From contig VXCM01005626.1 of the NCBI GenBank assembly GCA_014773175.1, positions 18,226 through 82,225 on the forward strand: a stretch of 64,000 bases of DNA, written 5' to 3'. The notes beneath the pieces were generated by a model. The model did not search any database. It saw only the letters and a program-made list of their open reading frames with translations, and had not been told where the DNA came from. Origin of the DNA: Lucifuga dentata. Its lineage: Eukaryota; Chordata; Actinopteri; Ophidiiformes; Bythitidae. Shown here piece by piece: positions 1 to 64,000 of this stretch. Position 1 is the stretch's first letter; each line of letters begins with the position of its first letter. The position numbers and the translations under genes are program-made.

Positions 1-213
1 CTTCACGGGGACAGAAGCTACTGTGGTGGGTGTGTTAGACTGCACCTAAAGAAGTTCAGATGAAATGCCTGAAATGTCTGATCAGCTGATTAGCTATGTG
101 ATGAAGAAGGAAGAGGACATAAAAATACAGAAGTAAAAGAAAAGGAAGCAAAGCAGAACACTGTCACACTGTGCATCCTGTATGTCTTCATCTCTGCTCG
201 CTCATGCTCAGAT

Positions 214-257
<44 letters not shown>

Positions 258-632
258 TGCTCTGAGGTTCAAGTTTAGCTGAAAATGCTGCTATCTGATT
301 GCTGCTGAACAAGAAGCTAAAGATGCTACATGCTGCAGGAAAGCGAAGAGAAGTGAAGAATGTGGATCTGCTGCTCTAATTAGGAGGAAGAAGAGAAGAA
401 GGAGGAGGAGGAGGAAGAGGAAGATGCTACAGGATTCTTTTTTTTGTGTTGTGCATCTATTTATGAATAAATGTATTGGGAATAAAAGTCCTAGTGAACT
501 GGAATAAAAGTCACAGCTGCTGATTAAACTGTGTCAGAGTTGAGGTGAAAAGGCCTTCACACGCTCTCATACACTCTTTCTGTTCTTCATCATGGTGGCC
601 ACGGCGATCACTACAAACTGAATGACACCTAC
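1..632. other. Intron 2 of tmem120a, no exon recognised
   Basis: No further TMEM120A exon is recognisable here, so the next exon should lie beyond the left edge. The stretch contains a CA tract at 215-253 and a purine-rich GAAGAGGAGG-type run near 380-425. Nothing else stands out. Confidence 0.5.
215..253. repeat. (CA)n microsatellite
   Basis: About 19 uninterrupted CA units, in intron 2 of tmem120a. Its translation gives a spurious cysteine-valine frame on the other strand. Confidence 0.9.
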
Positions 633-3600
633 TCTTCCAGCGAGGAGGTGAGCTCCGTCAGCTTCTTCCTCTGACGTGCGATGGCGCTGGAGCAGCTGTC
701 CTGCAGTTTGGTGACTTCTTCAAGTTTCTGTTTGTACAGACGATGGCTCTCCTGCAGAAAAACAGAGGAAACGAAGGGTTAACTTACAGTACCAGAAACC
801 CAACAGGAGAAATGAACCGCAACTCCATCAGTCACTCTGTAAGAATCCTGTGTTTGTTATTAGAATCAAACAGGAATTCTGGACCTCCACACAGGTTTTC
901 ACCACTCGTGAGTCCTAGTGGACTACTGATTTTTACTAGTCAACATCTAGTCATCACCGACCCAAAGACATGAAAAAAAGAGATGTTCTGTTCTTAAAGG
1001 ATTGTGCCGGCCAGGGGCGGATCCAGGGTCAGTGGAGATCCAGGACTTAGCCCAGATCTCCACTGGAAAGTCCAGGCTATCGACCAAAAGCTAAGAGCTT
1101 TAGTGGATAGCCAAAGGTATTTTATATTTATCAAAGCTAAATATAAGTTTTGAGAAATGCCTAAGAAATGGAACAAATCATGTTACATCTTTTAACAAGT
1201 TAAATGAAGTTAAAAATCTTTTTAAACAAAAACCGTTACAACGATCTAAACAGCGGAGCTACATGGTGGTGTTATGTCTGTTGTCTGTCCTTCCGCCAAT
1301 TCAGTCCAACCAATCCGTTCAACTGTGGTTCCGCTTTGCCGTTGAATTTGGGTAATTTGCAAAAACGCTACAGAAAATTCAAAATGCACTATTACAAAAA
1401 AGATTCGGGGTTTTGTGGGAAAACATCTGGGGCTAAGCCCCATAAGCCCACCCCTAGCACCGCCCATGATACCGGTCATCCTGCATGTTTAAGCCCAATA
1501 CATACAATCCACATACATGTTATATTACTGACAGCGTTTCTTTTAGAGAAAAGTGAACTCCTTTAAAGTTTGTACTGCAATGATGACACTTTTTTACAGA
1601 AGTTTTACTGAATCTGTATCGTAGCCTGGTACAATCTTAACCTGTCCCACAGAAACAGACTTGGAAGCCTTGTTAAAGTGGTAAGCAAGATTTGTGGAGT
1701 GACTCAGGTCCAGCTCATGGACATTTATAATAAGCAGGTCCTTAGGATGTCTAATTCCATTCTGGATTATTCTGATCACCCCCTGCAGAAGGAGTTTGAG
1801 CTCCTGCCTTCTGGCCGCTGTTTCAGGGTGCCTGCAGGACTGTGGCTATCGATAGGCCCTTTATATTTATATGACATTTATGTTCATTTGTTGGCTCTGC
1901 TTTTTAATCTTTTTGTTTTTTGTTCTTCTGACTGCCTGGCTGTAGATGTTGTGTTTTTGATGTGGGCCTGTACTAGCCTATTTATCTTAAATAGGCTAGT
2001 TTGCTGGCTGCAAACCAAATTTCCCCTAGTGGGACAATAAAGATTTGAACATGAACTTGAACCATTTCACAAAATATATGACTTTAACAGCAAATATTTT
2101 AGAAGTAATGTTGTGGAACTGTTAAATATATAAGAAGTCAGAAGCGATTCCTGTCTTAAGCAGATGAGTCTTGTTCAATGAAGAAGCTCAGCTGAGGAGA
2201 ATCAATCATACAGCATGAGAAATACAAGAGATTCTGACTGGACACAGGAAGACCAGCTGCATTTATAGTGCCAGACAAACAAGATAGGACAAAGTGTGGC
2301 TTAGCTGTGTGTGTGTGTGTCAGGTATCAGATGGACAAATGGCCATTTTTGTCCACCTGAAATGTACAAGGAAGGGATTGATTACTGTGGTTGATATCAC
2401 AAAAATAACAAGTAAAAGTTTCACATGCAAACACACAAATTAGAAAACAGTATTATGAGCAGACAGGGCAGAATATGAAATTTCTCCAATACTCAACGTG
2501 ACCTTTGAGGCAAATGAAAGATAAACATAAAAGCCATCACGTTTAAACTGCTGCAGATCCTAAAATCAGTCTGCAGCATCATCTGGTTTTAGTAACCAAA
2601 GCCAGCAGAATAATCTGACTCCACTTCAAAGTGTCTGTATGGCTCATTAAATACATTTTGGAGGATCTGGCATCCCTTCCTTTAAAGAACCATACCACCC
2701 ATTTTGCATGTTTGAGCCAATTTTCATATGTTACGTTACTGACAATCATTTCCCAAAGAATAAAACTGTATTTCAGCTTTCCTGATATTTTGCAAAATCT
2801 CTTAATCTTTCAAAATCAAATATTCAAGTGATACACCCACCTTAAAAATCCATGTTTCTCCTGCTAATAGTTACACAGCCTTATGAAGTCACGGTCCTTT
2901 AAATTTTTCCATAAACGCAGGTCTTCTTTTGGGACTATATTCCCCGGTGGAGGCATACATTCACTCCACGCTTTTTATTGAGCTTAAACACTAAAATTAC
3001 ATAACTTTTAAAAAAAACCTGAATACACGTCTTGTTGGTGATGATGGATTACCTATCCCAAGAACGTTTCAAGTATCAACAAGTTGATTTTAATAGCAGA
3101 ATGAACTGAAACCAATGGAGGTCTGGAAGGTAGGAAAAACATTTTTAATTCATCGTTCCAGTAGTATGCTTTGGGAAATGACTGTCAGTAACGTAACGTA
3201 TATGAAAATTGAGTACATGCAGATTTTTTTAAATGCCTTGATGTTTTTTTTTTTTTAATCGGATAGAAATGTTTTTATATCAACTTTTTTTTGTTCTTTC
3301 TGTTATCTTGTTACCTGAAGAGTTTTACTGTAAATTTCCTGTGTTGCAGAACCAAATATTTAAACTTTGGGGGAGAAAAAATGAATTAAGTCCACGTCAG
3401 AGAAAAAAATGTACATATATTATCCCAAAACCTTTCAGAAATGACGAGTTGCTAGGCAAAAAACACAAGATTTGACTTTGTTTAGTACCTGTTGTTCTTT
3501 AGTTTACCTGATAATGCATCATTCCTGAGAGGAATGATGCATTATATGCCAAAATGTTCCTTTCAGCTGTAAGTTAAGTTCATGTATAAGTCATAAAAAT

Positions 3601-4394
3601 GCCATTTCTGAAATGTGTGATGGCTGTGAGTTTGTTATTCCACAGCAGCACTTTTCTCGAGGAATGACTGCAGACTTTTCACCACGCTGGAACCCACGCA
3701 GCTAACAGCCGCTACAGCTGCCAATGTGGGATTATGTCCCAGATTCTAGTGAAATGTTTCCCATAGATTATCTGCAATTAAGTCCACATCAGTTATAAGC
3801 GTTCGGCTTGAAGTTACATAAAAAAGTGTAATTTCTGTAAGAAGAGCATAGGGTAAGGCAAGAAGAAAGAACTGACAATGGGAAGAAAAGAGGGAAGTGG
3901 AAGACGGTTTAAAACAAAAAAAAAAGAAAAAAAGACAGAAAAATTGAGGAAAACATAAAAGAAAAATCAGAGGGAAATTAAAACTTTTAGGGGACGACAG
4001 ATGGAATTATAATTTTTAATGTATTAGCTATTTTAATAAAGAGCAATAAGCACATGTGAGTACCGAGCTGTCTCAGCAGGCTCAGCCGGGCTGCTGACGC
4101 TGTTAGCGGGCTGTCATGCACGCTCGGGCCCCTGTCTTCCACGGAGCTTTACCTGGGCTCCAGAGGGCGGAACTCGCGGCTGCTGCCCGGACTCGGGCTG
4201 ACAGTTCNCGGAGCTTTACCTGGGCTCCAGAGGGCGGAACTCGCGGCTGCTGCCCGGACTCGGGCTGACAGTTCCGCTAACTTACCGAGACTTCCACGTA
4301 AGAACAGGTTGCTTACCTGGATCTGTTGGTAGTTTTTCTCTAAATCCTCCCATTCACGCACACATTCAGCTAAACCTGAAGGACTGAACACCAT
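633..4394 (-). CDS. tmem120a: Transmembrane protein 120A (TACAN), first two coding exons, 3' part off-window
   Basis: TMEM120A is a multi-pass membrane protein of the ER and nuclear envelope, linked to adipocyte differentiation and proposed in mechanical pain sensing. Exon 1 is 4317-4394 (26 codons from ATG at 4394; donor GTAAGC). Exon 2 is 633-751 (39 codons plus 2 bases; acceptor after TTCTGCAG, donor GTAGGT). Together they encode the N-terminal coiled coil, with [14 protein letters not shown] followed by [20 protein letters not shown], close to the family pattern WEDLxxxxxxIQETHRLY. The TKLQ and WEDL residues fit the A paralogue better than B, and adjacency to STYXL1 repeats the mammalian order. 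The membrane segments would be encoded left of position 1. Intron 1 (about 3.6 kb) holds a hAT-like element, a LINE tail, a TTAA-flanked element and a palindrome. Family assignment is firm; A versus B rests partly on synteny. Confidence 0.88.
1009..1473 (+). mobile_element. hAT-like non-autonomous DNA element, copy 1
   Basis: The left end reads CCAGGGGCGGATCCAGG and the right end CACCCCTAGCACCGCCC, imperfect inverted ends of the CAGGGGCGG kind common in hAT-type elements. The same sequence recurs in reverse orientation at 30842-31305, with shared internal blocks such as AAAAATCTTTTTAAACAAAAA and GGGGCTAAGCCCCATAAGCC. It has no transposase frame, so it would depend on an enzyme made elsewhere. 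Superfamily is inferred from the ends only. Confidence 0.65.
1640..2062 (+). mobile_element. LINE (L2/Maui-like) 3' end, 5'-truncated
   Basis: The plus frame near 1680-1835 reads [16 protein letters not shown] then [20 protein letters not shown]. This is the conserved tail after the reverse transcriptase domain in fish L2/Rex-type non-LTR elements. The element ends near 2062 in a short TTGAAC tandem tail after AATAAAGA, typical of such retroposons. The reverse transcriptase core and endonuclease are absent, so it is a dead 5'-truncated insertion in tmem120a intron 1. Clade naming is tentative. Confidence 0.7.
2681..3220 (-). mobile_element. TTAA-flanked inverted-repeat element, copy A
   Basis: It starts TTTAAAGAACCATACCACCC and ends with the diverged inverted arm around GGGAAATGACTGTCAGTAAC. 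Both arms match the family seen complete at 9632-10185 and 49388-49973. The interior has AAAAATCCATGTTTCTCC and GAACGTTTCAAGTATCAACA. Orientation is opposite to the 9632 copy. No coding capacity is visible; this is a MITE-like passenger. Confidence 0.75.
3511..3545. repeat. Perfect 16-bp palindrome with 3-base loop
   Basis: Arms ATAATGCATCATTCCT and AGGAATGATGCATTAT enclose GAG. It lies in tmem120a intron 1 outside any element I can delimit. It could form a cruciform or an RNA hairpin; function is unknown. Confidence 0.85.
4142..4274. repeat. 66-bp direct duplication around a single N (assembly join)
   Basis: Bases 4142-4207 and 4209-4274 are identical, separated only by N at 4208. The repeated unit is GC-rich and sits just inside tmem120a intron 1. 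The pattern recurs nine more times in the window and looks like two overlapping contig ends left unmerged, not real tandem DNA. Confidence 0.85.
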
Positions 4395-6193
4395 TTTGAA
4401 CTCAGATAATCATCAATGCTCAGCAACAGTTTTGTACTGTCTCCATCAGAGCGGAAAAAACAAGTCACACATCCGGCTAGGACCTTCAAAATCAGAGCCT
4501 CTGTGTCTGTCTGAGAAGGGCTTCATGGCTGGCACGGTGCTGTGGGTGTTAAGAATTTGACAGATGTGTCTCTGTAGCGTGGTAAAAGAGTTTGACAGAT
4601 GTGTCCCTAAATGTCCCACCGTTTTATGTCAAATAAATTAAACTTTTTTTTGTTTTATTTTATAGGCCGCGCAGTACTTCCTATTTATTTATGGTATAGA
4701 TTGGTTATTTGACAAGTTCACGCGGATATCCGTGAGTAGCATGCTGTACGTGCTTACGTTCCAGTCGTACAAACCCCGCCTCCCGTGCTGGCTTTTTGTT
4801 CTCCCTAACAGCCTGTGAGGTAATGCTCAGGGTAATAAAAACCACACTCTATATTTTTAGAGCTTATGTAAGTGACTTATTGCTTAATCCTGGAGTATAA
4901 GGTCATTTTTAACAGTGTTTGCTGATTTTCTTTTTTGTAGAATCTTCTAGAATCAAGTATAAAATTGGCAACTTTATATAATTTATTTTAGGCTTTTTTT
5001 TTTTTTTTAAATAAAATAAAATAAAAAAAAAATCTTTTACATTAGATTTTTTCTGGAATGAAGAATTTTCTTGAAAAACTGATTTGAGACTCCAGAGGAT
5101 TCATGCTGCTAGCATGAACATGCACAAACATCTCCATACATTGCGTTCATAAGAGACAATTTTATACTTTTCTACTTAAAAAAAAAAAAAAAAAAAATTA
5201 GATTCCATTTCCAATCAGAAAAGGGAAAAGAAAAAAAATAAAAGACATCGTACATAAAATCATTATTAACATGTGAAACTAAAATTAAGAGGAAAATAAT
5301 TATTTAAACAGGAAACAAATTATTCATATTTATTTATTCCTGCAAGACTCAAAAGAAGTGTACTGTACATTGTACATACAGTATACTGTAAGAGTTTCTA
5401 GGAAAAAAATAAGAAAAAATAAGATCTACTTGTAGCTTTTCATTCGGGATAAATATTATTTGAGTTTAAAATTATCCACATTCCATCTGTTTCAAATATA
5501 TCTCATTGTTTTGGATTTTATTAATCAATTTTCTATTTAACAGTCCAGGTGGAAGTGGAAGTTGGATGATTTTACCTCTGGAAGCCCAGAGCTGATGTCA
5601 AATTATGTCCTCATCTATCAGCAACGCCAAACTGCTGATCTGAATAATAAAACATCATTTCCTGTTGTATTCTGCACCTACATTTTGTCTGTGAACCGAC
5701 AGAACTTTTCCCAAGTAAAGATCAGATATATAACTGATTAAATAATCACAAAACCACATTGTACCTGCTTATGCTAAGCTAAGTGTGGCTAATCCTACTG
5801 CTTGTATGGCAGAACAAACAAAAGACATGTAGCCGTTCATTTGTTCAGCCATTCATCAAACTTCCAGATTAACAGTATCAAGCTTCTGCATTTAGTTTAA
5901 AGCTGTAGAAGCTGAATATTTGGTTCAGACAGGACTTCAAATCAGCCAGAACCTTCTCAGTAACTGCTGTTTGGTTGAGTTTGGCTGAGAAAGCTCAACA
6001 CTGTACTCCAGCGACACAGATTTATAACAATATGTAGCTATCATTGTTTGAAAATGATCATTTATTTTATGTAATGTGGATAATCCCTTTGCTCATTTTA
6101 CTCTGTAGAGGTAGTAATAATACTGAACTAAACAATAAGCGTTGAAATAGGTGAACAGATGACTTCCTTTATGGAATCCAGCTGGTTGTTGTG
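4395..6193. other. Intergenic interval tmem120a / styxl1
   Basis: This holds the upstream region of TMEM120A and the 3' flank of STYXL1. Poly-T and poly-A runs lie near 4990-5035 and 5180-5200, and AT-rich sequence fills 5160-5530. A minus-strand AATAAA at 6061-6066 suits STYXL1 polyadenylation, about 130 bases past its stop. I see no coding exon or RNA gene here. Confidence 0.5.
6061..6066 (-). terminator. Candidate polyadenylation signal of styxl1
   Basis: TTTATT on the plus strand is AATAAA on the minus strand, roughly 130 bases downstream of the STYXL1 stop codon. The position is plausible for a short 3' UTR; no transcript evidence is available. Confidence 0.4.
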
Positions 6194-8906
6194 TTAAAGT
6201 TCAGAGATGTCGGTCAGCCTGGTTCCTCTGCTGTGAAGCTCCCAGTCAGACAGCTGCTGCATGAAGCCCACGTTTGGCCTCATGTCCGCTTTACACCTGA
6301 GCAGGTGCCTCCAGGCCTCCTGAAAATGGTGAAAGTCATGGCAATAAGACTGTGTAAGAAGTGATCGCCGCCCTTAAAGCTAAACATCCCCGTGTTGACT
6401 CTGACAGCCTGCTGGTCATGGTAAACTGAGTCAGACAAACATATGAACTCTGAGCAGCAGGACATGATGGAGATCCTCCCTCTGCTCCTCACCTGTTTCC
6501 CAACAACAGCTCCTGTTGTGTCGTGTGACTGTCTAAAAATCTCTCCATGGTCTCGCCCCAACATAAAACTCAGAACTTCTCACCCCTCACAGCAACCCAG
6601 ACACCTCAGAGCCACCCACTGTGGCATGCTGGCTGTGTCCTGTTCATGGAAAAAAAAAAAAAAGGCCAGGGACAGAGCTCTTTCTCTGGAACAGCCTGTC
6701 AGAGATTAGACAGTCTGTTGATGCTTTTAAGAGGCACCTTAAAACCCACTTTTATTCTCTGGCTTTAGTTGTGTTTAACCTGTTTTTTTCTACTTTTATC
6801 TGATTCCCTGGGTTTTAAAATGTGTTTAAGTATATCTCTATTTTAATCTTGCCTTATTCATCTATGCAACGTGTCTATGCTTGTATGGTGTATGTACATG
6901 TCTGTCTTTGTGAAACACTTTGGCGCAAAAAACATGTTTGCTTTTAAAGTTCAATATAATGAAATAACTTCAAACTTGAACACTCTTGCTTAAATTCTTC
7001 TGGTGTGGAGTTTGCATATTCTCCCCATGTCTGCATGGGTTTCCTTCCACAGTCCCAACACATGCAGGTTAAAATATCTGCAGGCATGAATATGAGTGTG
7101 GATGAGTGTGTCTTTAGTTGGGGCTGATCAGGCTCGTCTGAAGGTGCTGAAAGAGCTGAAACACCTGATGACTCCTCACACGTCACAGCAGAAACGTGCA
7201 GAGAAACGCAGACACACCATGGGAACGCTGGCTGCTATTCTATGGAAAACATCCCCAAAGTCTAAATGAAGGAGCGTGACTTGCCTCCAGCGTGTATTTC
7301 AGGTGGTGCATCAGAAAAGCGATGGCGACGGCGCTGCAGCGACTCACACCGTGATCAGAGCAGATCAGCACACGAGAGCCCTTGTTAACATGTGAACCTG
7401 GAAACACAAACAGCAGCAGCACGAAAAGCATGATTCATGTTACATGAATACATTATAACCCAAAAGCTGACCTTTGACCTGAGGGTAGAGCTAGAGAAAA
7501 GATGTCAGATGAAAGTATTTATTCTCTGGAGATCAGGAATGTTCTCAGTAATGTCTCCATTAAAGGACCATACCACCCATTTTGCATGTTTGAGCCTAAT
7601 ATATTCAATTTTCATACATGTTACGTTACTGACAATCATTTCCCAAATAATAAAACCGTATTTCAGCTTCCCTGACATTTTGCAAAATCTCTTAATCTTT
7701 CAAAATCAAATGTTCAAGTGATACACCCACCTTAAAAATCCATGTTTCGCCTACTTATAGTAATAATAGCATTCACTCCACGCTTTTTATTGCGCTTAAA
7801 CACTAAAATTACATAACGTCTAAAAAAAACCTGAATACACGTCTTGTTGGTGATGATGGATTACCTATCCCAAGAACGTTTCAAGTATCAACAAGTTGAT
7901 TTTAATAGCAGAATGAACTGAAACCAATGGAGGTCTGGAAGGTAGGAAAAACATTTTTAATTCACTGTTCCAGTAGTATGCTTTGGGAAATGATTGTCAG
8001 TAACGTTATGTGTATGAAAACTGAATAATATTAGTCTCAAACATGCAAAATGAGTGGTATAGTCCTTTAAATTTTGGTATGATTTCTGTATAAATGTGAG
8101 TTTTGGTCTGGTGCCAAAACATAAGAATTGATCATCTGAGACATGCTCATGAATACTCAAGACATATTTCATGGTAATCAGCAAAAATAACCCTAAACGA
8201 GTTAGTTCACGCTTGAAAAATGACAAAGTGAAAAAAAATAACAGCATGCACACAAAATCAGCTGATACTGAATAACATTATTTCCAAATTCCAAATGCAC
8301 AAGGTTCTTGCTCCTATCAACTGGACTACAACTATCTGTAAAGATAAAAAAGTGTGACGTACATTTTTTTTAACATAAAGAGTTTATTTTTTTTAATATG
8401 AAGAGGCGTCTTACCAATAAAAATACAAATCTTCTTAAAACTTGAAAACAAATCAGATGCTGCTGAGTCTGCCAAAGGGATATGAAGGACGTTCTGATTC
8501 TCCTTTTCAGGCCTAAGTTCAATTATTCAAATAGAAAAAGCTGCGTTTAGTAACACAACAGACAGAATATATATTGTGAGATGATGCTGATGGATTGTGA
8601 CAGAATATACAGTATATTGTATGATGATGAGAGTCAGAATATATATTGGTGGTGGTGTTGGTGGATTCTTACTGCAGGAAGCTGCTCTGACAGATGATCA
8701 CCACAGCACCAATCTTCAGATCCTCACAGATGCTGCAGTCAGCAGCTTGTTTGTTGTCGCTCATGTACAGCAAACCTGCTAAGATCTCCAGCGGATACAT
8801 CCTGAGATTCTCCAGCTCCTGAGACAGTCAACACACCCGACATCATCATCATCATCATCATCACCACCATCACCACCACCATCATCATCATCATCATCAT
8901 CATCAT

Positions 8907-8938
<32 letters not shown>

Positions 8939-8945
8939 TCATCAT

Positions 8946-9001
<56 letters not shown>

Positions 9002-9333
9002 CCTTCATCCTCATCATTATCACTATCAGCTTCATCATCATCATCACCATCTTCATCACCATCACAATCATCATCATCATCATCACAATTATGATCATCA
9101 CATCTTCATCATTATCATCACGATCTTCATCATTATCATCATCACTATCATCATCATCATCACTATCAATCTATCATCATCAACATCACTATAAAACATG
9201 TCTCAGTAGCAGTTTGAAGTAGAAAACACTGTAAATATTCCACAGTGATAAAAAAATAATACTGCTGTAGCTGCATGTTTCAGCCCATTACTACACATTT
9301 ACTACTATATATATCGTATATAGATATATACTA

Positions 9334-9370
<37 letters not shown>

Positions 9371-9379
9371 AGTCTATCG

Positions 9380-9430
<51 letters not shown>

Positions 9431-11612
9431 AGTCTATCGATCTATCTATCTATCAGTCTATCGATCTATCTATATGTAGACATATAGATACATATAGATA
9501 GATCTATAGATAGATAGATAGATTTTCCAGTTTTTTGAGCCTGTTATGTTCAGCAGGTTGGACTGTCAGCTTTCTGCTCTGCCGGCTCGTCCTGTCGCTC
9601 CACCTGCCCTGCATGTTACCTGCACTTCTTATTAAAGGACCATACCACCCATTTTGCACATTTGAGCCAAATATATTAAATTTTCATACACATAACGTTA
9701 CTAGCAATCATTTCCCAAAACATACTACTGGAATGGTGAATTAAAAATGTTTTTCCTACCTTCCAGACCTCCATTGGTTTCAGTTCATTCTGCTATTAAA
9801 ATCAACTTATTGATACTTGAAACGTTCTTGGGATAGGTAATCCATCATCACCAACAAGACGTGTATTCAGGTTTTTTTTTTCAGAAGTTACCTAATTTTA
9901 GCGTTAAAAGCGTGGAGTGAATATAGTCCCAAAAGAAGACCTGCGTTTATGGAAAAATTTAAAGGACAGTGTCTTCATAAGGTTGCGTATGCAGGAGAAA
10001 CATGGATTTTTAAGGTGGGTGTATCACTTGAATATTTCATTTTGAAAGATTAAGAGATTTTGCAAAATATCAGGAAAGCTGAAATACGGTTTTATCCTTT
10101 GGGAAATGATTGTCAGTAACATAACATGTATGAAAATTGAATATATTAGGCTCAAACATGCAAAATGGATGGTATGGTCCTTTAACAGTTTAACATGCTA
10201 CATCAAGCAAAAGCTGTGCTTTCATTCATGAATGATGGAAGCTCTGATCATTTTACCATGATGGTGTACATTATTTTCTCCGTCCTTAAGAAAGGGTACA
10301 GAGCCGAGAACCTCTGGAAACCTCCTGTAATGATGCAGACTGGATGGAGGCTGGTTTCAGCCAGCATCTGTGCACAATCCACAGCTCGACCTGCAGCAAA
10401 GACAGCCAGAAAGTCTCAACCCCACTGCAGATGTATCCTGATGCTTTTACTTTGAAGGCCAAATGTCCATACTGGAAGTCGTACTGTGCCAGAAAACTAT
10501 TTCATAATGTACATCAACATTTTCTATTACAGTTTATTAATTCACGCACAGCAGGCATATTAATTAATACTTCACTTTTGTAAAACTAAATTACTGATCC
10601 TGGCAAATAACAGCATGAAGCATGAAGTATGAGGAGCTCTCTAGTGGCCAAAACCAAATTTTTAATAGCATACCAGAATGAACTGAAACCAACGGCGGTC
10701 TGGAAGGTAGGAAAAACATTTTTAATTCATNAATAGCATACCAGAATGAACTGAAACCAACGGCGGTCTGGAAGGTAGGAAAAACATTTTTAATTCATCG
10801 TTCCAGTAGTATGGGAAATGGAAGATGATTGTCAGTAACGCAACGTGTATGAAATTGAATATATTAGGCTCAAACATGCAGAATAGATGGTACGGTCCTC
10901 TACTGAAAAGGCCTGCTGTGGATAGGTGAATGTGTCTGTAGCGCACCTGCAGCCTGCAGACAGCAGGTGTCGCTGTCATACACCAACACACGCTGCATGC
11001 TGTCCGCCTCCACCGCCTCCAGTCGCAAAAACTTACCTGCAGAGTCCTGGAAAAAAAAAAAAAAAAAAAAAACTGGTTATCTCTGACGCTTTCTGTCTGC
11101 ACACATATAAATATCATAAAGAGAATAAAATGATATTCATACCGTTCTGGCGTTTTTAGCTGTAATGATGTGACTCACGTTATAATCTTGGCTTTCTCGA
11201 GCATCTACAAAGAAAAATAACAGAACAAAAAAGTGCTGAAACAGAAGAAGAGTGTTGCAACAAAACACGCGAATCAACTCAACTTTATACAACAAAATGT
11301 TTTACAGTGAAGAGACAAAGAAAAGAGAGAGAGTAGTACAGAAAAAAAAAATAAGACCACAAGTCAAAAAAAAAAAAAAAAANAAAAAAAAAAAAAAAAG
11401 TACAGATTCACGTCAAGCCCAACATATAATGTCTCATAAATCCCTGACTCAGAGCAAATAAAAATAAACAATGCTAAATTAATATAATAATAATTATAAT
11501 AAATAAAATACAAATAATAAAAATAAAATACAAATAAAAATCAAATAATAAAACGAGGACAAACTCCCTTAAAAAAAAAAAACAAAACTTTTCATATAAG
11601 GACAAAAATGGN

Positions 11613-11644
<32 letters not shown>

Positions 11645-11849
11645 AACAACAATGAAACATTACAGGTAAGCAGCACAACAGGTAAGGTCAGGGCCGGTAA
11701 AGGCCAGAGAACAGCAGCAGGTTTCAAACGGGTTTGGTGATCTTACCAACCAAACACAGGTAGTTGATCTCTGCCAGCCTGGGCGCCTGGCCGCGCTGGT
11801 TCAGCATGTTGTAGAGCTCCAGAGGCTCACAAAGAACAATTCCAGACAT
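6194..11849 (-). CDS. styxl1: STYXL1 / MK-STYX pseudophosphatase, complete, 8 coding exons
   Basis: MK-STYX is a catalytically dead dual-specificity phosphatase relative that binds G3BP1 and PTPMT1 and affects stress granules and apoptosis. Exons: 11747-11849, 11143-11204, 10947-11046, 10257-10390, 8673-8818, 8415-8512, 7285-7397, 6194-6319. They join in phase to 293 codons plus stop (human 313). The N-terminus MSGIVLCEPLELYNMLNQ matches the human MPGLLLCEPTELYNILNQ. Residues about 28-150 form the rhodanese-like part and about 155-285 the phosphatase fold. The signature loop reads CSDHGVSRC (227-235). Ser228 occupies the catalytic cysteine position, so the dead state is conserved from fish to human; Arg234 is kept. 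Intron 7 starts with GC (GAG|gcaagt) and keeps phase 0. The ATG exon has a possible acceptor (TTGCTCAG) just upstream, so an untranslated first exon nearer MKS1 is possible. Confidence 0.93.
6665..6965 (+). mobile_element. LINE 3' tail fragment
   Basis: The frames read LFLWNSLSEIRQSVDAFKRH then LKTHFYSL, the terminal motif of many fish non-LTR retrotransposons (WNSLPxxxR...FKxxLKTHLF). It ends near 6965 with AT-rich sequence. It sits in styxl1 intron 7 in the opposite orientation to the gene and has no reverse transcriptase core. Confidence 0.65.
7560..8070 (-). mobile_element. TTAA-flanked inverted-repeat element, copy B
   Basis: It starts TTAAAGGACCATACCACCC and ends GTGGTATAGTCCTTTAA, so TTAA stands at both borders with near-matching inverted arms of about 80-100 bp. 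The middle lacks the block that carries TCCCAAAAGAAGACC in full copies, so it is an internally deleted copy. It lies in styxl1 intron 6. Confidence 0.8.
8838..9185. repeat. (ATC)n imperfect trinucleotide tract
   Basis: About 340 bases of ATC units with CACCAC interruptions, in styxl1 intron 4 just upstream of exon 5 (exon start 8818 on the minus strand). Translation on the minus strand gives a spurious poly-methionine frame. Confidence 0.9.
9310..9525. repeat. (TATC)n tetranucleotide tract
   Basis: A long TATC array with AGTCTATCGA interruptions that mark higher-order units, in styxl1 intron 4. Likely length-polymorphic. Confidence 0.9.
9632..10185 (+). mobile_element. TTAA-flanked inverted-repeat element, copy C (near complete)
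   Basis: It starts TTAAAGGACCATACCACCC and ends GGATGGTATGGTCCTTTAA, with terminal arms of about 100 bp including CAAACATGCAAAAT. TTAA at both borders fits the target preference of piggyBac or Kolobok type elements, though the termini do not start with the usual piggyBac CCC. No transposase frame is present. It lies in styxl1 intron 4. Confidence 0.82.
10664..10902 (+). mobile_element. TTAA-element fragment (copy D) carrying an N-join duplication
   Basis: Only the stretch around GAATGAACTGAAACCAA and the right arm GGTACGGTCCT remain. Within it 10664-10730 and 10732-10798 are identical around N at 10731, an assembly join, so the true fragment is about 68 bp shorter than shown. Confidence 0.7.
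11335..11645. repeat. A-rich low-complexity stretch with two N joins
   Basis: Poly-A runs broken by N at 11383 and 11612, with AATAAAATAC-type repeats between. It lies in styxl1 intron 1. The run lengths are probably not reliable in this assembly. Confidence 0.8.
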
Positions 11850-12786
11850 GAAAATACTGAGCAACAATCCAGTATCACAACTACACACAGGAAACAACAC
11901 ACAAAGCAGCAGGCTGCCTGTAACGGCCTGGTCTGCGTCGCCTGTGTTGCTAAGCAGCGCGGCGTCATGATCAAAGCTGACCGCGGTCAACCAGCCAGGC
12001 GTAATCACGTAATCATTAAATGCGCCTTTATTCTGAACTTTACGACAACCGCTTTGAAACAGATTTACATTACAGATTAATTTCAAACACTTATGGACTA
12101 TAAGAATATAAGTATTTTTGAAAGCCTTTCAGCATTTCAGTTTTCAACAAACATACATTTCATATTTGCTTTTTTTTTTTTTTTTTTNTTTTTTTTTTTT
12201 TTTTGGTCATTTTTTTTAACTGAATTGTACAAAATGTATAGTTTTGTACACATTTTTAATGTGTGTGTAGGCTGTATAAACCGCTGAATTCCAACATATT
12301 AGTTTTATAAACTACTTACTGACTGAGTTTTAAGGTCACATCAAAAATAAGAAAATATGCTATTTTTCTGTCCTTTAAAAACTGAAATACTTATTTAAGG
12401 TTTATTTCAGAGGATTTTGGCACTGTGAAACGCGATAACAAAGGTACAGAAAAGTAATCTGAATCATTCAGAGTCTCAGTCCTGAAAGGAGAAATTAGTC
12501 ATAGAGGCATGAAGTTTATTAACATACAGAACAATTGTGAACATGAAGAACAGAGTTCTTCTTTTTGCATTAACAACCAAAGAAAACAAATCTACATCTA
12601 TATTTTACAGCATTGGAACTTTGAGCGTCTGATGTTATTTTCTGTCGAAACGCTATAGAATGATAATTTTTTGGATGAACAACAGATCAGAAAGAGTATC
12701 TTTTCGATTAATTTGTGGAAATATTAAGTTTTTAGTCGGTTTATACCATATGTGTAGAGATGTAGGATTTGTTGTGAAGGATTCGG

Positions 12787-12796
12787 GGCGGAAGTG
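12787..12796 (+). promoter_or_regulatory. ETS-family-like site
   Basis: GGCGGAAGTG matches the CGGAAGTG core bound by GABP and other ETS factors, frequent in divergent housekeeping promoters. It lies about 310 bases before the MKS1 start codon. A short motif like this can occur by chance. Confidence 0.35.
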
Positions 12797-12853
12797 ATGT
12801 TAATGTGTGTTTGTTGTGTTCGGGTTTAAATAAAGTTATTTCAAAGCTGTGAT

Positions 12854-12866
12854 GTTGCTAGGATAC
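12854..12866 (+). promoter_or_regulatory. Candidate X-box (RFX site) for mks1
   Basis: GTTGCTAGGATAC has two half-sites one base apart, like the RFX pattern GTTGCY-N-RGYAAC. The first half is a full match and the second differs at two positions. RFX factors drive many ciliary genes, and the site is about 240 bases before the MKS1 ATG. Confidence 0.35.
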
Positions 12867-13106
12867 ATGAGGGGGATTGTAAAGACGCTTTATCCATTTA
12901 ACGTGCTGTATTTTTCTTTTCTTTTCTTTTCTTTTTTTTAAACCTTAGCGGACATATTTGTCTCTTTTATTTTCAAACGTAGCGAGGGTTGAATGATTTA
13001 TTAACATTTATTGTGAGCATTTTAAAAGAAGGCTAACTGAGTGTACACTCCTGCTAGCAAACAACAAACCACAAGAAGTTGGCTAATGCTAACGAGCTAA
13101 CTATCC

Positions 13107-16100
13107 ATGGCAGACTGCTGGAACACCGATACCGGAGAGGCCGTGTACCGCTCCGGGGATTCGGTCAAAAACCTGAGAATAAAGTAAGTAGCTAACAGCT
13201 TAGCCACATGGCTAACGGGACTGCTTCACCAGCTTCGTATTTTCTGGTCCAGCTGAAAGTGGAATAGCGCATGAAAAGGACAGGATTTAAGCATTTTAAC
13301 TGACTCCTGTATACAAATGTAATAACTAAATACCATGAAACGAAGGCAAAAAAGTTTACATAACCAGCAACTCTGCATTTCTGAGTGAAATGTTCTTCGA
13401 AATATTATAAATCTGTTTCAGTTTATTTTCAGAGGCCCATAATAAAACGCTACAACACAACATAATTCTGTCTGTTTTTATATGAGGCTGTCAGCATTTT
13501 GAGACTTCTTGAAATTTTGAACTAAATGTGTGTTAGACCATTTTTAGAGGGTCATTAGTAAAAAAAAAAAATGATAGCGTAAATAATTTTTAAATTTATA
13601 ATTATAGTAGTGATAGTCTATCATGTCACGTTCTTGAGGCTTTTAGAGGAAATACTTTAGGAAATAGAAGAAAAATCAGCTCTCATTCAAACAGCAGTAG
13701 TGTTTGCAGGTCCTTTAACGACAGAATCTTAGTAGATAGTAAGAAGCAGTTTGTCTATAATATCTATTATATCACTTCATCTGTATCATAAGTGAATAAA
13801 AACTGCCACAAGGTCAGATTCTGACCTTTAATCAAGTCTACATGTACGTTATTGTTTTGTAAAACACAGAAAAATATATATATATGTCTATATTTCTATA
13901 TATATAGATTGTTTTTTTTACATAAATGTAAAAAGAAGAAAAGTTATAGGCAGAATTTTCCCTATGAACTTAGTTTGCGATGTGAAAAAAATGATGCTGT
14001 GTATTAATGATAAAACACTAAAATCAGCACCTGAGCAAGTCGCTTGGTTCTTTCAGTTGTCAGGAATTTTCAAAAAAAAGGCTGGGTGGACGGAATGAGT
14101 GTCAGGATTTTGAAATAAGACAGAATAAGGCAGACGACTTCACAACAAGAAAGAAAAGTGGCATTTGATTCCAGAGAATTCTTCCATACTTAATTTTTAT
14201 GTGATTGATTTTTTTTTTTTTTTTTTTTTGAGTCCTTCACACTTGCTCTGTAAATAAAAACAATAAAACCGTATTTCACCTCATTTACGCTTACAGGCAT
14301 GATGGGAATGTTCACATTTTCACAAGAAACATTTGTCATGCATAGGATTGTTTTGTTTGTTTGTTTTTTTTGCGTAGCTTTTTTAGATGACATATGAAAT
14401 TACCAAAATCCTTTTAAAATTCAGAGAGTTAAAATGAATTCAAGGATGTGTTTTGTTATGTTCCTGCATTAATTTAAAGCACTGTGTTAAAGAAGAGCTG
14501 GCTGACATGGAGCGGAGTTTATATTTGTATGTATATGTGTTTATGTTTTAGGGTGCGAGTAGAGAGAGTGACCTCCACAGCAGCTCTCTCCCAACACCTC
14601 CAGGAACAAGTTCTGTCTCTGCCAGACAGAGGAGTCATTGAACTCAACACCCTAACCTCATATGACCGCAGAGGTAATTTCTACTATTTGCTATATTTAT
14701 CTAACTATAAAGACAGAAATCTCTGTCTGTAGAACCAGGCACTGTATGAAGCTGATATTCAGCAGGTTTGTTGCTCAGGACCCAAGGATGTGCAGTGTCA
14801 CGTGTGAAGCTGTGTGGATGAGCGGTTCTCGAATTGAGCTGTGTTGGTAAAAAGTAGTCCACGCGGCAGGATACGCTCTGCTCCACGACTACTGCAAACA
14901 AAGCTAGCTCACAAGGACATGCAGGATAAAATTATGGCAGGCTGCAGCGCACACCATGAAGTCCAGCCTGTTCTGAACAGGCACGTTTTTGAACGGACAC
15001 TGCACTATATAACACAACTAATACCACATATTCGGTGTGTTTCTCCCGTTCTCTCGGACATATTTTAGGAGTCATTGCTTTGTTGAGAAAGAGCAGACAT
15101 GGCTTTATGCACAAAGGCCTGTTTAAGTTGTTTTCTTTTCCTCCTCTGAGGTTGTCAGTAAAAAGTTCTGGATACAAGAAGGATCCAAAAAGAACCTGAT
15201 ACCTCTAATCAGGCCTTTTTTTCTATCAGACTCTATTGTAGATACGTTTAGCTGGTGCGACGTTGCGTTGTTTCTCTTTGGCCTCTGCTAGAATTAAAAA
15301 TGGAAATTATCGTTGGCTAACATGTTCTTGGCTTTTCCCTCAAAACAACAAAGTCTGTGGTACTGTGTCAGCAGGTGATGAGGAGGAGGTGGAGGTGGGC
15401 TGGCAGGAAAAGCTCTTCAGTCAGGTAAAATGCTGTTTACTCAGCTCACCTCATCCTCATCCCCCACACAACAACACCAACTATAAAGTTCTATAATGCT
15501 TTTTGTGCAGTTCAAAAAGAAAAAAATGACTGATATGGATGATCATTTTGAGTTTTGATAATTCCTTATGTCATGTTTGACATTTCATTGACCAAACTGA
15601 AAAACAATCAGTTGATTAATCACTAGTGATAATCTGTAGTGTGGTGAGATTACTAATTCACATTTACAGAGCTGCTGCCTATATGATCTATTGTAAATAA
15701 GTAAATAAAAGACATGGTATGATGCAGTTTTTCCTGTGTGTCACGCTACATGCAGATTCTTACTCATGTAAGATGCTGCTTTGTACGATCATTAGCTTAA
15801 TTTCCCTTGTGGAAGCTTTCATTTAGTACCATTATGTGTGTTAGTGTGAATGATCTCTGTCGTACTCAGTATGAGATGGAGCTGTTCCAGAGTGAAGCAG
15901 CGTGTCACACTCCTCTGGACAGACAGTATCACACAGAGGTCAAAGCCCTCCTCAGGGCCAAGAGCCGACGCAATCACAGGATCTTCACCTACACGGATCA
16001 CGACCGCTACACCAGCTGCCTTCCACTCCAGCAAATGGTACGTTCGGTAACACCCAACAGTTCACCCCACAGCACTGCTCTTATGTTAGCAAAGGAAAAA

Positions 16101-19100
16101 AAGAGTTATTCAAGTTAATTTAGGTCATTTTCAGATCCGTAGATCGTTTGCTCTGATCTGAATCAGAATGCTTGTCAGTAACGTTACGCGTATGAAAACT
16201 GAAAATATTAGGCTCGAAGATGAAAAGTGGTGGTATGGTCCTTTAACAGGAGAAAACAGCTTCAGTCCGCAGAGTTTCTGTTGGTTCTCATAGCTTGTTT
16301 TTGGTGCTGAAAAGCAGCATTCCACAGTGACCATGGTCAAATCCACCCCCACCTTCCTGGCTGAGAGGATGTCCGGCATGAGACACAGACGGCAGGACAG
16401 ACGCACGGTNCCCCCACCTTCCTGGCTGAGAGGATGTCCGGCATGAGACACAGACGGCAGGACAGACGCACGGTGTAGGTGAAACACGCCTCAGCCTGTC
16501 ACGTGTTGATAACGTTATTTACATTTAGGGGATTTGGCAAAATAATGGGAAAACTAAAGTATGGTTTCATGTTTTGGAAATTGTCAGTATTTATTGGGCT
16601 TAAACATGCAAAATCACTAGTATGGTCCTTTAATGCTTTGTTATTTCATCTGTTTGGTGAATAATAATCTTCAGAGTCACATTCTATAAAGTCATGTGAT
16701 TTCCTTGTGCTGGTTTTGTTGAAGGGACTGCAGCGTCCCCACAGCAAAGATGATCACCTGGGAGCCCACGAGCCGCATGTTGAACAACAACACACAGACC
16801 ATGCACGTCATGGCTGACCTGGGCCCAACCGCAAAGTAAGAAACGCTCACATACACACTTTTACACACTTCTTTTCTTACATTTAACACATCTTGCAGCC
16901 AAGCAAACCAATCAAGTCTTTATGCTGTTAGTGTTTTTTTTTAATGCTATTGATTATTATCTAAGATCATTTTCACACCAGTTTGCTTTGTTCTGAATCA
17001 GAGGTTAGGTCTGGTTTATGCTTAAAGGACCATACCATTCATTTTGCATGTTTGAGCCTAAAATATTCAATTTTCATACACGTAACGTTACTGACAATCA
17101 TTTCCANTGCATGTTTGAGCCTAAAATATTCAATTTTCATACACGTAACGTTACTGACAATCATTTCCAAAGCTCCAAATTCACTGGAACAGTGAATTAG
17201 AAATGTTTTTGCTGCTAATCAATCAATAAATCTTTAGTTGGTTCAGAACCAGCTGGGATCATAAGCCTCTTTCGTGTCTCAGGAAGTTTTTCAGGAATTC
17301 TGGGAATTTCCCTTGGTTTTGCACCAAAGAACCAGGAAACATTTTGGTTCAGGATCTGGATTTCACACCACAGATAAACTGCTCCAGATTTGCTGATGTG
17401 ATGGCCAAACAAATAAAACTTTGGGGGGAAACGATGCCGGGTTAGAAACAAACGCTGCTAACGAGCACGGTGTGAAAATGTGTCGTGTTTTGTTGTGCTG
17501 CTGATTTTCTGTGCGTGTGTGTGTGTGTGTTTCCTGTCAGGTTGGGCCAGAAAGAGAATGAATGTTTGCTGTTGACCATCAGAACAGACGGTAACGGAAT
17601 AATCACCGTTAAACCTGACTTCAACAAAGGCAAAGAGCCTTACAGGTAAGCTTCACTACAAAACCATCATTTATTGATTTTGAACACAGTTACTGAAAAG
17701 AAACTCTGTTTGCTAAAATTGTAAGTTATAATATAGTATAAATTTGATCAGTTATCAAAATACATTGCAAAAACAACGTGAAATTATTTTGTTATTTGAG
17801 AAATTCACAGCAGCAGACCTTGTAGACGTGCGTCGCACAGCATGCTGTTATGAATGAATAACACTGAGCAGCCACATGGCTTTCATTTGTTCTGCCATAC
17901 CAGGAGGGTTAGCTTAGCACAAGCAGATGTGTGACGTGTGATATGTGATTAAGTATCTGGGAAACGTTCACAAACTGTATGTCAGGAGATCTGATTAGAC
18001 AGGAAATACTCCGTCCAGCAGTTTGATGGCGGCGCAGCGTGATGTCTGTTGCCGAGACGTTTAATACCAGCTCAGGGTTTTCATACCAACTCACCCAACT
18101 TGTTGCACAAGCATTGATAAAAGTACATGAAGAACTTAAAAAACAAATTAAACAGAAACATGATCAACATGATTAAAGATAAAATTATTATTTTTTTTTT
18201 TGGCTCTCTAATCCTGATTTTGTTTCTTTTTTTTTTTTTNCTTTTTTTTTTTTTCAATTTATTTCCTTTGACGAGAACATTTTCCTTCCCGTAAACTAAA
18301 AACAGAACAGACCAAATATTTTGAATTTATCTCTTTCTGACTTTTAAAACATAAAACATATGAAGAACCCTTAATTTTAAGCTTAAAGTCTGAACAAATG
18401 TTGTTAACTGTTTTACATTTCAGGACTGTTTTGTAAGACTGGATCCTAAGCACTGCAGCTTTAATTGTTTAATTCTTTTTTTTTCTTTCCCTTCCCTCAT
18501 TTAAAACAACACCAGACAAACTAATGAGATGTTTTCTGTTGCAGCCACACTACAGTGTAATTTTATATAAAATTCAGCTAATAGAGAAGTAAAATTAAAA
18601 ATAAATTCAGTCTGTGCACACCAGTAAGTAAACACACAAGTTTAATTTTGTTATTAGAATGAAGTGGGTGGTTGTCACGGTAACGGGGTGTGTCTTGCTG
18701 TGCAGGATCGTGACGGAGGGGCATCAGAGAGAAGTTTGGCGTCTGACCTTGGAGAACGTTTCCACGGTCATGAAAGCCGAGGAAAAGCAGAGAGAGCAGA
18801 ACATGTACAGAGACGTGAGTGATCCCTCCAGAATAAAAGTCTAGTTTTAACACCCACAGAGTGGGCAGTGTGGAAAAACATCCTTTCCCTCATTTTCCAG
18901 CTTTACGTGAGGCACAAGGAGTACCTCAGCAGCTTAGTTGGACAGGACTTTGAAATGGTAAGTCAGTGAAGAAATCATCATCGTTGTTTCGCTGTCCTCA
19001 GCTGTCGGCCGTTTCTTGCTTCTGGTGAGACTCATTATGTTTATAAGAACGTTAAAACTTTGATTATACCAGGTTAAAGCAGTGAATAGATATTTCAATC

Positions 19101-21075
19101 TTCATGTGTAACATACAGCAGTCAGTGAAGGAATGAATGAATGACAGTAAAATGCAGGTTCTCTGAAAAATGCCAAAGTTTATTCCAAAGATTTAACTTA
19201 ATAAAATAAAATACAGCAAATCAAATAATCCTATTATCCAAAGTTTATTCCAAAGATGTAAATAATAAAATAAAATCTATCTATAAAGGCAGAAATCTCT
19301 GTCTGTGGCACCAACATCTCTAGAACCCGCACTGTGTGAAGCTGATATTCAGCAGGTTTATTGTTCAGGCTACAAGGACGTGCAGCGTCACGTGTGAAGA
19401 TGTTTGGATGAGCGGTTCTCAAATTGAGCTGCGCTGGTAAAAAGTAGTCCATGGTCGTACAGCAAACAAAGCTAGCTCAGAGGACGTGCAGAACTAAATG
19501 ATGGCTGGCTGCAGAGCACACCATAAAGTCCGGCCTGTTCCAAACAGGCACGTTTTGAACGGACACTGCACTAGTTAACAGCAAATCAAATAATCCTGTT
19601 ATCCGTTCAGTCCCACTGAGAATTTAACAAACACGTGATAAGATGTAGACGTGTGCGCAGCGCTACAAAACATTACATGCCATATCAGAAATCACAGCAA
19701 GTATATAACATGAATATAACCAGCAATCATTCAGAAGCACAGGCTTGCTACAGGAAATGCTACCAAACACCACTGATGAGGTAGAGCGAGAGATAAGTAA
19801 CTTCAGATGAAAGTTAGGAGTCAGAAAACACACTTGCACCATTTAAGACTTTATAAACGGCTATAACTCATACAACCATACATGTGGGGAAAACATGGAC
19901 ATGTTGCATATAGCAGCATATGTAGACAGAGAGCACCTAGCTGCCTCAAAACTCTATGTTACATTTAACAGCTACCCCTAGTGGTAAGGAGGGTATATTA
20001 CCACAATGTGACCTTGAGCTGTAAATTACCGTATATACTCGACTATAAGCTGACCCCCCAATTTTGACCTGCAAATTTAGCTTACAAAAACCCATATATA
20101 AGCCGACCCCCCAAAGTTGCTTCATTAATGTATTTGTTTAGCAAGTTAGCCTACCTTTCTTTCTGGGTATTGTCAGAATTCCTGTGATTTTCTGAAAATA
20201 ATCCACATGCGGTACCGGTAAACAGCTGATTACATAACTAACATTAGCTGACTCTTCCTCTTCTGAATCACCAATGATAACAGTGATGAAGGTAAGGAAA
20301 GCTTTACAATGAGCTTTAATTATCATGGCGCTTATTTAGCATATTTAGCTCTGTAATTATTTTTTGTTAAGAATCTCACCTGTTACGTGTTTTCAGTAAT
20401 TATCCTGTACCTGAGTCGATGCGGGTCTGTCTATGTGCTGAACATTCAGCGATACGGAGTTTTGGAATTCCCTCAGCCGACCTCCTGATGTTGTTCCATC
20501 AATTTATTAGTTTATAAATTACCTGTTTTCCTGAGTATTGTCATAGTATTCCTGTGATTTTCTGAAAATAATCCATGTCTGGGTCGTGGCTATTTTAAAA
20601 GTTCACGGCTTTAACGGGGCTTCTCTTCCTGACGCACACCGGAATGATAACATCGCGCTCTTGTTCTTTTTGTGGATTATTTATTTTCAAAATCAAAACA
20701 ACAAAACATGAGGTGAGGTGAGAAACATTTGTGTAAATGCATGTTATTCATAACAGGCGTTTATGAATAATGAGGCACATGTTTTTGACCTTCTGTTATA
20801 GACGCTCTGTAACACTTCCTGTGTCTCTCTCTCTAGCCTCCGATTGGTGTTCTGCGTTACCTGATGAATGGAGAGATAGGTGAGGAGGAAGGATGAAGTC
20901 ATCATTACTGTACTCATTTGAAGTCGTTTTATCTGAGAAAGTGAAATCTGCTGCTTCTCTCCATCCAGTCTCAGCCAAAGGATTTGAATATGACAACTTA
21001 TATGTTCACATCCTGATGGAGTTACCCAGCAGTAAGTCTCATTTTAATGCTGTTTATGTCTCATTATTTTCATTC

Positions 21076-21130
<55 letters not shown>

Positions 21131-21132
21131 NG

Positions 21133-21176
<44 letters not shown>

Positions 21177-21360
21177 AGAGAGACAGAGAGAGAGAGACGC
21201 ACAGCACAGGATGACATGATGAAGAGTCTTGGTGTCACGTGCATGTAGCATGTGTGTGAGATCAAAACTCTTCAACTAAATAAACTGAGTAATAAATAAT
21301 AATAATATATAATAAATAATATTATAATATTATAAATAATATAATAAATAATAATAATAA

Positions 21361-21401
<41 letters not shown>

Positions 21402-24400
21402 GCTGAGTGTTTTTATCTATCAAAGTTATTGATCACTAACACATGTGAGGCAAATACAGTTTAAACGTCATCAGATTTCATACTGATGAAATTTACTGTG
21501 AAACTCCTCTTCATTTTAGTGTATTTCATGAATCACTTCCTGACATTCAAGACAAACATCAGAAGATGATGAAAAGGTGTTTATGAATGAGGGAACATGG
21601 CTGCATGATGATATGTTCTCTGATCGACACGTTGGCCCAGATTCATAAAAAACAGTGATAAGGAGTGTAGCGCTGCCTCAGTGTGCGCCGTGATAACTGA
21701 AGCTCATTCATAAAACTTCTCCTAGATAATCAGCACCGCTGTCACATGAAGGCAGTGTTGCTGTGAGGTGTGACAGGTAAAAGCTGATGAAGATCAGCAT
21801 GTTCATGAGCTGCTGCATATTTACCAGCCACCATTTATCCTGATTCATCTGGTTTTAAAGGAAACACACATTCTGCTTTAGAGATCCTCGTTTAAAAGAC
21901 TGATGCTAAAATAACAGGGAAACGTACATTTTAACCTCTGTAGTGCAATCATGCTGCATGTGCAGGGGGTGGGAGGGCCAGCAGGTAAGGTGAACGAACA
22001 GATCTTGTGTCAGGTCGGATTAAAATTCACCATTTATAAACTGACTGATCAGCTGAGTGACTTTATCAAAGTTATTGATCACTAACACATGTGAGGCAAA
22101 TACAGTTTTAAACATCCCCCATATTTCATACCGCTGAAATTTACCAGCAGAATGAAGCAGGTCTTAATTTTAGCATGTGGGTTTGTTTTATGAATAGCTA
22201 CCGCTACATGTAAATAAGGGAATATCACATCATCATCAACATCTTCAAGGCTAACGCTAAAAGATGTCGCTAACAGGTGTTTATGAATGATGAATGTGGT
22301 TACACCATGATATTCGTGCATAGTGATGCAGTAAATCATGCACTACCATTTATGAATCTGGGCTATTAAGTCTGGCTCTGTGTTTTTATGAATTCCACCA
22401 CGTCTTTTGATTTTCTTTATTAATGTCAAAGTGTTTATTTAGTGGAAAGATGTGGTGTCGTATACATGAAATACACGGTAATTCCATGTTGAGTGACTGA
22501 GATGCTGAAGATGAAGTGATCCTCTGTGTCAGATTGGTCCAGTCTGCCGTCCCAGCCTCTGTCAGCGGTGACCCAGACGTGCTGCAGCAGGTCGTTAGGA
22601 CAGGTGAGTTCACCTGCTTCACAGTCAGTCTGCATCAGGAGGTTAGAACCCTGAACCCTCCTGTCTCTCTGCCAGCAGGACAGCGTGGCTTTCTTCAGCT
22701 TCCCCTTCAGCTTTGAGACCTTCTACATGAGCGAGAAAGACGGCCAGGGTTCGTATCGACACATCTGACTTAGATCATTTAAAGGATATGTCGGTGATTT
22801 CACAGATTGATGAGCTTCCTTGTCGTCACAGATTATGTTCCACAGTGGCCGGTGCTCTACTTCAAGGTTCTTTCTCTGGATTTCTGGCAGCGTTACCGGA
22901 CTGAAGGTTATGGTTATCTGGTGTTTCCTGCTGTGCCCGGTATGTTGATTACTGTGGATTACTGTTAAGATTACTGTAGATTACTATTAAGATTACTGTG
23001 GATTACTGTTAAGATTACTTTGGATTATTGTTAGATTACTGTGGATTACTGTTAAGATTACTGTAGATTACTATTAAGATTGCTGTAGATTACTATTAAG
23101 ATTACTGTGGATTACTGTTAAGATTACTGTAGATTACTATTAAGATAACTGTGGATTACTGTTAAGATTACTTTGGATTATTGTTAGATTACTGTGGATT
23201 ACTGTTAAGATTACTTTGGATTATTGTTAGATTACTGTGGATTACTGTTAAGATTACTGTGGATTATGGTTAGATTACTGTGGATTACTGTTAAGATTAC
23301 TGTGGATTACTGTTAGATTACTGTGGATTACTATTAAGATTACTGTAGATTACTGTTAAGATTACTGTTAGAGTACATTACTGTTATATTACTGTTAGAT
23401 TACTGCGGAGTACTGTTATGATTACTGTGGATTCTGTTAGATTACTGTGGATTACTGTTAAAATTACTGTGGATTACTGTTAGATTACTGTGGATTACTG
23501 TTAAAATTACTGCAGATTACTGTTATGATTACTGTTAGATTACATTACTCTGCATTAGATTATTGCAGAGTACTGTTAAGATGACTGTTAGATTACATTA
23601 CTGTTAAATTACTGTTAGGTTACTGTAGATTACTGTTAGATTATGTTAGATTACTGTGGATTACTGTTGATTAGTGTTAGATCACTGTTGATTATTGTTA
23701 GATTACTGTTGGATTGGGGAAAAAAATTTTAATTCTACCTTTAAAATTCAGCACAGAAATAGTTTTACCTCTTTTGTAAAATCACATAATTTTCATCCTC
23801 TTTATTGCCTACATTATATATGTGTGTGTGTGTGTGTATTTATGTATATGTCTTTGTGTATATGTGTTTGTATGTCTCTGTATGTATATGTGTGTGTATG
23901 TGTTTGTGTGTATTTGTGTATGTGTGTGTTTGTAAATGTCTGTTTGTGTATATGTGTATGTTTGAGTATATATGTGTTTGTGTATACGTGTGTTTGTGTG
24001 GAAATGTGTGTGTATGCTTATGTATGTGTCTATGTGTATGTTTGTGTGCATGTATATGTTTTTGTGTGTATGTATGTGTGTATGTATGTGTGTGTGTGTA
24101 ACAGGTAAACACGTGGTGACGTGTCAGACATGGAGACCCCTGCAGACAGGAACACGATCTGCTCTGAGGAGGTTTTTTATTGGAGGATCTCCTGAGCTTG
24201 AAGATCAGAGTTACGTCAGGATACCAGGAACCTTTCAGGTACATTCACACACACTTACAGAGTCATTTCACGTCACGCTGTGTGAGGTGAGTTTCTGTCA
24301 GAATGTGAATCCACTCAGTGTGAAAACACGCTCAGATCCACAGAATCTCAGGTAAACTCAAGTCATTATATTAGAGTGGAAGAGAGACAGACAGACAACA

Positions 24401-27189
24401 GACACAGAGACACACAGAGACAGACACAGAGAGACAGACAGACAACAGACACAGAGAGACAGACACACAAACAACAGACACAGAGAGACACAGACAACAG
24501 ACACAGACACACACAGAGACAGACACAGAGAGACAGACAGACAACAGACACAGAGAGACAGACACACAAACAACAGACACAGAGAGACACAGACAACAGA
24601 CACAGACACACAGAGACAGACACAGACAACAGACACAGAGACACACAGAGACAGACACAGAGAGACAGACAGACAACAGACACAGAGAGACAGACACAAC
24701 AGACACAGACACACACAGAGACACACAGAGACAGACACAGAGAGACAGACACAACAGACACAGACACACACAGAGACACACAGAGACAGGCACAGAGAGA
24801 CAGACAGACAACAGACACAGAGACAGACACACAAACAACAGACACAGAGAGACACAGACACAGACACACACAGAGACAGACACAGAGAGACACACAAACA
24901 ACAGACACAGAGAGACAGACACAGAGAGACACAGAGAGACAGACAGACAACAGACACAGAGAGACAGACACACAAACAACAGACACAGAGACAGACACAA
25001 CAGACACAGAGAGAAAGACAACAGACACAGAGAGACAACAGAGACAGAAAGACACAGACAACAGACACAGAGACACAGACAGACACAGACAACAGACACA
25101 GAAACAGACAACAGACAGAGAGACAGACACACACAGACAACAGACTCTCTCTCAACACTGTTATGTAACAGTTGGCAGCCATTTCCAGCCAGATCTGCTC
25201 TGAAAGCATCTGTATTTTACCTGTTTTTTTCCCTGTATTTTACTTGCGTTTTACCTGTATTTTACCTATTTTTATTACCTGTGTTTTACCTTTTTTTTAA
25301 CCTATATTTTACCTGTTTACCTGTATTTTACCTGTTTTTAACCTGTTTTTTAAACTTGTATTTTATCTGTATTTTACCTGTGTTTTACTTGTATTTTACC
25401 TGTGTTTTACCTGTTTTACCTGTTTTTAACCTGTTTTTTTTTACCTGTTTTACTTGTTTTTAACCTGTATATTTTACCTGTGTTTTACCTACATTTTACC
25501 TGTATTTTACCTGTTTTACCTTTTTTTAACCTGTATTTTACCTGTTTTACCTGTTTTTAACCTGTTTTTTAACATGTATTTTACCTATGTTTTACCTGCA
25601 TTTTACCTGTATTTTACCTGTGTTTTACCTTTTTTTAACCTGTATTTTACCTGTTTTACCTGTATTTTACCTGTTTTTTTTAACCTGTATTTTACCTGAG
25701 AGGCAAAGTGACAAAGTTAACAAGTGGCAGGTGAAGAAACAGAGTGAAAGCTGGATTTAGTGAAACACATGTCCAGTGAAACACGTGTCCAACAACATGC
25801 TAATGTGTCTGTGCGTCTCACACATGCAGGGCGAGCGACTGAGTCGCTTTGGGTTTTGCACTGAAACCACAGGAAGTGTGACCTTTAACCTGCACTGCAT
25901 CCAGCAGGCCAGGTAAGATTAAAAACAAACAAAAAAAAAAACTGAACCTTAAACAGAATTTGACTGGATTTTTTAGAGCTTTGATGAAAAAAAAATCATT
26001 GTGTTATTTAAGTGTATTATTGTACAAAATGCTTTTATTTTGTTAATATGCGGCTTCATGTATCTTGTGTATTTCAGAGCTTTTGTTGATGCTGCCATGA
26101 TGAAGAAAAGCAGGCAGAGAGCGTTTGACCATCTGGGAGGTTTTAGTCAGCAAGGAGCCGTCAGCAACATCCTGGGTACGAACGCACAGCGCCAGTTATT
26201 CATGTTCCACGTTTATCATCTGTCAGAGCTTTGATGAGAGGGACATCAGCAGATACTCATATCAGTGACCTTCCAGGAACTCTTTCCTTCATTTTGCTCA
26301 AAAGAAGCAGGAACCAAAAGTGAAAAGCACTTAAAAGTGATCTTTTCTTCGTGCATCATACTGTATAAAGAATTTTAATATGAAATTGACTTAAGTTACA
26401 TTTCTAGGATGGTAGCTAAACTGCAAACTGGCTTCCTGCATGTAAACTTTAATTAAATCTTTATTTGTGGCAGCAGCTCTGTGTAAACTATGAGCCTTTT
26501 CACCAACCAAGGAACTGTAGTTCCTGAACCATTTTAGCTCCTTTTAGCTTCTCTCTGACAAAAAAAAGCAACATCTCTGATTTATCAGATGTAACATTCC
26601 TTCAGTCAGATTCAACTTCTGCTCTGCTGTCATAGTTTTCTTCTTCATGGAACAAATGATGCTATGACTAGGAAAGGATCCACATTCATCTTTGTTACTC
26701 TGATTTACTTTGACACCATAGAAACTACTTCCTGTTTGGAGTTTTTCTCCGCCCCCAGACATTTCTGACCAGTGAACAGAGAGTTGTCACATGACTTTTG
26801 CTGATATATTTAGATTTGATTGGATGTTTTCCTGTGTGAAACTGAACCAAACCAACAATTTAGTCCCTGATTCAGACCAAAACAAACGATCTACAGATCT
26901 GAAAACACTAAATACGTTACGTGCACAGCAGATCTTTGGGAACAAAATCTGATTTTGAACATGGTGAACAATAGCCTGCTTTGTGTGAAATGACAAGAAA
27001 AAATGTTAACAGGAAAAAAGAACTGAGATTGTCATCTTTTCACTGTTTTTGTGTTTGCCATATTCTATATCGTTTGAATTTATTTGTTATTGATGAAGAC
27101 GTTTTTCCCTGTCAGAGGCGTTCCAGAGGGCCAGGAGAAAGATGCAGGAGGTCCGAGAACGAGTTCCCAGAGACATCATCAACACCTAA
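13107..27189 (+). CDS. mks1: MKS1, B9-domain transition-zone protein, complete, 18 coding exons
   Basis: MKS1 belongs to the tectonic/B9 complex at the ciliary transition zone with B9D1 and B9D2; human loss causes Meckel and Bardet-Biedl syndromes. Exons: 13107-13183, 14552-14673, 15375-15424, 15870-16037, 16318-16474, 16725-16835, 17541-17645, 18706-18814, 18901-18957, 20837-20879, 20969-21031, 22533-22603, 22679-22748, 22832-22939, 24105-24238, 25830-25912, 26078-26175, 27116-27189. Collapsing the duplication in exon 5 gives 544 codons plus stop with every phase matched (human 559). Landmarks: [11 protein letters not shown] near the N-terminus, [36 protein letters not shown], then the B9 domain (about 298-430) with [10 protein letters not shown] and [18 protein letters not shown], then [20 protein letters not shown] and a basic helical C-terminus. 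Exons 6 and 13 have two possible acceptors. As deposited, exon 5 is frameshifted by an assembly join, not a biological break. Confidence 0.96.
14708..15006 (+). mobile_element. Interspersed repeat R3, copy 1
   Basis: Starts near AGACAGAAATCTCTGTCTGT and contains GATATTCAGCAGGTTTGTTG, GTGCAGTGTCACGTGTGAAG and AACAGGCACGTTTTTGAACG. The same order of blocks recurs at 19283-19575, 28888-29506 and partly at 59672-59790. I see no clear terminal inverted repeats or coding frame; class unknown. It lies in mks1 intron 2. Confidence 0.75.
16155..16246 (+). mobile_element. TTAA-element terminal fragment (copy E)
   Basis: Only one terminal arm is present: CTTGTCAGTAACGTTACG through GGTGGTATGGTCCTTTAA. 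It is in mks1 intron 4, just before exon 5. Confidence 0.7.
16346..16474. repeat. 64-bp duplication around N inside mks1 exon 5 (assembly join)
   Basis: 16346-16409 equals 16411-16474 exactly, with N at 16410. Each copy encodes [17 protein letters not shown], which occurs once in MKS1 of other vertebrates. The extra 65 bases shift the frame. Removing one copy restores agreement with exon 6, so the duplicate is artefactual. Confidence 0.93.
16510..16635 (+). mobile_element. Degenerate TTAA-element fragment (copy F)
   Basis: Weak match to the family: GGCTTAAACATGCAAAATC followed by AGTATGGTCCTTTAA, preceded by a diverged GGCAAAATAATGGGAAAACT. It is an old copy in mks1 intron 5. Confidence 0.55.
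17028..17205 (+). mobile_element. TTAA-element fragment (copy G) with N-join duplication
   Basis: Left arm TTAAAGGACCATACCATTC is present. Bases 17045-17106 and 17108-17169 are identical around N at 17107, so one copy is probably artefactual. It lies in mks1 intron 6. Confidence 0.75.
18185..18256. repeat. Poly-T tract with N at 18240
   Basis: Two long T runs meet at a single N, with another T run just upstream. Length is unreliable. It lies in mks1 intron 7. Confidence 0.75.
19283..19575 (+). mobile_element. Interspersed repeat R3, copy 2
   Basis: Same block order as 14708-15006: GCAGAAATCTCTGTCTGT, GATATTCAGCAGGTTTATTG, GAGCGGTTCTCAAATTGAGC and GGACACTGCACTA. It is in mks1 intron 9. The short CAAATCAAATAATCCT string occurs on both sides (near 19217 and 19582), which could be part of the insertion structure. 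Confidence 0.75.
20026..20640 (+). mobile_element. CGAGTATAAGCC-family DNA element, rearranged copy
   Basis: The left end ACCGTATATACTCGACTATA is followed by AAGCTGACCCCCC. Inside, the block GATTTTCTGAAAATAATCCA appears twice (near 20190 and 20558), so the copy is internally duplicated or nested. No matching right end is visible. Relatives lie at 40105-40518 and 57026-58049. It is in mks1 intron 9. Confidence 0.65.
21077..21205. repeat. (GT)n followed by (GA)n, with N at 21131
   Basis: A GT tract passes directly into a GA tract about 45 bases after mks1 exon 11. The N lies inside the GT run, so the length is uncertain. Confidence 0.9.
21300..21405. repeat. (AAT)n microsatellite
   Basis: AATAAT units, imperfect then pure near 21365-21398, in mks1 intron 11. 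Confidence 0.85.
21631..22375 (+). mobile_element. Inverted-repeat element GGCCCAGATTCATAAA, copy 1
   Basis: Begins TTGGCCCAGATTCATAAA and ends TTTATGAATCTGGGCTA, so the termini are inverted. Interior blocks such as TGATAACTGAAGCTCATTCA and CACATGTGAGGCAAATACAG recur in the copy at 45301-46112. A right-half segment of the same family also precedes it at about 21420-21620. No transposase frame; mks1 intron 11. Confidence 0.75.
22941..23715. repeat. GATTACTGTGGATTACTGTTAA minisatellite
   Basis: About 770 bases of 10-22 base units built from GATTACTGT, diverging toward the 3' end. It starts right at the donor of mks1 exon 14, whose own sequence (GTATGTTGATTACTG) merges into the array. Confidence 0.9.
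23819..24104. repeat. TGTGTATG-type purine/pyrimidine alternating tract
   Basis: About 280 bases of interrupted GTGTAT units running directly into the acceptor AACAG of mks1 exon 15. Such alternating tracts can adopt Z-DNA and often vary in length. Confidence 0.85.
24380..25145. repeat. ACAGACAC / GAGAGACAGACAC minisatellite
   Basis: About 765 bases of almost pure purine-C repeats with higher-order blocks of about 60-100 bases repeated several times. All six frames are open, which explains the long spurious reading frames here. It is in mks1 intron 15. Confidence 0.92.
25215..25697. repeat. TTTTACCTGT minisatellite
   Basis: About 480 bases of 9-11 base units (TTTTACCTGTA) in mks1 intron 15, immediately after the ACAGACAC array. 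Its frames encode spurious YFTC repeats. Confidence 0.9.
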
Positions 27190-27349
27190 CAGCTCCACGT
27201 GCAAATACAGCGTAGAGCAGAAGAGTTCAGCCTCATTCTGTCGACACGCTGCAGCTTTAAACAGGTTTCCACTTACTGCACCTTTACAGAAAGTATAACT
27301 TTTAATAATTAACAGCACTGTGTTATTCCACTGATTGGTACTTACTTAA

Positions 27350-27355
27350 AATAAA
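27350..27355 (+). terminator. Candidate polyadenylation signal of mks1
   Basis: AATAAA lies about 160 bases after the MKS1 stop codon. It is the first canonical hexamer on the plus strand after the stop; no transcript evidence. Confidence 0.5.
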
Positions 27356-30300
27356 ACTCTTAGTAAACACATGCTGGAGAAAACTAATAAGTCAGATAAA
27401 ACACGAATTTTGGGGTAAATGAATAAATAGTAAAGCTATTATATTAACTGTTTTACCACAGCCTGTTTCAGTTTGACGTTTACATGTGAAAAACACGAGA
27501 AACTTTTGTAAATTTTCCACTTTAGAAACTTTACATGTGAACATAAAAAGTTTTTGTTTTGTATCATATATCAGCCACTTTCATACAGATTTATTATGAT
27601 GTTGTACTCATACTTTTGTACGGTGTTTATGGCCGTTAACGTGCCCACATACTGTGTTTTGCATACAAACATGTAAACATACCATATGTCTTGCCGATAC
27701 AGAAGAGGATTAGGGCCACTTGGGAAAAAAAAAAAAAAAAAANAAAAAAAAAAAAAAAAAAGAGTTCTGAGATTAAAGTCAGAATTCTGAGATTAATGTC
27801 AGAATTCTGACATTAAGGTGACATGAGCAATCTCACACCAGAGGGAGTGCTGTTGTACTGAATATCAGCTCAGCTGTGATTCGGTCGTAGGCGCAAGGCT
27901 GCAGGCTGAGTGCAGCTTGGTGAATGGATTTTTAGAAAATATCCAGAATCTTTATCAAAAAATGTTTTGAAATCAACACAGACAATAAAGGTCCTTTTTC
28001 CACTTTTACTCATATTTTATTTGTAAATAATCATATAAAGTCTCACATAGACCAAATGAAAATTAAGCTTGAAACTGACTGTTTAATTAAATACTAATCA
28101 AATATCTATTGAAGTAGTCACAGATGGTGACAATACACAAAGTTAACCATTTAAAACCAGTCAAAGCAATCATCTCCACAAATATATAACATAAATTTCT
28201 AGAAAGAAGAGAAAGCGGTGATTTCTCAGCCTCAAGCCAGCTTCACATTCTGTATATAAAATCCTTCATAAATGATTAATTTGTTGAAAGTCATCATAGA
28301 TTCATATCAAATATCAAATAAGATCTGTCAAGCATTTATTGAATCGCTTTCACCATCATAGAACAGAATTTCTCTTGTATCAGTAGTTGATTCAGACAGC
28401 AAAATCCAGTAAAACTCTCTGATTATCTACCTATAAACTGAACGACAGAGCCCACACACATGGATTAATGATGCCACCAGGAGATAGTCTATTGATTATT
28501 TATTAACTTTAATAACGCTGTGTTGAAAGTTTGTTGTGTTTGAGTTAAATGTAGGCTTCAGCTGTGGATGTAATATGAGTCATATATTCCAGAAAGATGG
28601 TTTAACAAAACCTAAACCTGCAGCCTGGATGTGGCATACCTGGACCTTTTGGTTCCAGAACATCTGATAGTTAAATAAACAATAACTAATTTGCACATGA
28701 TTTAAGATCTACACAGTTTATGAAAAAAAAAAAAAATATTAGTAGAATACAAAATGGGTAAAGGAAGACCAGAAGAAGACATATATAAAAGCTGCTGAGA
28801 GAAAAACTTCAGTCTTAAGTGCATCAAGGTTTTCGAACTTTGAAGCACTTAAGTCTAAAAGATGTGATTTTTGCCCTCATCAAAAAATAAAGACAGAAAT
28901 CTCTGTCTGTAGAACCAGGCACTGTATGAAGTTGAAATTCAGCAGGTTTATTGCTCAGGATCAAAGGACGTGCAGTGTCACGTGTGAAGTTGTTTGGATG
29001 AGCACTTCTCGAATTGAGCTGTGCTGGTAAAATATATTCCACGCGGCAGGATACACTCCAAGCATGGCAGTATATGCTCTGGTCCAGTGGCACGGTCTCA
29101 ACCTGACCCTGTACAGCAAACAAAGCTAGTTCACAAGGATGTGCAGAACTAAATTATGGCAGGCTGCGGCGTACACCATAAAGTCCGGCCTGGTCTGAAC
29201 AGGCTCTGAGTGTAGTGGCAGGATACGCTCTGGGCGTAGTGGCAGGATACGCTCTGGGCGTAGTGGCAGGATACGTTCTGGGCGTGGTGGCAGGATACAC
29301 TCTGGGCGTAGCGGCAGATATGCTCTGCGCGTGGCAGCATATGCTCCGCTCCATGGNGGATACACTCTGGGCGTAGCGGCAGATATGCTCTGCGCGTGGC
29401 AGCATATGCTCCGCTCCATGGGCACTTATGGCAGGCTGCGTTGCACACCATAAATTCCAGCCCATTCCACACAGGCACATTTTCAACGGGCATTACACTA
29501 ATTCTTAGAATTAAGAATAAGCATCATGCATAAATCTTGGTAAGTGTTCAGACTTGTTCTCAGCTCCAAATTATTTAAGAACGCTAAAGAGGAATCCTAA
29601 CTTAGTCAGAAGGAATTGTGCGATGGGCGACCATCAACTAAAACAGGATGTGTTGAGGGTTATGGCTGGACCGTCAAAGAGTTTTTCATCAGTGACCTTA
29701 ATGATGTGAAGTCAAGCATTTATTCAGTGTTTTCTTAATGAAAGTGTCACTGGCAAGAAAGGGGCAAATCTGAAATCCACAGTGTCGTATTTAAGATGTG
29801 TGGCTGTAGAATGTTTAAATAAATTCTCATACAGACAGTGGAACATGTAGAGTCAGTGTGAAATATAAAATGTCTAGTGTATCAAATTATATTTATGTAA
29901 TACTCTGCAACATCTGGGTCTGATCAGCTTCTCCTGATAAAAAAGCTCAGCGATTATCTCTGAGGTGATGTGATCATCTGTCTGTTGGCAGGATAACTGG
30001 AAAATTTAAGGACGATATGGATGACGATTTTGATTTTTTTTTTGTTTGTTGACCTTAGTGGAAGTATGTATGCTCCTGGAGTTCATGATTTAGGCTTTGA
30101 GGTAAGAAAACACTACAGACTGGCACCTTTTGACAGCTAAAGTAAACCTGACAGCACACAGGTTAGCCTCAGAGCGCAAGTTACCATAGCAACCTGGTTA
30201 ATCTGATCTTGTGGAAACAGAACAAACATATTAGCAAACATATTTGCTAAAGCTGCATTCTTTTTTTTAATTGCTTTTGTAAAATTGCAGATAGAGATTC

Positions 30301-30481
30301 AAACCTTTCTGTGTAGAGCCACATTCTCCCATCTTGATTATAATGATCAAATGTAAATGTAATGTAAATCAAAATCACCACATAAGTGTTGGATATAAAA
30401 ATAAAACTTACATTGTTAGAACAAGATACATTTTTGTCTGTGCTTGAGGTTTGAGCTGTAATGAGTCTGGCCTCTTCTTTT
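27356..30481. other. Intergenic interval between mks1 and the convergent UBC/U-box gene
   Basis: The two genes converge here. I see a poly-A tract with N at 27743, short repeats of the AGAATTCTGAGATTAA type at 27765-27815, and an R3 copy at 28888-29506. For the 3' end of the minus-strand gene, candidate signals are ATTAAA at 30266-30271 and AATAAA at 29719-29724. No other exon or RNA gene is recognisable. Confidence 0.5.
28888..29506 (+). mobile_element. Interspersed repeat R3, copy 3, with internal tandem amplification
   Basis: Outer blocks match the 14708 copy. In the middle (about 29210-29420) a unit of about 25 bases around GGCAGGATACGCTCTGGGCG is repeated several times, which the other copies lack. 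Bases 29293-29356 and 29358-29421 are identical around N at 29357, adding an artefactual copy. Confidence 0.75.
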
Positions 30482-31655
30482 CTACACGCTGGTTTCCTGA
30501 ATTTGACTGGCACGATAATCTTTCACCATCTTCTTCATCTCATGAGCTGCTTTAAGATCAGTTCTTCTCAGCAATTTATCCTGTTTAAAGGGATCGTATC
30601 TGCGCCTGTAAAAGAGAGATCAGTCATTAAAAATACAAAGGGTGCAGCTGAGCTGAACCTTACTGGAGCTTTTTTTTTTTTTTTAAAGATAATTAAAGTT
30701 TCTGACTTCCTGCTTTGGCTTTGTCAGGACAACTGTCCCATTATTTTAACATGTTATTTCCGTGTTGATTCTAAAAAATGCCCTTAGACTGAGCTGTTGA
30801 CCACAGAAAGGATAAAGAGGTGAGCATTTTATAGTAAAGGGCAGGGGCGGTGGGCTTACAGGGCTTAAGCCCCAGATGTTTTCCATAAAGCCCCAAATCT
30901 TTTTTTAATAGTGTGTTCTGAATTTTCTGTCACGTTTTTGTAATTACCCAAATTCATCACCAAGGCGGAACCACAGTGTTGTGAACGAATTGGTCAGACC
31001 AAATTGATGGACGGAACGGACACAATACACCAATATAGCTGCACTGTTTAGATCGTTGTAAGGGTTTTTGTTTAAAAAGATTTTTACCTTCATATAACTT
31101 GTTAGAAGTTGTAACATGATTTGTTACGTTTCTTAAGCATTTATCAAAATTTATATTTAGCTTTGACAGATATAAAATAGCTTTGGCTATCTACAAAAGC
31201 TATTAGCTTTGGCAGCTAGCCAAAGCTACCTCAGGCCTGGATTTTCCAGTGGAGATCTGGGCTAAGAACTGGATTTCCACGAACCCTAGACCTGCCCCTG
31301 GTAAAGGGTTTATTTTTTATTTTTTAAAAAGATGAGGAAAATATCAAACACAATAACACTTTATTCTAAACCATCATAAAACCATGTAAGAGTTGTGTGA
31401 ATCATTACTGCTGCCATGGAGGTCACGTGACCACCAGCGTTTGTTTGAGCAGGATATCTCAAAAAGTTATGGATGGATTTGGATGAAATTTGGGGGACAG
31501 ATAGAAAATGTCAAGAGGAAGAAGCGATTGAAGTTTGGATGTGAATCTTTTTTTTTTTTTTTTTTTNTTTTTTTTTTTTTTTTTTACCTTTATTTATTCA
31601 GGGTTAGTTTCACTGAGCTTCTAATGCTCTTTTTCAGGAATGCCCTGCTCACACA

Positions 31656-31694
<39 letters not shown>

Positions 31695-32957
31695 CTGGAA
31701 GCTGCCCAGCACAACCACAGACTTCTCTGCTGGCCACTGAGCAGCTCCACTGGAGCATTTGGGGGTTAGGTGCGTTGCTCAAGGGCACCTCAGTGGCGTT
31801 AATGAGGGAGAGGCAGGCAATTACACTGATTGACCTGATGGTGGCACTGTAATAACACTTTTACATTTTAACCTATAACTTTGGAAAACTGTAAGAATCA
31901 AAATTCTTTTGTTCCTGGATTTCTTGGGTCTATACCATACAACCATATAGGCCACGCCCATTCCCGCTAGATTTTCCACCATTTTGAATTTTTTTTTCTA
32001 AACAGTTCTTTAGTATCTCCTGCTACAATTTCAACTCAGTCGTCAGAAGATTTTGCATGTAGAATGTGTTTACAAAGCTGGCAACATTTTTTTTTTTTTT
32101 TTTTNTTTTTTTTTTTTTTTTTCATATTGTTTACTGTTTTGCTACAATTGGCTACCAAGTTTGAGTGGGCGTGGCTTATTTTACAAAATGTGCTTATGAA
32201 TGAATTAGTCTGTTGTAACCAAAATTGTTGAACACGTGCAATACAGACTTATGAAAAAATGATTCATCAATTGACCTGATGGTGGTGCTATAATAGCCAC
32301 AGCAAAATTTAGTCAATAACTTCTGAACCATGCATTGTAGAATCAAAATTCTTTTTTTTTATTCTTTGGGCCCATAGGCCACGCCCATTTCCAACTGCAC
32401 CATTTTGAATTGTCTTTGAATTTTGTATGAAATGTTGGATCTCAAAAACTGTAAAAGCTACAAAAACCAAACTTAACATATAAGTTCAAAATCTCTTCCA
32501 CTACTCAGGAAATAAATAAATAAAAATGACACTGATCGGCCTGATGGCGCGCCATAATAACCATGGCGAGGCCTTTCACTAATGTACGATTGTTGTCAGT
32601 AGGTCAGACGGCTGAATGCCGCCGTTAGCTAAAGTCTCTGAGGAACTGTTAACGTGTTTATGAACATGACGTCCTGTTTATTAAAGCTCGAGCTCTTCAT
32701 AGAGTTTAGAAAGAGCCACTACAGTTATTTATGTACTCATGATGTATTTATGCACTACTGATTTATGCATTAGTGAATTATTTAGGCATTTTTTGATTAT
32801 TTTTACACTTTCAGTCATTCTCTGAGTACTCAGTTGTCTAATTTGTGAACTCAGTGAGATGAAGATATATATATATATAAAATGGCTGAAGTAGAAGACT
32901 AACTGAACTGGTCTGATCAGTAAAATCTTCATCTCACTGAGGAAAAAAAATAAAATA

Positions 32958-32995
<38 letters not shown>

Positions 32996-35900
32996 TAGAA
33001 TCCACCATATTTTCTAAATCAGGACTGCTGGTTTAATTTCACCAAGCTATATTAAGAACATAGATATAATTTATATTTTAAAACCTTTATATATATACCC
33101 CATTGAAGCATTTTGAAATAGAGCAAGAAGGCATTAAATGACTTAAAATGCATACTTTAGGTAAAATATCTTTAAATAGGTTATTCACACATTTAAGAGC
33201 AACTTTAGGCTTGGATGCCTGACCACCACCACAAGTAAATTTTCAGCCTGTTGAATGATAATCCCCCATAGTGTCCTGATACAGAAAATAATGATTCAGT
33301 AGAGAAAATGCCACTCCAGTCTGTTTCATCCATTATTTTCATATATAAAGACACCTCAATGTGCATTATTATTATTACTGTTACCTACTTTAGAAAAGTC
33401 TCTGCCCCCATTAAGCATCTATAAATGACGTAAACATTTGACGAAATCTATTGTAACGTATACTGATACAAAAATATATGAACTCACTTTTTAAGCTCTT
33501 TTTCAATGGCCTTCCGTTCATACACCGCTCCATAAGGCGTTCTCACCGGATCAACAAACATCTTCTTGGTGAGTGGACAGAGCAGGTGTGTTGGTATATC
33601 TTTCGGCTCAAAAACCACCAATTTCTTTAAATTAAGAAAAAGCAAATACAAATATGTGTCATAGTTACATGAGATCAAACCATATAAAAGGTACCGTATG
33701 CCTGAACAATAGATTTGTACTCTAAAGTTAAAATATGGAAACAGCTAAAGTCCTCTAATGATGACAACTCATCTTCAAAGACACGTATGTTGGAAATTTG
33801 CTCAACCACTCAGGATGAACCTATTCAACCCTACTGGGCTCATAAAACATCCTCTCTCTGTCTTCAGACAGCTTCACCACCTGACTGATGTAAAAGTGAT
33901 CTGTGCTGCTGAGTAGGTATTGAATAGGCTTGTGTCAAGTTATGGTGAATGTCAGTCAGATTACTGGTGATTAACAGCATCTGTGGGTTCCTCCCTTCAC
34001 ATATATAAACGGGAGTTTAAAATCACATTGTATTACTGTTGTTTTCCCCTAATGGGATCTGTATCACATGAAATGAGTGTATAAATGGGTTTCCCCCTAA
34101 TAGGTTTTGTGTTGAAGGTTTAAGCTACGTTCACCTCACACGCTGAAGTGGCCCAGATCTGACAGTAAAATTACACTTCTCAACTCCACTTGTAAAACTG
34201 GTTTGAATGTTGATTCCATCATATTGAAGATCTAGTGTTACATATGAAACGACGTGCACAAAAATACGTGACAGACTGCGTCCATCTTACGGCTGCTTAT
34301 TGTTACTGTATCATGCGGCTCACATTATAGTTACATCTGCGCACGTTGGCAGTTTAGGACCTCAGCGTGTTCACACTCGTGTCTGATACAGGTCACTTAC
34401 AAACATGAATGTGAAACATCAACACAAAAAGATCAGATCTGATTAAAAAAATCAGAATTGAGCATTAAGGCCTGTAATGTGAACGTAGCTCTAGTCAGCC
34501 ATTTAAATCTCTGTCTTCCATTGATCATGTGGGGAGGTTTTTGGCCGAAGTGAAGCGTTTGTGTGCTTCAATGATCCTTATTATTTCATTTATTTGATAA
34601 TGATGACAGGCATTTCTCTGTCTTTGATTCCCTGAAGTACATTCACAGATTCTAGCGAGGTTGTCAAAGTGACAAAAGGAATGTAAGAATTAAAGTGAAT
34701 GTACTGTATCTAATTACATTTCATATATCTATGTAACCTCATGTATCCATGTCCTTCATCTTACTGATTGTCATGTCTCACCAAAGTGGTCTTGGCCCAC
34801 AGGGTCACCAGCTCATACACACTCCTGAATGACATCACATCAACGTGACATCACTCAGCACTGACTATAAGAAACCTTATTCTGTCTGTTCAGACTTTGA
34901 AGCTGTATGGAAACGTACATGTCAGCACTTCCCATGTACATGAAAATAAAGAGTGTGATCTGTAATCAAGAGAAGTCGTGAGACCCTTTAATTTCTTTGA
35001 CAATGGTTGGTGGCAGCATTTGTGTCTCACAGGTCTCATAAGGTGTCAAAGGTGCCATTCGTCACACTGTGGAAACATGTTCATTAGTTGTCATATCTCA
35101 GTAGGACTTTGAAACTATTTGATTTATGTTTTAGTTACCTTCTCCATGACATCCAGTGAGGTCCCTGCAATTTCCTTTGTCTGCTTCTCAGCCTCTTCAT
35201 CATACTTGTCACGGCTGGTCAGAAATTCCTCAGCCAAAATGCTGCAGAGAAGAAAATGCAAATTTCACAGACATGTTTCATTCACTAAAGTACAATGTAA
35301 TATGTTCTGTATAAACCCTGGGTCTGTAGATTTTTAAACTCTGAACAGATCAGAAAACTGTAAAGAGAAGAATTGATTTAGCAGTGTCAAGAGGATTTCT
35401 GGCATCACTAAGACTTCTGGCTATTTGGACATGTAATGTAATTTGGTATTTATTCATGCTGCACGCTAAATGAAAGCATGGATTAATCGTTGGTTAAAAA
35501 AAAAAAATCCTACTTTGTAATGTTAAAATGAAATGTGCATGTGCTCTTCCTGGACTGATTTATCCTCACGTGATCATTTAATTTGAGGGGTTAAAAACCA
35601 TACAGGCTCTCAAAGACGCTCAGTGTATCAGAGTAATGTTTTCAGACTAAAACGTCCACAGTAACAAACAACAGAAGTAAGGTGTGTGCGTGTGTGTGCA
35701 TGCGTGCATGAATCTGTAGCTTTCTTTTCATCTTTGTTTCTTTACCAACAGACCTACTGTCTGTGTGCATGTCCATCTGTGTGTCTGTCTCTGTGTGTGT
35801 CCATCTGCATCTGTGTGTGTGTGTGTCCATCTGTCTGTGCGTGTGTCCATCTGTGTGTCTGTCTGTGTGCGTGTCCATCTGTGTTTCTGCCTGCCTGCCT

Positions 35901-38900
35901 GTCTGTCTCTCACCTGTCCAGCGGGTCTTCAGGTTCAGGAATGATAAGTAATCCATATACAGCATCCAGGATGTCTCTCATGGTGATGTGGGCGTTGTAG
36001 TTGCGGTCAAATATGTTGTGACAGATGCGTCCCACACTGTTGATATTGCAGTGGTATATCTGTCTTTACGTTAAGAAAACTAAAGTGGTTTCACGGCACA
36101 TACATCAACTACACTCACTCTATTGCTGTAAAGTTATATTATTTAAAAAAAATAAAGCAATACTTGTGGAAACATGCATAGAAGAATTATTCTAAATGGG
36201 CCTTATTCACTCACATTTTTTGTCTAAAAGTTCTCATAAAACTAATCTGATACTGATCTGATTTGTTGTATATTAGTATCTGAATGTGTGCAGATTTCTG
36301 CAGATAATATGTTCATTTATTTGGCAGGATACACGTGTGACAAAGCGAACCACTGGAGGCTTGACTGGGTAGTCAGGACCAAACTGGCAGTACAGCTCAA
36401 AGACTCCTTTCTCGTACGGCGTGTCTGGAGGGCCTTCCATGAGAATCTTCCAGAATGCTGAAAGTTTCAGGAATAAGATTCAGCAGGTGACCATTATCTG
36501 ATCCAACACAGATTTCATAACTGAGCTGAGTGATAACAGATGGTTTTATATCAAAGAGCAACGCACTATAAAACAGCTGTTAGTGAATCTTCACAGTGTG
36601 TGTTACTGTTTTTAGGTGGTTACACGGTTTATTAGCAACTTTGCGGCCAGAAAACGACTTTGGAACAACTATTAGTCTTGGGCTGAACTACATGTCCATG
36701 ATACATGATGTTACACATCACATTCTGTTGATTTAGCATGTAAACGAATCTATAAAAGCTTTTGTGAAATTCAAGGGGGATGTGCAAAATCAGGAAAAAG
36801 TGTGTTAGTGTGTGATAACAGGCTCCTGTTACAGCAGCAAAACTCCAACTCCACCCGTGATTAACAGATGAACATACATGTCCTGATGGAGAGATAAACG
36901 CTCACACAACATATCAGATGTTTCTCTCTGCATGTGAAAGTTTTAACCTGCTGATCAGATTTTAAATACTTCTCTCATCTTAGTCCATGAAGCATTTTCT
37001 TTACATGCGTCTAAGAAATGTGACCTGTAGTAGCAGGATGTAGCTGCATCCTGCTACTACAGGTCAAAGGTCAAAGCATGTAAATACAGGTATCAGATAA
37101 AAAAGAAAAGTAAATACGCTGAACAAAAAATCGGATATAGACAAAAGATCAGAATAGAGCATCAAGTAAATCCAGACTTAGTTTTGTGTCTTTAGCACTG
37201 ACAGAAAGTAAAAATTGTGATGTAATAAGCTTCATCTGCCGTGACTCTGCACAGCGACACCAATCAGAAACAAATATTCATCCAGATCACAGTACAGTCA
37301 GAATGAAGGCGCAGATATTTTTACTTTTTGTCACATTATTGATGAGGAAGTACAGCAGCAATGAGGAGCCCAGTTTCATATCAACTTCAGAAGAAGCAGC
37401 AGCTGTCAGCATCTCCTATTTAAAGTTACAGCATGTGGCTCTTTGATGCAAAACCACATGATAAAGAATGTAACATGCATTTTAAGAATAGCAATCAAAT
37501 ATAAATGAAATGCACTTTAAATCAGTGAAACTCTGAAGTCAGTCTGGATAACCACTTCAGAAGGTTTAATGCCAGAGTTTGATGAAAGCACATGTACTTA
37601 CTGAAGTCTGTTTCTGATGGAAAAATACTGAAGTAGGGATGAGGTTCACAGTGCAAACTCTTCATCTCCTCCAGGATACGCCGGTCCTTCTCCATGAAAC
37701 GGCCATCCTTACACTCACCCATCTTCTTTTTCAGAGCACTGTTTTGAAAGATTGTCAGAATATAAATCTAGTCTTGGTAATTACAATGTCATTGATTTCA
37801 AAACACAAAGCCCTTCTAAAATAATTAGAGTAGTTAGTACAAAACAATACAGGAAGTCTTGCATTCAAGGGACTGTAATTTGTACTTGGGCGGGACTTAA
37901 ATTAGTTATTGTGTGAACATGTTTATGAATACGGTATATAATCCTTGCAAATTCATTGTTGGACAATGTTGTCAAGAATAAACAAAAAACAAAAAAACAA
38001 AAAAAAAACAGATGTCTAGTAGGATTAATTGTGGGATACGGTAATTCACGATGGATGTGGAGGTGGATAAAAGGAAGGGAACACACACAAACAGGGGGTT
38101 GGGTCTCAGAGACACCTTTGTGTCTCTACAAGAACAGGATAAACTGCCCAAATCCAGGTGTCAAAGCTTGTAGAGATGAACCAAGAAGAGTCACAGCTGT
38201 AACTGCTGCCAAAGGAGGTCTACAAAGTCCTGAATTAAGGTCTGAATACTTATGAAATGAAAGATTTCACGTTTTGATTTTTTAATTAATTTGCAAAAAT
38301 TTCTAACAACATGTTTTCACTTTGTCATTATGGGTTATTGGGTTTAGATTAATGAGGAAAAATGGCAATTTTATACATCTAAAAGTAAATCTACACAATA
38401 AAATGTGCAAAAAATGAAGGGATCTAAAAACTTTCTGGAGGCGCTGTATGCTATTAACTTGTCAGCAGTGGTGGGTCGTGTATTTTATATCTAGGTCTTC
38501 AGAGCTATCCTCCTGCAATTAAACCACCTTCTAATAACCTCACCATGACACTAGGGCTATATGCTGCTGTTATTAGACGTAACCAGCCCATATTCACAGT
38601 GACAGTAACCTTTATCTAGTGGAATAAAGTGATTTAACACGAGGATCAACACCTATGACAGTTACAACACACTAACTGCAGAGACATGAATAGGATGTAG
38701 CATTATTACGCATTATGACAGGATGCTGCATCACATATAAACATGGCATAACCTAAATCAGTGTCATTACCAAAGAAACAAGAACAAACTCACAACAACC
38801 ATCACATTTACTCATACGACCAGCAAGTAAGCAAAAATGCTGTAAAACACAAATAACACAATCAGATTCAACAGGCTTCTCCACAGATTCCAGCCACATA

Positions 38901-41900
38901 AAAATCCATCAGACTTACCAAAGCTGCTCATCATCTGAAGACAAAGTCCATCCTCCTTTCTGTCTTTAGAAAGAGTTTAACCACACGGCTGTACATTATC
39001 GGTGCGTTTCAGTTCCAAAATGTGAAAAAAAGCGTTGTAAATCCATTTCTTCTCCTCCTTCAGCCATTGTGCGTTAAAAAACAACAGGACTAAGTAAAAA
39101 TCTAAACAAAAAATCTAAAGCACTACATCTAAAAATCTAAACGTCAAGAAAGAAAGTTTAAATAAATATTAATGCTACGTTATATGCTAGCTAGGTTTAC
39201 TTGAGTTAGCTAAGCTAACCGGCTCTCTTCTTCTTCTGATGAATTTCTGGCAGGCTGTTTAGCTGTTAGCATAATGCTGTACTCTGATGACATAGGCCAA
39301 GGCCAGCTAGAAGGCCCTGATATGTAAAAGAATACGCCCAACATGGCAAACTCAGAATCTGATTGGTTAAAGAATATGACAATCAACAACATCATCCCAT
39401 TAGCTTGAATAGCAGAGGAGATTCACTCAGATTCTGAAGGCTTCAGGCTAGATTTTTTTTACCCAGAGACAGCACAGGTGGAAAATCTGATTGGATAAAA
39501 GCTCTAATTTATATGAGCTGCACTGGAATCAGCAAAACTGAGGGAGAGTACCAGTGAAATGATGTTAATAATAAACTGATGGGAATGAACTTTGTAAAAT
39601 AATATAGCATTAATTAAAATATATATTAAATTATAAAAACATAATTTATTGATTCTGACAATCTCTAGGCCAGCAGAGAAGNAATATATATTAAATTATA
39701 AAAACATAATTTATTGATTCTGACAATCTCTAGGCCAGCAGAGAAGGCCTTGCTGGCCCTTATGGCCCGCCACTGCTTGTCAGCTAATTAGCATTGTGTT
39801 AGCTGGCCTCTCTTGTGAAGAGTAGACTATAGTGTTAGCTTGCTCTGGTGGACTCTTAAGCTTGGCATTTGGCTATCAGTCGGGAGAGAGAGATGGAAGA
39901 ATATTGAGTGAAGTGAAAAGAGGAAGTTGAATGACATGGCGTATCCCCACCCTTGGAGGGGAAGGTGAATGGCTCCACTTTGACTGCTAGTCAATTAGAG
40001 TAATGATCTAGAGACATCTGAGGATAACGCTGAGAGAGCGTTTCCTTATACTGAGACACCAAGACTAATGTTTGAAAGAGAATTTCAATTGAAAATTGAA
40101 GTACCATATATTCTTGAGTATAAGCCGATCTCATGTATAAGCCAATCAGTGTACAGTATTTGTTTAGCAAATTACCTGTTTTTCTGGGTATTGTCATAGT
40201 GTTCCTGTAATTTCTGAAAACAATCCACGTACCGGTAAACATGATAGTTATTTCAGCAGCTGATTATCGTAACTGACCAATCATAGCAGAGCTTACTGGC
40301 CACCGCAAAATATGCTGATAAGATGTTTAGTCAGGAAATATCTCATTCTAAGGTATGATTTAAACTATTTCCATGGGTAGTGGTAATGGTAGTATTTCCA
40401 CCTCTGGAAATTTCCTTCTCTGGAATCAAATCTGAATTTCTCGTGTATAAGCCGACCCCCGATTTGCTTTGTGAAATTTGGTAATAAAAACTCACCTTAT
40501 ACTCAAGTATATACGGTTAATGTTTTAAAATATTTTAAAAACTAATTTGTTTATAAGCCAGCAGTATTAAATTTAGGTGGGAAACCTAAGGCACCTGTGC
40601 TCACAAAATTAGACAAATCATAATTATGAATCATGAACAAATCATAATTATGATCCAGCAGCACCAGCCTAAGTAGCTGAAAGATGTTCCAAATAGCTAT
40701 ATGTGAGTTAATATATGACAAGTGATTTTTATTTCACCTCTCTGTCACCGTCACTTTATTGTTCATCTGGCTTGGTAAGGAAGCCTCTGGAAACTCATCA
40801 TATCCACAAACAGCAAACATCCCTGTCAAATCACTCTGAAACATAACAAGGAGCAATGAATGAGCAAGACCCTTACAATGTGCAAAACCAGGCCTTGTTT
40901 TGCAAATATCAAAAAACAAGCAAAAAAAAAAAAAAAAAAAAAAGTTGGGTAACGATCCAAAGTACCAACCTCCTTGATGGATGTTGGGTCAAGTTTGTTT
41001 TTGGGTTTTCTCATGTCCAAAGAAAGAACAGTCTCAATTTCAAAGAGCTTCAGACCATCTTTGCTTGTTTTTGGCTTGAAGCAGCAACCTCCTGTAAAAA
41101 ATATTAACACATGAATTTAACACAGTATGACCAGCGCTGGTGTCCGCACAGGCCTACCTAAGATAACACCGCGGAGACGAGCTAAAACATACCTCAATAA
41201 GACAGAAAAACAACCTTCCCTATAATCTGATTTTTTAATGTGTTTTTGCATTTATTTTATTTTTAAGTTATTTTGCACAGGGTTATGAAGTTACTAAGAT
41301 AAAAGGCCACACTTATAAATACTTGTATAAATTTTACATGTACTGTACGTTCATATGAATTTTCAAATGTTTTTATTCTGATTGTATGTTGTATTTTGGT
41401 ATTCTGCATTCTGTCTGGTATTCTACTATGTAACATTTTAGGTTATTTTCTTTGTCATCTGGACTATTAAACAAGAATGGTAACAGTAAACCATGGCAAA
41501 CTATTATGTTCACCCATGTTTTATAATAAGTTATAAATTCAAATACAAAACTGATTAGGTCACTTAAAGAGCATGCAGACCTGCAGAGAGTTTGTACCTG
41601 TTGCATTGCTGATTCCGTGCAGCATATGGTTGTCCACTTTTCCAAGAAGAACTGAATCCACTATGATGTTGGATTTGATCAGGCTGGCTGCTACAGTAGC
41701 TGGCTTGTTTGAGGATCTATACACAAAGACACAGACTGTTATCAAAAATATCACAAAATCTGCATTTACAAGAATGGCTTTGATTAGCAACATGATAATG
41801 GATGACAAACTATGTGACCACAGCATCTTTAATGCTTGTTTTAAAACAGCAATACACATTCAGAAATCTGATATTATTACAGCCTCATTAAGACACAGGA

Positions 41901-44900
41901 TTTAAAGGAACTGATTAATTCTTATCATCCCACCGCTTCGTGTTTGTGAGATCTGATGTAATGCCGTCATCTCTAGGCATTTAAAATTTTCCACTAAATA
42001 CAATTACAAGAATGCACGTTACATTAAAGCCTCAATCTCCCTGCAAGACCTGCTGTCATGTTTGCACTGGAAGGTGCAAACAGATATAAAATATATAATA
42101 AAAAACGGAAATTTACCCAACGTCATTTCCATCTGTGAGACACATGATGCGAAGCCTGCAGTCTGGGAACTTCTTCTTGACTTTTTCCAACTCGAGCATT
42201 CCATATTGTAGAGCATCATATAGCACTGTGCGTCCACTTGCCTCAAGAGTACGAACATGTTCCTAAAAAATAACAGCTGTGTCTGTTCAAGTATATTACC
42301 GCATTATTAAGTTTCAATGGCACATTAAATTACACGTAAATGACCTAATCACATTTATTCATTTGCAGTAGTCAGGATGCATACGACAGACTGTTACACT
42401 GAATCTTTATTGAGATGTAAGTATGAAATGTATTTACCTTGAACAGTTCTAGAGTTTCTGTAAATGTGTGAAGAGTTTTCACTGTAGAGTCAAACTTTGC
42501 GAGGCCAATGATATGATTGAAATCGTACGCCATGCTCCGATTGGCAAAGTTGTCGAAAAGCTCCTTTACGGCATGGATTTTCTTTATTTCCACACTTCCG
42601 TAGCACTGCTCATTCATGGAGGAGCTCGTGTCGATTAGCACCTAATGAGAGTAAAGTCAAAAACACATGAACGAGCTCTTTGTTTTTCTTTCTGAGACTC
42701 GACTAATCATGCATTCATTTACTCACAGAAGCTGACTGAGCCTCTTTCCGTAAAACTGTTGCTCTACAGAGATCATTGTTGGCATCAAGTCCAAAACTGA
42801 AGCATGTGTTCACGGGCAAACCATGTGCCCGGGACCCGAAACATAGACGAACCACTGCTATTCAGCCAAAGGTCTGGTCAAATGTTTGGCTGCTAACAGG
42901 AAGCTTACCGAGGGGGAGTGGGGGTAGTGGACATAGGTGATAAATGGTCGGATAAGTGTGAGAAGGGAAGGTCAAGATTGCTTTTTAACTGCCATATTTT
43001 TGATTTTGGCCTAATTTCATGCAGAATTTGGTTTGGATCAGTGGTTTTATGTTGACTCAAAATGTAAGATTGGCTCAACAAATGTTATGAATCCCCAACA
43101 TTATAACACTTGTTGAGCCAATCCTGAGTGTTGCGCTGGTTTGGGGTCACCAGAGTTAAGTGTGTAGTATGAATGTTCAATGGTTTTTCTGTGGATGATG
43201 TTCTTGTTTCATAAATAAAGGAAAGAGATATATTTGCCTGATTTCAGGCTCACTGCTGTCTTTGTTCATGTTTTCTGCATGTCTACATTTATTTTCTCAG
43301 GGCTACAGACTAACATAGACAGGATAGGAACTGATAACCAGAGGTGTGTAGTAACGCATTCCATTTACTCTGTTAAGTAACTTTTTTCACAAAATTGTAC
43401 TTTTTGCTGACTCATACTTGAGTATATTTATGAAGAAAAATACTGTATATACTTTTACTCCGTTACATTTGGTCACGCTCTTTGCGTTACTTTTTTATTT
43501 GTATTATCTGAGATATTGCTCCGATGCAAAAAGTCAAAATAAAATTCTCTGCTTTCTCCACTGTGTAAGCAGCAGAATAAAATGTCTGACTGCTCCGCTG
43601 AATGTGTGAAAATGTTTACTCTGCTTTGGTCCAATCACAATCAGCATCCCATCATCTCCATGACAACGATGGTTTGACAGGCACTGGGCTCACTGAGAGT
43701 TGACAGGTGGGCCGGCCGGTGGCCTTTGCACTGGACAATATAATATTAATTAAAATGAACTTAAACTAAGCAAACACAGTTTTTTTCTTTCATAATTTTC
43801 TNTAATATTAATTAAAATGAACTTAAACTAAGCAAACACAGTTTTTTTCTTTCATAATTTTCTTGGCACTTAGACGAAAAATGGATTCTAAAAAGAGAAA
43901 GGGTGGTAAGGACAAACAGTATTCATACCTGGCATCATTGGCATTTTCATCTGGCCACCCCTCCCACCCCCAGTCTACACAACCAACAGCTACATAACGC
44001 ATTGCGTCTTTGTCTCGCTAGAAATGTGACATTTCAGCTCCTAAGAATCAACATGGAACTTGAGGAAACGTGGCGGTAAGCTGCAATGTTAGCTACTTAG
44101 CTAGCTGCTGCTGCTAATGCTAACTCAAGTTTTCCTGTTCTATTCTGAGTAAATTCATGAAGCTAACCTAGCTAACTGTCTTGGGGCCAGGCCAGAATTG
44201 TTATGATTTGTTATGTGGTAAATATCTGATTTATTAGTCTACTGTTTCTTTATATGATATGATTTGGATTGAATTAGAAGCTACATATGGCTACTTTGCA
44301 TTTTTTTTGACCTCTGTACCGCCTGTCTCCTTTGAAACTTTGCTTTACCAGTATCGCCTCTTTTGGAGTCCTGGTAGTGACAAGTGCATTGTCGTCTCTG
44401 CAGTCACCAGTTCTGTGTTAAAAGTTGAAAAATTAACAACAAAAAAATTAAAATGAAAGTTGTAAGAAGATACATCTTATGACAAAGTTTGACAGCCAAC
44501 CCTTAAAACTAGTCACGACAAAAGCCAATCAACAAATTTCTATATAAAAGCCCAGTAATAACAATGATAAGCCCATTTTTTCATAGATTTTCACATTTAA
44601 CCAGTGAGACATTTACTTATTACTCATTATTTCTTAGATTAAATATATATATATATATATTTATATTTTTTTTATTTATTATTATTATTATTTTATATAT
44701 ATATGTATATATACATATATAATAATAAGAAAAATAAAAAAAAAATATATATATATATATATATGTGTGTATATATATATAAAAAAGAAAAAAATTCAAG
44801 GCACTCACTTTGCTGCCAATATGTTCACGTCCACCTTTTGACATTTCCCAGCCAGAACATCATACACATAAATCTTTGCAGGTGCTGCCTTATCTTTAGA

Positions 44901-46559
44901 GTAATAAACACCAAGGTTGTCTGCCGAAGACAAAATAAATAAATAAAACAGCAATTAACAATCCATAACTTCTACTGAGATAATATTGACTACAATAAAA
45001 AAAAAAATGAATATTTATGATACATGTCAGAATGTTTTGATTATTTCCTGAAATTTCCTGATGTTTTTGAACTTTTGAAAGAGCTTTGCGACTCCTGACT
45101 TTAGATGAACAGCCTGGTGGAACATCGCCCACTGAAACAGGAGCGTTAAAGTGGAAAAGTGTCCAGCTACTGACTCCATTGTCCCACTGGGAGACTTTCT
45201 CCTTTACTTGGCAGTGACTGGGACTTCTGGAGAGGCATAATGGGAAGGAAAAATTTCTGCAGTCTGAACCAGTGTGTGCTAGAGTGTCCATAAAAACACT
45301 TTGGGCCAGATTCATAAAAAATGGTGCTAAGGCATTGCCCTAAATGTGTGCTGTGATAACTGAAGCTCATTCACAAAGCTTCTCTCACATTAATCAGAGC
45401 ACCGTGTCACATTAAGTTAGTGTTGTCAGGTGTGTCTCAGGTGAAAGCCAATGAAGATCATCATGTTAATGAGCTGCTGCATATTTACCAGCCACCATTT
45501 ATCATGATTCATCTGGTTTTAAAGGAAACATATATTCTGCTTTAGAGCTCCGTGTTTTGAAAGACTGACACTAAAATAACAGCTAAAAGTGCGTATTAAT
45601 TAACCTCTGTAGTGTGTGACCGATCTGTGCAGGGGAGTGGAGGGGTGGTGTGTGTGTGTGTGTGTTGCGGGCGGGGGGNNNNNNNNNNNNNNNNNNNNNN
45701 NNNNGGGGGGAGGCCAGGTCACAGGAAGCAGAGCGCAGCAGATGACAGTCGCTAGAATGTGTGAGATCAGATCAAAACTCTATTTAAATAAACTGATCAG
45801 TTGAGTGAGTTTTTCTATCAAATTTATTGATCACTAACACAAGACAAATACAGTTTAAATCATCATCAGATTTCATTACTGATGGAATTTATGACCAGAA
45901 TGAAACATGTCTTCATTTTAACGTGTCAGTATGTGTTTCATGAATCACTTCCTGTCATGTAAATAAGGAAATACTGTAGTAACGCCTCTTTCCATGAAAA
46001 CACTAAAAGATGCTGCTAACAGGCGTTTATGAATGAGGGAATGTGGTTGCATGATGATATTTGCCCTTACTGACACATTAATTATAAGCTACCATTTATG
46101 AATCTGGTCCAATGTTCCTGACCTTTTGCAACAACATTTTAGAAATGTCTGCTCCCATTTAGTGGGTGTAACTAATGCAGTAACATAGCTCTCATAAAAC
46201 ACAACACCAGATTTAACGTGCAAAAAGCGTCATGCAAACATGTTCCTTCTAACTGGCCACCATTTGCCTTTAAAGAGCCGTTACTACAGTATTTCCTATT
46301 AACACATCAGGGAGTGAATCATAAAACACACTGACACACTACAATGAAGACGAGTTTCAGTCTGACTGACGGTAAATTTCATCAGAATAAAATCTGATGA
46401 TGTTTGAACTCTATTTACCTCACATATGAGTGATCAATACATGATACTAGTGTGTAGGTTTGGTTTTCAAAATTTTATTGGTCTGCTTTTCCTCCAGTTT
46501 GCTCTTCTGATCAACTACTTGACCATGTTTCCTGAAGATACAACACAGCACACAAGCTG

Positions 46560-46609
<50 letters not shown>

Positions 46610-46615
46610 NAGCTG

Positions 46616-46668
<53 letters not shown>

Positions 46669-48607
46669 GGAAAAATTAAGCCTCTATAACAAACTTCCAC
46701 TGTTATGGCATTTTAACTTAGCCTGCAGTTAGCAGTAGCTAAGCAGGACATGAAGTGTATGTATGATGGCTGAATGACAGATTATGCATCATTTCATTAA
46801 TGTAGGAAACTCTTGAGTCGTGAAGAAAATCAGACTGAAAGAACAGAGCTGAGCAGCTAAAATGACTTATATATATTACTAGCATGTTATGACCCAACCT
46901 CTAACTAAAGTAACCGTTTACCCATTTACACAATCAATTTAGGGTCATATGTAAAGTTATGCAGCATAAATGGCTTGGATGTTTTATAGCAAAAAAAATC
47001 ATGCAGATTTATAGCAAAGAAACTGCCCCACAGGACTCTATGAATGGGAAAAGGCTCTTGTAGTATGATGGTGGGCTTGGATTAGTAAAAAAGATTCTAT
47101 ACTATTTTACATGTATAAAGATTTCTATGCAAAGAATACTTAGGTCATCTACATTTTTTTAAGGTTCTAGTGCAGTGCCTGTTGAAAACGTGCATGATCG
47201 GGGATCAGGCCGGATTTTATGGTGGTCCCTTCAGTTTTGAACAACTAACTATTGATGTGTAAGTCTAGATAATATGACGTTAGTCCACAGACATAAACTG
47301 GATATTACTGGAAAGCTCCAAATCTCATCATTACACACTTCTCACAGCTTGAGAGTACATGCAGCGAGTACCGATAGGAAGAGAAAAATAAAACGGAGTC
47401 GGTACTGTGACGGGAGACTCCAGATGTTAACAAAACTACGTTTATATCTAATTTATTACTAATAATAAATTAAAACTAATTAAGCAAGATTTCAATGACC
47501 AGTTACATTTTGAAATAACCACCTGAAATAAGTTGTTTCAAACGTGATTTGACATCCTGTGATCACACGTGATTTCAGGCGTGGACAAACATTTCAGTTT
47601 GACATCAAGTAGAGATGAATGGATTTTGCTACTGTTAGCAGCTTACAATTACATGCAACAAACAAGTTTGACTAGAAAATATGATGGAGATGATTCTACA
47701 ACAGCAAAAGCATCGATTAAAGAAAGTCGTTAAAGAAATTTGAAATATTTTGGATTCCCTGTGGCAGGTAGTGATGCTGAGCCAGAAGCATAAAGTGTGA
47801 ATATGATGAAGTCCTGAAGAATTAATAAAATAAATCCCTCAAAGCTTCAGACGCTTATTAGCAGCAAAGTATCTCACTGAGCAGAGTATATATTTTTACT
47901 GCAGTTGACAGTGGAAACATGGTGTTATGTTTTATATTTATTTGGGAAGGTTGGTCCTTGGAAATGTGACAATCTGAAGTGGGCCTTGAGTTATAAAAGG
48001 TTAAGAACCTGTGGTCTGTGCTGTATGTCAAGTGAGAAATCTGTTGTCCTTGTCGCTTATATTCATGAAATAAGTGCGCAGCCCACTCCTGCACTAATGA
48101 CACCAACACAAATTTCTGTATATTGAAGGTAAAAACACATTTTGATTTAAAGCGGTACCTTCACTCAGGAGAACGAGGCATAGGTCATTAAATCCTAGAT
48201 CCTTCAGAAGTAGTGGTGGAGTCACGTGGAGGCTGGGGAATGATTTCAGTGCTGCTGCCATACTTCCAAACGTTTCCCCAGTATTTATCTGAAAGCTGCA
48301 ATTGAATTATAGAGATTATTCAAGTATTACCACGTGATGTCTTTCTGTTTTGTTACTCAGAAGTGCAAAGCAAAATGAGGACAGTAATTAGTTTTGCAGT
48401 GTTTTCTTGTGGCTTAAGGCCTCAGTCAGAGCCAGATCTCATGACAGAAACAAGCAAGCAGGTCTGTGGAAAAAAGCCCAAAAGAAGCAACCTCCTAACA
48501 TCACTCCATGTAACAAATTTATTATTGTATTATTCATTTTTTCTGTTGTTACACACATAACCAACTGGTAAACTAAATAAAAAGCATCATAAATAATAGT
48601 CATAATG

Positions 48608-48643
<36 letters not shown>

Positions 48644-51600
48644 GTCCATATCTTTCTTTCGTCATTTTTGTCTTGCTCACTGCCTGTGTCTCTCCATCTG
48701 TCTCCCCCAGTTTCGACTGTAATGAAATTAATAGAATTCAACGTGAAAAGTTTCGTAGACCCGAGCGTGTTCACCCAACGTGAACACATGAACTAAGCAG
48801 AAAGACAGATGTGTGCTGCAGCTGCAGAGTCCTTTCCTTCTGCAGCAGCACAAACAGCCCGTCCTCGCTGCATGTTTTCAAGCATCAGGAAGTAACTGGT
48901 GTAATGAAAGACACTGTGACTTTCAGAGCACACAGACGCAAATGTGCAGGCGTGCAATCGCTGCCCACTTCATGCAGTGATTGGCCAGGTGTGTTGAGAT
49001 GTGAAAATGGGGAGGGTTTTAATTTGTCTTTTTTGATCATGTTTCACAGAGAAAACTGAAAGTGAAACTGTGCCCCGTTATCCCCGTTTATAAACAAAAA
49101 CAGACAGAATTTCTGTTAATAACCCCTCCCCTCTCCTAAAGTTAGTTTGTTATTGCATCAAAATTACTAAGACGTGAATATACACACAGAGATGCACAAA
49201 GAAAGACAGACAGACAGACAGACACACACACACACACACACTGAGCATTCTGAGAAACATGGTTGCTCTGCTCAAACTGGTCTCTGATTACGTGGCACGG
49301 GCTGAGTCACAGGAAGCGTACTGAGGTCTTTAGATACAAACACTAGTAAGGATCAATAAATAAATTACCTGGATAACTAGCAATACTTAAAGGACCATAC
49401 CACCCATTTTGCATGTTTGAGCTGAATATATTAACTTTTCATACACGTAACGTTACTGACAATCATTTCCCAAAGCATACTACTGGAACGGTGAATTAAA
49501 AATGTTTTTCCTACCTTCCAGACCTCCATTGGTTTCAGTTCATTCTGCTATTAAAATCAACTTGTTGATACTGTAAACGTTCTTGGGATAGGTAATCCAT
49601 CATCACCAACAAGACGTGTATTCAGGTTTTTTTAGAAGTTATGTAATTTTAGTGTTTAAGCTCAATAAAAAGCGTGGAGTGAATGTATGCCTCCACCGGG
49701 GAATATAGTCCCAAAAGAAGACCTGCGTTTATGGAAAAATTTAAAGGACCGTGACTTCATAAGGCTGTGTAACTATTAGCAGGAGAAACATGGATTTTTA
49801 AGGTGGGTGTATCACTTGAATATTTGATTTTGAAAGATTAAGAGATTTAGCAAAATATCAGGAAAGCTGAAATACGGTTTTATCCTTTGGGAAATGATTG
49901 TCAGTAACGTAACATGTATGAAAATGGAATATATTAGGCTCAAACATGTAAAATGGCCGGTATGATCCTTTAAACTTAACTGTTACAGAATTTATTATTA
50001 GCAAATATTTAGCACTCACCATAAGCCATAAACTTGTGCACTACATGTAGTAACACCTTGCATGACAGATAAGTTCTCATTCTAGCTATTTTTAGCGCCT
50101 GTAGTGAAACAGAATTTCGATAATACATACTTCTGACCCGTCACACTTCCATGAGAAATCCAAAGATGATATGTTTTAATTGATGGATGCACACTCAGCA
50201 AAATCTTCTCCACATCCACAGCTCTCTGCAGTGAGGTTTGCTGCAAACTCTCTTCAGTGCAGTTTGGAATCTTCTCGCCATCTTAACCATGGAATAGAGA
50301 CAGTAAGAACATTAACATGGCCACAGATCATTCTTGATTCTAATTGGCTAGCAAATGTCTTTTGTTTTTTTATTGGGTCACTCCAAAACTAAATAGAACC
50401 CTTCCAGTTTGAGCTGATATTATCTTGACTTGAAAACAAAGGTCAGCACACCAATAAAACCAAACCACAGTCAGAAGACCACACTTCACCACGGTCCACC
50501 AGCCGTCCCCTGAATCCCTCATCAGCTCACCAGTCTTTACCAGATTGTTTTACTCAAATGTGCCAGTCATTTCACTGTTTACCTGCCTGGCTGTGAAGCC
50601 TGACCTCTGACCTCATCCAGCTCAGCTGTTTCTGATTACCTGCTTCAGCTCTTTTTGGACTTGTTAGCCTTGCCTGTCTGCTACCTGGTCTCTGAGTGTA
50701 ATGTTCCAAGCAACCAGAGAAGCCTGGAATACCTATAGTGTCAATTAACCTGTTCAGAAATAAATTAAACTGTTTAGAAACTTAAAGGAAATATCTGGAC
50801 ATTGTTCTTGCCAACTGGAAGAGTCAAGCTGAGCTTTAGCTCAGCAGCAGCAGCGGCACCTCTCTACCCGTTTCATTTGGCAGATGGTCACCACAGGGAG
50901 TTTTAGACAATACCTGTGTTTACATGGACCCTAATATTCTGCTGATAATCAGAATAATAACCCAGAATAAAAACGTCTCATGTAACTGCCTCCGTCAGAA
51001 GAGACTGACCTGATCAGAAGGAATTTTCAATCAGGTTGAGAGGGGTGGTTTAAACCTTTCATAATCTGTTCAGTAGGAAAATACTAATAACCATGTAAAG
51101 GCTTAATCTGATAGTTTCTCTCTGGTCAGAATATCTGTTCTTTCTGCCTACATGGAGGTAACATTAGCTGATGCTGCTGCTTAATTAGAAAGAACAGCAG
51201 AAACACAAATACTGTTCCCATGATGTGGGTCCATCTGAAAACTGTATTAACAGGTGGAACGAATAAATGAATTTAATTTTCTCAATGACGATACAAAAAA
51301 AACTGCTTCTCCTTTCGAGTGTTGTGCTGAAATCTGCATCCCCACTTCTGCCCAGATTCGCGTCCCCAATGCAAATAACTTTCTGAGGATGAAGGAATGA
51401 AATGACGTTAAAAACTCACATTTGGGTTATTTTTGTGTGACAGGGTGAGTTTGGTGTATTCAGCCTCCTCAGGAGTGAGACAGAAATAAGGGCAGAAATA
51501 ATGAATTGTCACGGGGTAGCTGGGAGGTGAGGACTCAATAGCAGGCTTAGGCAGGCAAACTTGACACAGGCAAAAAGCAGAGCTGGTAATGAGGCAGGGA

Positions 51601-54600
51601 TAACTTACAAAGTTCAGAATTAATATCCAAAAAGATGAGGCAAACTACAAAACTGGTGGACAGAACAAAAATCAGGGAATGGAAAAATCACAGGTTGGAA
51701 ACAAACCTGAACCATAAAACCAAAAACAAGAAAAATTGAGAAACAGACAATCTGCAAACTGGAAACTTACAAACACAACCTCAGGAACACAAGATGATCT
51801 GAGAACAAAGGAACCATGTAAATGTACTGGAGTGATTAACTGACAAAACACAGGTGAGGCAGAAAACTGGCAGGAAACTAAACCAAGAACGGAAGTAAAG
51901 CAAACTGGACAGCAAGAAAACCAAAGTCTACAAAATAAAACAGGAAGTGACTAAACAAAGAACAGATCGTGACACGAATAAATAAAAGTGGAGGACTGAA
52001 TCTCTGCTGCCCAACAGACTTCCTGTAGGTATTATTGTTATTCCTCTAAGAAGTGCCATAATGTTTGATACAAGTTATTCAAAGGAATAAATATTGTCTT
52101 GGATTACATGTATGATCCATTGTACATGAGTAGGGATGCAATTCTCAGCAGGGATGCAGATTTCAGCACAACACCGGCAGATCAGACACTTCACAGCAAG
52201 AGGAACCACTTTGTGCATGTCAGAAACGTTATGTTCTGATGAAATGCTTTGCGGCATGTAAACACACATCTTATCAGATCATTTATTTAGCGTCCATGTA
52301 AACAGTTAAGGTGGAATCTCTAATCACAATGATTTCAATCGGGCTGGAGAAATATTTGTCCATGTAACCGCAGCTAGTGACAATTTTCCCCTGTCCCTCA
52401 TATGCAGCAAATAAAGTTGATCTTCTGCATTATTGTAAATGTTAGAATCATCACTGAAAAACTTTAGTTAAGTTAGTTTTCTCTCACGAAGGTTATGGAT
52501 AAACTGGGGCTGAGCTTACAAATTGTGTAACTGCTCATTTTACTGGACTTGCTTTAAATAAGCAATGTCATCATGTCTATGAAAAACAAGCCTAGACTGT
52601 AAACAGTGGAATCTTCTGTTTGATCAGTGCAGATCTGCTAATATATTTCATAAACCTGGATGTAAACTCTTTAGTTGTACCTCGGATCTTCTGGAGAACA
52701 AATGCTCGCTCCAAGGCACCTGGAATTCCAGGTACTTTGACAGGATCACAGAAACGGCTGCCTTCTTCAGAAATCAGAGCCATTGGGGCATAGTTCTCAA
52801 AGTCTTCTGTGTCCTGTCAAAGTGAGACAAATGCAGTGATAGAAGAGGCAATACTCAGGAAGACGTTCTGTAAAGCTGATCTATGATATAGTTGGAACAG
52901 CAGAGGATGATAATAACAGTTATGCTGTAAGTTTGTGAAAGCTGCTTCACGCCTACACAGTCTTCATATCCTGAACATAATATAATACATTTCATATGAT
53001 ATACAATTGCATATATGCAATTCAAAAACAGGAAAGGAACCCTGAATCTGGACACGGACACTGAACTGTGTAAAACCTGGAAATTTCCTCTTCATAATAA
53101 AGTTCTTGTATCACCATCTTTTCTCTACACCTACACTGTGTATTTCATTCTTAGAAAACTTGAATTGCATGACAGTAACAAGACTTAAACCTCTTGAAGA
53201 TGCTGTTATAAATCAATCACACATGCTTATTCAGCACTTCTAGCATGAACAGACAAGAAGCCGCCAGACTCGGAAAAACAGACTGATATTCATGTTACTT
53301 TAATTCCAGTAGAGAAAGCTGTATATTCAGCTCCTTTCTCCTCATCATCTCCTTGCCAGCTACACATTTCAATAGATCATAAATTAATAAAGTCTATTTT
53401 GTAACCTCACTTTTAAGTCTGACAAAATTTATATGTCCTAATGCATTTTGTTTATTTCTATAGTGTTTAGATGTTAGTCTTCACTTCTTAGGTCATACAG
53501 AAAATCTTTAGCGCTCATAACCATATTGCTTAGAGGTTGTCCAGATGATGCCATCATTTTCTGCAGAAAACTCCACACCATGAATGGTTATTAATAATAA
53601 TTTGATTGACATACCTTGGCTTCCTTTATGAGATACACCCAGCAGTACAGGGAATTCTCAAAGACATCAATGTCCTCAATGACTTTCTCCTCTTGATTTG
53701 TTCCGAGCTTTGGCAAAAGCTCTCGAAATAGCAAGTACAACCCCTCAAGAATGGCAATCTGCAGAAAAAAAAAAGATAAAATCACATTTTCTGAGGGTGA
53801 ATAGTGAAAAAAGGCAATGAACAAATGACAATTCAATTTAAAAACAATTGAGAGAAAAAATTGCAAATAAATTATTATCTGCTCTATTTCATTCTTCATA
53901 TGAAATGTGAAAACCACGAGCGGCAAAAAGGTCAATAAAGTTAAATAAACACAAAAATCAATATTTTACCATCTTATAAAATTTACCTTTTGATTCCTTG
54001 ATACAAATTCATTCCTCATAAGTAACTGATGCAAACTTTGGGCCAAAGGATTACATCCAGTTAGTTTCCGTATGCAGCCAATCAGGGACCTATATACAAT
54101 TCCTGCAGGTTTATTTTTCTAGAAAAGAAAATATAATTTAAAAATATACTTAAAAAACAAATTCACTTCAAGAAAATACCCAAGGTAAATGAGCAAAGAC
54201 AGATTTTCATGACAGAAAACGTGCTCACAGAAGCGTTGCTGTTATATTACATCCTCTCTTCTGCTGCTCTGCTGCTGAATTTCTTTACACGACAAGCATC
54301 AGTTTTTATTTTTTTTCCAAGAAGGGAGCATGCAAATTTCTTTACAATCTTTTTAAAGACTTGATATTATTTAAGACACATTATTTAATTTTATATGCAG
54401 TAGATCATGGACATAATCTAGACAGTAGCTACGTGCTGTGAAATAGTAGTTGCCTCCTTCCTGTTTTTTCTATTTTTGCATATTTGTCACACTTAAATGT
54501 GTCAGATCTTTAAAAAAGCCTGAAAAAACACTAGTTTTTGAATGAGCATTTCATTTAGTGAAGGAAAAAAGCTCCAACACCTATATCACCATGTGAAAAA

Positions 54601-57600
54601 GTAATCGCTCCCTTAGTTACTCAATCAACCAAGTAACCAGATTGAATAGATAATTGAACAGATAACTGGTTGAACTAGACTGGACACAGCAGACTGATTC
54701 CTGCAGCCTGTTGAATCTAAACATCATTTCCAGCAACGTGAAGCAGCTAAAAGGTCTCAACAAGCTCCACATGATGCCCAGACCTAAAGAAACTCCAGAA
54801 GAAACTGAAATCTATCAGTCTGAAAGGTTCAAACTCATTTCTGAGGCTCTGGGACTCCAGCAAACCACAGAGAGAGTTGTTATCTCCACACGGAGAAAAC
54901 ACGGAACAGCCATGAATCTTCCCAGCGACCAAAACTTCTCCAAGACCATCGATGACTCATCCAGGAAGTCACAAAGAACCCAGAGGAACATCTAAGGAGC
55001 TGCAAGCCTCGCTCGCCACAGGTAAAGTCAGCGTTCATGACTCACCTTAAACACACTGTTCATGCTGGAAAACCTCCAATGTGTCTGAATTAAAGCAGCA
55101 AGAAGAAGAAGAAGAACAAGAGAAGAACTAAATTCCTCCACATCATGAGACAGGTTTTATCTCCAGTTATCAGATGAGTTTGTTGCTGTTATTGCTGCTA
55201 AATGTGGAACAGCCAGTTATTAAGTTTAGGGGGTTGTTACTGTCTCACACAGTGATAAAGGTGTTGGAGAGATGTTTTCCTTCAATAAACAAAATGATAA
55301 TTTAAAATTTGTTTCTTGTGTTTACTCAGACTGTCTTTGTCTTATATTAAATTTAGCTTGAAGATCTCATGAGACAAATATGCAAAAATAGAAGAAATCA
55401 GGAAGAAGAAAATACTTCATCACAGCACTTCAGTATTAGCTCATGCTGAGTGAACACGCTCAGGTCCTGCAACATTTCATAACGAATTCTATTACTGTCA
55501 TTACATCTGATCCAGGAGGGGGGGANAGAGAGAGAGAGAGAGATGAAGATGAAGTGTGCTGGACCTCTCTCTCTACTGCAGAAAATAAATATTTATGGAA
55601 AAGCTGACTGTGCATTTTACAATTAAGGGTGTGCATGCATATATCATATGGTGCATGTATGCATGTTGTATGTATTGATACATGCATATGTGCAACATGC
55701 GTATATGCACCATGCATACATGCACTACGCAACATGTACACATGCACATATGCAACATGCATGAAACATGCATACATGCATGCTTATGTGCAACATGCAT
55801 ATGTGCAACATGAATACATGCAACTTATGTGCAGCCTGGGTTATATGTCCTCTGACTATCTCTTTGTCTTTCCTGTGTTACACCAGAAATGCTGCAAAGC
55901 ACAGAAACACACACGGCAATTTGTAACTTCTGCTGTGAAACAGAGGATTCACGTTCAGTATGTAGATAAAAACCATATCTAACTGATCCTAAACTGTGGT
56001 TAGATTATTTCAGCTCATAGGGGATGCTGTATGAGGTTTGCTTTTCTAATAACCTAAACACTGCTTACAATGACATAAAGTGAAGACAGGAAGAAACTGA
56101 TTCCTCTTTTGGTTTGCTGCACTGAGGGGACGACGTCGTCTATGAAGAACTGACAGGTGTCTGGAGTGTCATTAGGAAAGCTGGACAAAGAGAAGAACAC
56201 AGTCGTGTCCTCTGAGATCCCACAACTTTGCAGCGTGTTTCCACTTCCATGTTGACCTCTGAAAGTATGATTCATAACCGTGTGAGAAAACAGACATGGT
56301 GGAGCATGAGAAATCATGTCATACTATCAGTTTGACCGGTTGTGAATTACTTGTAATGCAGGACACGTGCTGGGATTCCACTTTCATTTGCAAGCTTCTG
56401 CTTCAGATCAGTTATTGTGTCACTTTCCAAGTTCACAGTCAGCTCAAAGTCCCCCTGTATGAAATATGTATAACAATTCATGAATCAACTTATCTAAATG
56501 ACTTTAAGTCTAGACATTAAAGGACTATACCACCCATTTTGCACGTTTGAGCCTAATATATTCCATTTTCATACATGTTATGTTACTGACAATCATTTCC
56601 CAAAGCATACTACTGGAACGGTGAATTAAAAATGTTTTTCCTACCTTCCAGACCTCCATTGGTTTCAGTTCATTCTGCTATTAAAATCAACTTGTTGATA
56701 CTTGAAACGTTCTTGGGATAGGTAATCCATCATCACCAACAAGACGTGTATTCAGGTTTTTTTTAAAAGTTATGTAATTTTAGTGTTTAAGCTCAATAAA
56801 AAGCGTGGAGTGAATGTATGCCTCCACCGGGGAATATAGTCCCAAAAGAAGACCTGTGTTTATAGAAAAATTTAAAGGACCGTGACTTCTAGCAGGAGTA
56901 ACATGGATTTTTAAGGTGGGTGTATCACTTGAAAAAGATTAGAGATTTAGCAAAATATCAGGAAAGCTGAAATACAGTTTTATCCTTTGGGAAATGATTG
57001 TCAGTAATGTAACATGTATGAAAATTACTGTATATACTCGACTATAAGCCGATCTCGAGTATAAGTCGACCCCCTGATGTTGTTCCATCAATTTATTTAT
57101 TTAGCAAATTGTTCTGTTGTGATCATTTATTAACTGACAGACATGGCAGCACACGTCTTCCAGCAAAACTTCCATTCCTTTATTCAATAAGTTCCCCCCG
57201 GCAACACATCTCATCACAAAGGTTCCTACCTCATTACCCGATTCTACACAAATTGCCTGTTTTTCTGAGTATTGTCATAGCATTCCTCTGATTTTCTGAA
57301 AATAATCCATGTACCGGTAGCAGTAAACATAACAGTAACTGATTACTGTAACTAACTACCATAATTAACATTAACATTACCGTAACTACGGTAACATTAA
57401 CTGACATTTCTGGACTCCTTTTCCTTGTCTGAATCGCCAGACAGTTCATTCCAGTCCTGCTCTGTGTAATAACGTGTGCCCTCATCATTGACGAGATCAT
57501 CATCCCAGTTGAACCAGTTGAACTCTTCCTCCTCTTGATCTGTCTTTTCATTTTCTAGCCAAAGGGCGTCATCCTCTGAGTCCGTGTAGTTTTCATTGCN

Positions 57601-60324
57601 TCTTGATCTGTCTTTTCATTTTCTAGCCAAAGGGCGTCATCCTCTGAGTCCGTGTAGTTTTCATTGCATGTTGTAGTTTATCTCAAGCTTCTTGGTAATC
57701 AAGCACAAAACATGTTGAACGAGACTACCAAATAGCGGTACCCTACTGGTATATGAAACGGCACTTTTATAAGGTCATCTCTGATTGGCCCCTTCTTTTG
57801 TCTTTGACCAATCACAACAGCTTACTGGCTGCTGCAAAATGTTCTGGCTAAGATGTTTAGTCAGCAAATATCTCATTCTAAGGTATGATTTAAACTATTT
57901 TCATGGGTAGTGGTAATGGTAGTATTTCCACTCCTGGAAATTTCCTTTTCTGGGATCAAATCTGAATTTCTCCTGTATAAGCCGACCCCCGATTTACTTT
58001 GTGAAATATGGTACTAAAAACTCGGCTTATACTCGAGTATACACGGTAAATATATTAGGTTCAAACATGTAAAATGGATAGTATGGTCCTTTAATGGTGT
58101 ACACATGGACACAACATGCACACACACACTCACAAACTGCCAAGCAACATGAGCATCAGAGAAAGAAACTGAGCTGACGTCTTACTTCACGCATCAAAAT
58201 AGTAACCGTCTGCATCTAAGTCCTTCGTGAGACGTTTCTGCTGAACTTCTGTTTCTGATAACATTTTGTCTTCATAGTACCAGCTGGCATGGAGCGCTGA
58301 GGTGTGCCATCATTTAGAACAGCGACTCTTCAACACAGTACCATGGGAGTCGAATGAGATTGATTGATAAGCCTCAGTTGAATCTGGCCATTAATAATGT
58401 TAAAATACATCAGGTGAATCAGTTCAAGTTATTAGGAGTCACGCTTGAGCAACACCTGTCCTGGTCGCAGCACATCGACATCATTATCAAAAAAATGGGA
58501 AGAGGAAGAGATCACTATCAGCAGGAAATGTTTGAGATTTGTTACTTTGGCTATTAAGGTAAAAGTAATTTATTCATTGCTGCTATCTCCTCTGAGTCCA
58601 ATTATTTGGTCCACCGCAAATCAAAGAGATCTCAATAAATTACAAATAGTGCAAAATAAAGCAGCTAAACTGGTGCTAAGATGCTCTTATCGTACTAGCA
58701 TTATTAATATGCATAAGATTATCCTGGCTTTTGGTTAAAACCAGATTACAATTTAGTTTGTTAGTTTTTCTGTGGAAAGCTCTCCTAAATTTTTACATGA
58801 TGAGTTAGAATACATCAAGTAAACCCCTATCAGACTCATCATGGTGGTAAAAGCTATTTATTGTGTCCTTTAATTGTGGTCCCCACGAAGATTAGCGACC
58901 ACTGAAGCGGGAGCTATTGGGAACCCATAAATAATAAAGACAATAATAAAGACCACATTTCAAGGATCATTAAGAGGAATTATTCCAATAACATCCATGC
59001 AGCATGATCAGCTAAAAGCATCATAAACTCACCTTCAGCATGATGTGGCATCGAATTTTATCTTCTCCACATGTTTCACGGACCTCTGACCTTGGCATCT
59101 GAGAAGCTGTTCCCAGGTTCTCTTTTGGTGTAAATATGGCATAGAGTACATCTCCATTTTGAATATGTCTGTCTTTTAAAGACCCTGTAGGTAAAACAAG
59201 ATCAAATTAACCCAAGTTTATATTTTTAGGTCTACAGAAAGAATGCATATTTATTTCAAACATTAGCTACCTAAAAACAAGAACTATAATAAGCATTTCT
59301 CAAAACTGAGTCTGTCCAAAATGTACCAAAACTACCAAAATGCTGCAAACACGTTGTCTCAAATGTCATCCTTTCAAAACACCAGCAGTTTATTCTTCAT
59401 GTCTCTCCTAACAACATGAGCTGAATAACACCAACATGTAGAACGCATAATTTGATGAGGTCCAAATTACTCGTTTTATTTGATTCTTGATATTATAAAT
59501 AAGGTATGTCTTACAGTGTTTCCATACATAGGCTTTACTTAGGCGGCCCCGCCCAGGTATCGCGGGACAACCCAGCCTTAAAAAAATACAACTGCGACGC
59601 TGCTGTCACACACAGCGAGAAGATGAACCGCAACGTGTATTTCATTTCAACGCACATTAATCTTCATCTACCTATAAAGACAGACACCAACATGTCTAGA
59701 AACCAGCGCTGTATGAAGCTGATATTCAGCAGGTTTATTGCTCAGGACCCAAAGACGTGCAACGTCACGCGTGAAGGTGTTTGGATGAAAAATCTCTGCC
59801 TGTGCAGTGTTTCCCGTACATAGCATCTGCTTGGGTGGCCCGCCCAGGTAAATGAAGACCCGCCCAGGTAGATCATAAGATAAAATCCAAATCACAGGAC
59901 GGAAGGCTGTTTAGTTAAAAGAAAAAATAAATGTAACAAATCAGGGCAGCTGCTCAGAGCACAGTCTGAGTCTGAACTGCATCACGGTTCTGAGAATGAT
60001 CAGTGGTACATGAAAATTGCATAACACATCATTTTAGGAGGCAGGGAGCCCCCCCCCCCCNCCCCCCCCCCCACACACACACACACAGTAAAACGTGTTT
60101 GAATGAGCTTACATGTGTTGAAGAAGGGATCGTCTGTCAGAGGCATCCCGTCCTGCGTGTAGAGACACACGCCTGTGGAGCCGCCGACGCCCTCCAGGTG
60201 ACAGATCCTCAGCATCAGATCTTCAACCGTGTTCTGTGCAGGATCCATATCTGCAAGTTAAACACATCAGTCAACAATGGCGTTTACTTAGAACATCGAT
60301 AGGGACACTTTTAGTCGGATGAGT

Positions 60325-60356
<32 letters not shown>

Positions 60357-62832
60357 TTTCAGTCCCCTCAGTTAGCCAAAGAGCTGCACAATCTCAGCTT
60401 AGCTTTGAAATGACCTACAGGATATATTACTAGTATTTTACTACTATTACAGGTTAGTATTGTGATTAAACACACACACATGAAAATGGTGAAAATGTGT
60501 TAATTGTTGTGTGTGTGTCCTCTGGACAGATAAAACAGTGATTACTGTTTAAAGTAATCATAGTGCGTCCCATATAATTGTGTAAGTATAGAATCTCTGA
60601 TGAACATCTAAAGTAAAACAAACTTTACTCAATAAAAATATTTGCTGGGACAATTTAGTAGCACCTTGGCATGGACACACACGTCCCTACCTAAATATAC
60701 GTACCTAAATGTATGTACCTAAATAAACGTACCTAAATATACGTACCTAAATATATGTACCTAAATATACATACCTAAATATATGTATCTAAATATACAG
60801 ACCTAAATATACGTACCTAAATATATGTACTTAAATATATGTATCTACTGCATATATACATACCTAAATATATGTACCTAAATATATGTATCTAAATATA
60901 CAAACCTAAATATACGTACCTAAATATACATACCTAAATATATGTACGTAAATGTATGTACTTAAATATATGTATCTACTGCATATATACATACCTAAAT
61001 ATATGTACCTAAATATATGTATCTAAATATACAGACCTAAATATACGTACCTAAATATATGTACATAAATGTATGTATTTAAATATATGTATCTACTGCA
61101 TATATACATACCTAAATACATGGCTATGTCAGCCAAACTATACAGTGGTATAAAAAGACAAAGTTGCTGTTTCCACTGTACTACAGAGAAAACTCATCAG
61201 AGTGAAGATTACTGTGAAATCTAACGCCTCGTCCTCACAGTGACCAGACTGAATACTTCATCAAGTTTATCCCGTGATTTCAGTGTGTGTGTGGAGTATA
61301 TGAAAGGTAGAGTTGATCTGCTGTTTAGCAACATAACATTAGTTAAAAACATACAAACAGATATATTTACATAGCTTGTAATTGCAGCACGTCCTTTCAG
61401 TAACAGTGATTTAAAAAAAAAAAAAAAAAAAGGCCTTTCTTTTCTCTGATGAGTGTCACCCTGTTTCATCTGTTCCACAGTCACGTTACGCCACGGATGT
61501 GCTGACGTTCTCAGTGTGGAACCCTTCATGGCTCTGACTTTTCTTTCTTGTCAGATCTTATGACTGTGTCTCAGTGCACCTTCTTTACACTCTGGAACTG
61601 TTCGTCCATTCAGGCACTGTGCCTCCTAAATCTGCATCTGTAGTCTAATATGTCATAAAGGGTCAAAGGTCTTCTCAGTCAAAGGCTCCTCCTCCTCTGT
61701 GTTTGGCTGAATTTAGAAGACACAGATGGTGTATCCTTTGTTCCTTTGTGCTCGTCAATTTTGTAATTGGGATTTTTTTCTCCGAACATGTCATCATAGC
61801 GTCGCTGTGCCTCAGTCGCTGAGTTCTGTGTCTGTCTGTGATTTTTACCTTTACTGAGGCTGGCCAAACTTAAAGCTCACTCATTTGTCTTACCTGTGAT
61901 GTACTTTGGTCCAGGACATTTCGGGTACTCGTAATGCAGGCTGAACGCTTCCGTTGACTTTGACACAGAGGCTCCAGTTGGACGAGCTGGAGCTCGTAAT
62001 CTGCAAATCACGTTTTTCATTGTGGAAAAACGATTTTTTTCCACTTGAGTAAAACCTGTTAGTAAAAATAAAGACTTAACTTATTTTACTGTTTCAAAAT
62101 GGCAGCCATCTGTCATGTTCATACATTTGAGATGTTTAAAAAGTCCCTAAAACTAAATCAATATTTTTCAGTTACATATGCTCAGCAGACTCGACTGTCC
62201 CAGCTTGAACATTCATGAGACGTGTGCATGCTCACACGCCTGCACAAAGCAATCAGCTGACAGGAAACGTGGTGTGGTGTTACTTTACATTCTCAGCCAA
62301 AACAGCCCGTTATTTTTGTGATAAGGATAAGGACATATCAGCATTTCAACAATACTTTCACTTCAAACATGAAAACCTCACCCATAAACCCAGATGAGAA
62401 GAAGTTTTAGCGCCACCTGCTGTCAGTCAGGAGAGTCTGCATCATAGACTTTTCAGCCATACACAGGAACTTGATTGCAGTACAAGTGGAATTCCCCCAA
62501 AATACCTGAGATACTTTCACACTTGTGCTCACTGGCTCATTGTTCCACGAAATGGTTTCGGTTTTAAAAGCTCAAAACTGTTCAAAACTGTTTGTTTAAT
62601 ATAACATATATATAACAATAACCTCTTAAGTCTTCATAAGCTCAAGTGCGACATGATGAAAACTGAAACGCAGAATGCAGATGAATCCATACTTAATAAG
62701 CTCACCCATGCTGTTTAAATCTTCATCAGTGACATCCAGGAAATCCCTCTCATCCTTCACACCGAGCTGCTTAAACTTGCTGTAGTTTGACTCCAGTCTG
62801 TGCTGCTCCAGGAGGTTAAATATGGCACCCAT
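30482..62832 (-). CDS. Unnamed SAM-UBL-UBL-VWA-E2-U-box protein, 24 coding exons, 1070 codons
   Basis: I do not recognise a named gene. Exons: 62706-62832, 61894-62055, 60113-60250, 59033-59184, 56351-56454, 56069-56258, 53987-54118, 53615-53758, 52681-52813, 50131-50281, 48159-48295, 44809-44920, 42727-42796, 42438-42641, 42117-42262, 41598-41716, 40970-41091, 40738-40835, 37602-37738, 36333-36457, 35914-36059, 35139-35241, 33488-33624, 30482-30605. All phases agree and no stop interrupts the 3213 bases. Order of parts: SAM-like (1-62), ubiquitin-like 1 (about 72-168), ubiquitin-like 2 (about 185-258), helical middle (292-560), VWA (about 585-781), E2 fold (about 828-984), U-box (about 990-1068). 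No signal peptide or membrane segment is seen, so it should be cytosolic or nuclear. Inferred role: a self-contained ubiquitin conjugating ligase. Exon 16 to 18 donors GTTGGT and GTGAAA are weak. An untranslated exon probably ends at 62958. Exons and domains are firm; function is inference. Confidence 0.9.
30842..31305 (-). mobile_element. hAT-like non-autonomous element, copy 2 (inverted relative to 1009-1473)
   Basis: Reads in reverse the blocks of copy 1: GGGGCGGTGGGCTTACAGGG, AAGCCCCAGATGTTTTCC, GTTTTTGTTTAAAAAGATTT and ATTTTCCAGTGGAGATCTGG. It lies in the intron between the two U-box exons of the E2 gene. Confidence 0.65.
31425..32560. repeat. Composite of unclassified fish repeats
   Basis: Contains GGATATCTCAAAAAGTTATGG, a CA tract (31647-31690), TTGCTCAAGGGCACCTCAGT, and two similar blocks with TTGACCTGATGGTGG and AGGCCACGCCCATT. 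Poly-T tracts are broken by N at 31567 and 32105. The internal near-repeats suggest multiple insertions. Class not assigned; it lies in the last intron of the E2/U-box gene. Confidence 0.5.
32850..32941. repeat. Inverted repeat with 17-bp arms
   Basis: CTCAGTGAGATGAAGAT (32850-32866) is the exact inverse complement of ATCTTCATCTCACTGAG (32925-32941). The 58-base loop includes an AT run. It may be the ends of a short element or an RNA hairpin in the last intron of the E2/U-box gene. Confidence 0.7.
34122..34495. mobile_element. Short inverted-repeat DNA element
   Basis: Begins AAGCTACGTTCACCTCACA and ends GTAATGTGAACGTAGCTC, giving inverted ends around GCTACGTTCACAT. The interior has matching CAGATCTGA motifs near both ends. 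About 370 bases with no coding frame. It lies in the intron between 33624 and 35139 of the E2/U-box gene. Confidence 0.6.
34769..35045 (+). mobile_element. Possible solo LTR
   Basis: Starts TGTCATGTCTCACC and shows a TATA-like GACTATAAGAAACC and then AATAAAGAGTGTG, spaced as in LTR U3-R. TTTGACAATGGTTGGTGGCAG follows. No second LTR or gag-pol frame is seen. Recognition rests on signals alone and is tentative. Confidence 0.35.
35680..35910. repeat. GTGTGTCCATCTGTCT minisatellite
   Basis: Imperfect GTCTGTGTGTCCATCT units directly abut the donor of E2 exon 35914-36059, so array length variation lies next to a splice site. The other strand gives a spurious DTHTD frame. Confidence 0.85.
37021..37066. 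repeat. Perfect 20-bp hairpin, 6-base loop
   Basis: TGACCTGTAGTAGCAGGATG and CATCCTGCTACTACAGGTCA are exact inverse complements around TAGCTG. It lies in the intron between the first two E2-fold exons. It could be the centre of a palindromic DNA element or a structured intronic RNA. Confidence 0.9.
38085..38455 (+). mobile_element. Tc1-like transposon 3' fragment
   Basis: Matches from memory the tail of fish Tc1 elements: AACTGCCCAAATCCAGGTGT, AAGCTTGTAGAGATG, AAGGTCTGAATACTTATG, and TTTCACTTTGTCATTATGGG near the terminal repeat. Only the 3' end is present and frames are broken. It lies between exons 37738 and 40738 of the E2/U-box gene. Confidence 0.8.
39618..39746. repeat. 64-bp duplication around N at 39682 (assembly join)
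   Basis: 39618-39681 and 39683-39746 are identical. It lies in an intron of the E2/U-box gene and has no coding effect. Confidence 0.85.
40105..40518 (-). mobile_element. CGAGTATAAGCC-family element, copy 2
   Basis: Ends are CCATATATTCTTGAGTATAAG and CTTATACTCAAGTATATACGG, an inverted pair. The interior shares TGGTAATGGTAGTATTTCCA and TATAAGCCGACCCCCGATTT with the nested copy at 57026-58049. About 410 bases with no coding frame. Confidence 0.75.
43040..43135. repeat. Imperfect inverted repeat
   Basis: ATTGGCTCAACAAATGTTAT near 43070 is mirrored by ATAACACTTGTTGAGCCAAT near 43105, around a short loop. Likely the centre of a palindromic MITE or a foldback element. Confidence 0.65.
43741..43863. 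repeat. 61-bp duplication around N at 43802 (assembly join)
   Basis: 43741-43801 and 43803-43863 are identical. Intronic, no coding effect. Confidence 0.85.
44645..44790. repeat. (TA)n-rich tract
   Basis: TATATA runs interrupted by ATTATTATT and GTGTGT, ending about 20 bases below exon 44809-44920. The exon donor adjoins the tract. Confidence 0.85.
45301..46112 (+). mobile_element. Inverted-repeat element GGCCAGATTCATAAA, copy 2, with assembly gap
   Basis: Starts TTGGGCCAGATTCATAAAA and ends TTTATGAATCTGGTCCAA. Interior blocks match 21631-22375 (TGATAACTGAAGCTCATTCA, GCGTTTATGAATGAGGGAAT). A 26-base N run at 45679-45704 sits in a G-rich stretch. A reversed internal segment of the same family follows at about 46310-46440. 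Confidence 0.75.
46555..46665. repeat. (GT)n(GA)n tract duplicated around N at 46610
   Basis: Bases 46555-46609 and 46611-46665 both read AGCTGGTGTG then a GT run then a GA run. This is probably one locus seen twice at an assembly join. Confidence 0.85.
46700..48158. other. Intron sequence without recognised features
   Basis: Part of the intron between exons 48159-48295 and 44809-44920. I see no repeat family, exon or motif that I can support here. Confidence 0.5.
48606..48643. repeat. (AAT)n microsatellite
   Basis: AATAAT units, in the intron between exons 48295 and 50131 of the E2/U-box gene. Confidence 0.85.
48982..49072 (-). promoter_or_regulatory. Intronic ISRE/IRF motif with CCAAT box
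   Basis: On the plus strand 49051-49070 reads GAAAACTGAAAGTGAAACTG, three GAAA units and a full AGTTTCNNTTTC interferon-stimulated response element on the gene's strand. About 80 bases downstream in gene orientation lies GGCCAATCAC, a CCAAT box. This is about 760 bases before exon 48159-48295. It could be an intronic enhancer or an internal promoter. Motif presence is direct; function is inference. Confidence 0.5.
49200..49243. repeat. (CAGA)n / (CA)n microsatellite
   Basis: GACAGACAGACAGACACACA tract in the same intron as the ISRE-like site. Confidence 0.85.
49388..49973 (+). mobile_element. TTAA-flanked inverted-repeat element, copy H (full length)
   Basis: Starts CTTAAAGGACCATACCACCC and ends GGTATGATCCTTTAA, about 590 bases, with arms of about 100 bp sharing GTTACGTTACTGACAATCAT and its inverse. 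The interior has the full TCCCAAAAGAAGACCTGCG block. No coding frame. It stands about 160 bases below exon 50131-50281. Confidence 0.85.
50914..52372. mobile_element. Imperfect inverted-repeat element with nested insertion
   Basis: The left end is TGTTTACATGGACCCTAATA and the right end AATATTTGTCCATGTAACC, imperfect inverse complements. CCATGTAAAC motifs recur inside. The core is interrupted by the repeat at 51511-51976. It lies in the intron between exons 50281 and 52681. Confidence 0.5.
51511..51976. mobile_element. Nested repeat bounded by TGTCACGGGG and GTGACA
   Basis: Starts TTGTCACGGGGTAGCTGGGA and ends ACAGATCGTGACACG, with A-rich GGAAACAAACCTGAACC-type sequence between. It resembles the repeat at 63355-63860 in composition and ends. 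Class not assigned. Confidence 0.5.
54400..55420 (+). mobile_element. Tc1/mariner-like element, degenerate, with transposase N-terminus
   Basis: The left arm GAAATAGTAGTTGCCTCCTT and the right region GGAAGAAGAAAATACTTCAT are diverged inverse ends. From about 54775 the plus frame reads PRPKETPEETEIYQS and LGLQQTTERVVIST, matching the helix-turn-helix start of fish Tc1-like transposase. The catalytic DDE region is missing or wrecked. It lies in the intron between exons 54118 and 56069. Confidence 0.75.
55620..55825. repeat. ATGCAACATGCATAC-type repeat
   Basis: About 200 bases of alternating TGCATA, GCAACA and CATGCA units, frequently palindromic (ATGCAT). Spurious frames arise on both strands. 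Confidence 0.8.
56069..56454 (-). other. Second ubiquitin-like domain exons (residues 194-291)
   Basis: Exons 56351-56454 and 56069-56258. GDFELTVNLESDTITDLKQK followed by LANESGIPARVLHYKG parallels the ubiquitin layout (strand, SDTIxxxKxKI helix, GIP turn). SCGISEDTTVFFSL is the last strand. A linker follows, ending in the hydrophobic GISFFLSSLYVI. Confidence 0.75.
57026..58049 (+). mobile_element. CGAGTATAAGCC-family element nested in the TTAA element
   Basis: Ends are ACTGTATATACTCGACTATA and CGAGTATACACGGT, inverse complements over about 25 bases. About 1 kb long, the longest copy in the window. The interior frame at 57234-57551 (minus strand) is acidic or serine-rich on the other strand and not a recognisable transposase. 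It contains the N-join duplication at 57533-57667. Confidence 0.8.
57533..57667. repeat. 67-bp duplication around N at 57600 (assembly join)
   Basis: 57533-57599 and 57601-57667 are identical. It lies inside the nested element. Confidence 0.88.
58330..58955 (+). mobile_element. LINE 3' fragment with reverse transcriptase C-terminal region
   Basis: One frame reads VNQFKLLGVTLEQHLSWSQH, the typical LGVxLDxxLSWxxHI motif after the RT core. After a frameshift near 58500 a second frame reads NKLQIVQNKAAKLVLRCS. The 3' end has GGGAACCCATAAATAATAAA and AATAAAGAC repeats. It is truncated and broken, with a jockey/CR1-like tail. Confidence 0.7.
59033..60250 (-). other. First ubiquitin-like domain exons (residues 97-193)
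   Basis: Exons 60113-60250 and 59033-59184. Residues NTVEDLMLRICHLEG form the helix, GVCLYTQDGMPLTDD a strand and turn, and SLKDRHIQNGDVLYAIF the last strands, in the beta-grasp order. No di-glycine end follows, so it cannot be a conjugated modifier and would act as an internal ubiquitin-like module. Confidence 0.7.
59513..59890 (+). mobile_element. hAT-like CAGTGTTTCC ends flanking an R3 fragment
   Basis: Two direct copies of a CAGTGTTTCC...GGCGGCCCCGCCCAGGTA-like segment start at about 59515 and 59807. Between them, 59672-59790 matches repeat R3 (GATATTCAGCAGGTTTATTG). CAGTGTTTCC is a common hAT terminus. The structure suggests insertion and partial duplication. Confidence 0.5.
60690..61115. 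repeat. TACCTAAATATACG minisatellite
   Basis: About 30 units of 14 bases (ACCTAAATATATGT variants). A higher-order block containing ATCTACTGCATATATACA occurs three times. In the intron between exons 60250 and 61894. Confidence 0.9.
61894..62832 (-). other. SAM-like domain exons (residues 1-96) of the E2/U-box gene
   Basis: Exons 62706-62832 and 61894-62055. The start is ATG at 62832, directly after an acceptor (poly-T then AG); the frame upstream soon meets a stop. Residues 1-62 have the SAM pattern: IFNLLEQHRLESNYSKF, then LGVKDERDFLDVTDEDLNSM, then GFTQVEKNRFSTMKNVICRL. SAM domains usually self-associate or bind other SAM domains, which would allow oligomerisation of the ligase. Residues about 72-96 start the first ubiquitin-like fold. 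Confidence 0.8.
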
Positions 62833-62957
62833 CTAAAAAAAAAAAAATATCAGCACATCAAAATCACTGCTTTCAGAACTGACTAGTGAACAACTATATT
62901 ATCATTATAGTTCTATAATTATACTGAAGACGTTGCTTTTATGTAGGACAAACTTAC

Positions 62958-63025
62958 CTTGTCGGGTTCTGGCTCAGCAGTCGTGCCTTTAGGTTACTGT
63001 TTCCAGCGTTTCTTGTAAAAGTGGA
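62958..63025 (-). other. Probable 5' untranslated exon of the E2/U-box gene
   Basis: Ends in CCCGACAAG followed by GTAAGT, a strong donor, 126 bases before the acceptor of the ATG exon. The left limit is unknown. A TTGCAG just upstream might itself be an acceptor, in which case more exons lie further out. Confidence 0.45.
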
Positions 63026-63034
63026 TGTGGCTGC

Positions 63035-63051
63035 AAGTGAAAGTGAAACCT
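63035..63051 (-). promoter_or_regulatory. ISRE-like motif at the start of the E2/U-box gene
   Basis: The plus strand reads AAGTGAAAGTGAAACC, that is GGTTTCACTTTCACTT on the gene's strand, fitting the interferon-stimulated response element TTTCNNTTTC. It stands directly beside the probable first exon, with an AATAAAAG TATA-like string close by. Motif is direct; inducibility is inference. Confidence 0.55.
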
Positions 63052-63354
63052 AAATGTACTTTTATTATGTTCCTGATAAATATGAGTACCTAGTTCAGGC
63101 TGAGAAAAAAAAAAAAAACCTAACTCCTGCAGACTGAACATGTGACTGTGGTCCTCCAGAACATTTCTTGTGGGGCCACATGAGGCTATTGAAACTCTCA
63201 GGGTGGCTCATTAAAAAGACTATTCAATTTATGATGCTATAAAATGTATAATAAATTATATACTGTTTATTTACTTGTATGATCTCTTGTGATTATCAAA
63301 TTATCATTTTCACAACATCAGACAAGAAATCATTAATATATGTTATGACCTGAG

Positions 63355-63860
63355 GGTCGTTTTGTGTGACGGGTGTGGTTTGGACCCAAGTGCAGCACAC
63401 AGTACAACGCTGACAGGTTGAGTTCTTTTATTGAGTCCACTATCCAACACAGAAGCAGGCAGATCAACAGGCTGGACAAAGCGCTCACACAGAGACTGAC
63501 AGACGGGGAATCCAGACGCAGGGACAGGAATCGGAGTCAGAGACAGAAGGCAGAGGTGATAACCAGGGGAACGATGAGCAGGTTAGTCCAAGACAGGCAG
63601 GTTCGGCAACAGAAGGTCAGTCCACAGAAAAACGCTGGAAAGTCTTGCATCAGGGATAGCAGAGAACAATCTGGCAATGGGTGAGTGAGAGACTGAGGCT
63701 TAAATCCATGCTTAATTGGTGGAAATCAGTGACANGAGACTGAGGCTTAAATCCATGCTTAATTGGTGGAAATCAGTGACAGCGTCCACACCTGAAGTGA
63801 AATGGACAAATGAGCTGAGGTGAGGAGCTGAGGACCAGGCAGGCAGAACTGTGACAGTTT
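63355..63860. mobile_element. Unclassified repeat with N-join duplication
   Basis: Begins GGGTCGTTTTGTGTGACGGG and GTGGTTTGGACCCAAGTGCA and ends GGCAGAACTGTGACAG. A purine-rich interior resembles 51511-51976. Bases 63689-63734 and 63736-63781 are identical around N at 63735, an assembly join. Confidence 0.5.
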
Positions 63861-64000
63861 TGTGTGTTATGGTAATGTGTGATATGAACTCTGTTTTTTT
63901 CTTGTGTGTGTGTGTGTGTGAGTGAGGCCTAGTCCACACTAATAAGGATATTTTTTTTAAACGAATATTTTCCCCGTTTAAAAAAAAAAAAATTTCCACA

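What the first reader, a model, noticed from the sequence alone, without database searches (positions are those of the whole stretch)
30482..62832. Single-chain E2 plus U-box E3 with SAM, two ubiquitin-like and VWA domains
Twenty-four exons splice in phase to 1070 codons. They join a complete ubiquitin-conjugating fold, with Cys914 at the active site, directly to a U-box, behind a metal-site VWA domain and two internal ubiquitin-like domains. E2/E3 hybrids are rare (UBE2O and BIRC6 are known, built differently). I know of no named vertebrate protein with this order. It may be a self-sufficient ubiquitin ligase in which VWA or SAM choose or cluster the substrate.
Basis: partly seen in the sequence, partly recalled or inferred. 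Interest (0 to 1): 0.93.

Follow-up and report, generated by a model that had tools for sequence, protein, structure and literature searches.

The report
Fish ubiquitin enzyme with own ligase
A fish gene encodes one long protein that joins a ubiquitin-conjugating enzyme to a ubiquitin-ligase domain; relatives occur in other fishes, a brittle star and sponges, and the protein is likely a self-contained ubiquitin-tagging machine, possibly switched on by immune signals.

Summary
On the minus strand, 62832..30482, 24 exons with GT-AG borders join in frame to 1068 codons plus stop; the product equals, letter for letter, hypothetical protein LDENG_00152360 of the fish Lucifuga dentata. E2, U-box and VWA pass Pfam's cut-offs; SAM and the ubiquitin-like domains are weak by sequence but fit the predicted folds. 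New here: residues ~388-458 form a second, hidden U-box, so two U-boxes flank the VWA-E2 core. The family is old and mostly unnamed: many fishes, lamprey, coelacanth, a hemichordate, brittle star, sponges, a fungus, unnamed sequences; no named listed hit is a land vertebrate. Some fish entries already bear the machine-given name "bifunctional E2/E3 enzyme R795-like". The E2 loop that free E2s use to dock on the U-box ligase CHIP (S-P-A) is altered, so the fused pair has likely co-evolved, or is uncoupled. By my own scoring, the best interferon-response-type site of the 64 kb lies about 200 bp before the start codon. A self-sufficient ligase is likely but untested.

The parts
62833..62958 (-). 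putative 125-bp intron (62957-62833) just before the ATG, and the last base (62958) of a putative non-coding first exon
   Evidence: donor AAG|GTAAGT and acceptor TTTTTTAG|ATG read by eye; not backed by RNA
63035..63050 (+). interferon-response-type element AAGTGAAAGTGAAACC, 203-218 bp upstream of the ATG
   Evidence: top-scoring site of 64 kb, both strands, by my own weighting of the recalled consensus; picked after it was seen; function untested
62706..62832 (-). exon 1, residues 1-43: SAM-like domain, first part
61894..62055 (-). exon 2, residues 43-97: SAM-like domain end, start of ubiquitin-like domain 1
60113..60250 (-). exon 3, residues 97-143: ubiquitin-like domain 1
59033..59184 (-). 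exon 4, residues 143-193: end of ubiquitin-like 1, start of ubiquitin-like 2
56351..56454 (-). exon 5, residues 194-228: ubiquitin-like domain 2
56069..56258 (-). exon 6, residues 228-291: end of ubiquitin-like 2, start of helical region
53987..54118 (-). exon 7, residues 292-335: helical region
53615..53758 (-). exon 8, residues 336-383: helical region
52681..52813 (-). exon 9, residues 384-428: hidden first U-box, N-terminal half
50131..50281 (-). exon 10, residues 428-478: hidden first U-box, C-terminal half (to about 458)
48159..48295 (-). exon 11, residues 478-524: alpha/beta region of unknown kind
44809..44920 (-). exon 12, residues 524-561: alpha/beta region
44349..44412 (-). exon 13, residues 561-582: lead-in to VWA
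42438..42641 (-). exon 14, residues 583-650: VWA with metal-site motif D586-T-S588-S-S590
42117..42262 (-). exon 15, residues 651-699: VWA with metal-site T662 and D694
41598..41716 (-). exon 16, residues 699-739: VWA
40970..41091 (-). exon 17, residues 739-779: VWA end
40738..40835 (-). exon 18, residues 780-812: linker VWA to E2
37602..37738 (-). exon 19, residues 812-858: start of E2
36333..36457 (-). exon 20, residues 858-899: E2
35914..36059 (-). exon 21, residues 900-948: E2 with H902-C-N904 motif and active-site Cys912 (codon 36023-36021)
35139..35241 (-). exon 22, residues 948-982: E2 end
33488..33624 (-). exon 23, residues 983-1028: C-terminal U-box
30482..30605 (-). exon 24, residues 1028-1068 and stop: U-box end

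Best explanation
The gene encodes one chain that carries a UBE2E/UBE2D-type E2 joined to a U-box, behind a metal-site VWA domain, a hidden second U-box and, by prediction, two ubiquitin-like domains and a SAM domain, and it likely works as a ubiquitin ligase that needs only E1, ubiquitin and a target. Shown by sequence: the spliced gene, the order of VWA, E2 and U-box, intact E2 and metal-site residues, the profile match of the hidden U-box, relatives down to sponges. Predicted from folds: SAM and the two ubiquitin-like domains, and the fold of the first U-box. Inferred: E1 loads Cys912; the C-terminal U-box of the same chain, or of a neighbouring chain held by SAM, stimulates discharge; the VWA metal site, with the decayed first U-box, holds the target; the ubiquitin-like domains bring in ubiquitin receptors or the proteasome, or keep the enzyme shut. 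In fish it is probably an inducible immune factor.
Against: No activity data in anything I read. The S-P-A loop that free E2s need to bind the U-box ligase CHIP (PMC5047891, passage) reads N-A-H here and is S-P-A in only 1 of 187 family members with a parsed C-terminal U-box. The U-box residue aligned to the Arg of UBE4B is Gln here and Arg in 2 of 163 fish rows (register unsure, and two fish rows, P0180 and P0184, were counted there as non-fish). The model gives no tested placing of E2 against U-box (pTM 0.56; coordinates not seen). The eel result is a fall under a worm infection, while many other immune genes in the same table rose, and that the eel gene belongs to this family rests on its label. 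The interferon-type site was picked after it was seen; the short core GAAANNGAAA is not enriched in the window (7 found, 5.2 expected).
Confidence: 0.6

Rival explanations
1. E2 and U-box share a chain but do not work as a pair: the E2 serves other ligases and the U-box serves other E2s or only binds targets, so the protein is a scaffold with two separate ubiquitin modules.
For: S-P-A loop altered (N-A-H) in the E2 and the Arg position of the U-box altered in fish; the first U-box has lost its C-P start in 5 of the 6 fish rows printed.
Against: E2 followed by U-box, with 24-36 residues between the Pfam borders, is kept in P0001, sponges P0214 and P0236, hemichordate P0181, lamprey P0177, brittle star P0230 and unnamed P0224, P0226, P0234, hard to explain without a joint task; an E2 without S-P-A would, by the rule in PMC5047891, dock poorly on other U-box ligases of the CHIP kind.
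Confidence: 0.22
2. The enzyme conjugates a ubiquitin-like protein other than ubiquitin, or a lipid or other non-protein target, in innate immunity.
For: Interferon-type element upstream and unknown middle domains.
Against: Nearest E2s by sequence and fold are UBE2E and UBE2D, which are ubiquitin E2s (recalled).
Confidence: 0.08
3. Two genes were joined by the reader and by automatic gene prediction.
For: Shorter proteins that begin near the VWA domain exist in some fishes (P0121, P0126, P0137), as isoforms, paralogues or partial models.
Against: 118 of the 120 proteins listed fill over 600 of the 982 columns used; 7 full-length frames on 3.4-4.7 kb contigs; the same order in sponges.
Confidence: 0.03

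Closest known systems
'Bifunctional E2/E3 enzyme R795-like' fish entries (the name is that of a mimivirus protein; recalled)
   Same: same family: P0092, P0111, P0166, P0178, P0229 carry this label
   Different: the label is machine-given; I could not reach the mimivirus protein itself. The best viral match of the fold is a 1329-aa Hokovirus protein annotated as an E2 (E 9.7e-37, 16% identity, 1258 alignment columns, but TM 0.31 and rmsd 43, so no joint superposition)
UBE2E / UBE2D ubiquitin-conjugating enzymes
   Same: E2 fold, 36-39% identity, H-C-N motif as in UBE2E2, active-site Cys
   Different: built into a 1068-residue chain; loop S-P-A replaced by N-A-H
UBE2O and BIRC6 (E2/E3 hybrids; hybrid activity recalled; named as multidomain E2s in PMC11354881)
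   Same: E2 and ligase function in one chain
   Different: neither has a U-box with VWA, SAM and two ubiquitin-like domains (recalled)
U-box ligases CHIP, UBE4B, plant PUBs
   Same: C-terminal U-box matches them in sequence
   Different: they borrow a separate E2 (recalled)
LubX (two-U-box protein in the solved-structure library)
   Same: two U-box stretches match; best sequence match of both U-boxes here
   Different: no E2, no VWA (recalled); similarity of layout only

Membership tests
Ubiquitin-conjugating enzymes (PF00179) | UBC fold with active-site Cys and H-x-N motif | tested here: met
Ubiquitin-conjugating enzymes (PF00179) | thioester with ubiquitin | not testable with these tools
   needs purified protein
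U-box ligases (PF04564) | U-box fold at the C-terminus | tested here: met
   1.2e-12; matches UBE4B, CHIP, PUB12; block pLDDT 89-97 over 991-1060
U-box ligases (PF04564) | Arg at the position of UBE4B's DPFNR | tested here: not met
   Gln in this protein; Arg in 2 of 163 fish rows; its importance for activity is recalled, and not all U-boxes have it, so this bears on activity rather than on the family
U-box (first, hidden copy) | U-box profile and fold at 388-458 | tested here: met
   profile of 14 regions hits LubX 3.5e-5 and plant U-boxes 0.0011 and 0.0013; 97% hhalign probability against the C-terminal U-box, best windows elsewhere 1.5% or less; but no Pfam match in the fish protein itself
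VWA with metal site | D-x-S-x-S, T and D of the metal site | tested here: met
SAM domain | five-helix SAM fold, profile above cut-off | tested here: inconclusive
   SAM_TNK 0.0018, below cut-off; five helices at 2-62 in the model
Ubiquitin-like domains | beta-grasp fold, profile above cut-off | tested here: inconclusive
   second: below cut-off here, above in P0077 and P0214; first: hhalign 66% against the second, best of 42 windows
E2/E3 hybrid enzymes | E2 and E3 modules on one chain | tested here: met
E2/E3 hybrid enzymes | ligation without a separate E2 or E3 | not testable with these tools
   needs in vitro assay
Mimivirus R795 family | sequence relationship to R795 | not tested
   R795 sequence not reached; two viral-contig scans found no relative

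The most novel reading that the evidence does not exclude
An ancient one-chain ubiquitin machine with two U-boxes around a VWA-E2 core, older than animals, kept by fishes as an interferon-controlled immune enzyme and lost from land vertebrates, in which fusion freed the E2 from the S-P-A docking rule so that it answers only to its own U-box.
Probability: 0.25. Interest if true: 0.85.

Novelty: new variant of a known kind. Interest (0 to 1): 0.68.

Why it matters
Ubiquitin E2s and E3s normally meet only briefly, and structural biologists build E2-E3 fusions to catch them. Here is a natural, conserved fusion with a VWA domain that may hold the target and a second, partly decayed U-box. It gives a clean way to test how an E3 drives an E2 in cis, and what the S-P-A loop is for when the two cannot part. 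If the interferon link and the loss from land vertebrates hold, fishes have an immune ubiquitin enzyme that mammals lack.

Tried and rejected
Two-gene artefact: rejected on conservation of the full order and on short contigs with full-length frames. An odd E2 motif: H-C-N looked unusual but is that of UBE2E2. Viral or bacterial source: two scans of viral contigs confirmed no relative (7 and 13 stretches matched a pattern); phage records none for the distant relative P0208; genome contigs of bacteria and archaea none (34 stretches matched, none confirmed). These contig scans go by two short patterns each and could miss divergent members. The vertebrate part of the tree runs lamprey, coelacanth, then gar and bowfin (their order unresolved), eels, other teleosts (70 of 106 rows, after I dropped fish rows by name to thin them and rows under 280 of 402 columns), which speaks for vertical descent within vertebrates; deeper down it does not: the hemichordate sits with a sponge (93) and the brittle star is unplaced, on long branches. 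The first structure model, from 40 fish rows, failed over the E2 (mean pLDDT 68.8); a wider alignment mended this. The bacterial promoter scan is meaningless in a fish and is not used. The link between lost S-P-A and presence of a U-box (1 of 187 against 4 of 41, Fisher p 0.004) is weak: most S-P-A rows are one deep group, and some rows without a U-box are fragments. The number of copies in the window's own genome could not be counted: the genome tool did not complete. The pdb_via list was filled by the VWA and E2, so it says nothing of the other domains. PMC4245714 (passages) tells of PARPs with a UBC domain: not this family.

Full report
Observation. On the minus strand, the 24 exons from 62832 to 30482 join in frame with GT-AG borders at all 23 introns to 1068 codons and one stop. 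The product is identical to P0001, hypothetical protein LDENG_00152360 of Lucifuga dentata, a fish of the family Bythitidae. The window is therefore from that species or one very near it.

A second U-box. Relatives outside fishes carry C-P-L-S/T...D/E-P-V at the place of residues 388-458, for example P0191, P0181, P0215, P0239. A profile of 14 such regions (four from ray-finned fishes, ten from elsewhere), searched against all solved structures, returned 16 sequences up to E 10; the best nine are U-box or SP-RING domains: LubX 3.5e-5, 1t1h 0.0011 (listed as an armadillo repeat protein; a plant U-box by recall), PUB12 0.0013, NSE2 0.0034. Each of the 14 alone against Pfam: 9 match zf-Nse (best 5.5e-5) and 5 U-box (best 0.013); the fish row whose table is shown matches nothing. 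As a control I slid an 80-residue window in 45 steps over residues 1-960 and compared each with the C-terminal U-box by hhalign: 381-460 gave 97% and E 7.6e-11, the top six windows all overlap the region, and the eight next in score, as printed, gave 1.5% or less. A fungal relative (P0199) has a Pfam U-box before the VWA and none found after the E2. So two U-boxes flank the VWA-E2 core; in 5 of the 6 fish rows printed the first has lost its C-P start (the shad P0217 keeps it).

Family and age. One search found 229 relatives at E <= 0.001 among 7994 scored candidates (only those sharing most words were scored), best 120 listed; by my reading of the listing all 120 bear the E2 domain. Searches (93; 65, again of the candidates sharing most words) add lamprey, coelacanth, gar, bowfin, the hemichordate Glandiceps, the brittle star Amphiura, the sponges Oscarella and Amphimedon, a fungus and many unnamed sequences, presumably of protists. 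No named hit in these three listings is a land vertebrate or a shark; 109 of the 229 were not shown, so absence is not proved. Sponge P0214 shows the order SAM-like, ubiquitin, VWA, E2, U-box; brittle star P0230 the same with weak SAM and ubiquitin matches. A tree of 70 rows places the vertebrates together (SH-aLRT 99) in the order lamprey, coelacanth, gar and bowfin (unresolved), eels, other teleosts; the deeper animal branches are long and do not follow the species tree. Fish have variants: an N-terminal RING in 8 of the 120 listed, at least 2 changes on a tree of 118, and an OTU protease domain in a cod relative (P0143).

Mechanism. Intact E2 residues, the UBE2E-like H-C-N motif and a U-box 24-36 residues on in the nine members compared argue for one enzyme that does both steps; this is inferred. 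Two results cut against taking it for granted. First, the loop that aligns with S-P-A of UBE2E2 reads N-A-H. A review (PMC5047891, one passage seen) states that E2s need S-P-A to bind the U-box ligase CHIP. Among 253 fetched proteins, 228 had a parsable E2 and 187 of these a parsable C-terminal U-box; S-P-A is present in 1 of 187 and in 4 of the 41 others (Fisher p 0.004, not corrected for kinship). Second, the U-box residue aligned with Arg in UBE4B is Gln here, Arg in 2 of 163 fish rows and in 7 of the 24 other rows, of which two (P0180, P0184, the latter one of the seven) are in fact fish by their names. I read both as a pair that has changed together after being joined, with the rival that they no longer work as a pair.

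Role. Upstream of the ATG, AAGTGAAAGTGAAACC at 63035-63050 is the only full-score interferon-response-type site in 64 kb on both strands, by my own weighting of the recalled consensus. The 16-base pattern was written from the site itself, so its exact match there says nothing; with up to 3 mismatches it has 3 matches in the window, as many as chance. The core GAAANNGAAA is not enriched (7 found, 5.2 expected). This is a lead, not a proof. In PMC5560681 (the section with Table 7 read) a gene labelled 'probable bifunctional e2 e3 enzyme r795' fell to 0.18 in worm-infected silver eels together with CXCL10, CXCL11, GBP5 and MHC class I genes, which are known interferon targets (recalled), while many other immune genes rose. 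That the eel gene is of this family is inferred from the label and from eel members P0151 and P0163.

Literature. No paper on the family in the searches (no hits; three hits; one opened at passages, PMC4245714, not this family). In the listings (20 of 585 shown; 12 of 12) the eel paper alone holds both the R795 name and the words bifunctional E2 E3; the others were not opened. One search found one review that names UBE2O, UBE2Z and BIRC6 as multidomain E2s (PMC11354881, passages seen). The library holds open-licence papers only, so print elsewhere is not excluded.

Verdict. I file it as a new variant of a known kind.

Noticed in passing
window 4142-4276, 10663-10798, 16346-16474, 17045-17169, 29293-29422, 39618-39746, 43741-43864, 57532-57667: Eight of the window's 20 single-N gaps sit between two near-identical 61-68 bp copies: likely unmerged contig ends, an assembly artefact. 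None touches an exon of this gene (only arrays of score 200 or more were looked at).
   Followed up: yes
window 24286-25463: Long AGAC-type repeat gives open frames of up to 362 codons that are likely spurious.
   Followed up: no
P0019, P0044, P0057, P0075, P0078, P0082, P0086, P0092: Fish relatives with an N-terminal RING (in P0092, by eye, also a B-box-like stretch) before the SAM region: RING, E2 and U-box in one chain.
   Followed up: partly
P0143 (Gadus chalcogrammus): A predicted protein with VWA, E2, two U-box stretches and an OTU protease domain: writer and eraser of ubiquitin on one chain, if the gene model is right.
   Followed up: no
BFVD A0A1V0SEK3 (Hokovirus HKV1, 1329 aa): Giant-virus protein annotated as E2 that aligns with the model over 1258 columns (E 9.7e-37, rmsd 43): possibly a full-length viral relative.
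   Followed up: partly
P0199 (Taiwanofungus camphoratus): Fungal relative with the U-box before the VWA and none found after the E2.
   Followed up: no
residues 262-384 and 464-562 of the product: Two well-modelled regions without a Pfam match above cut-off, recognisable in sponges.
   Followed up: no
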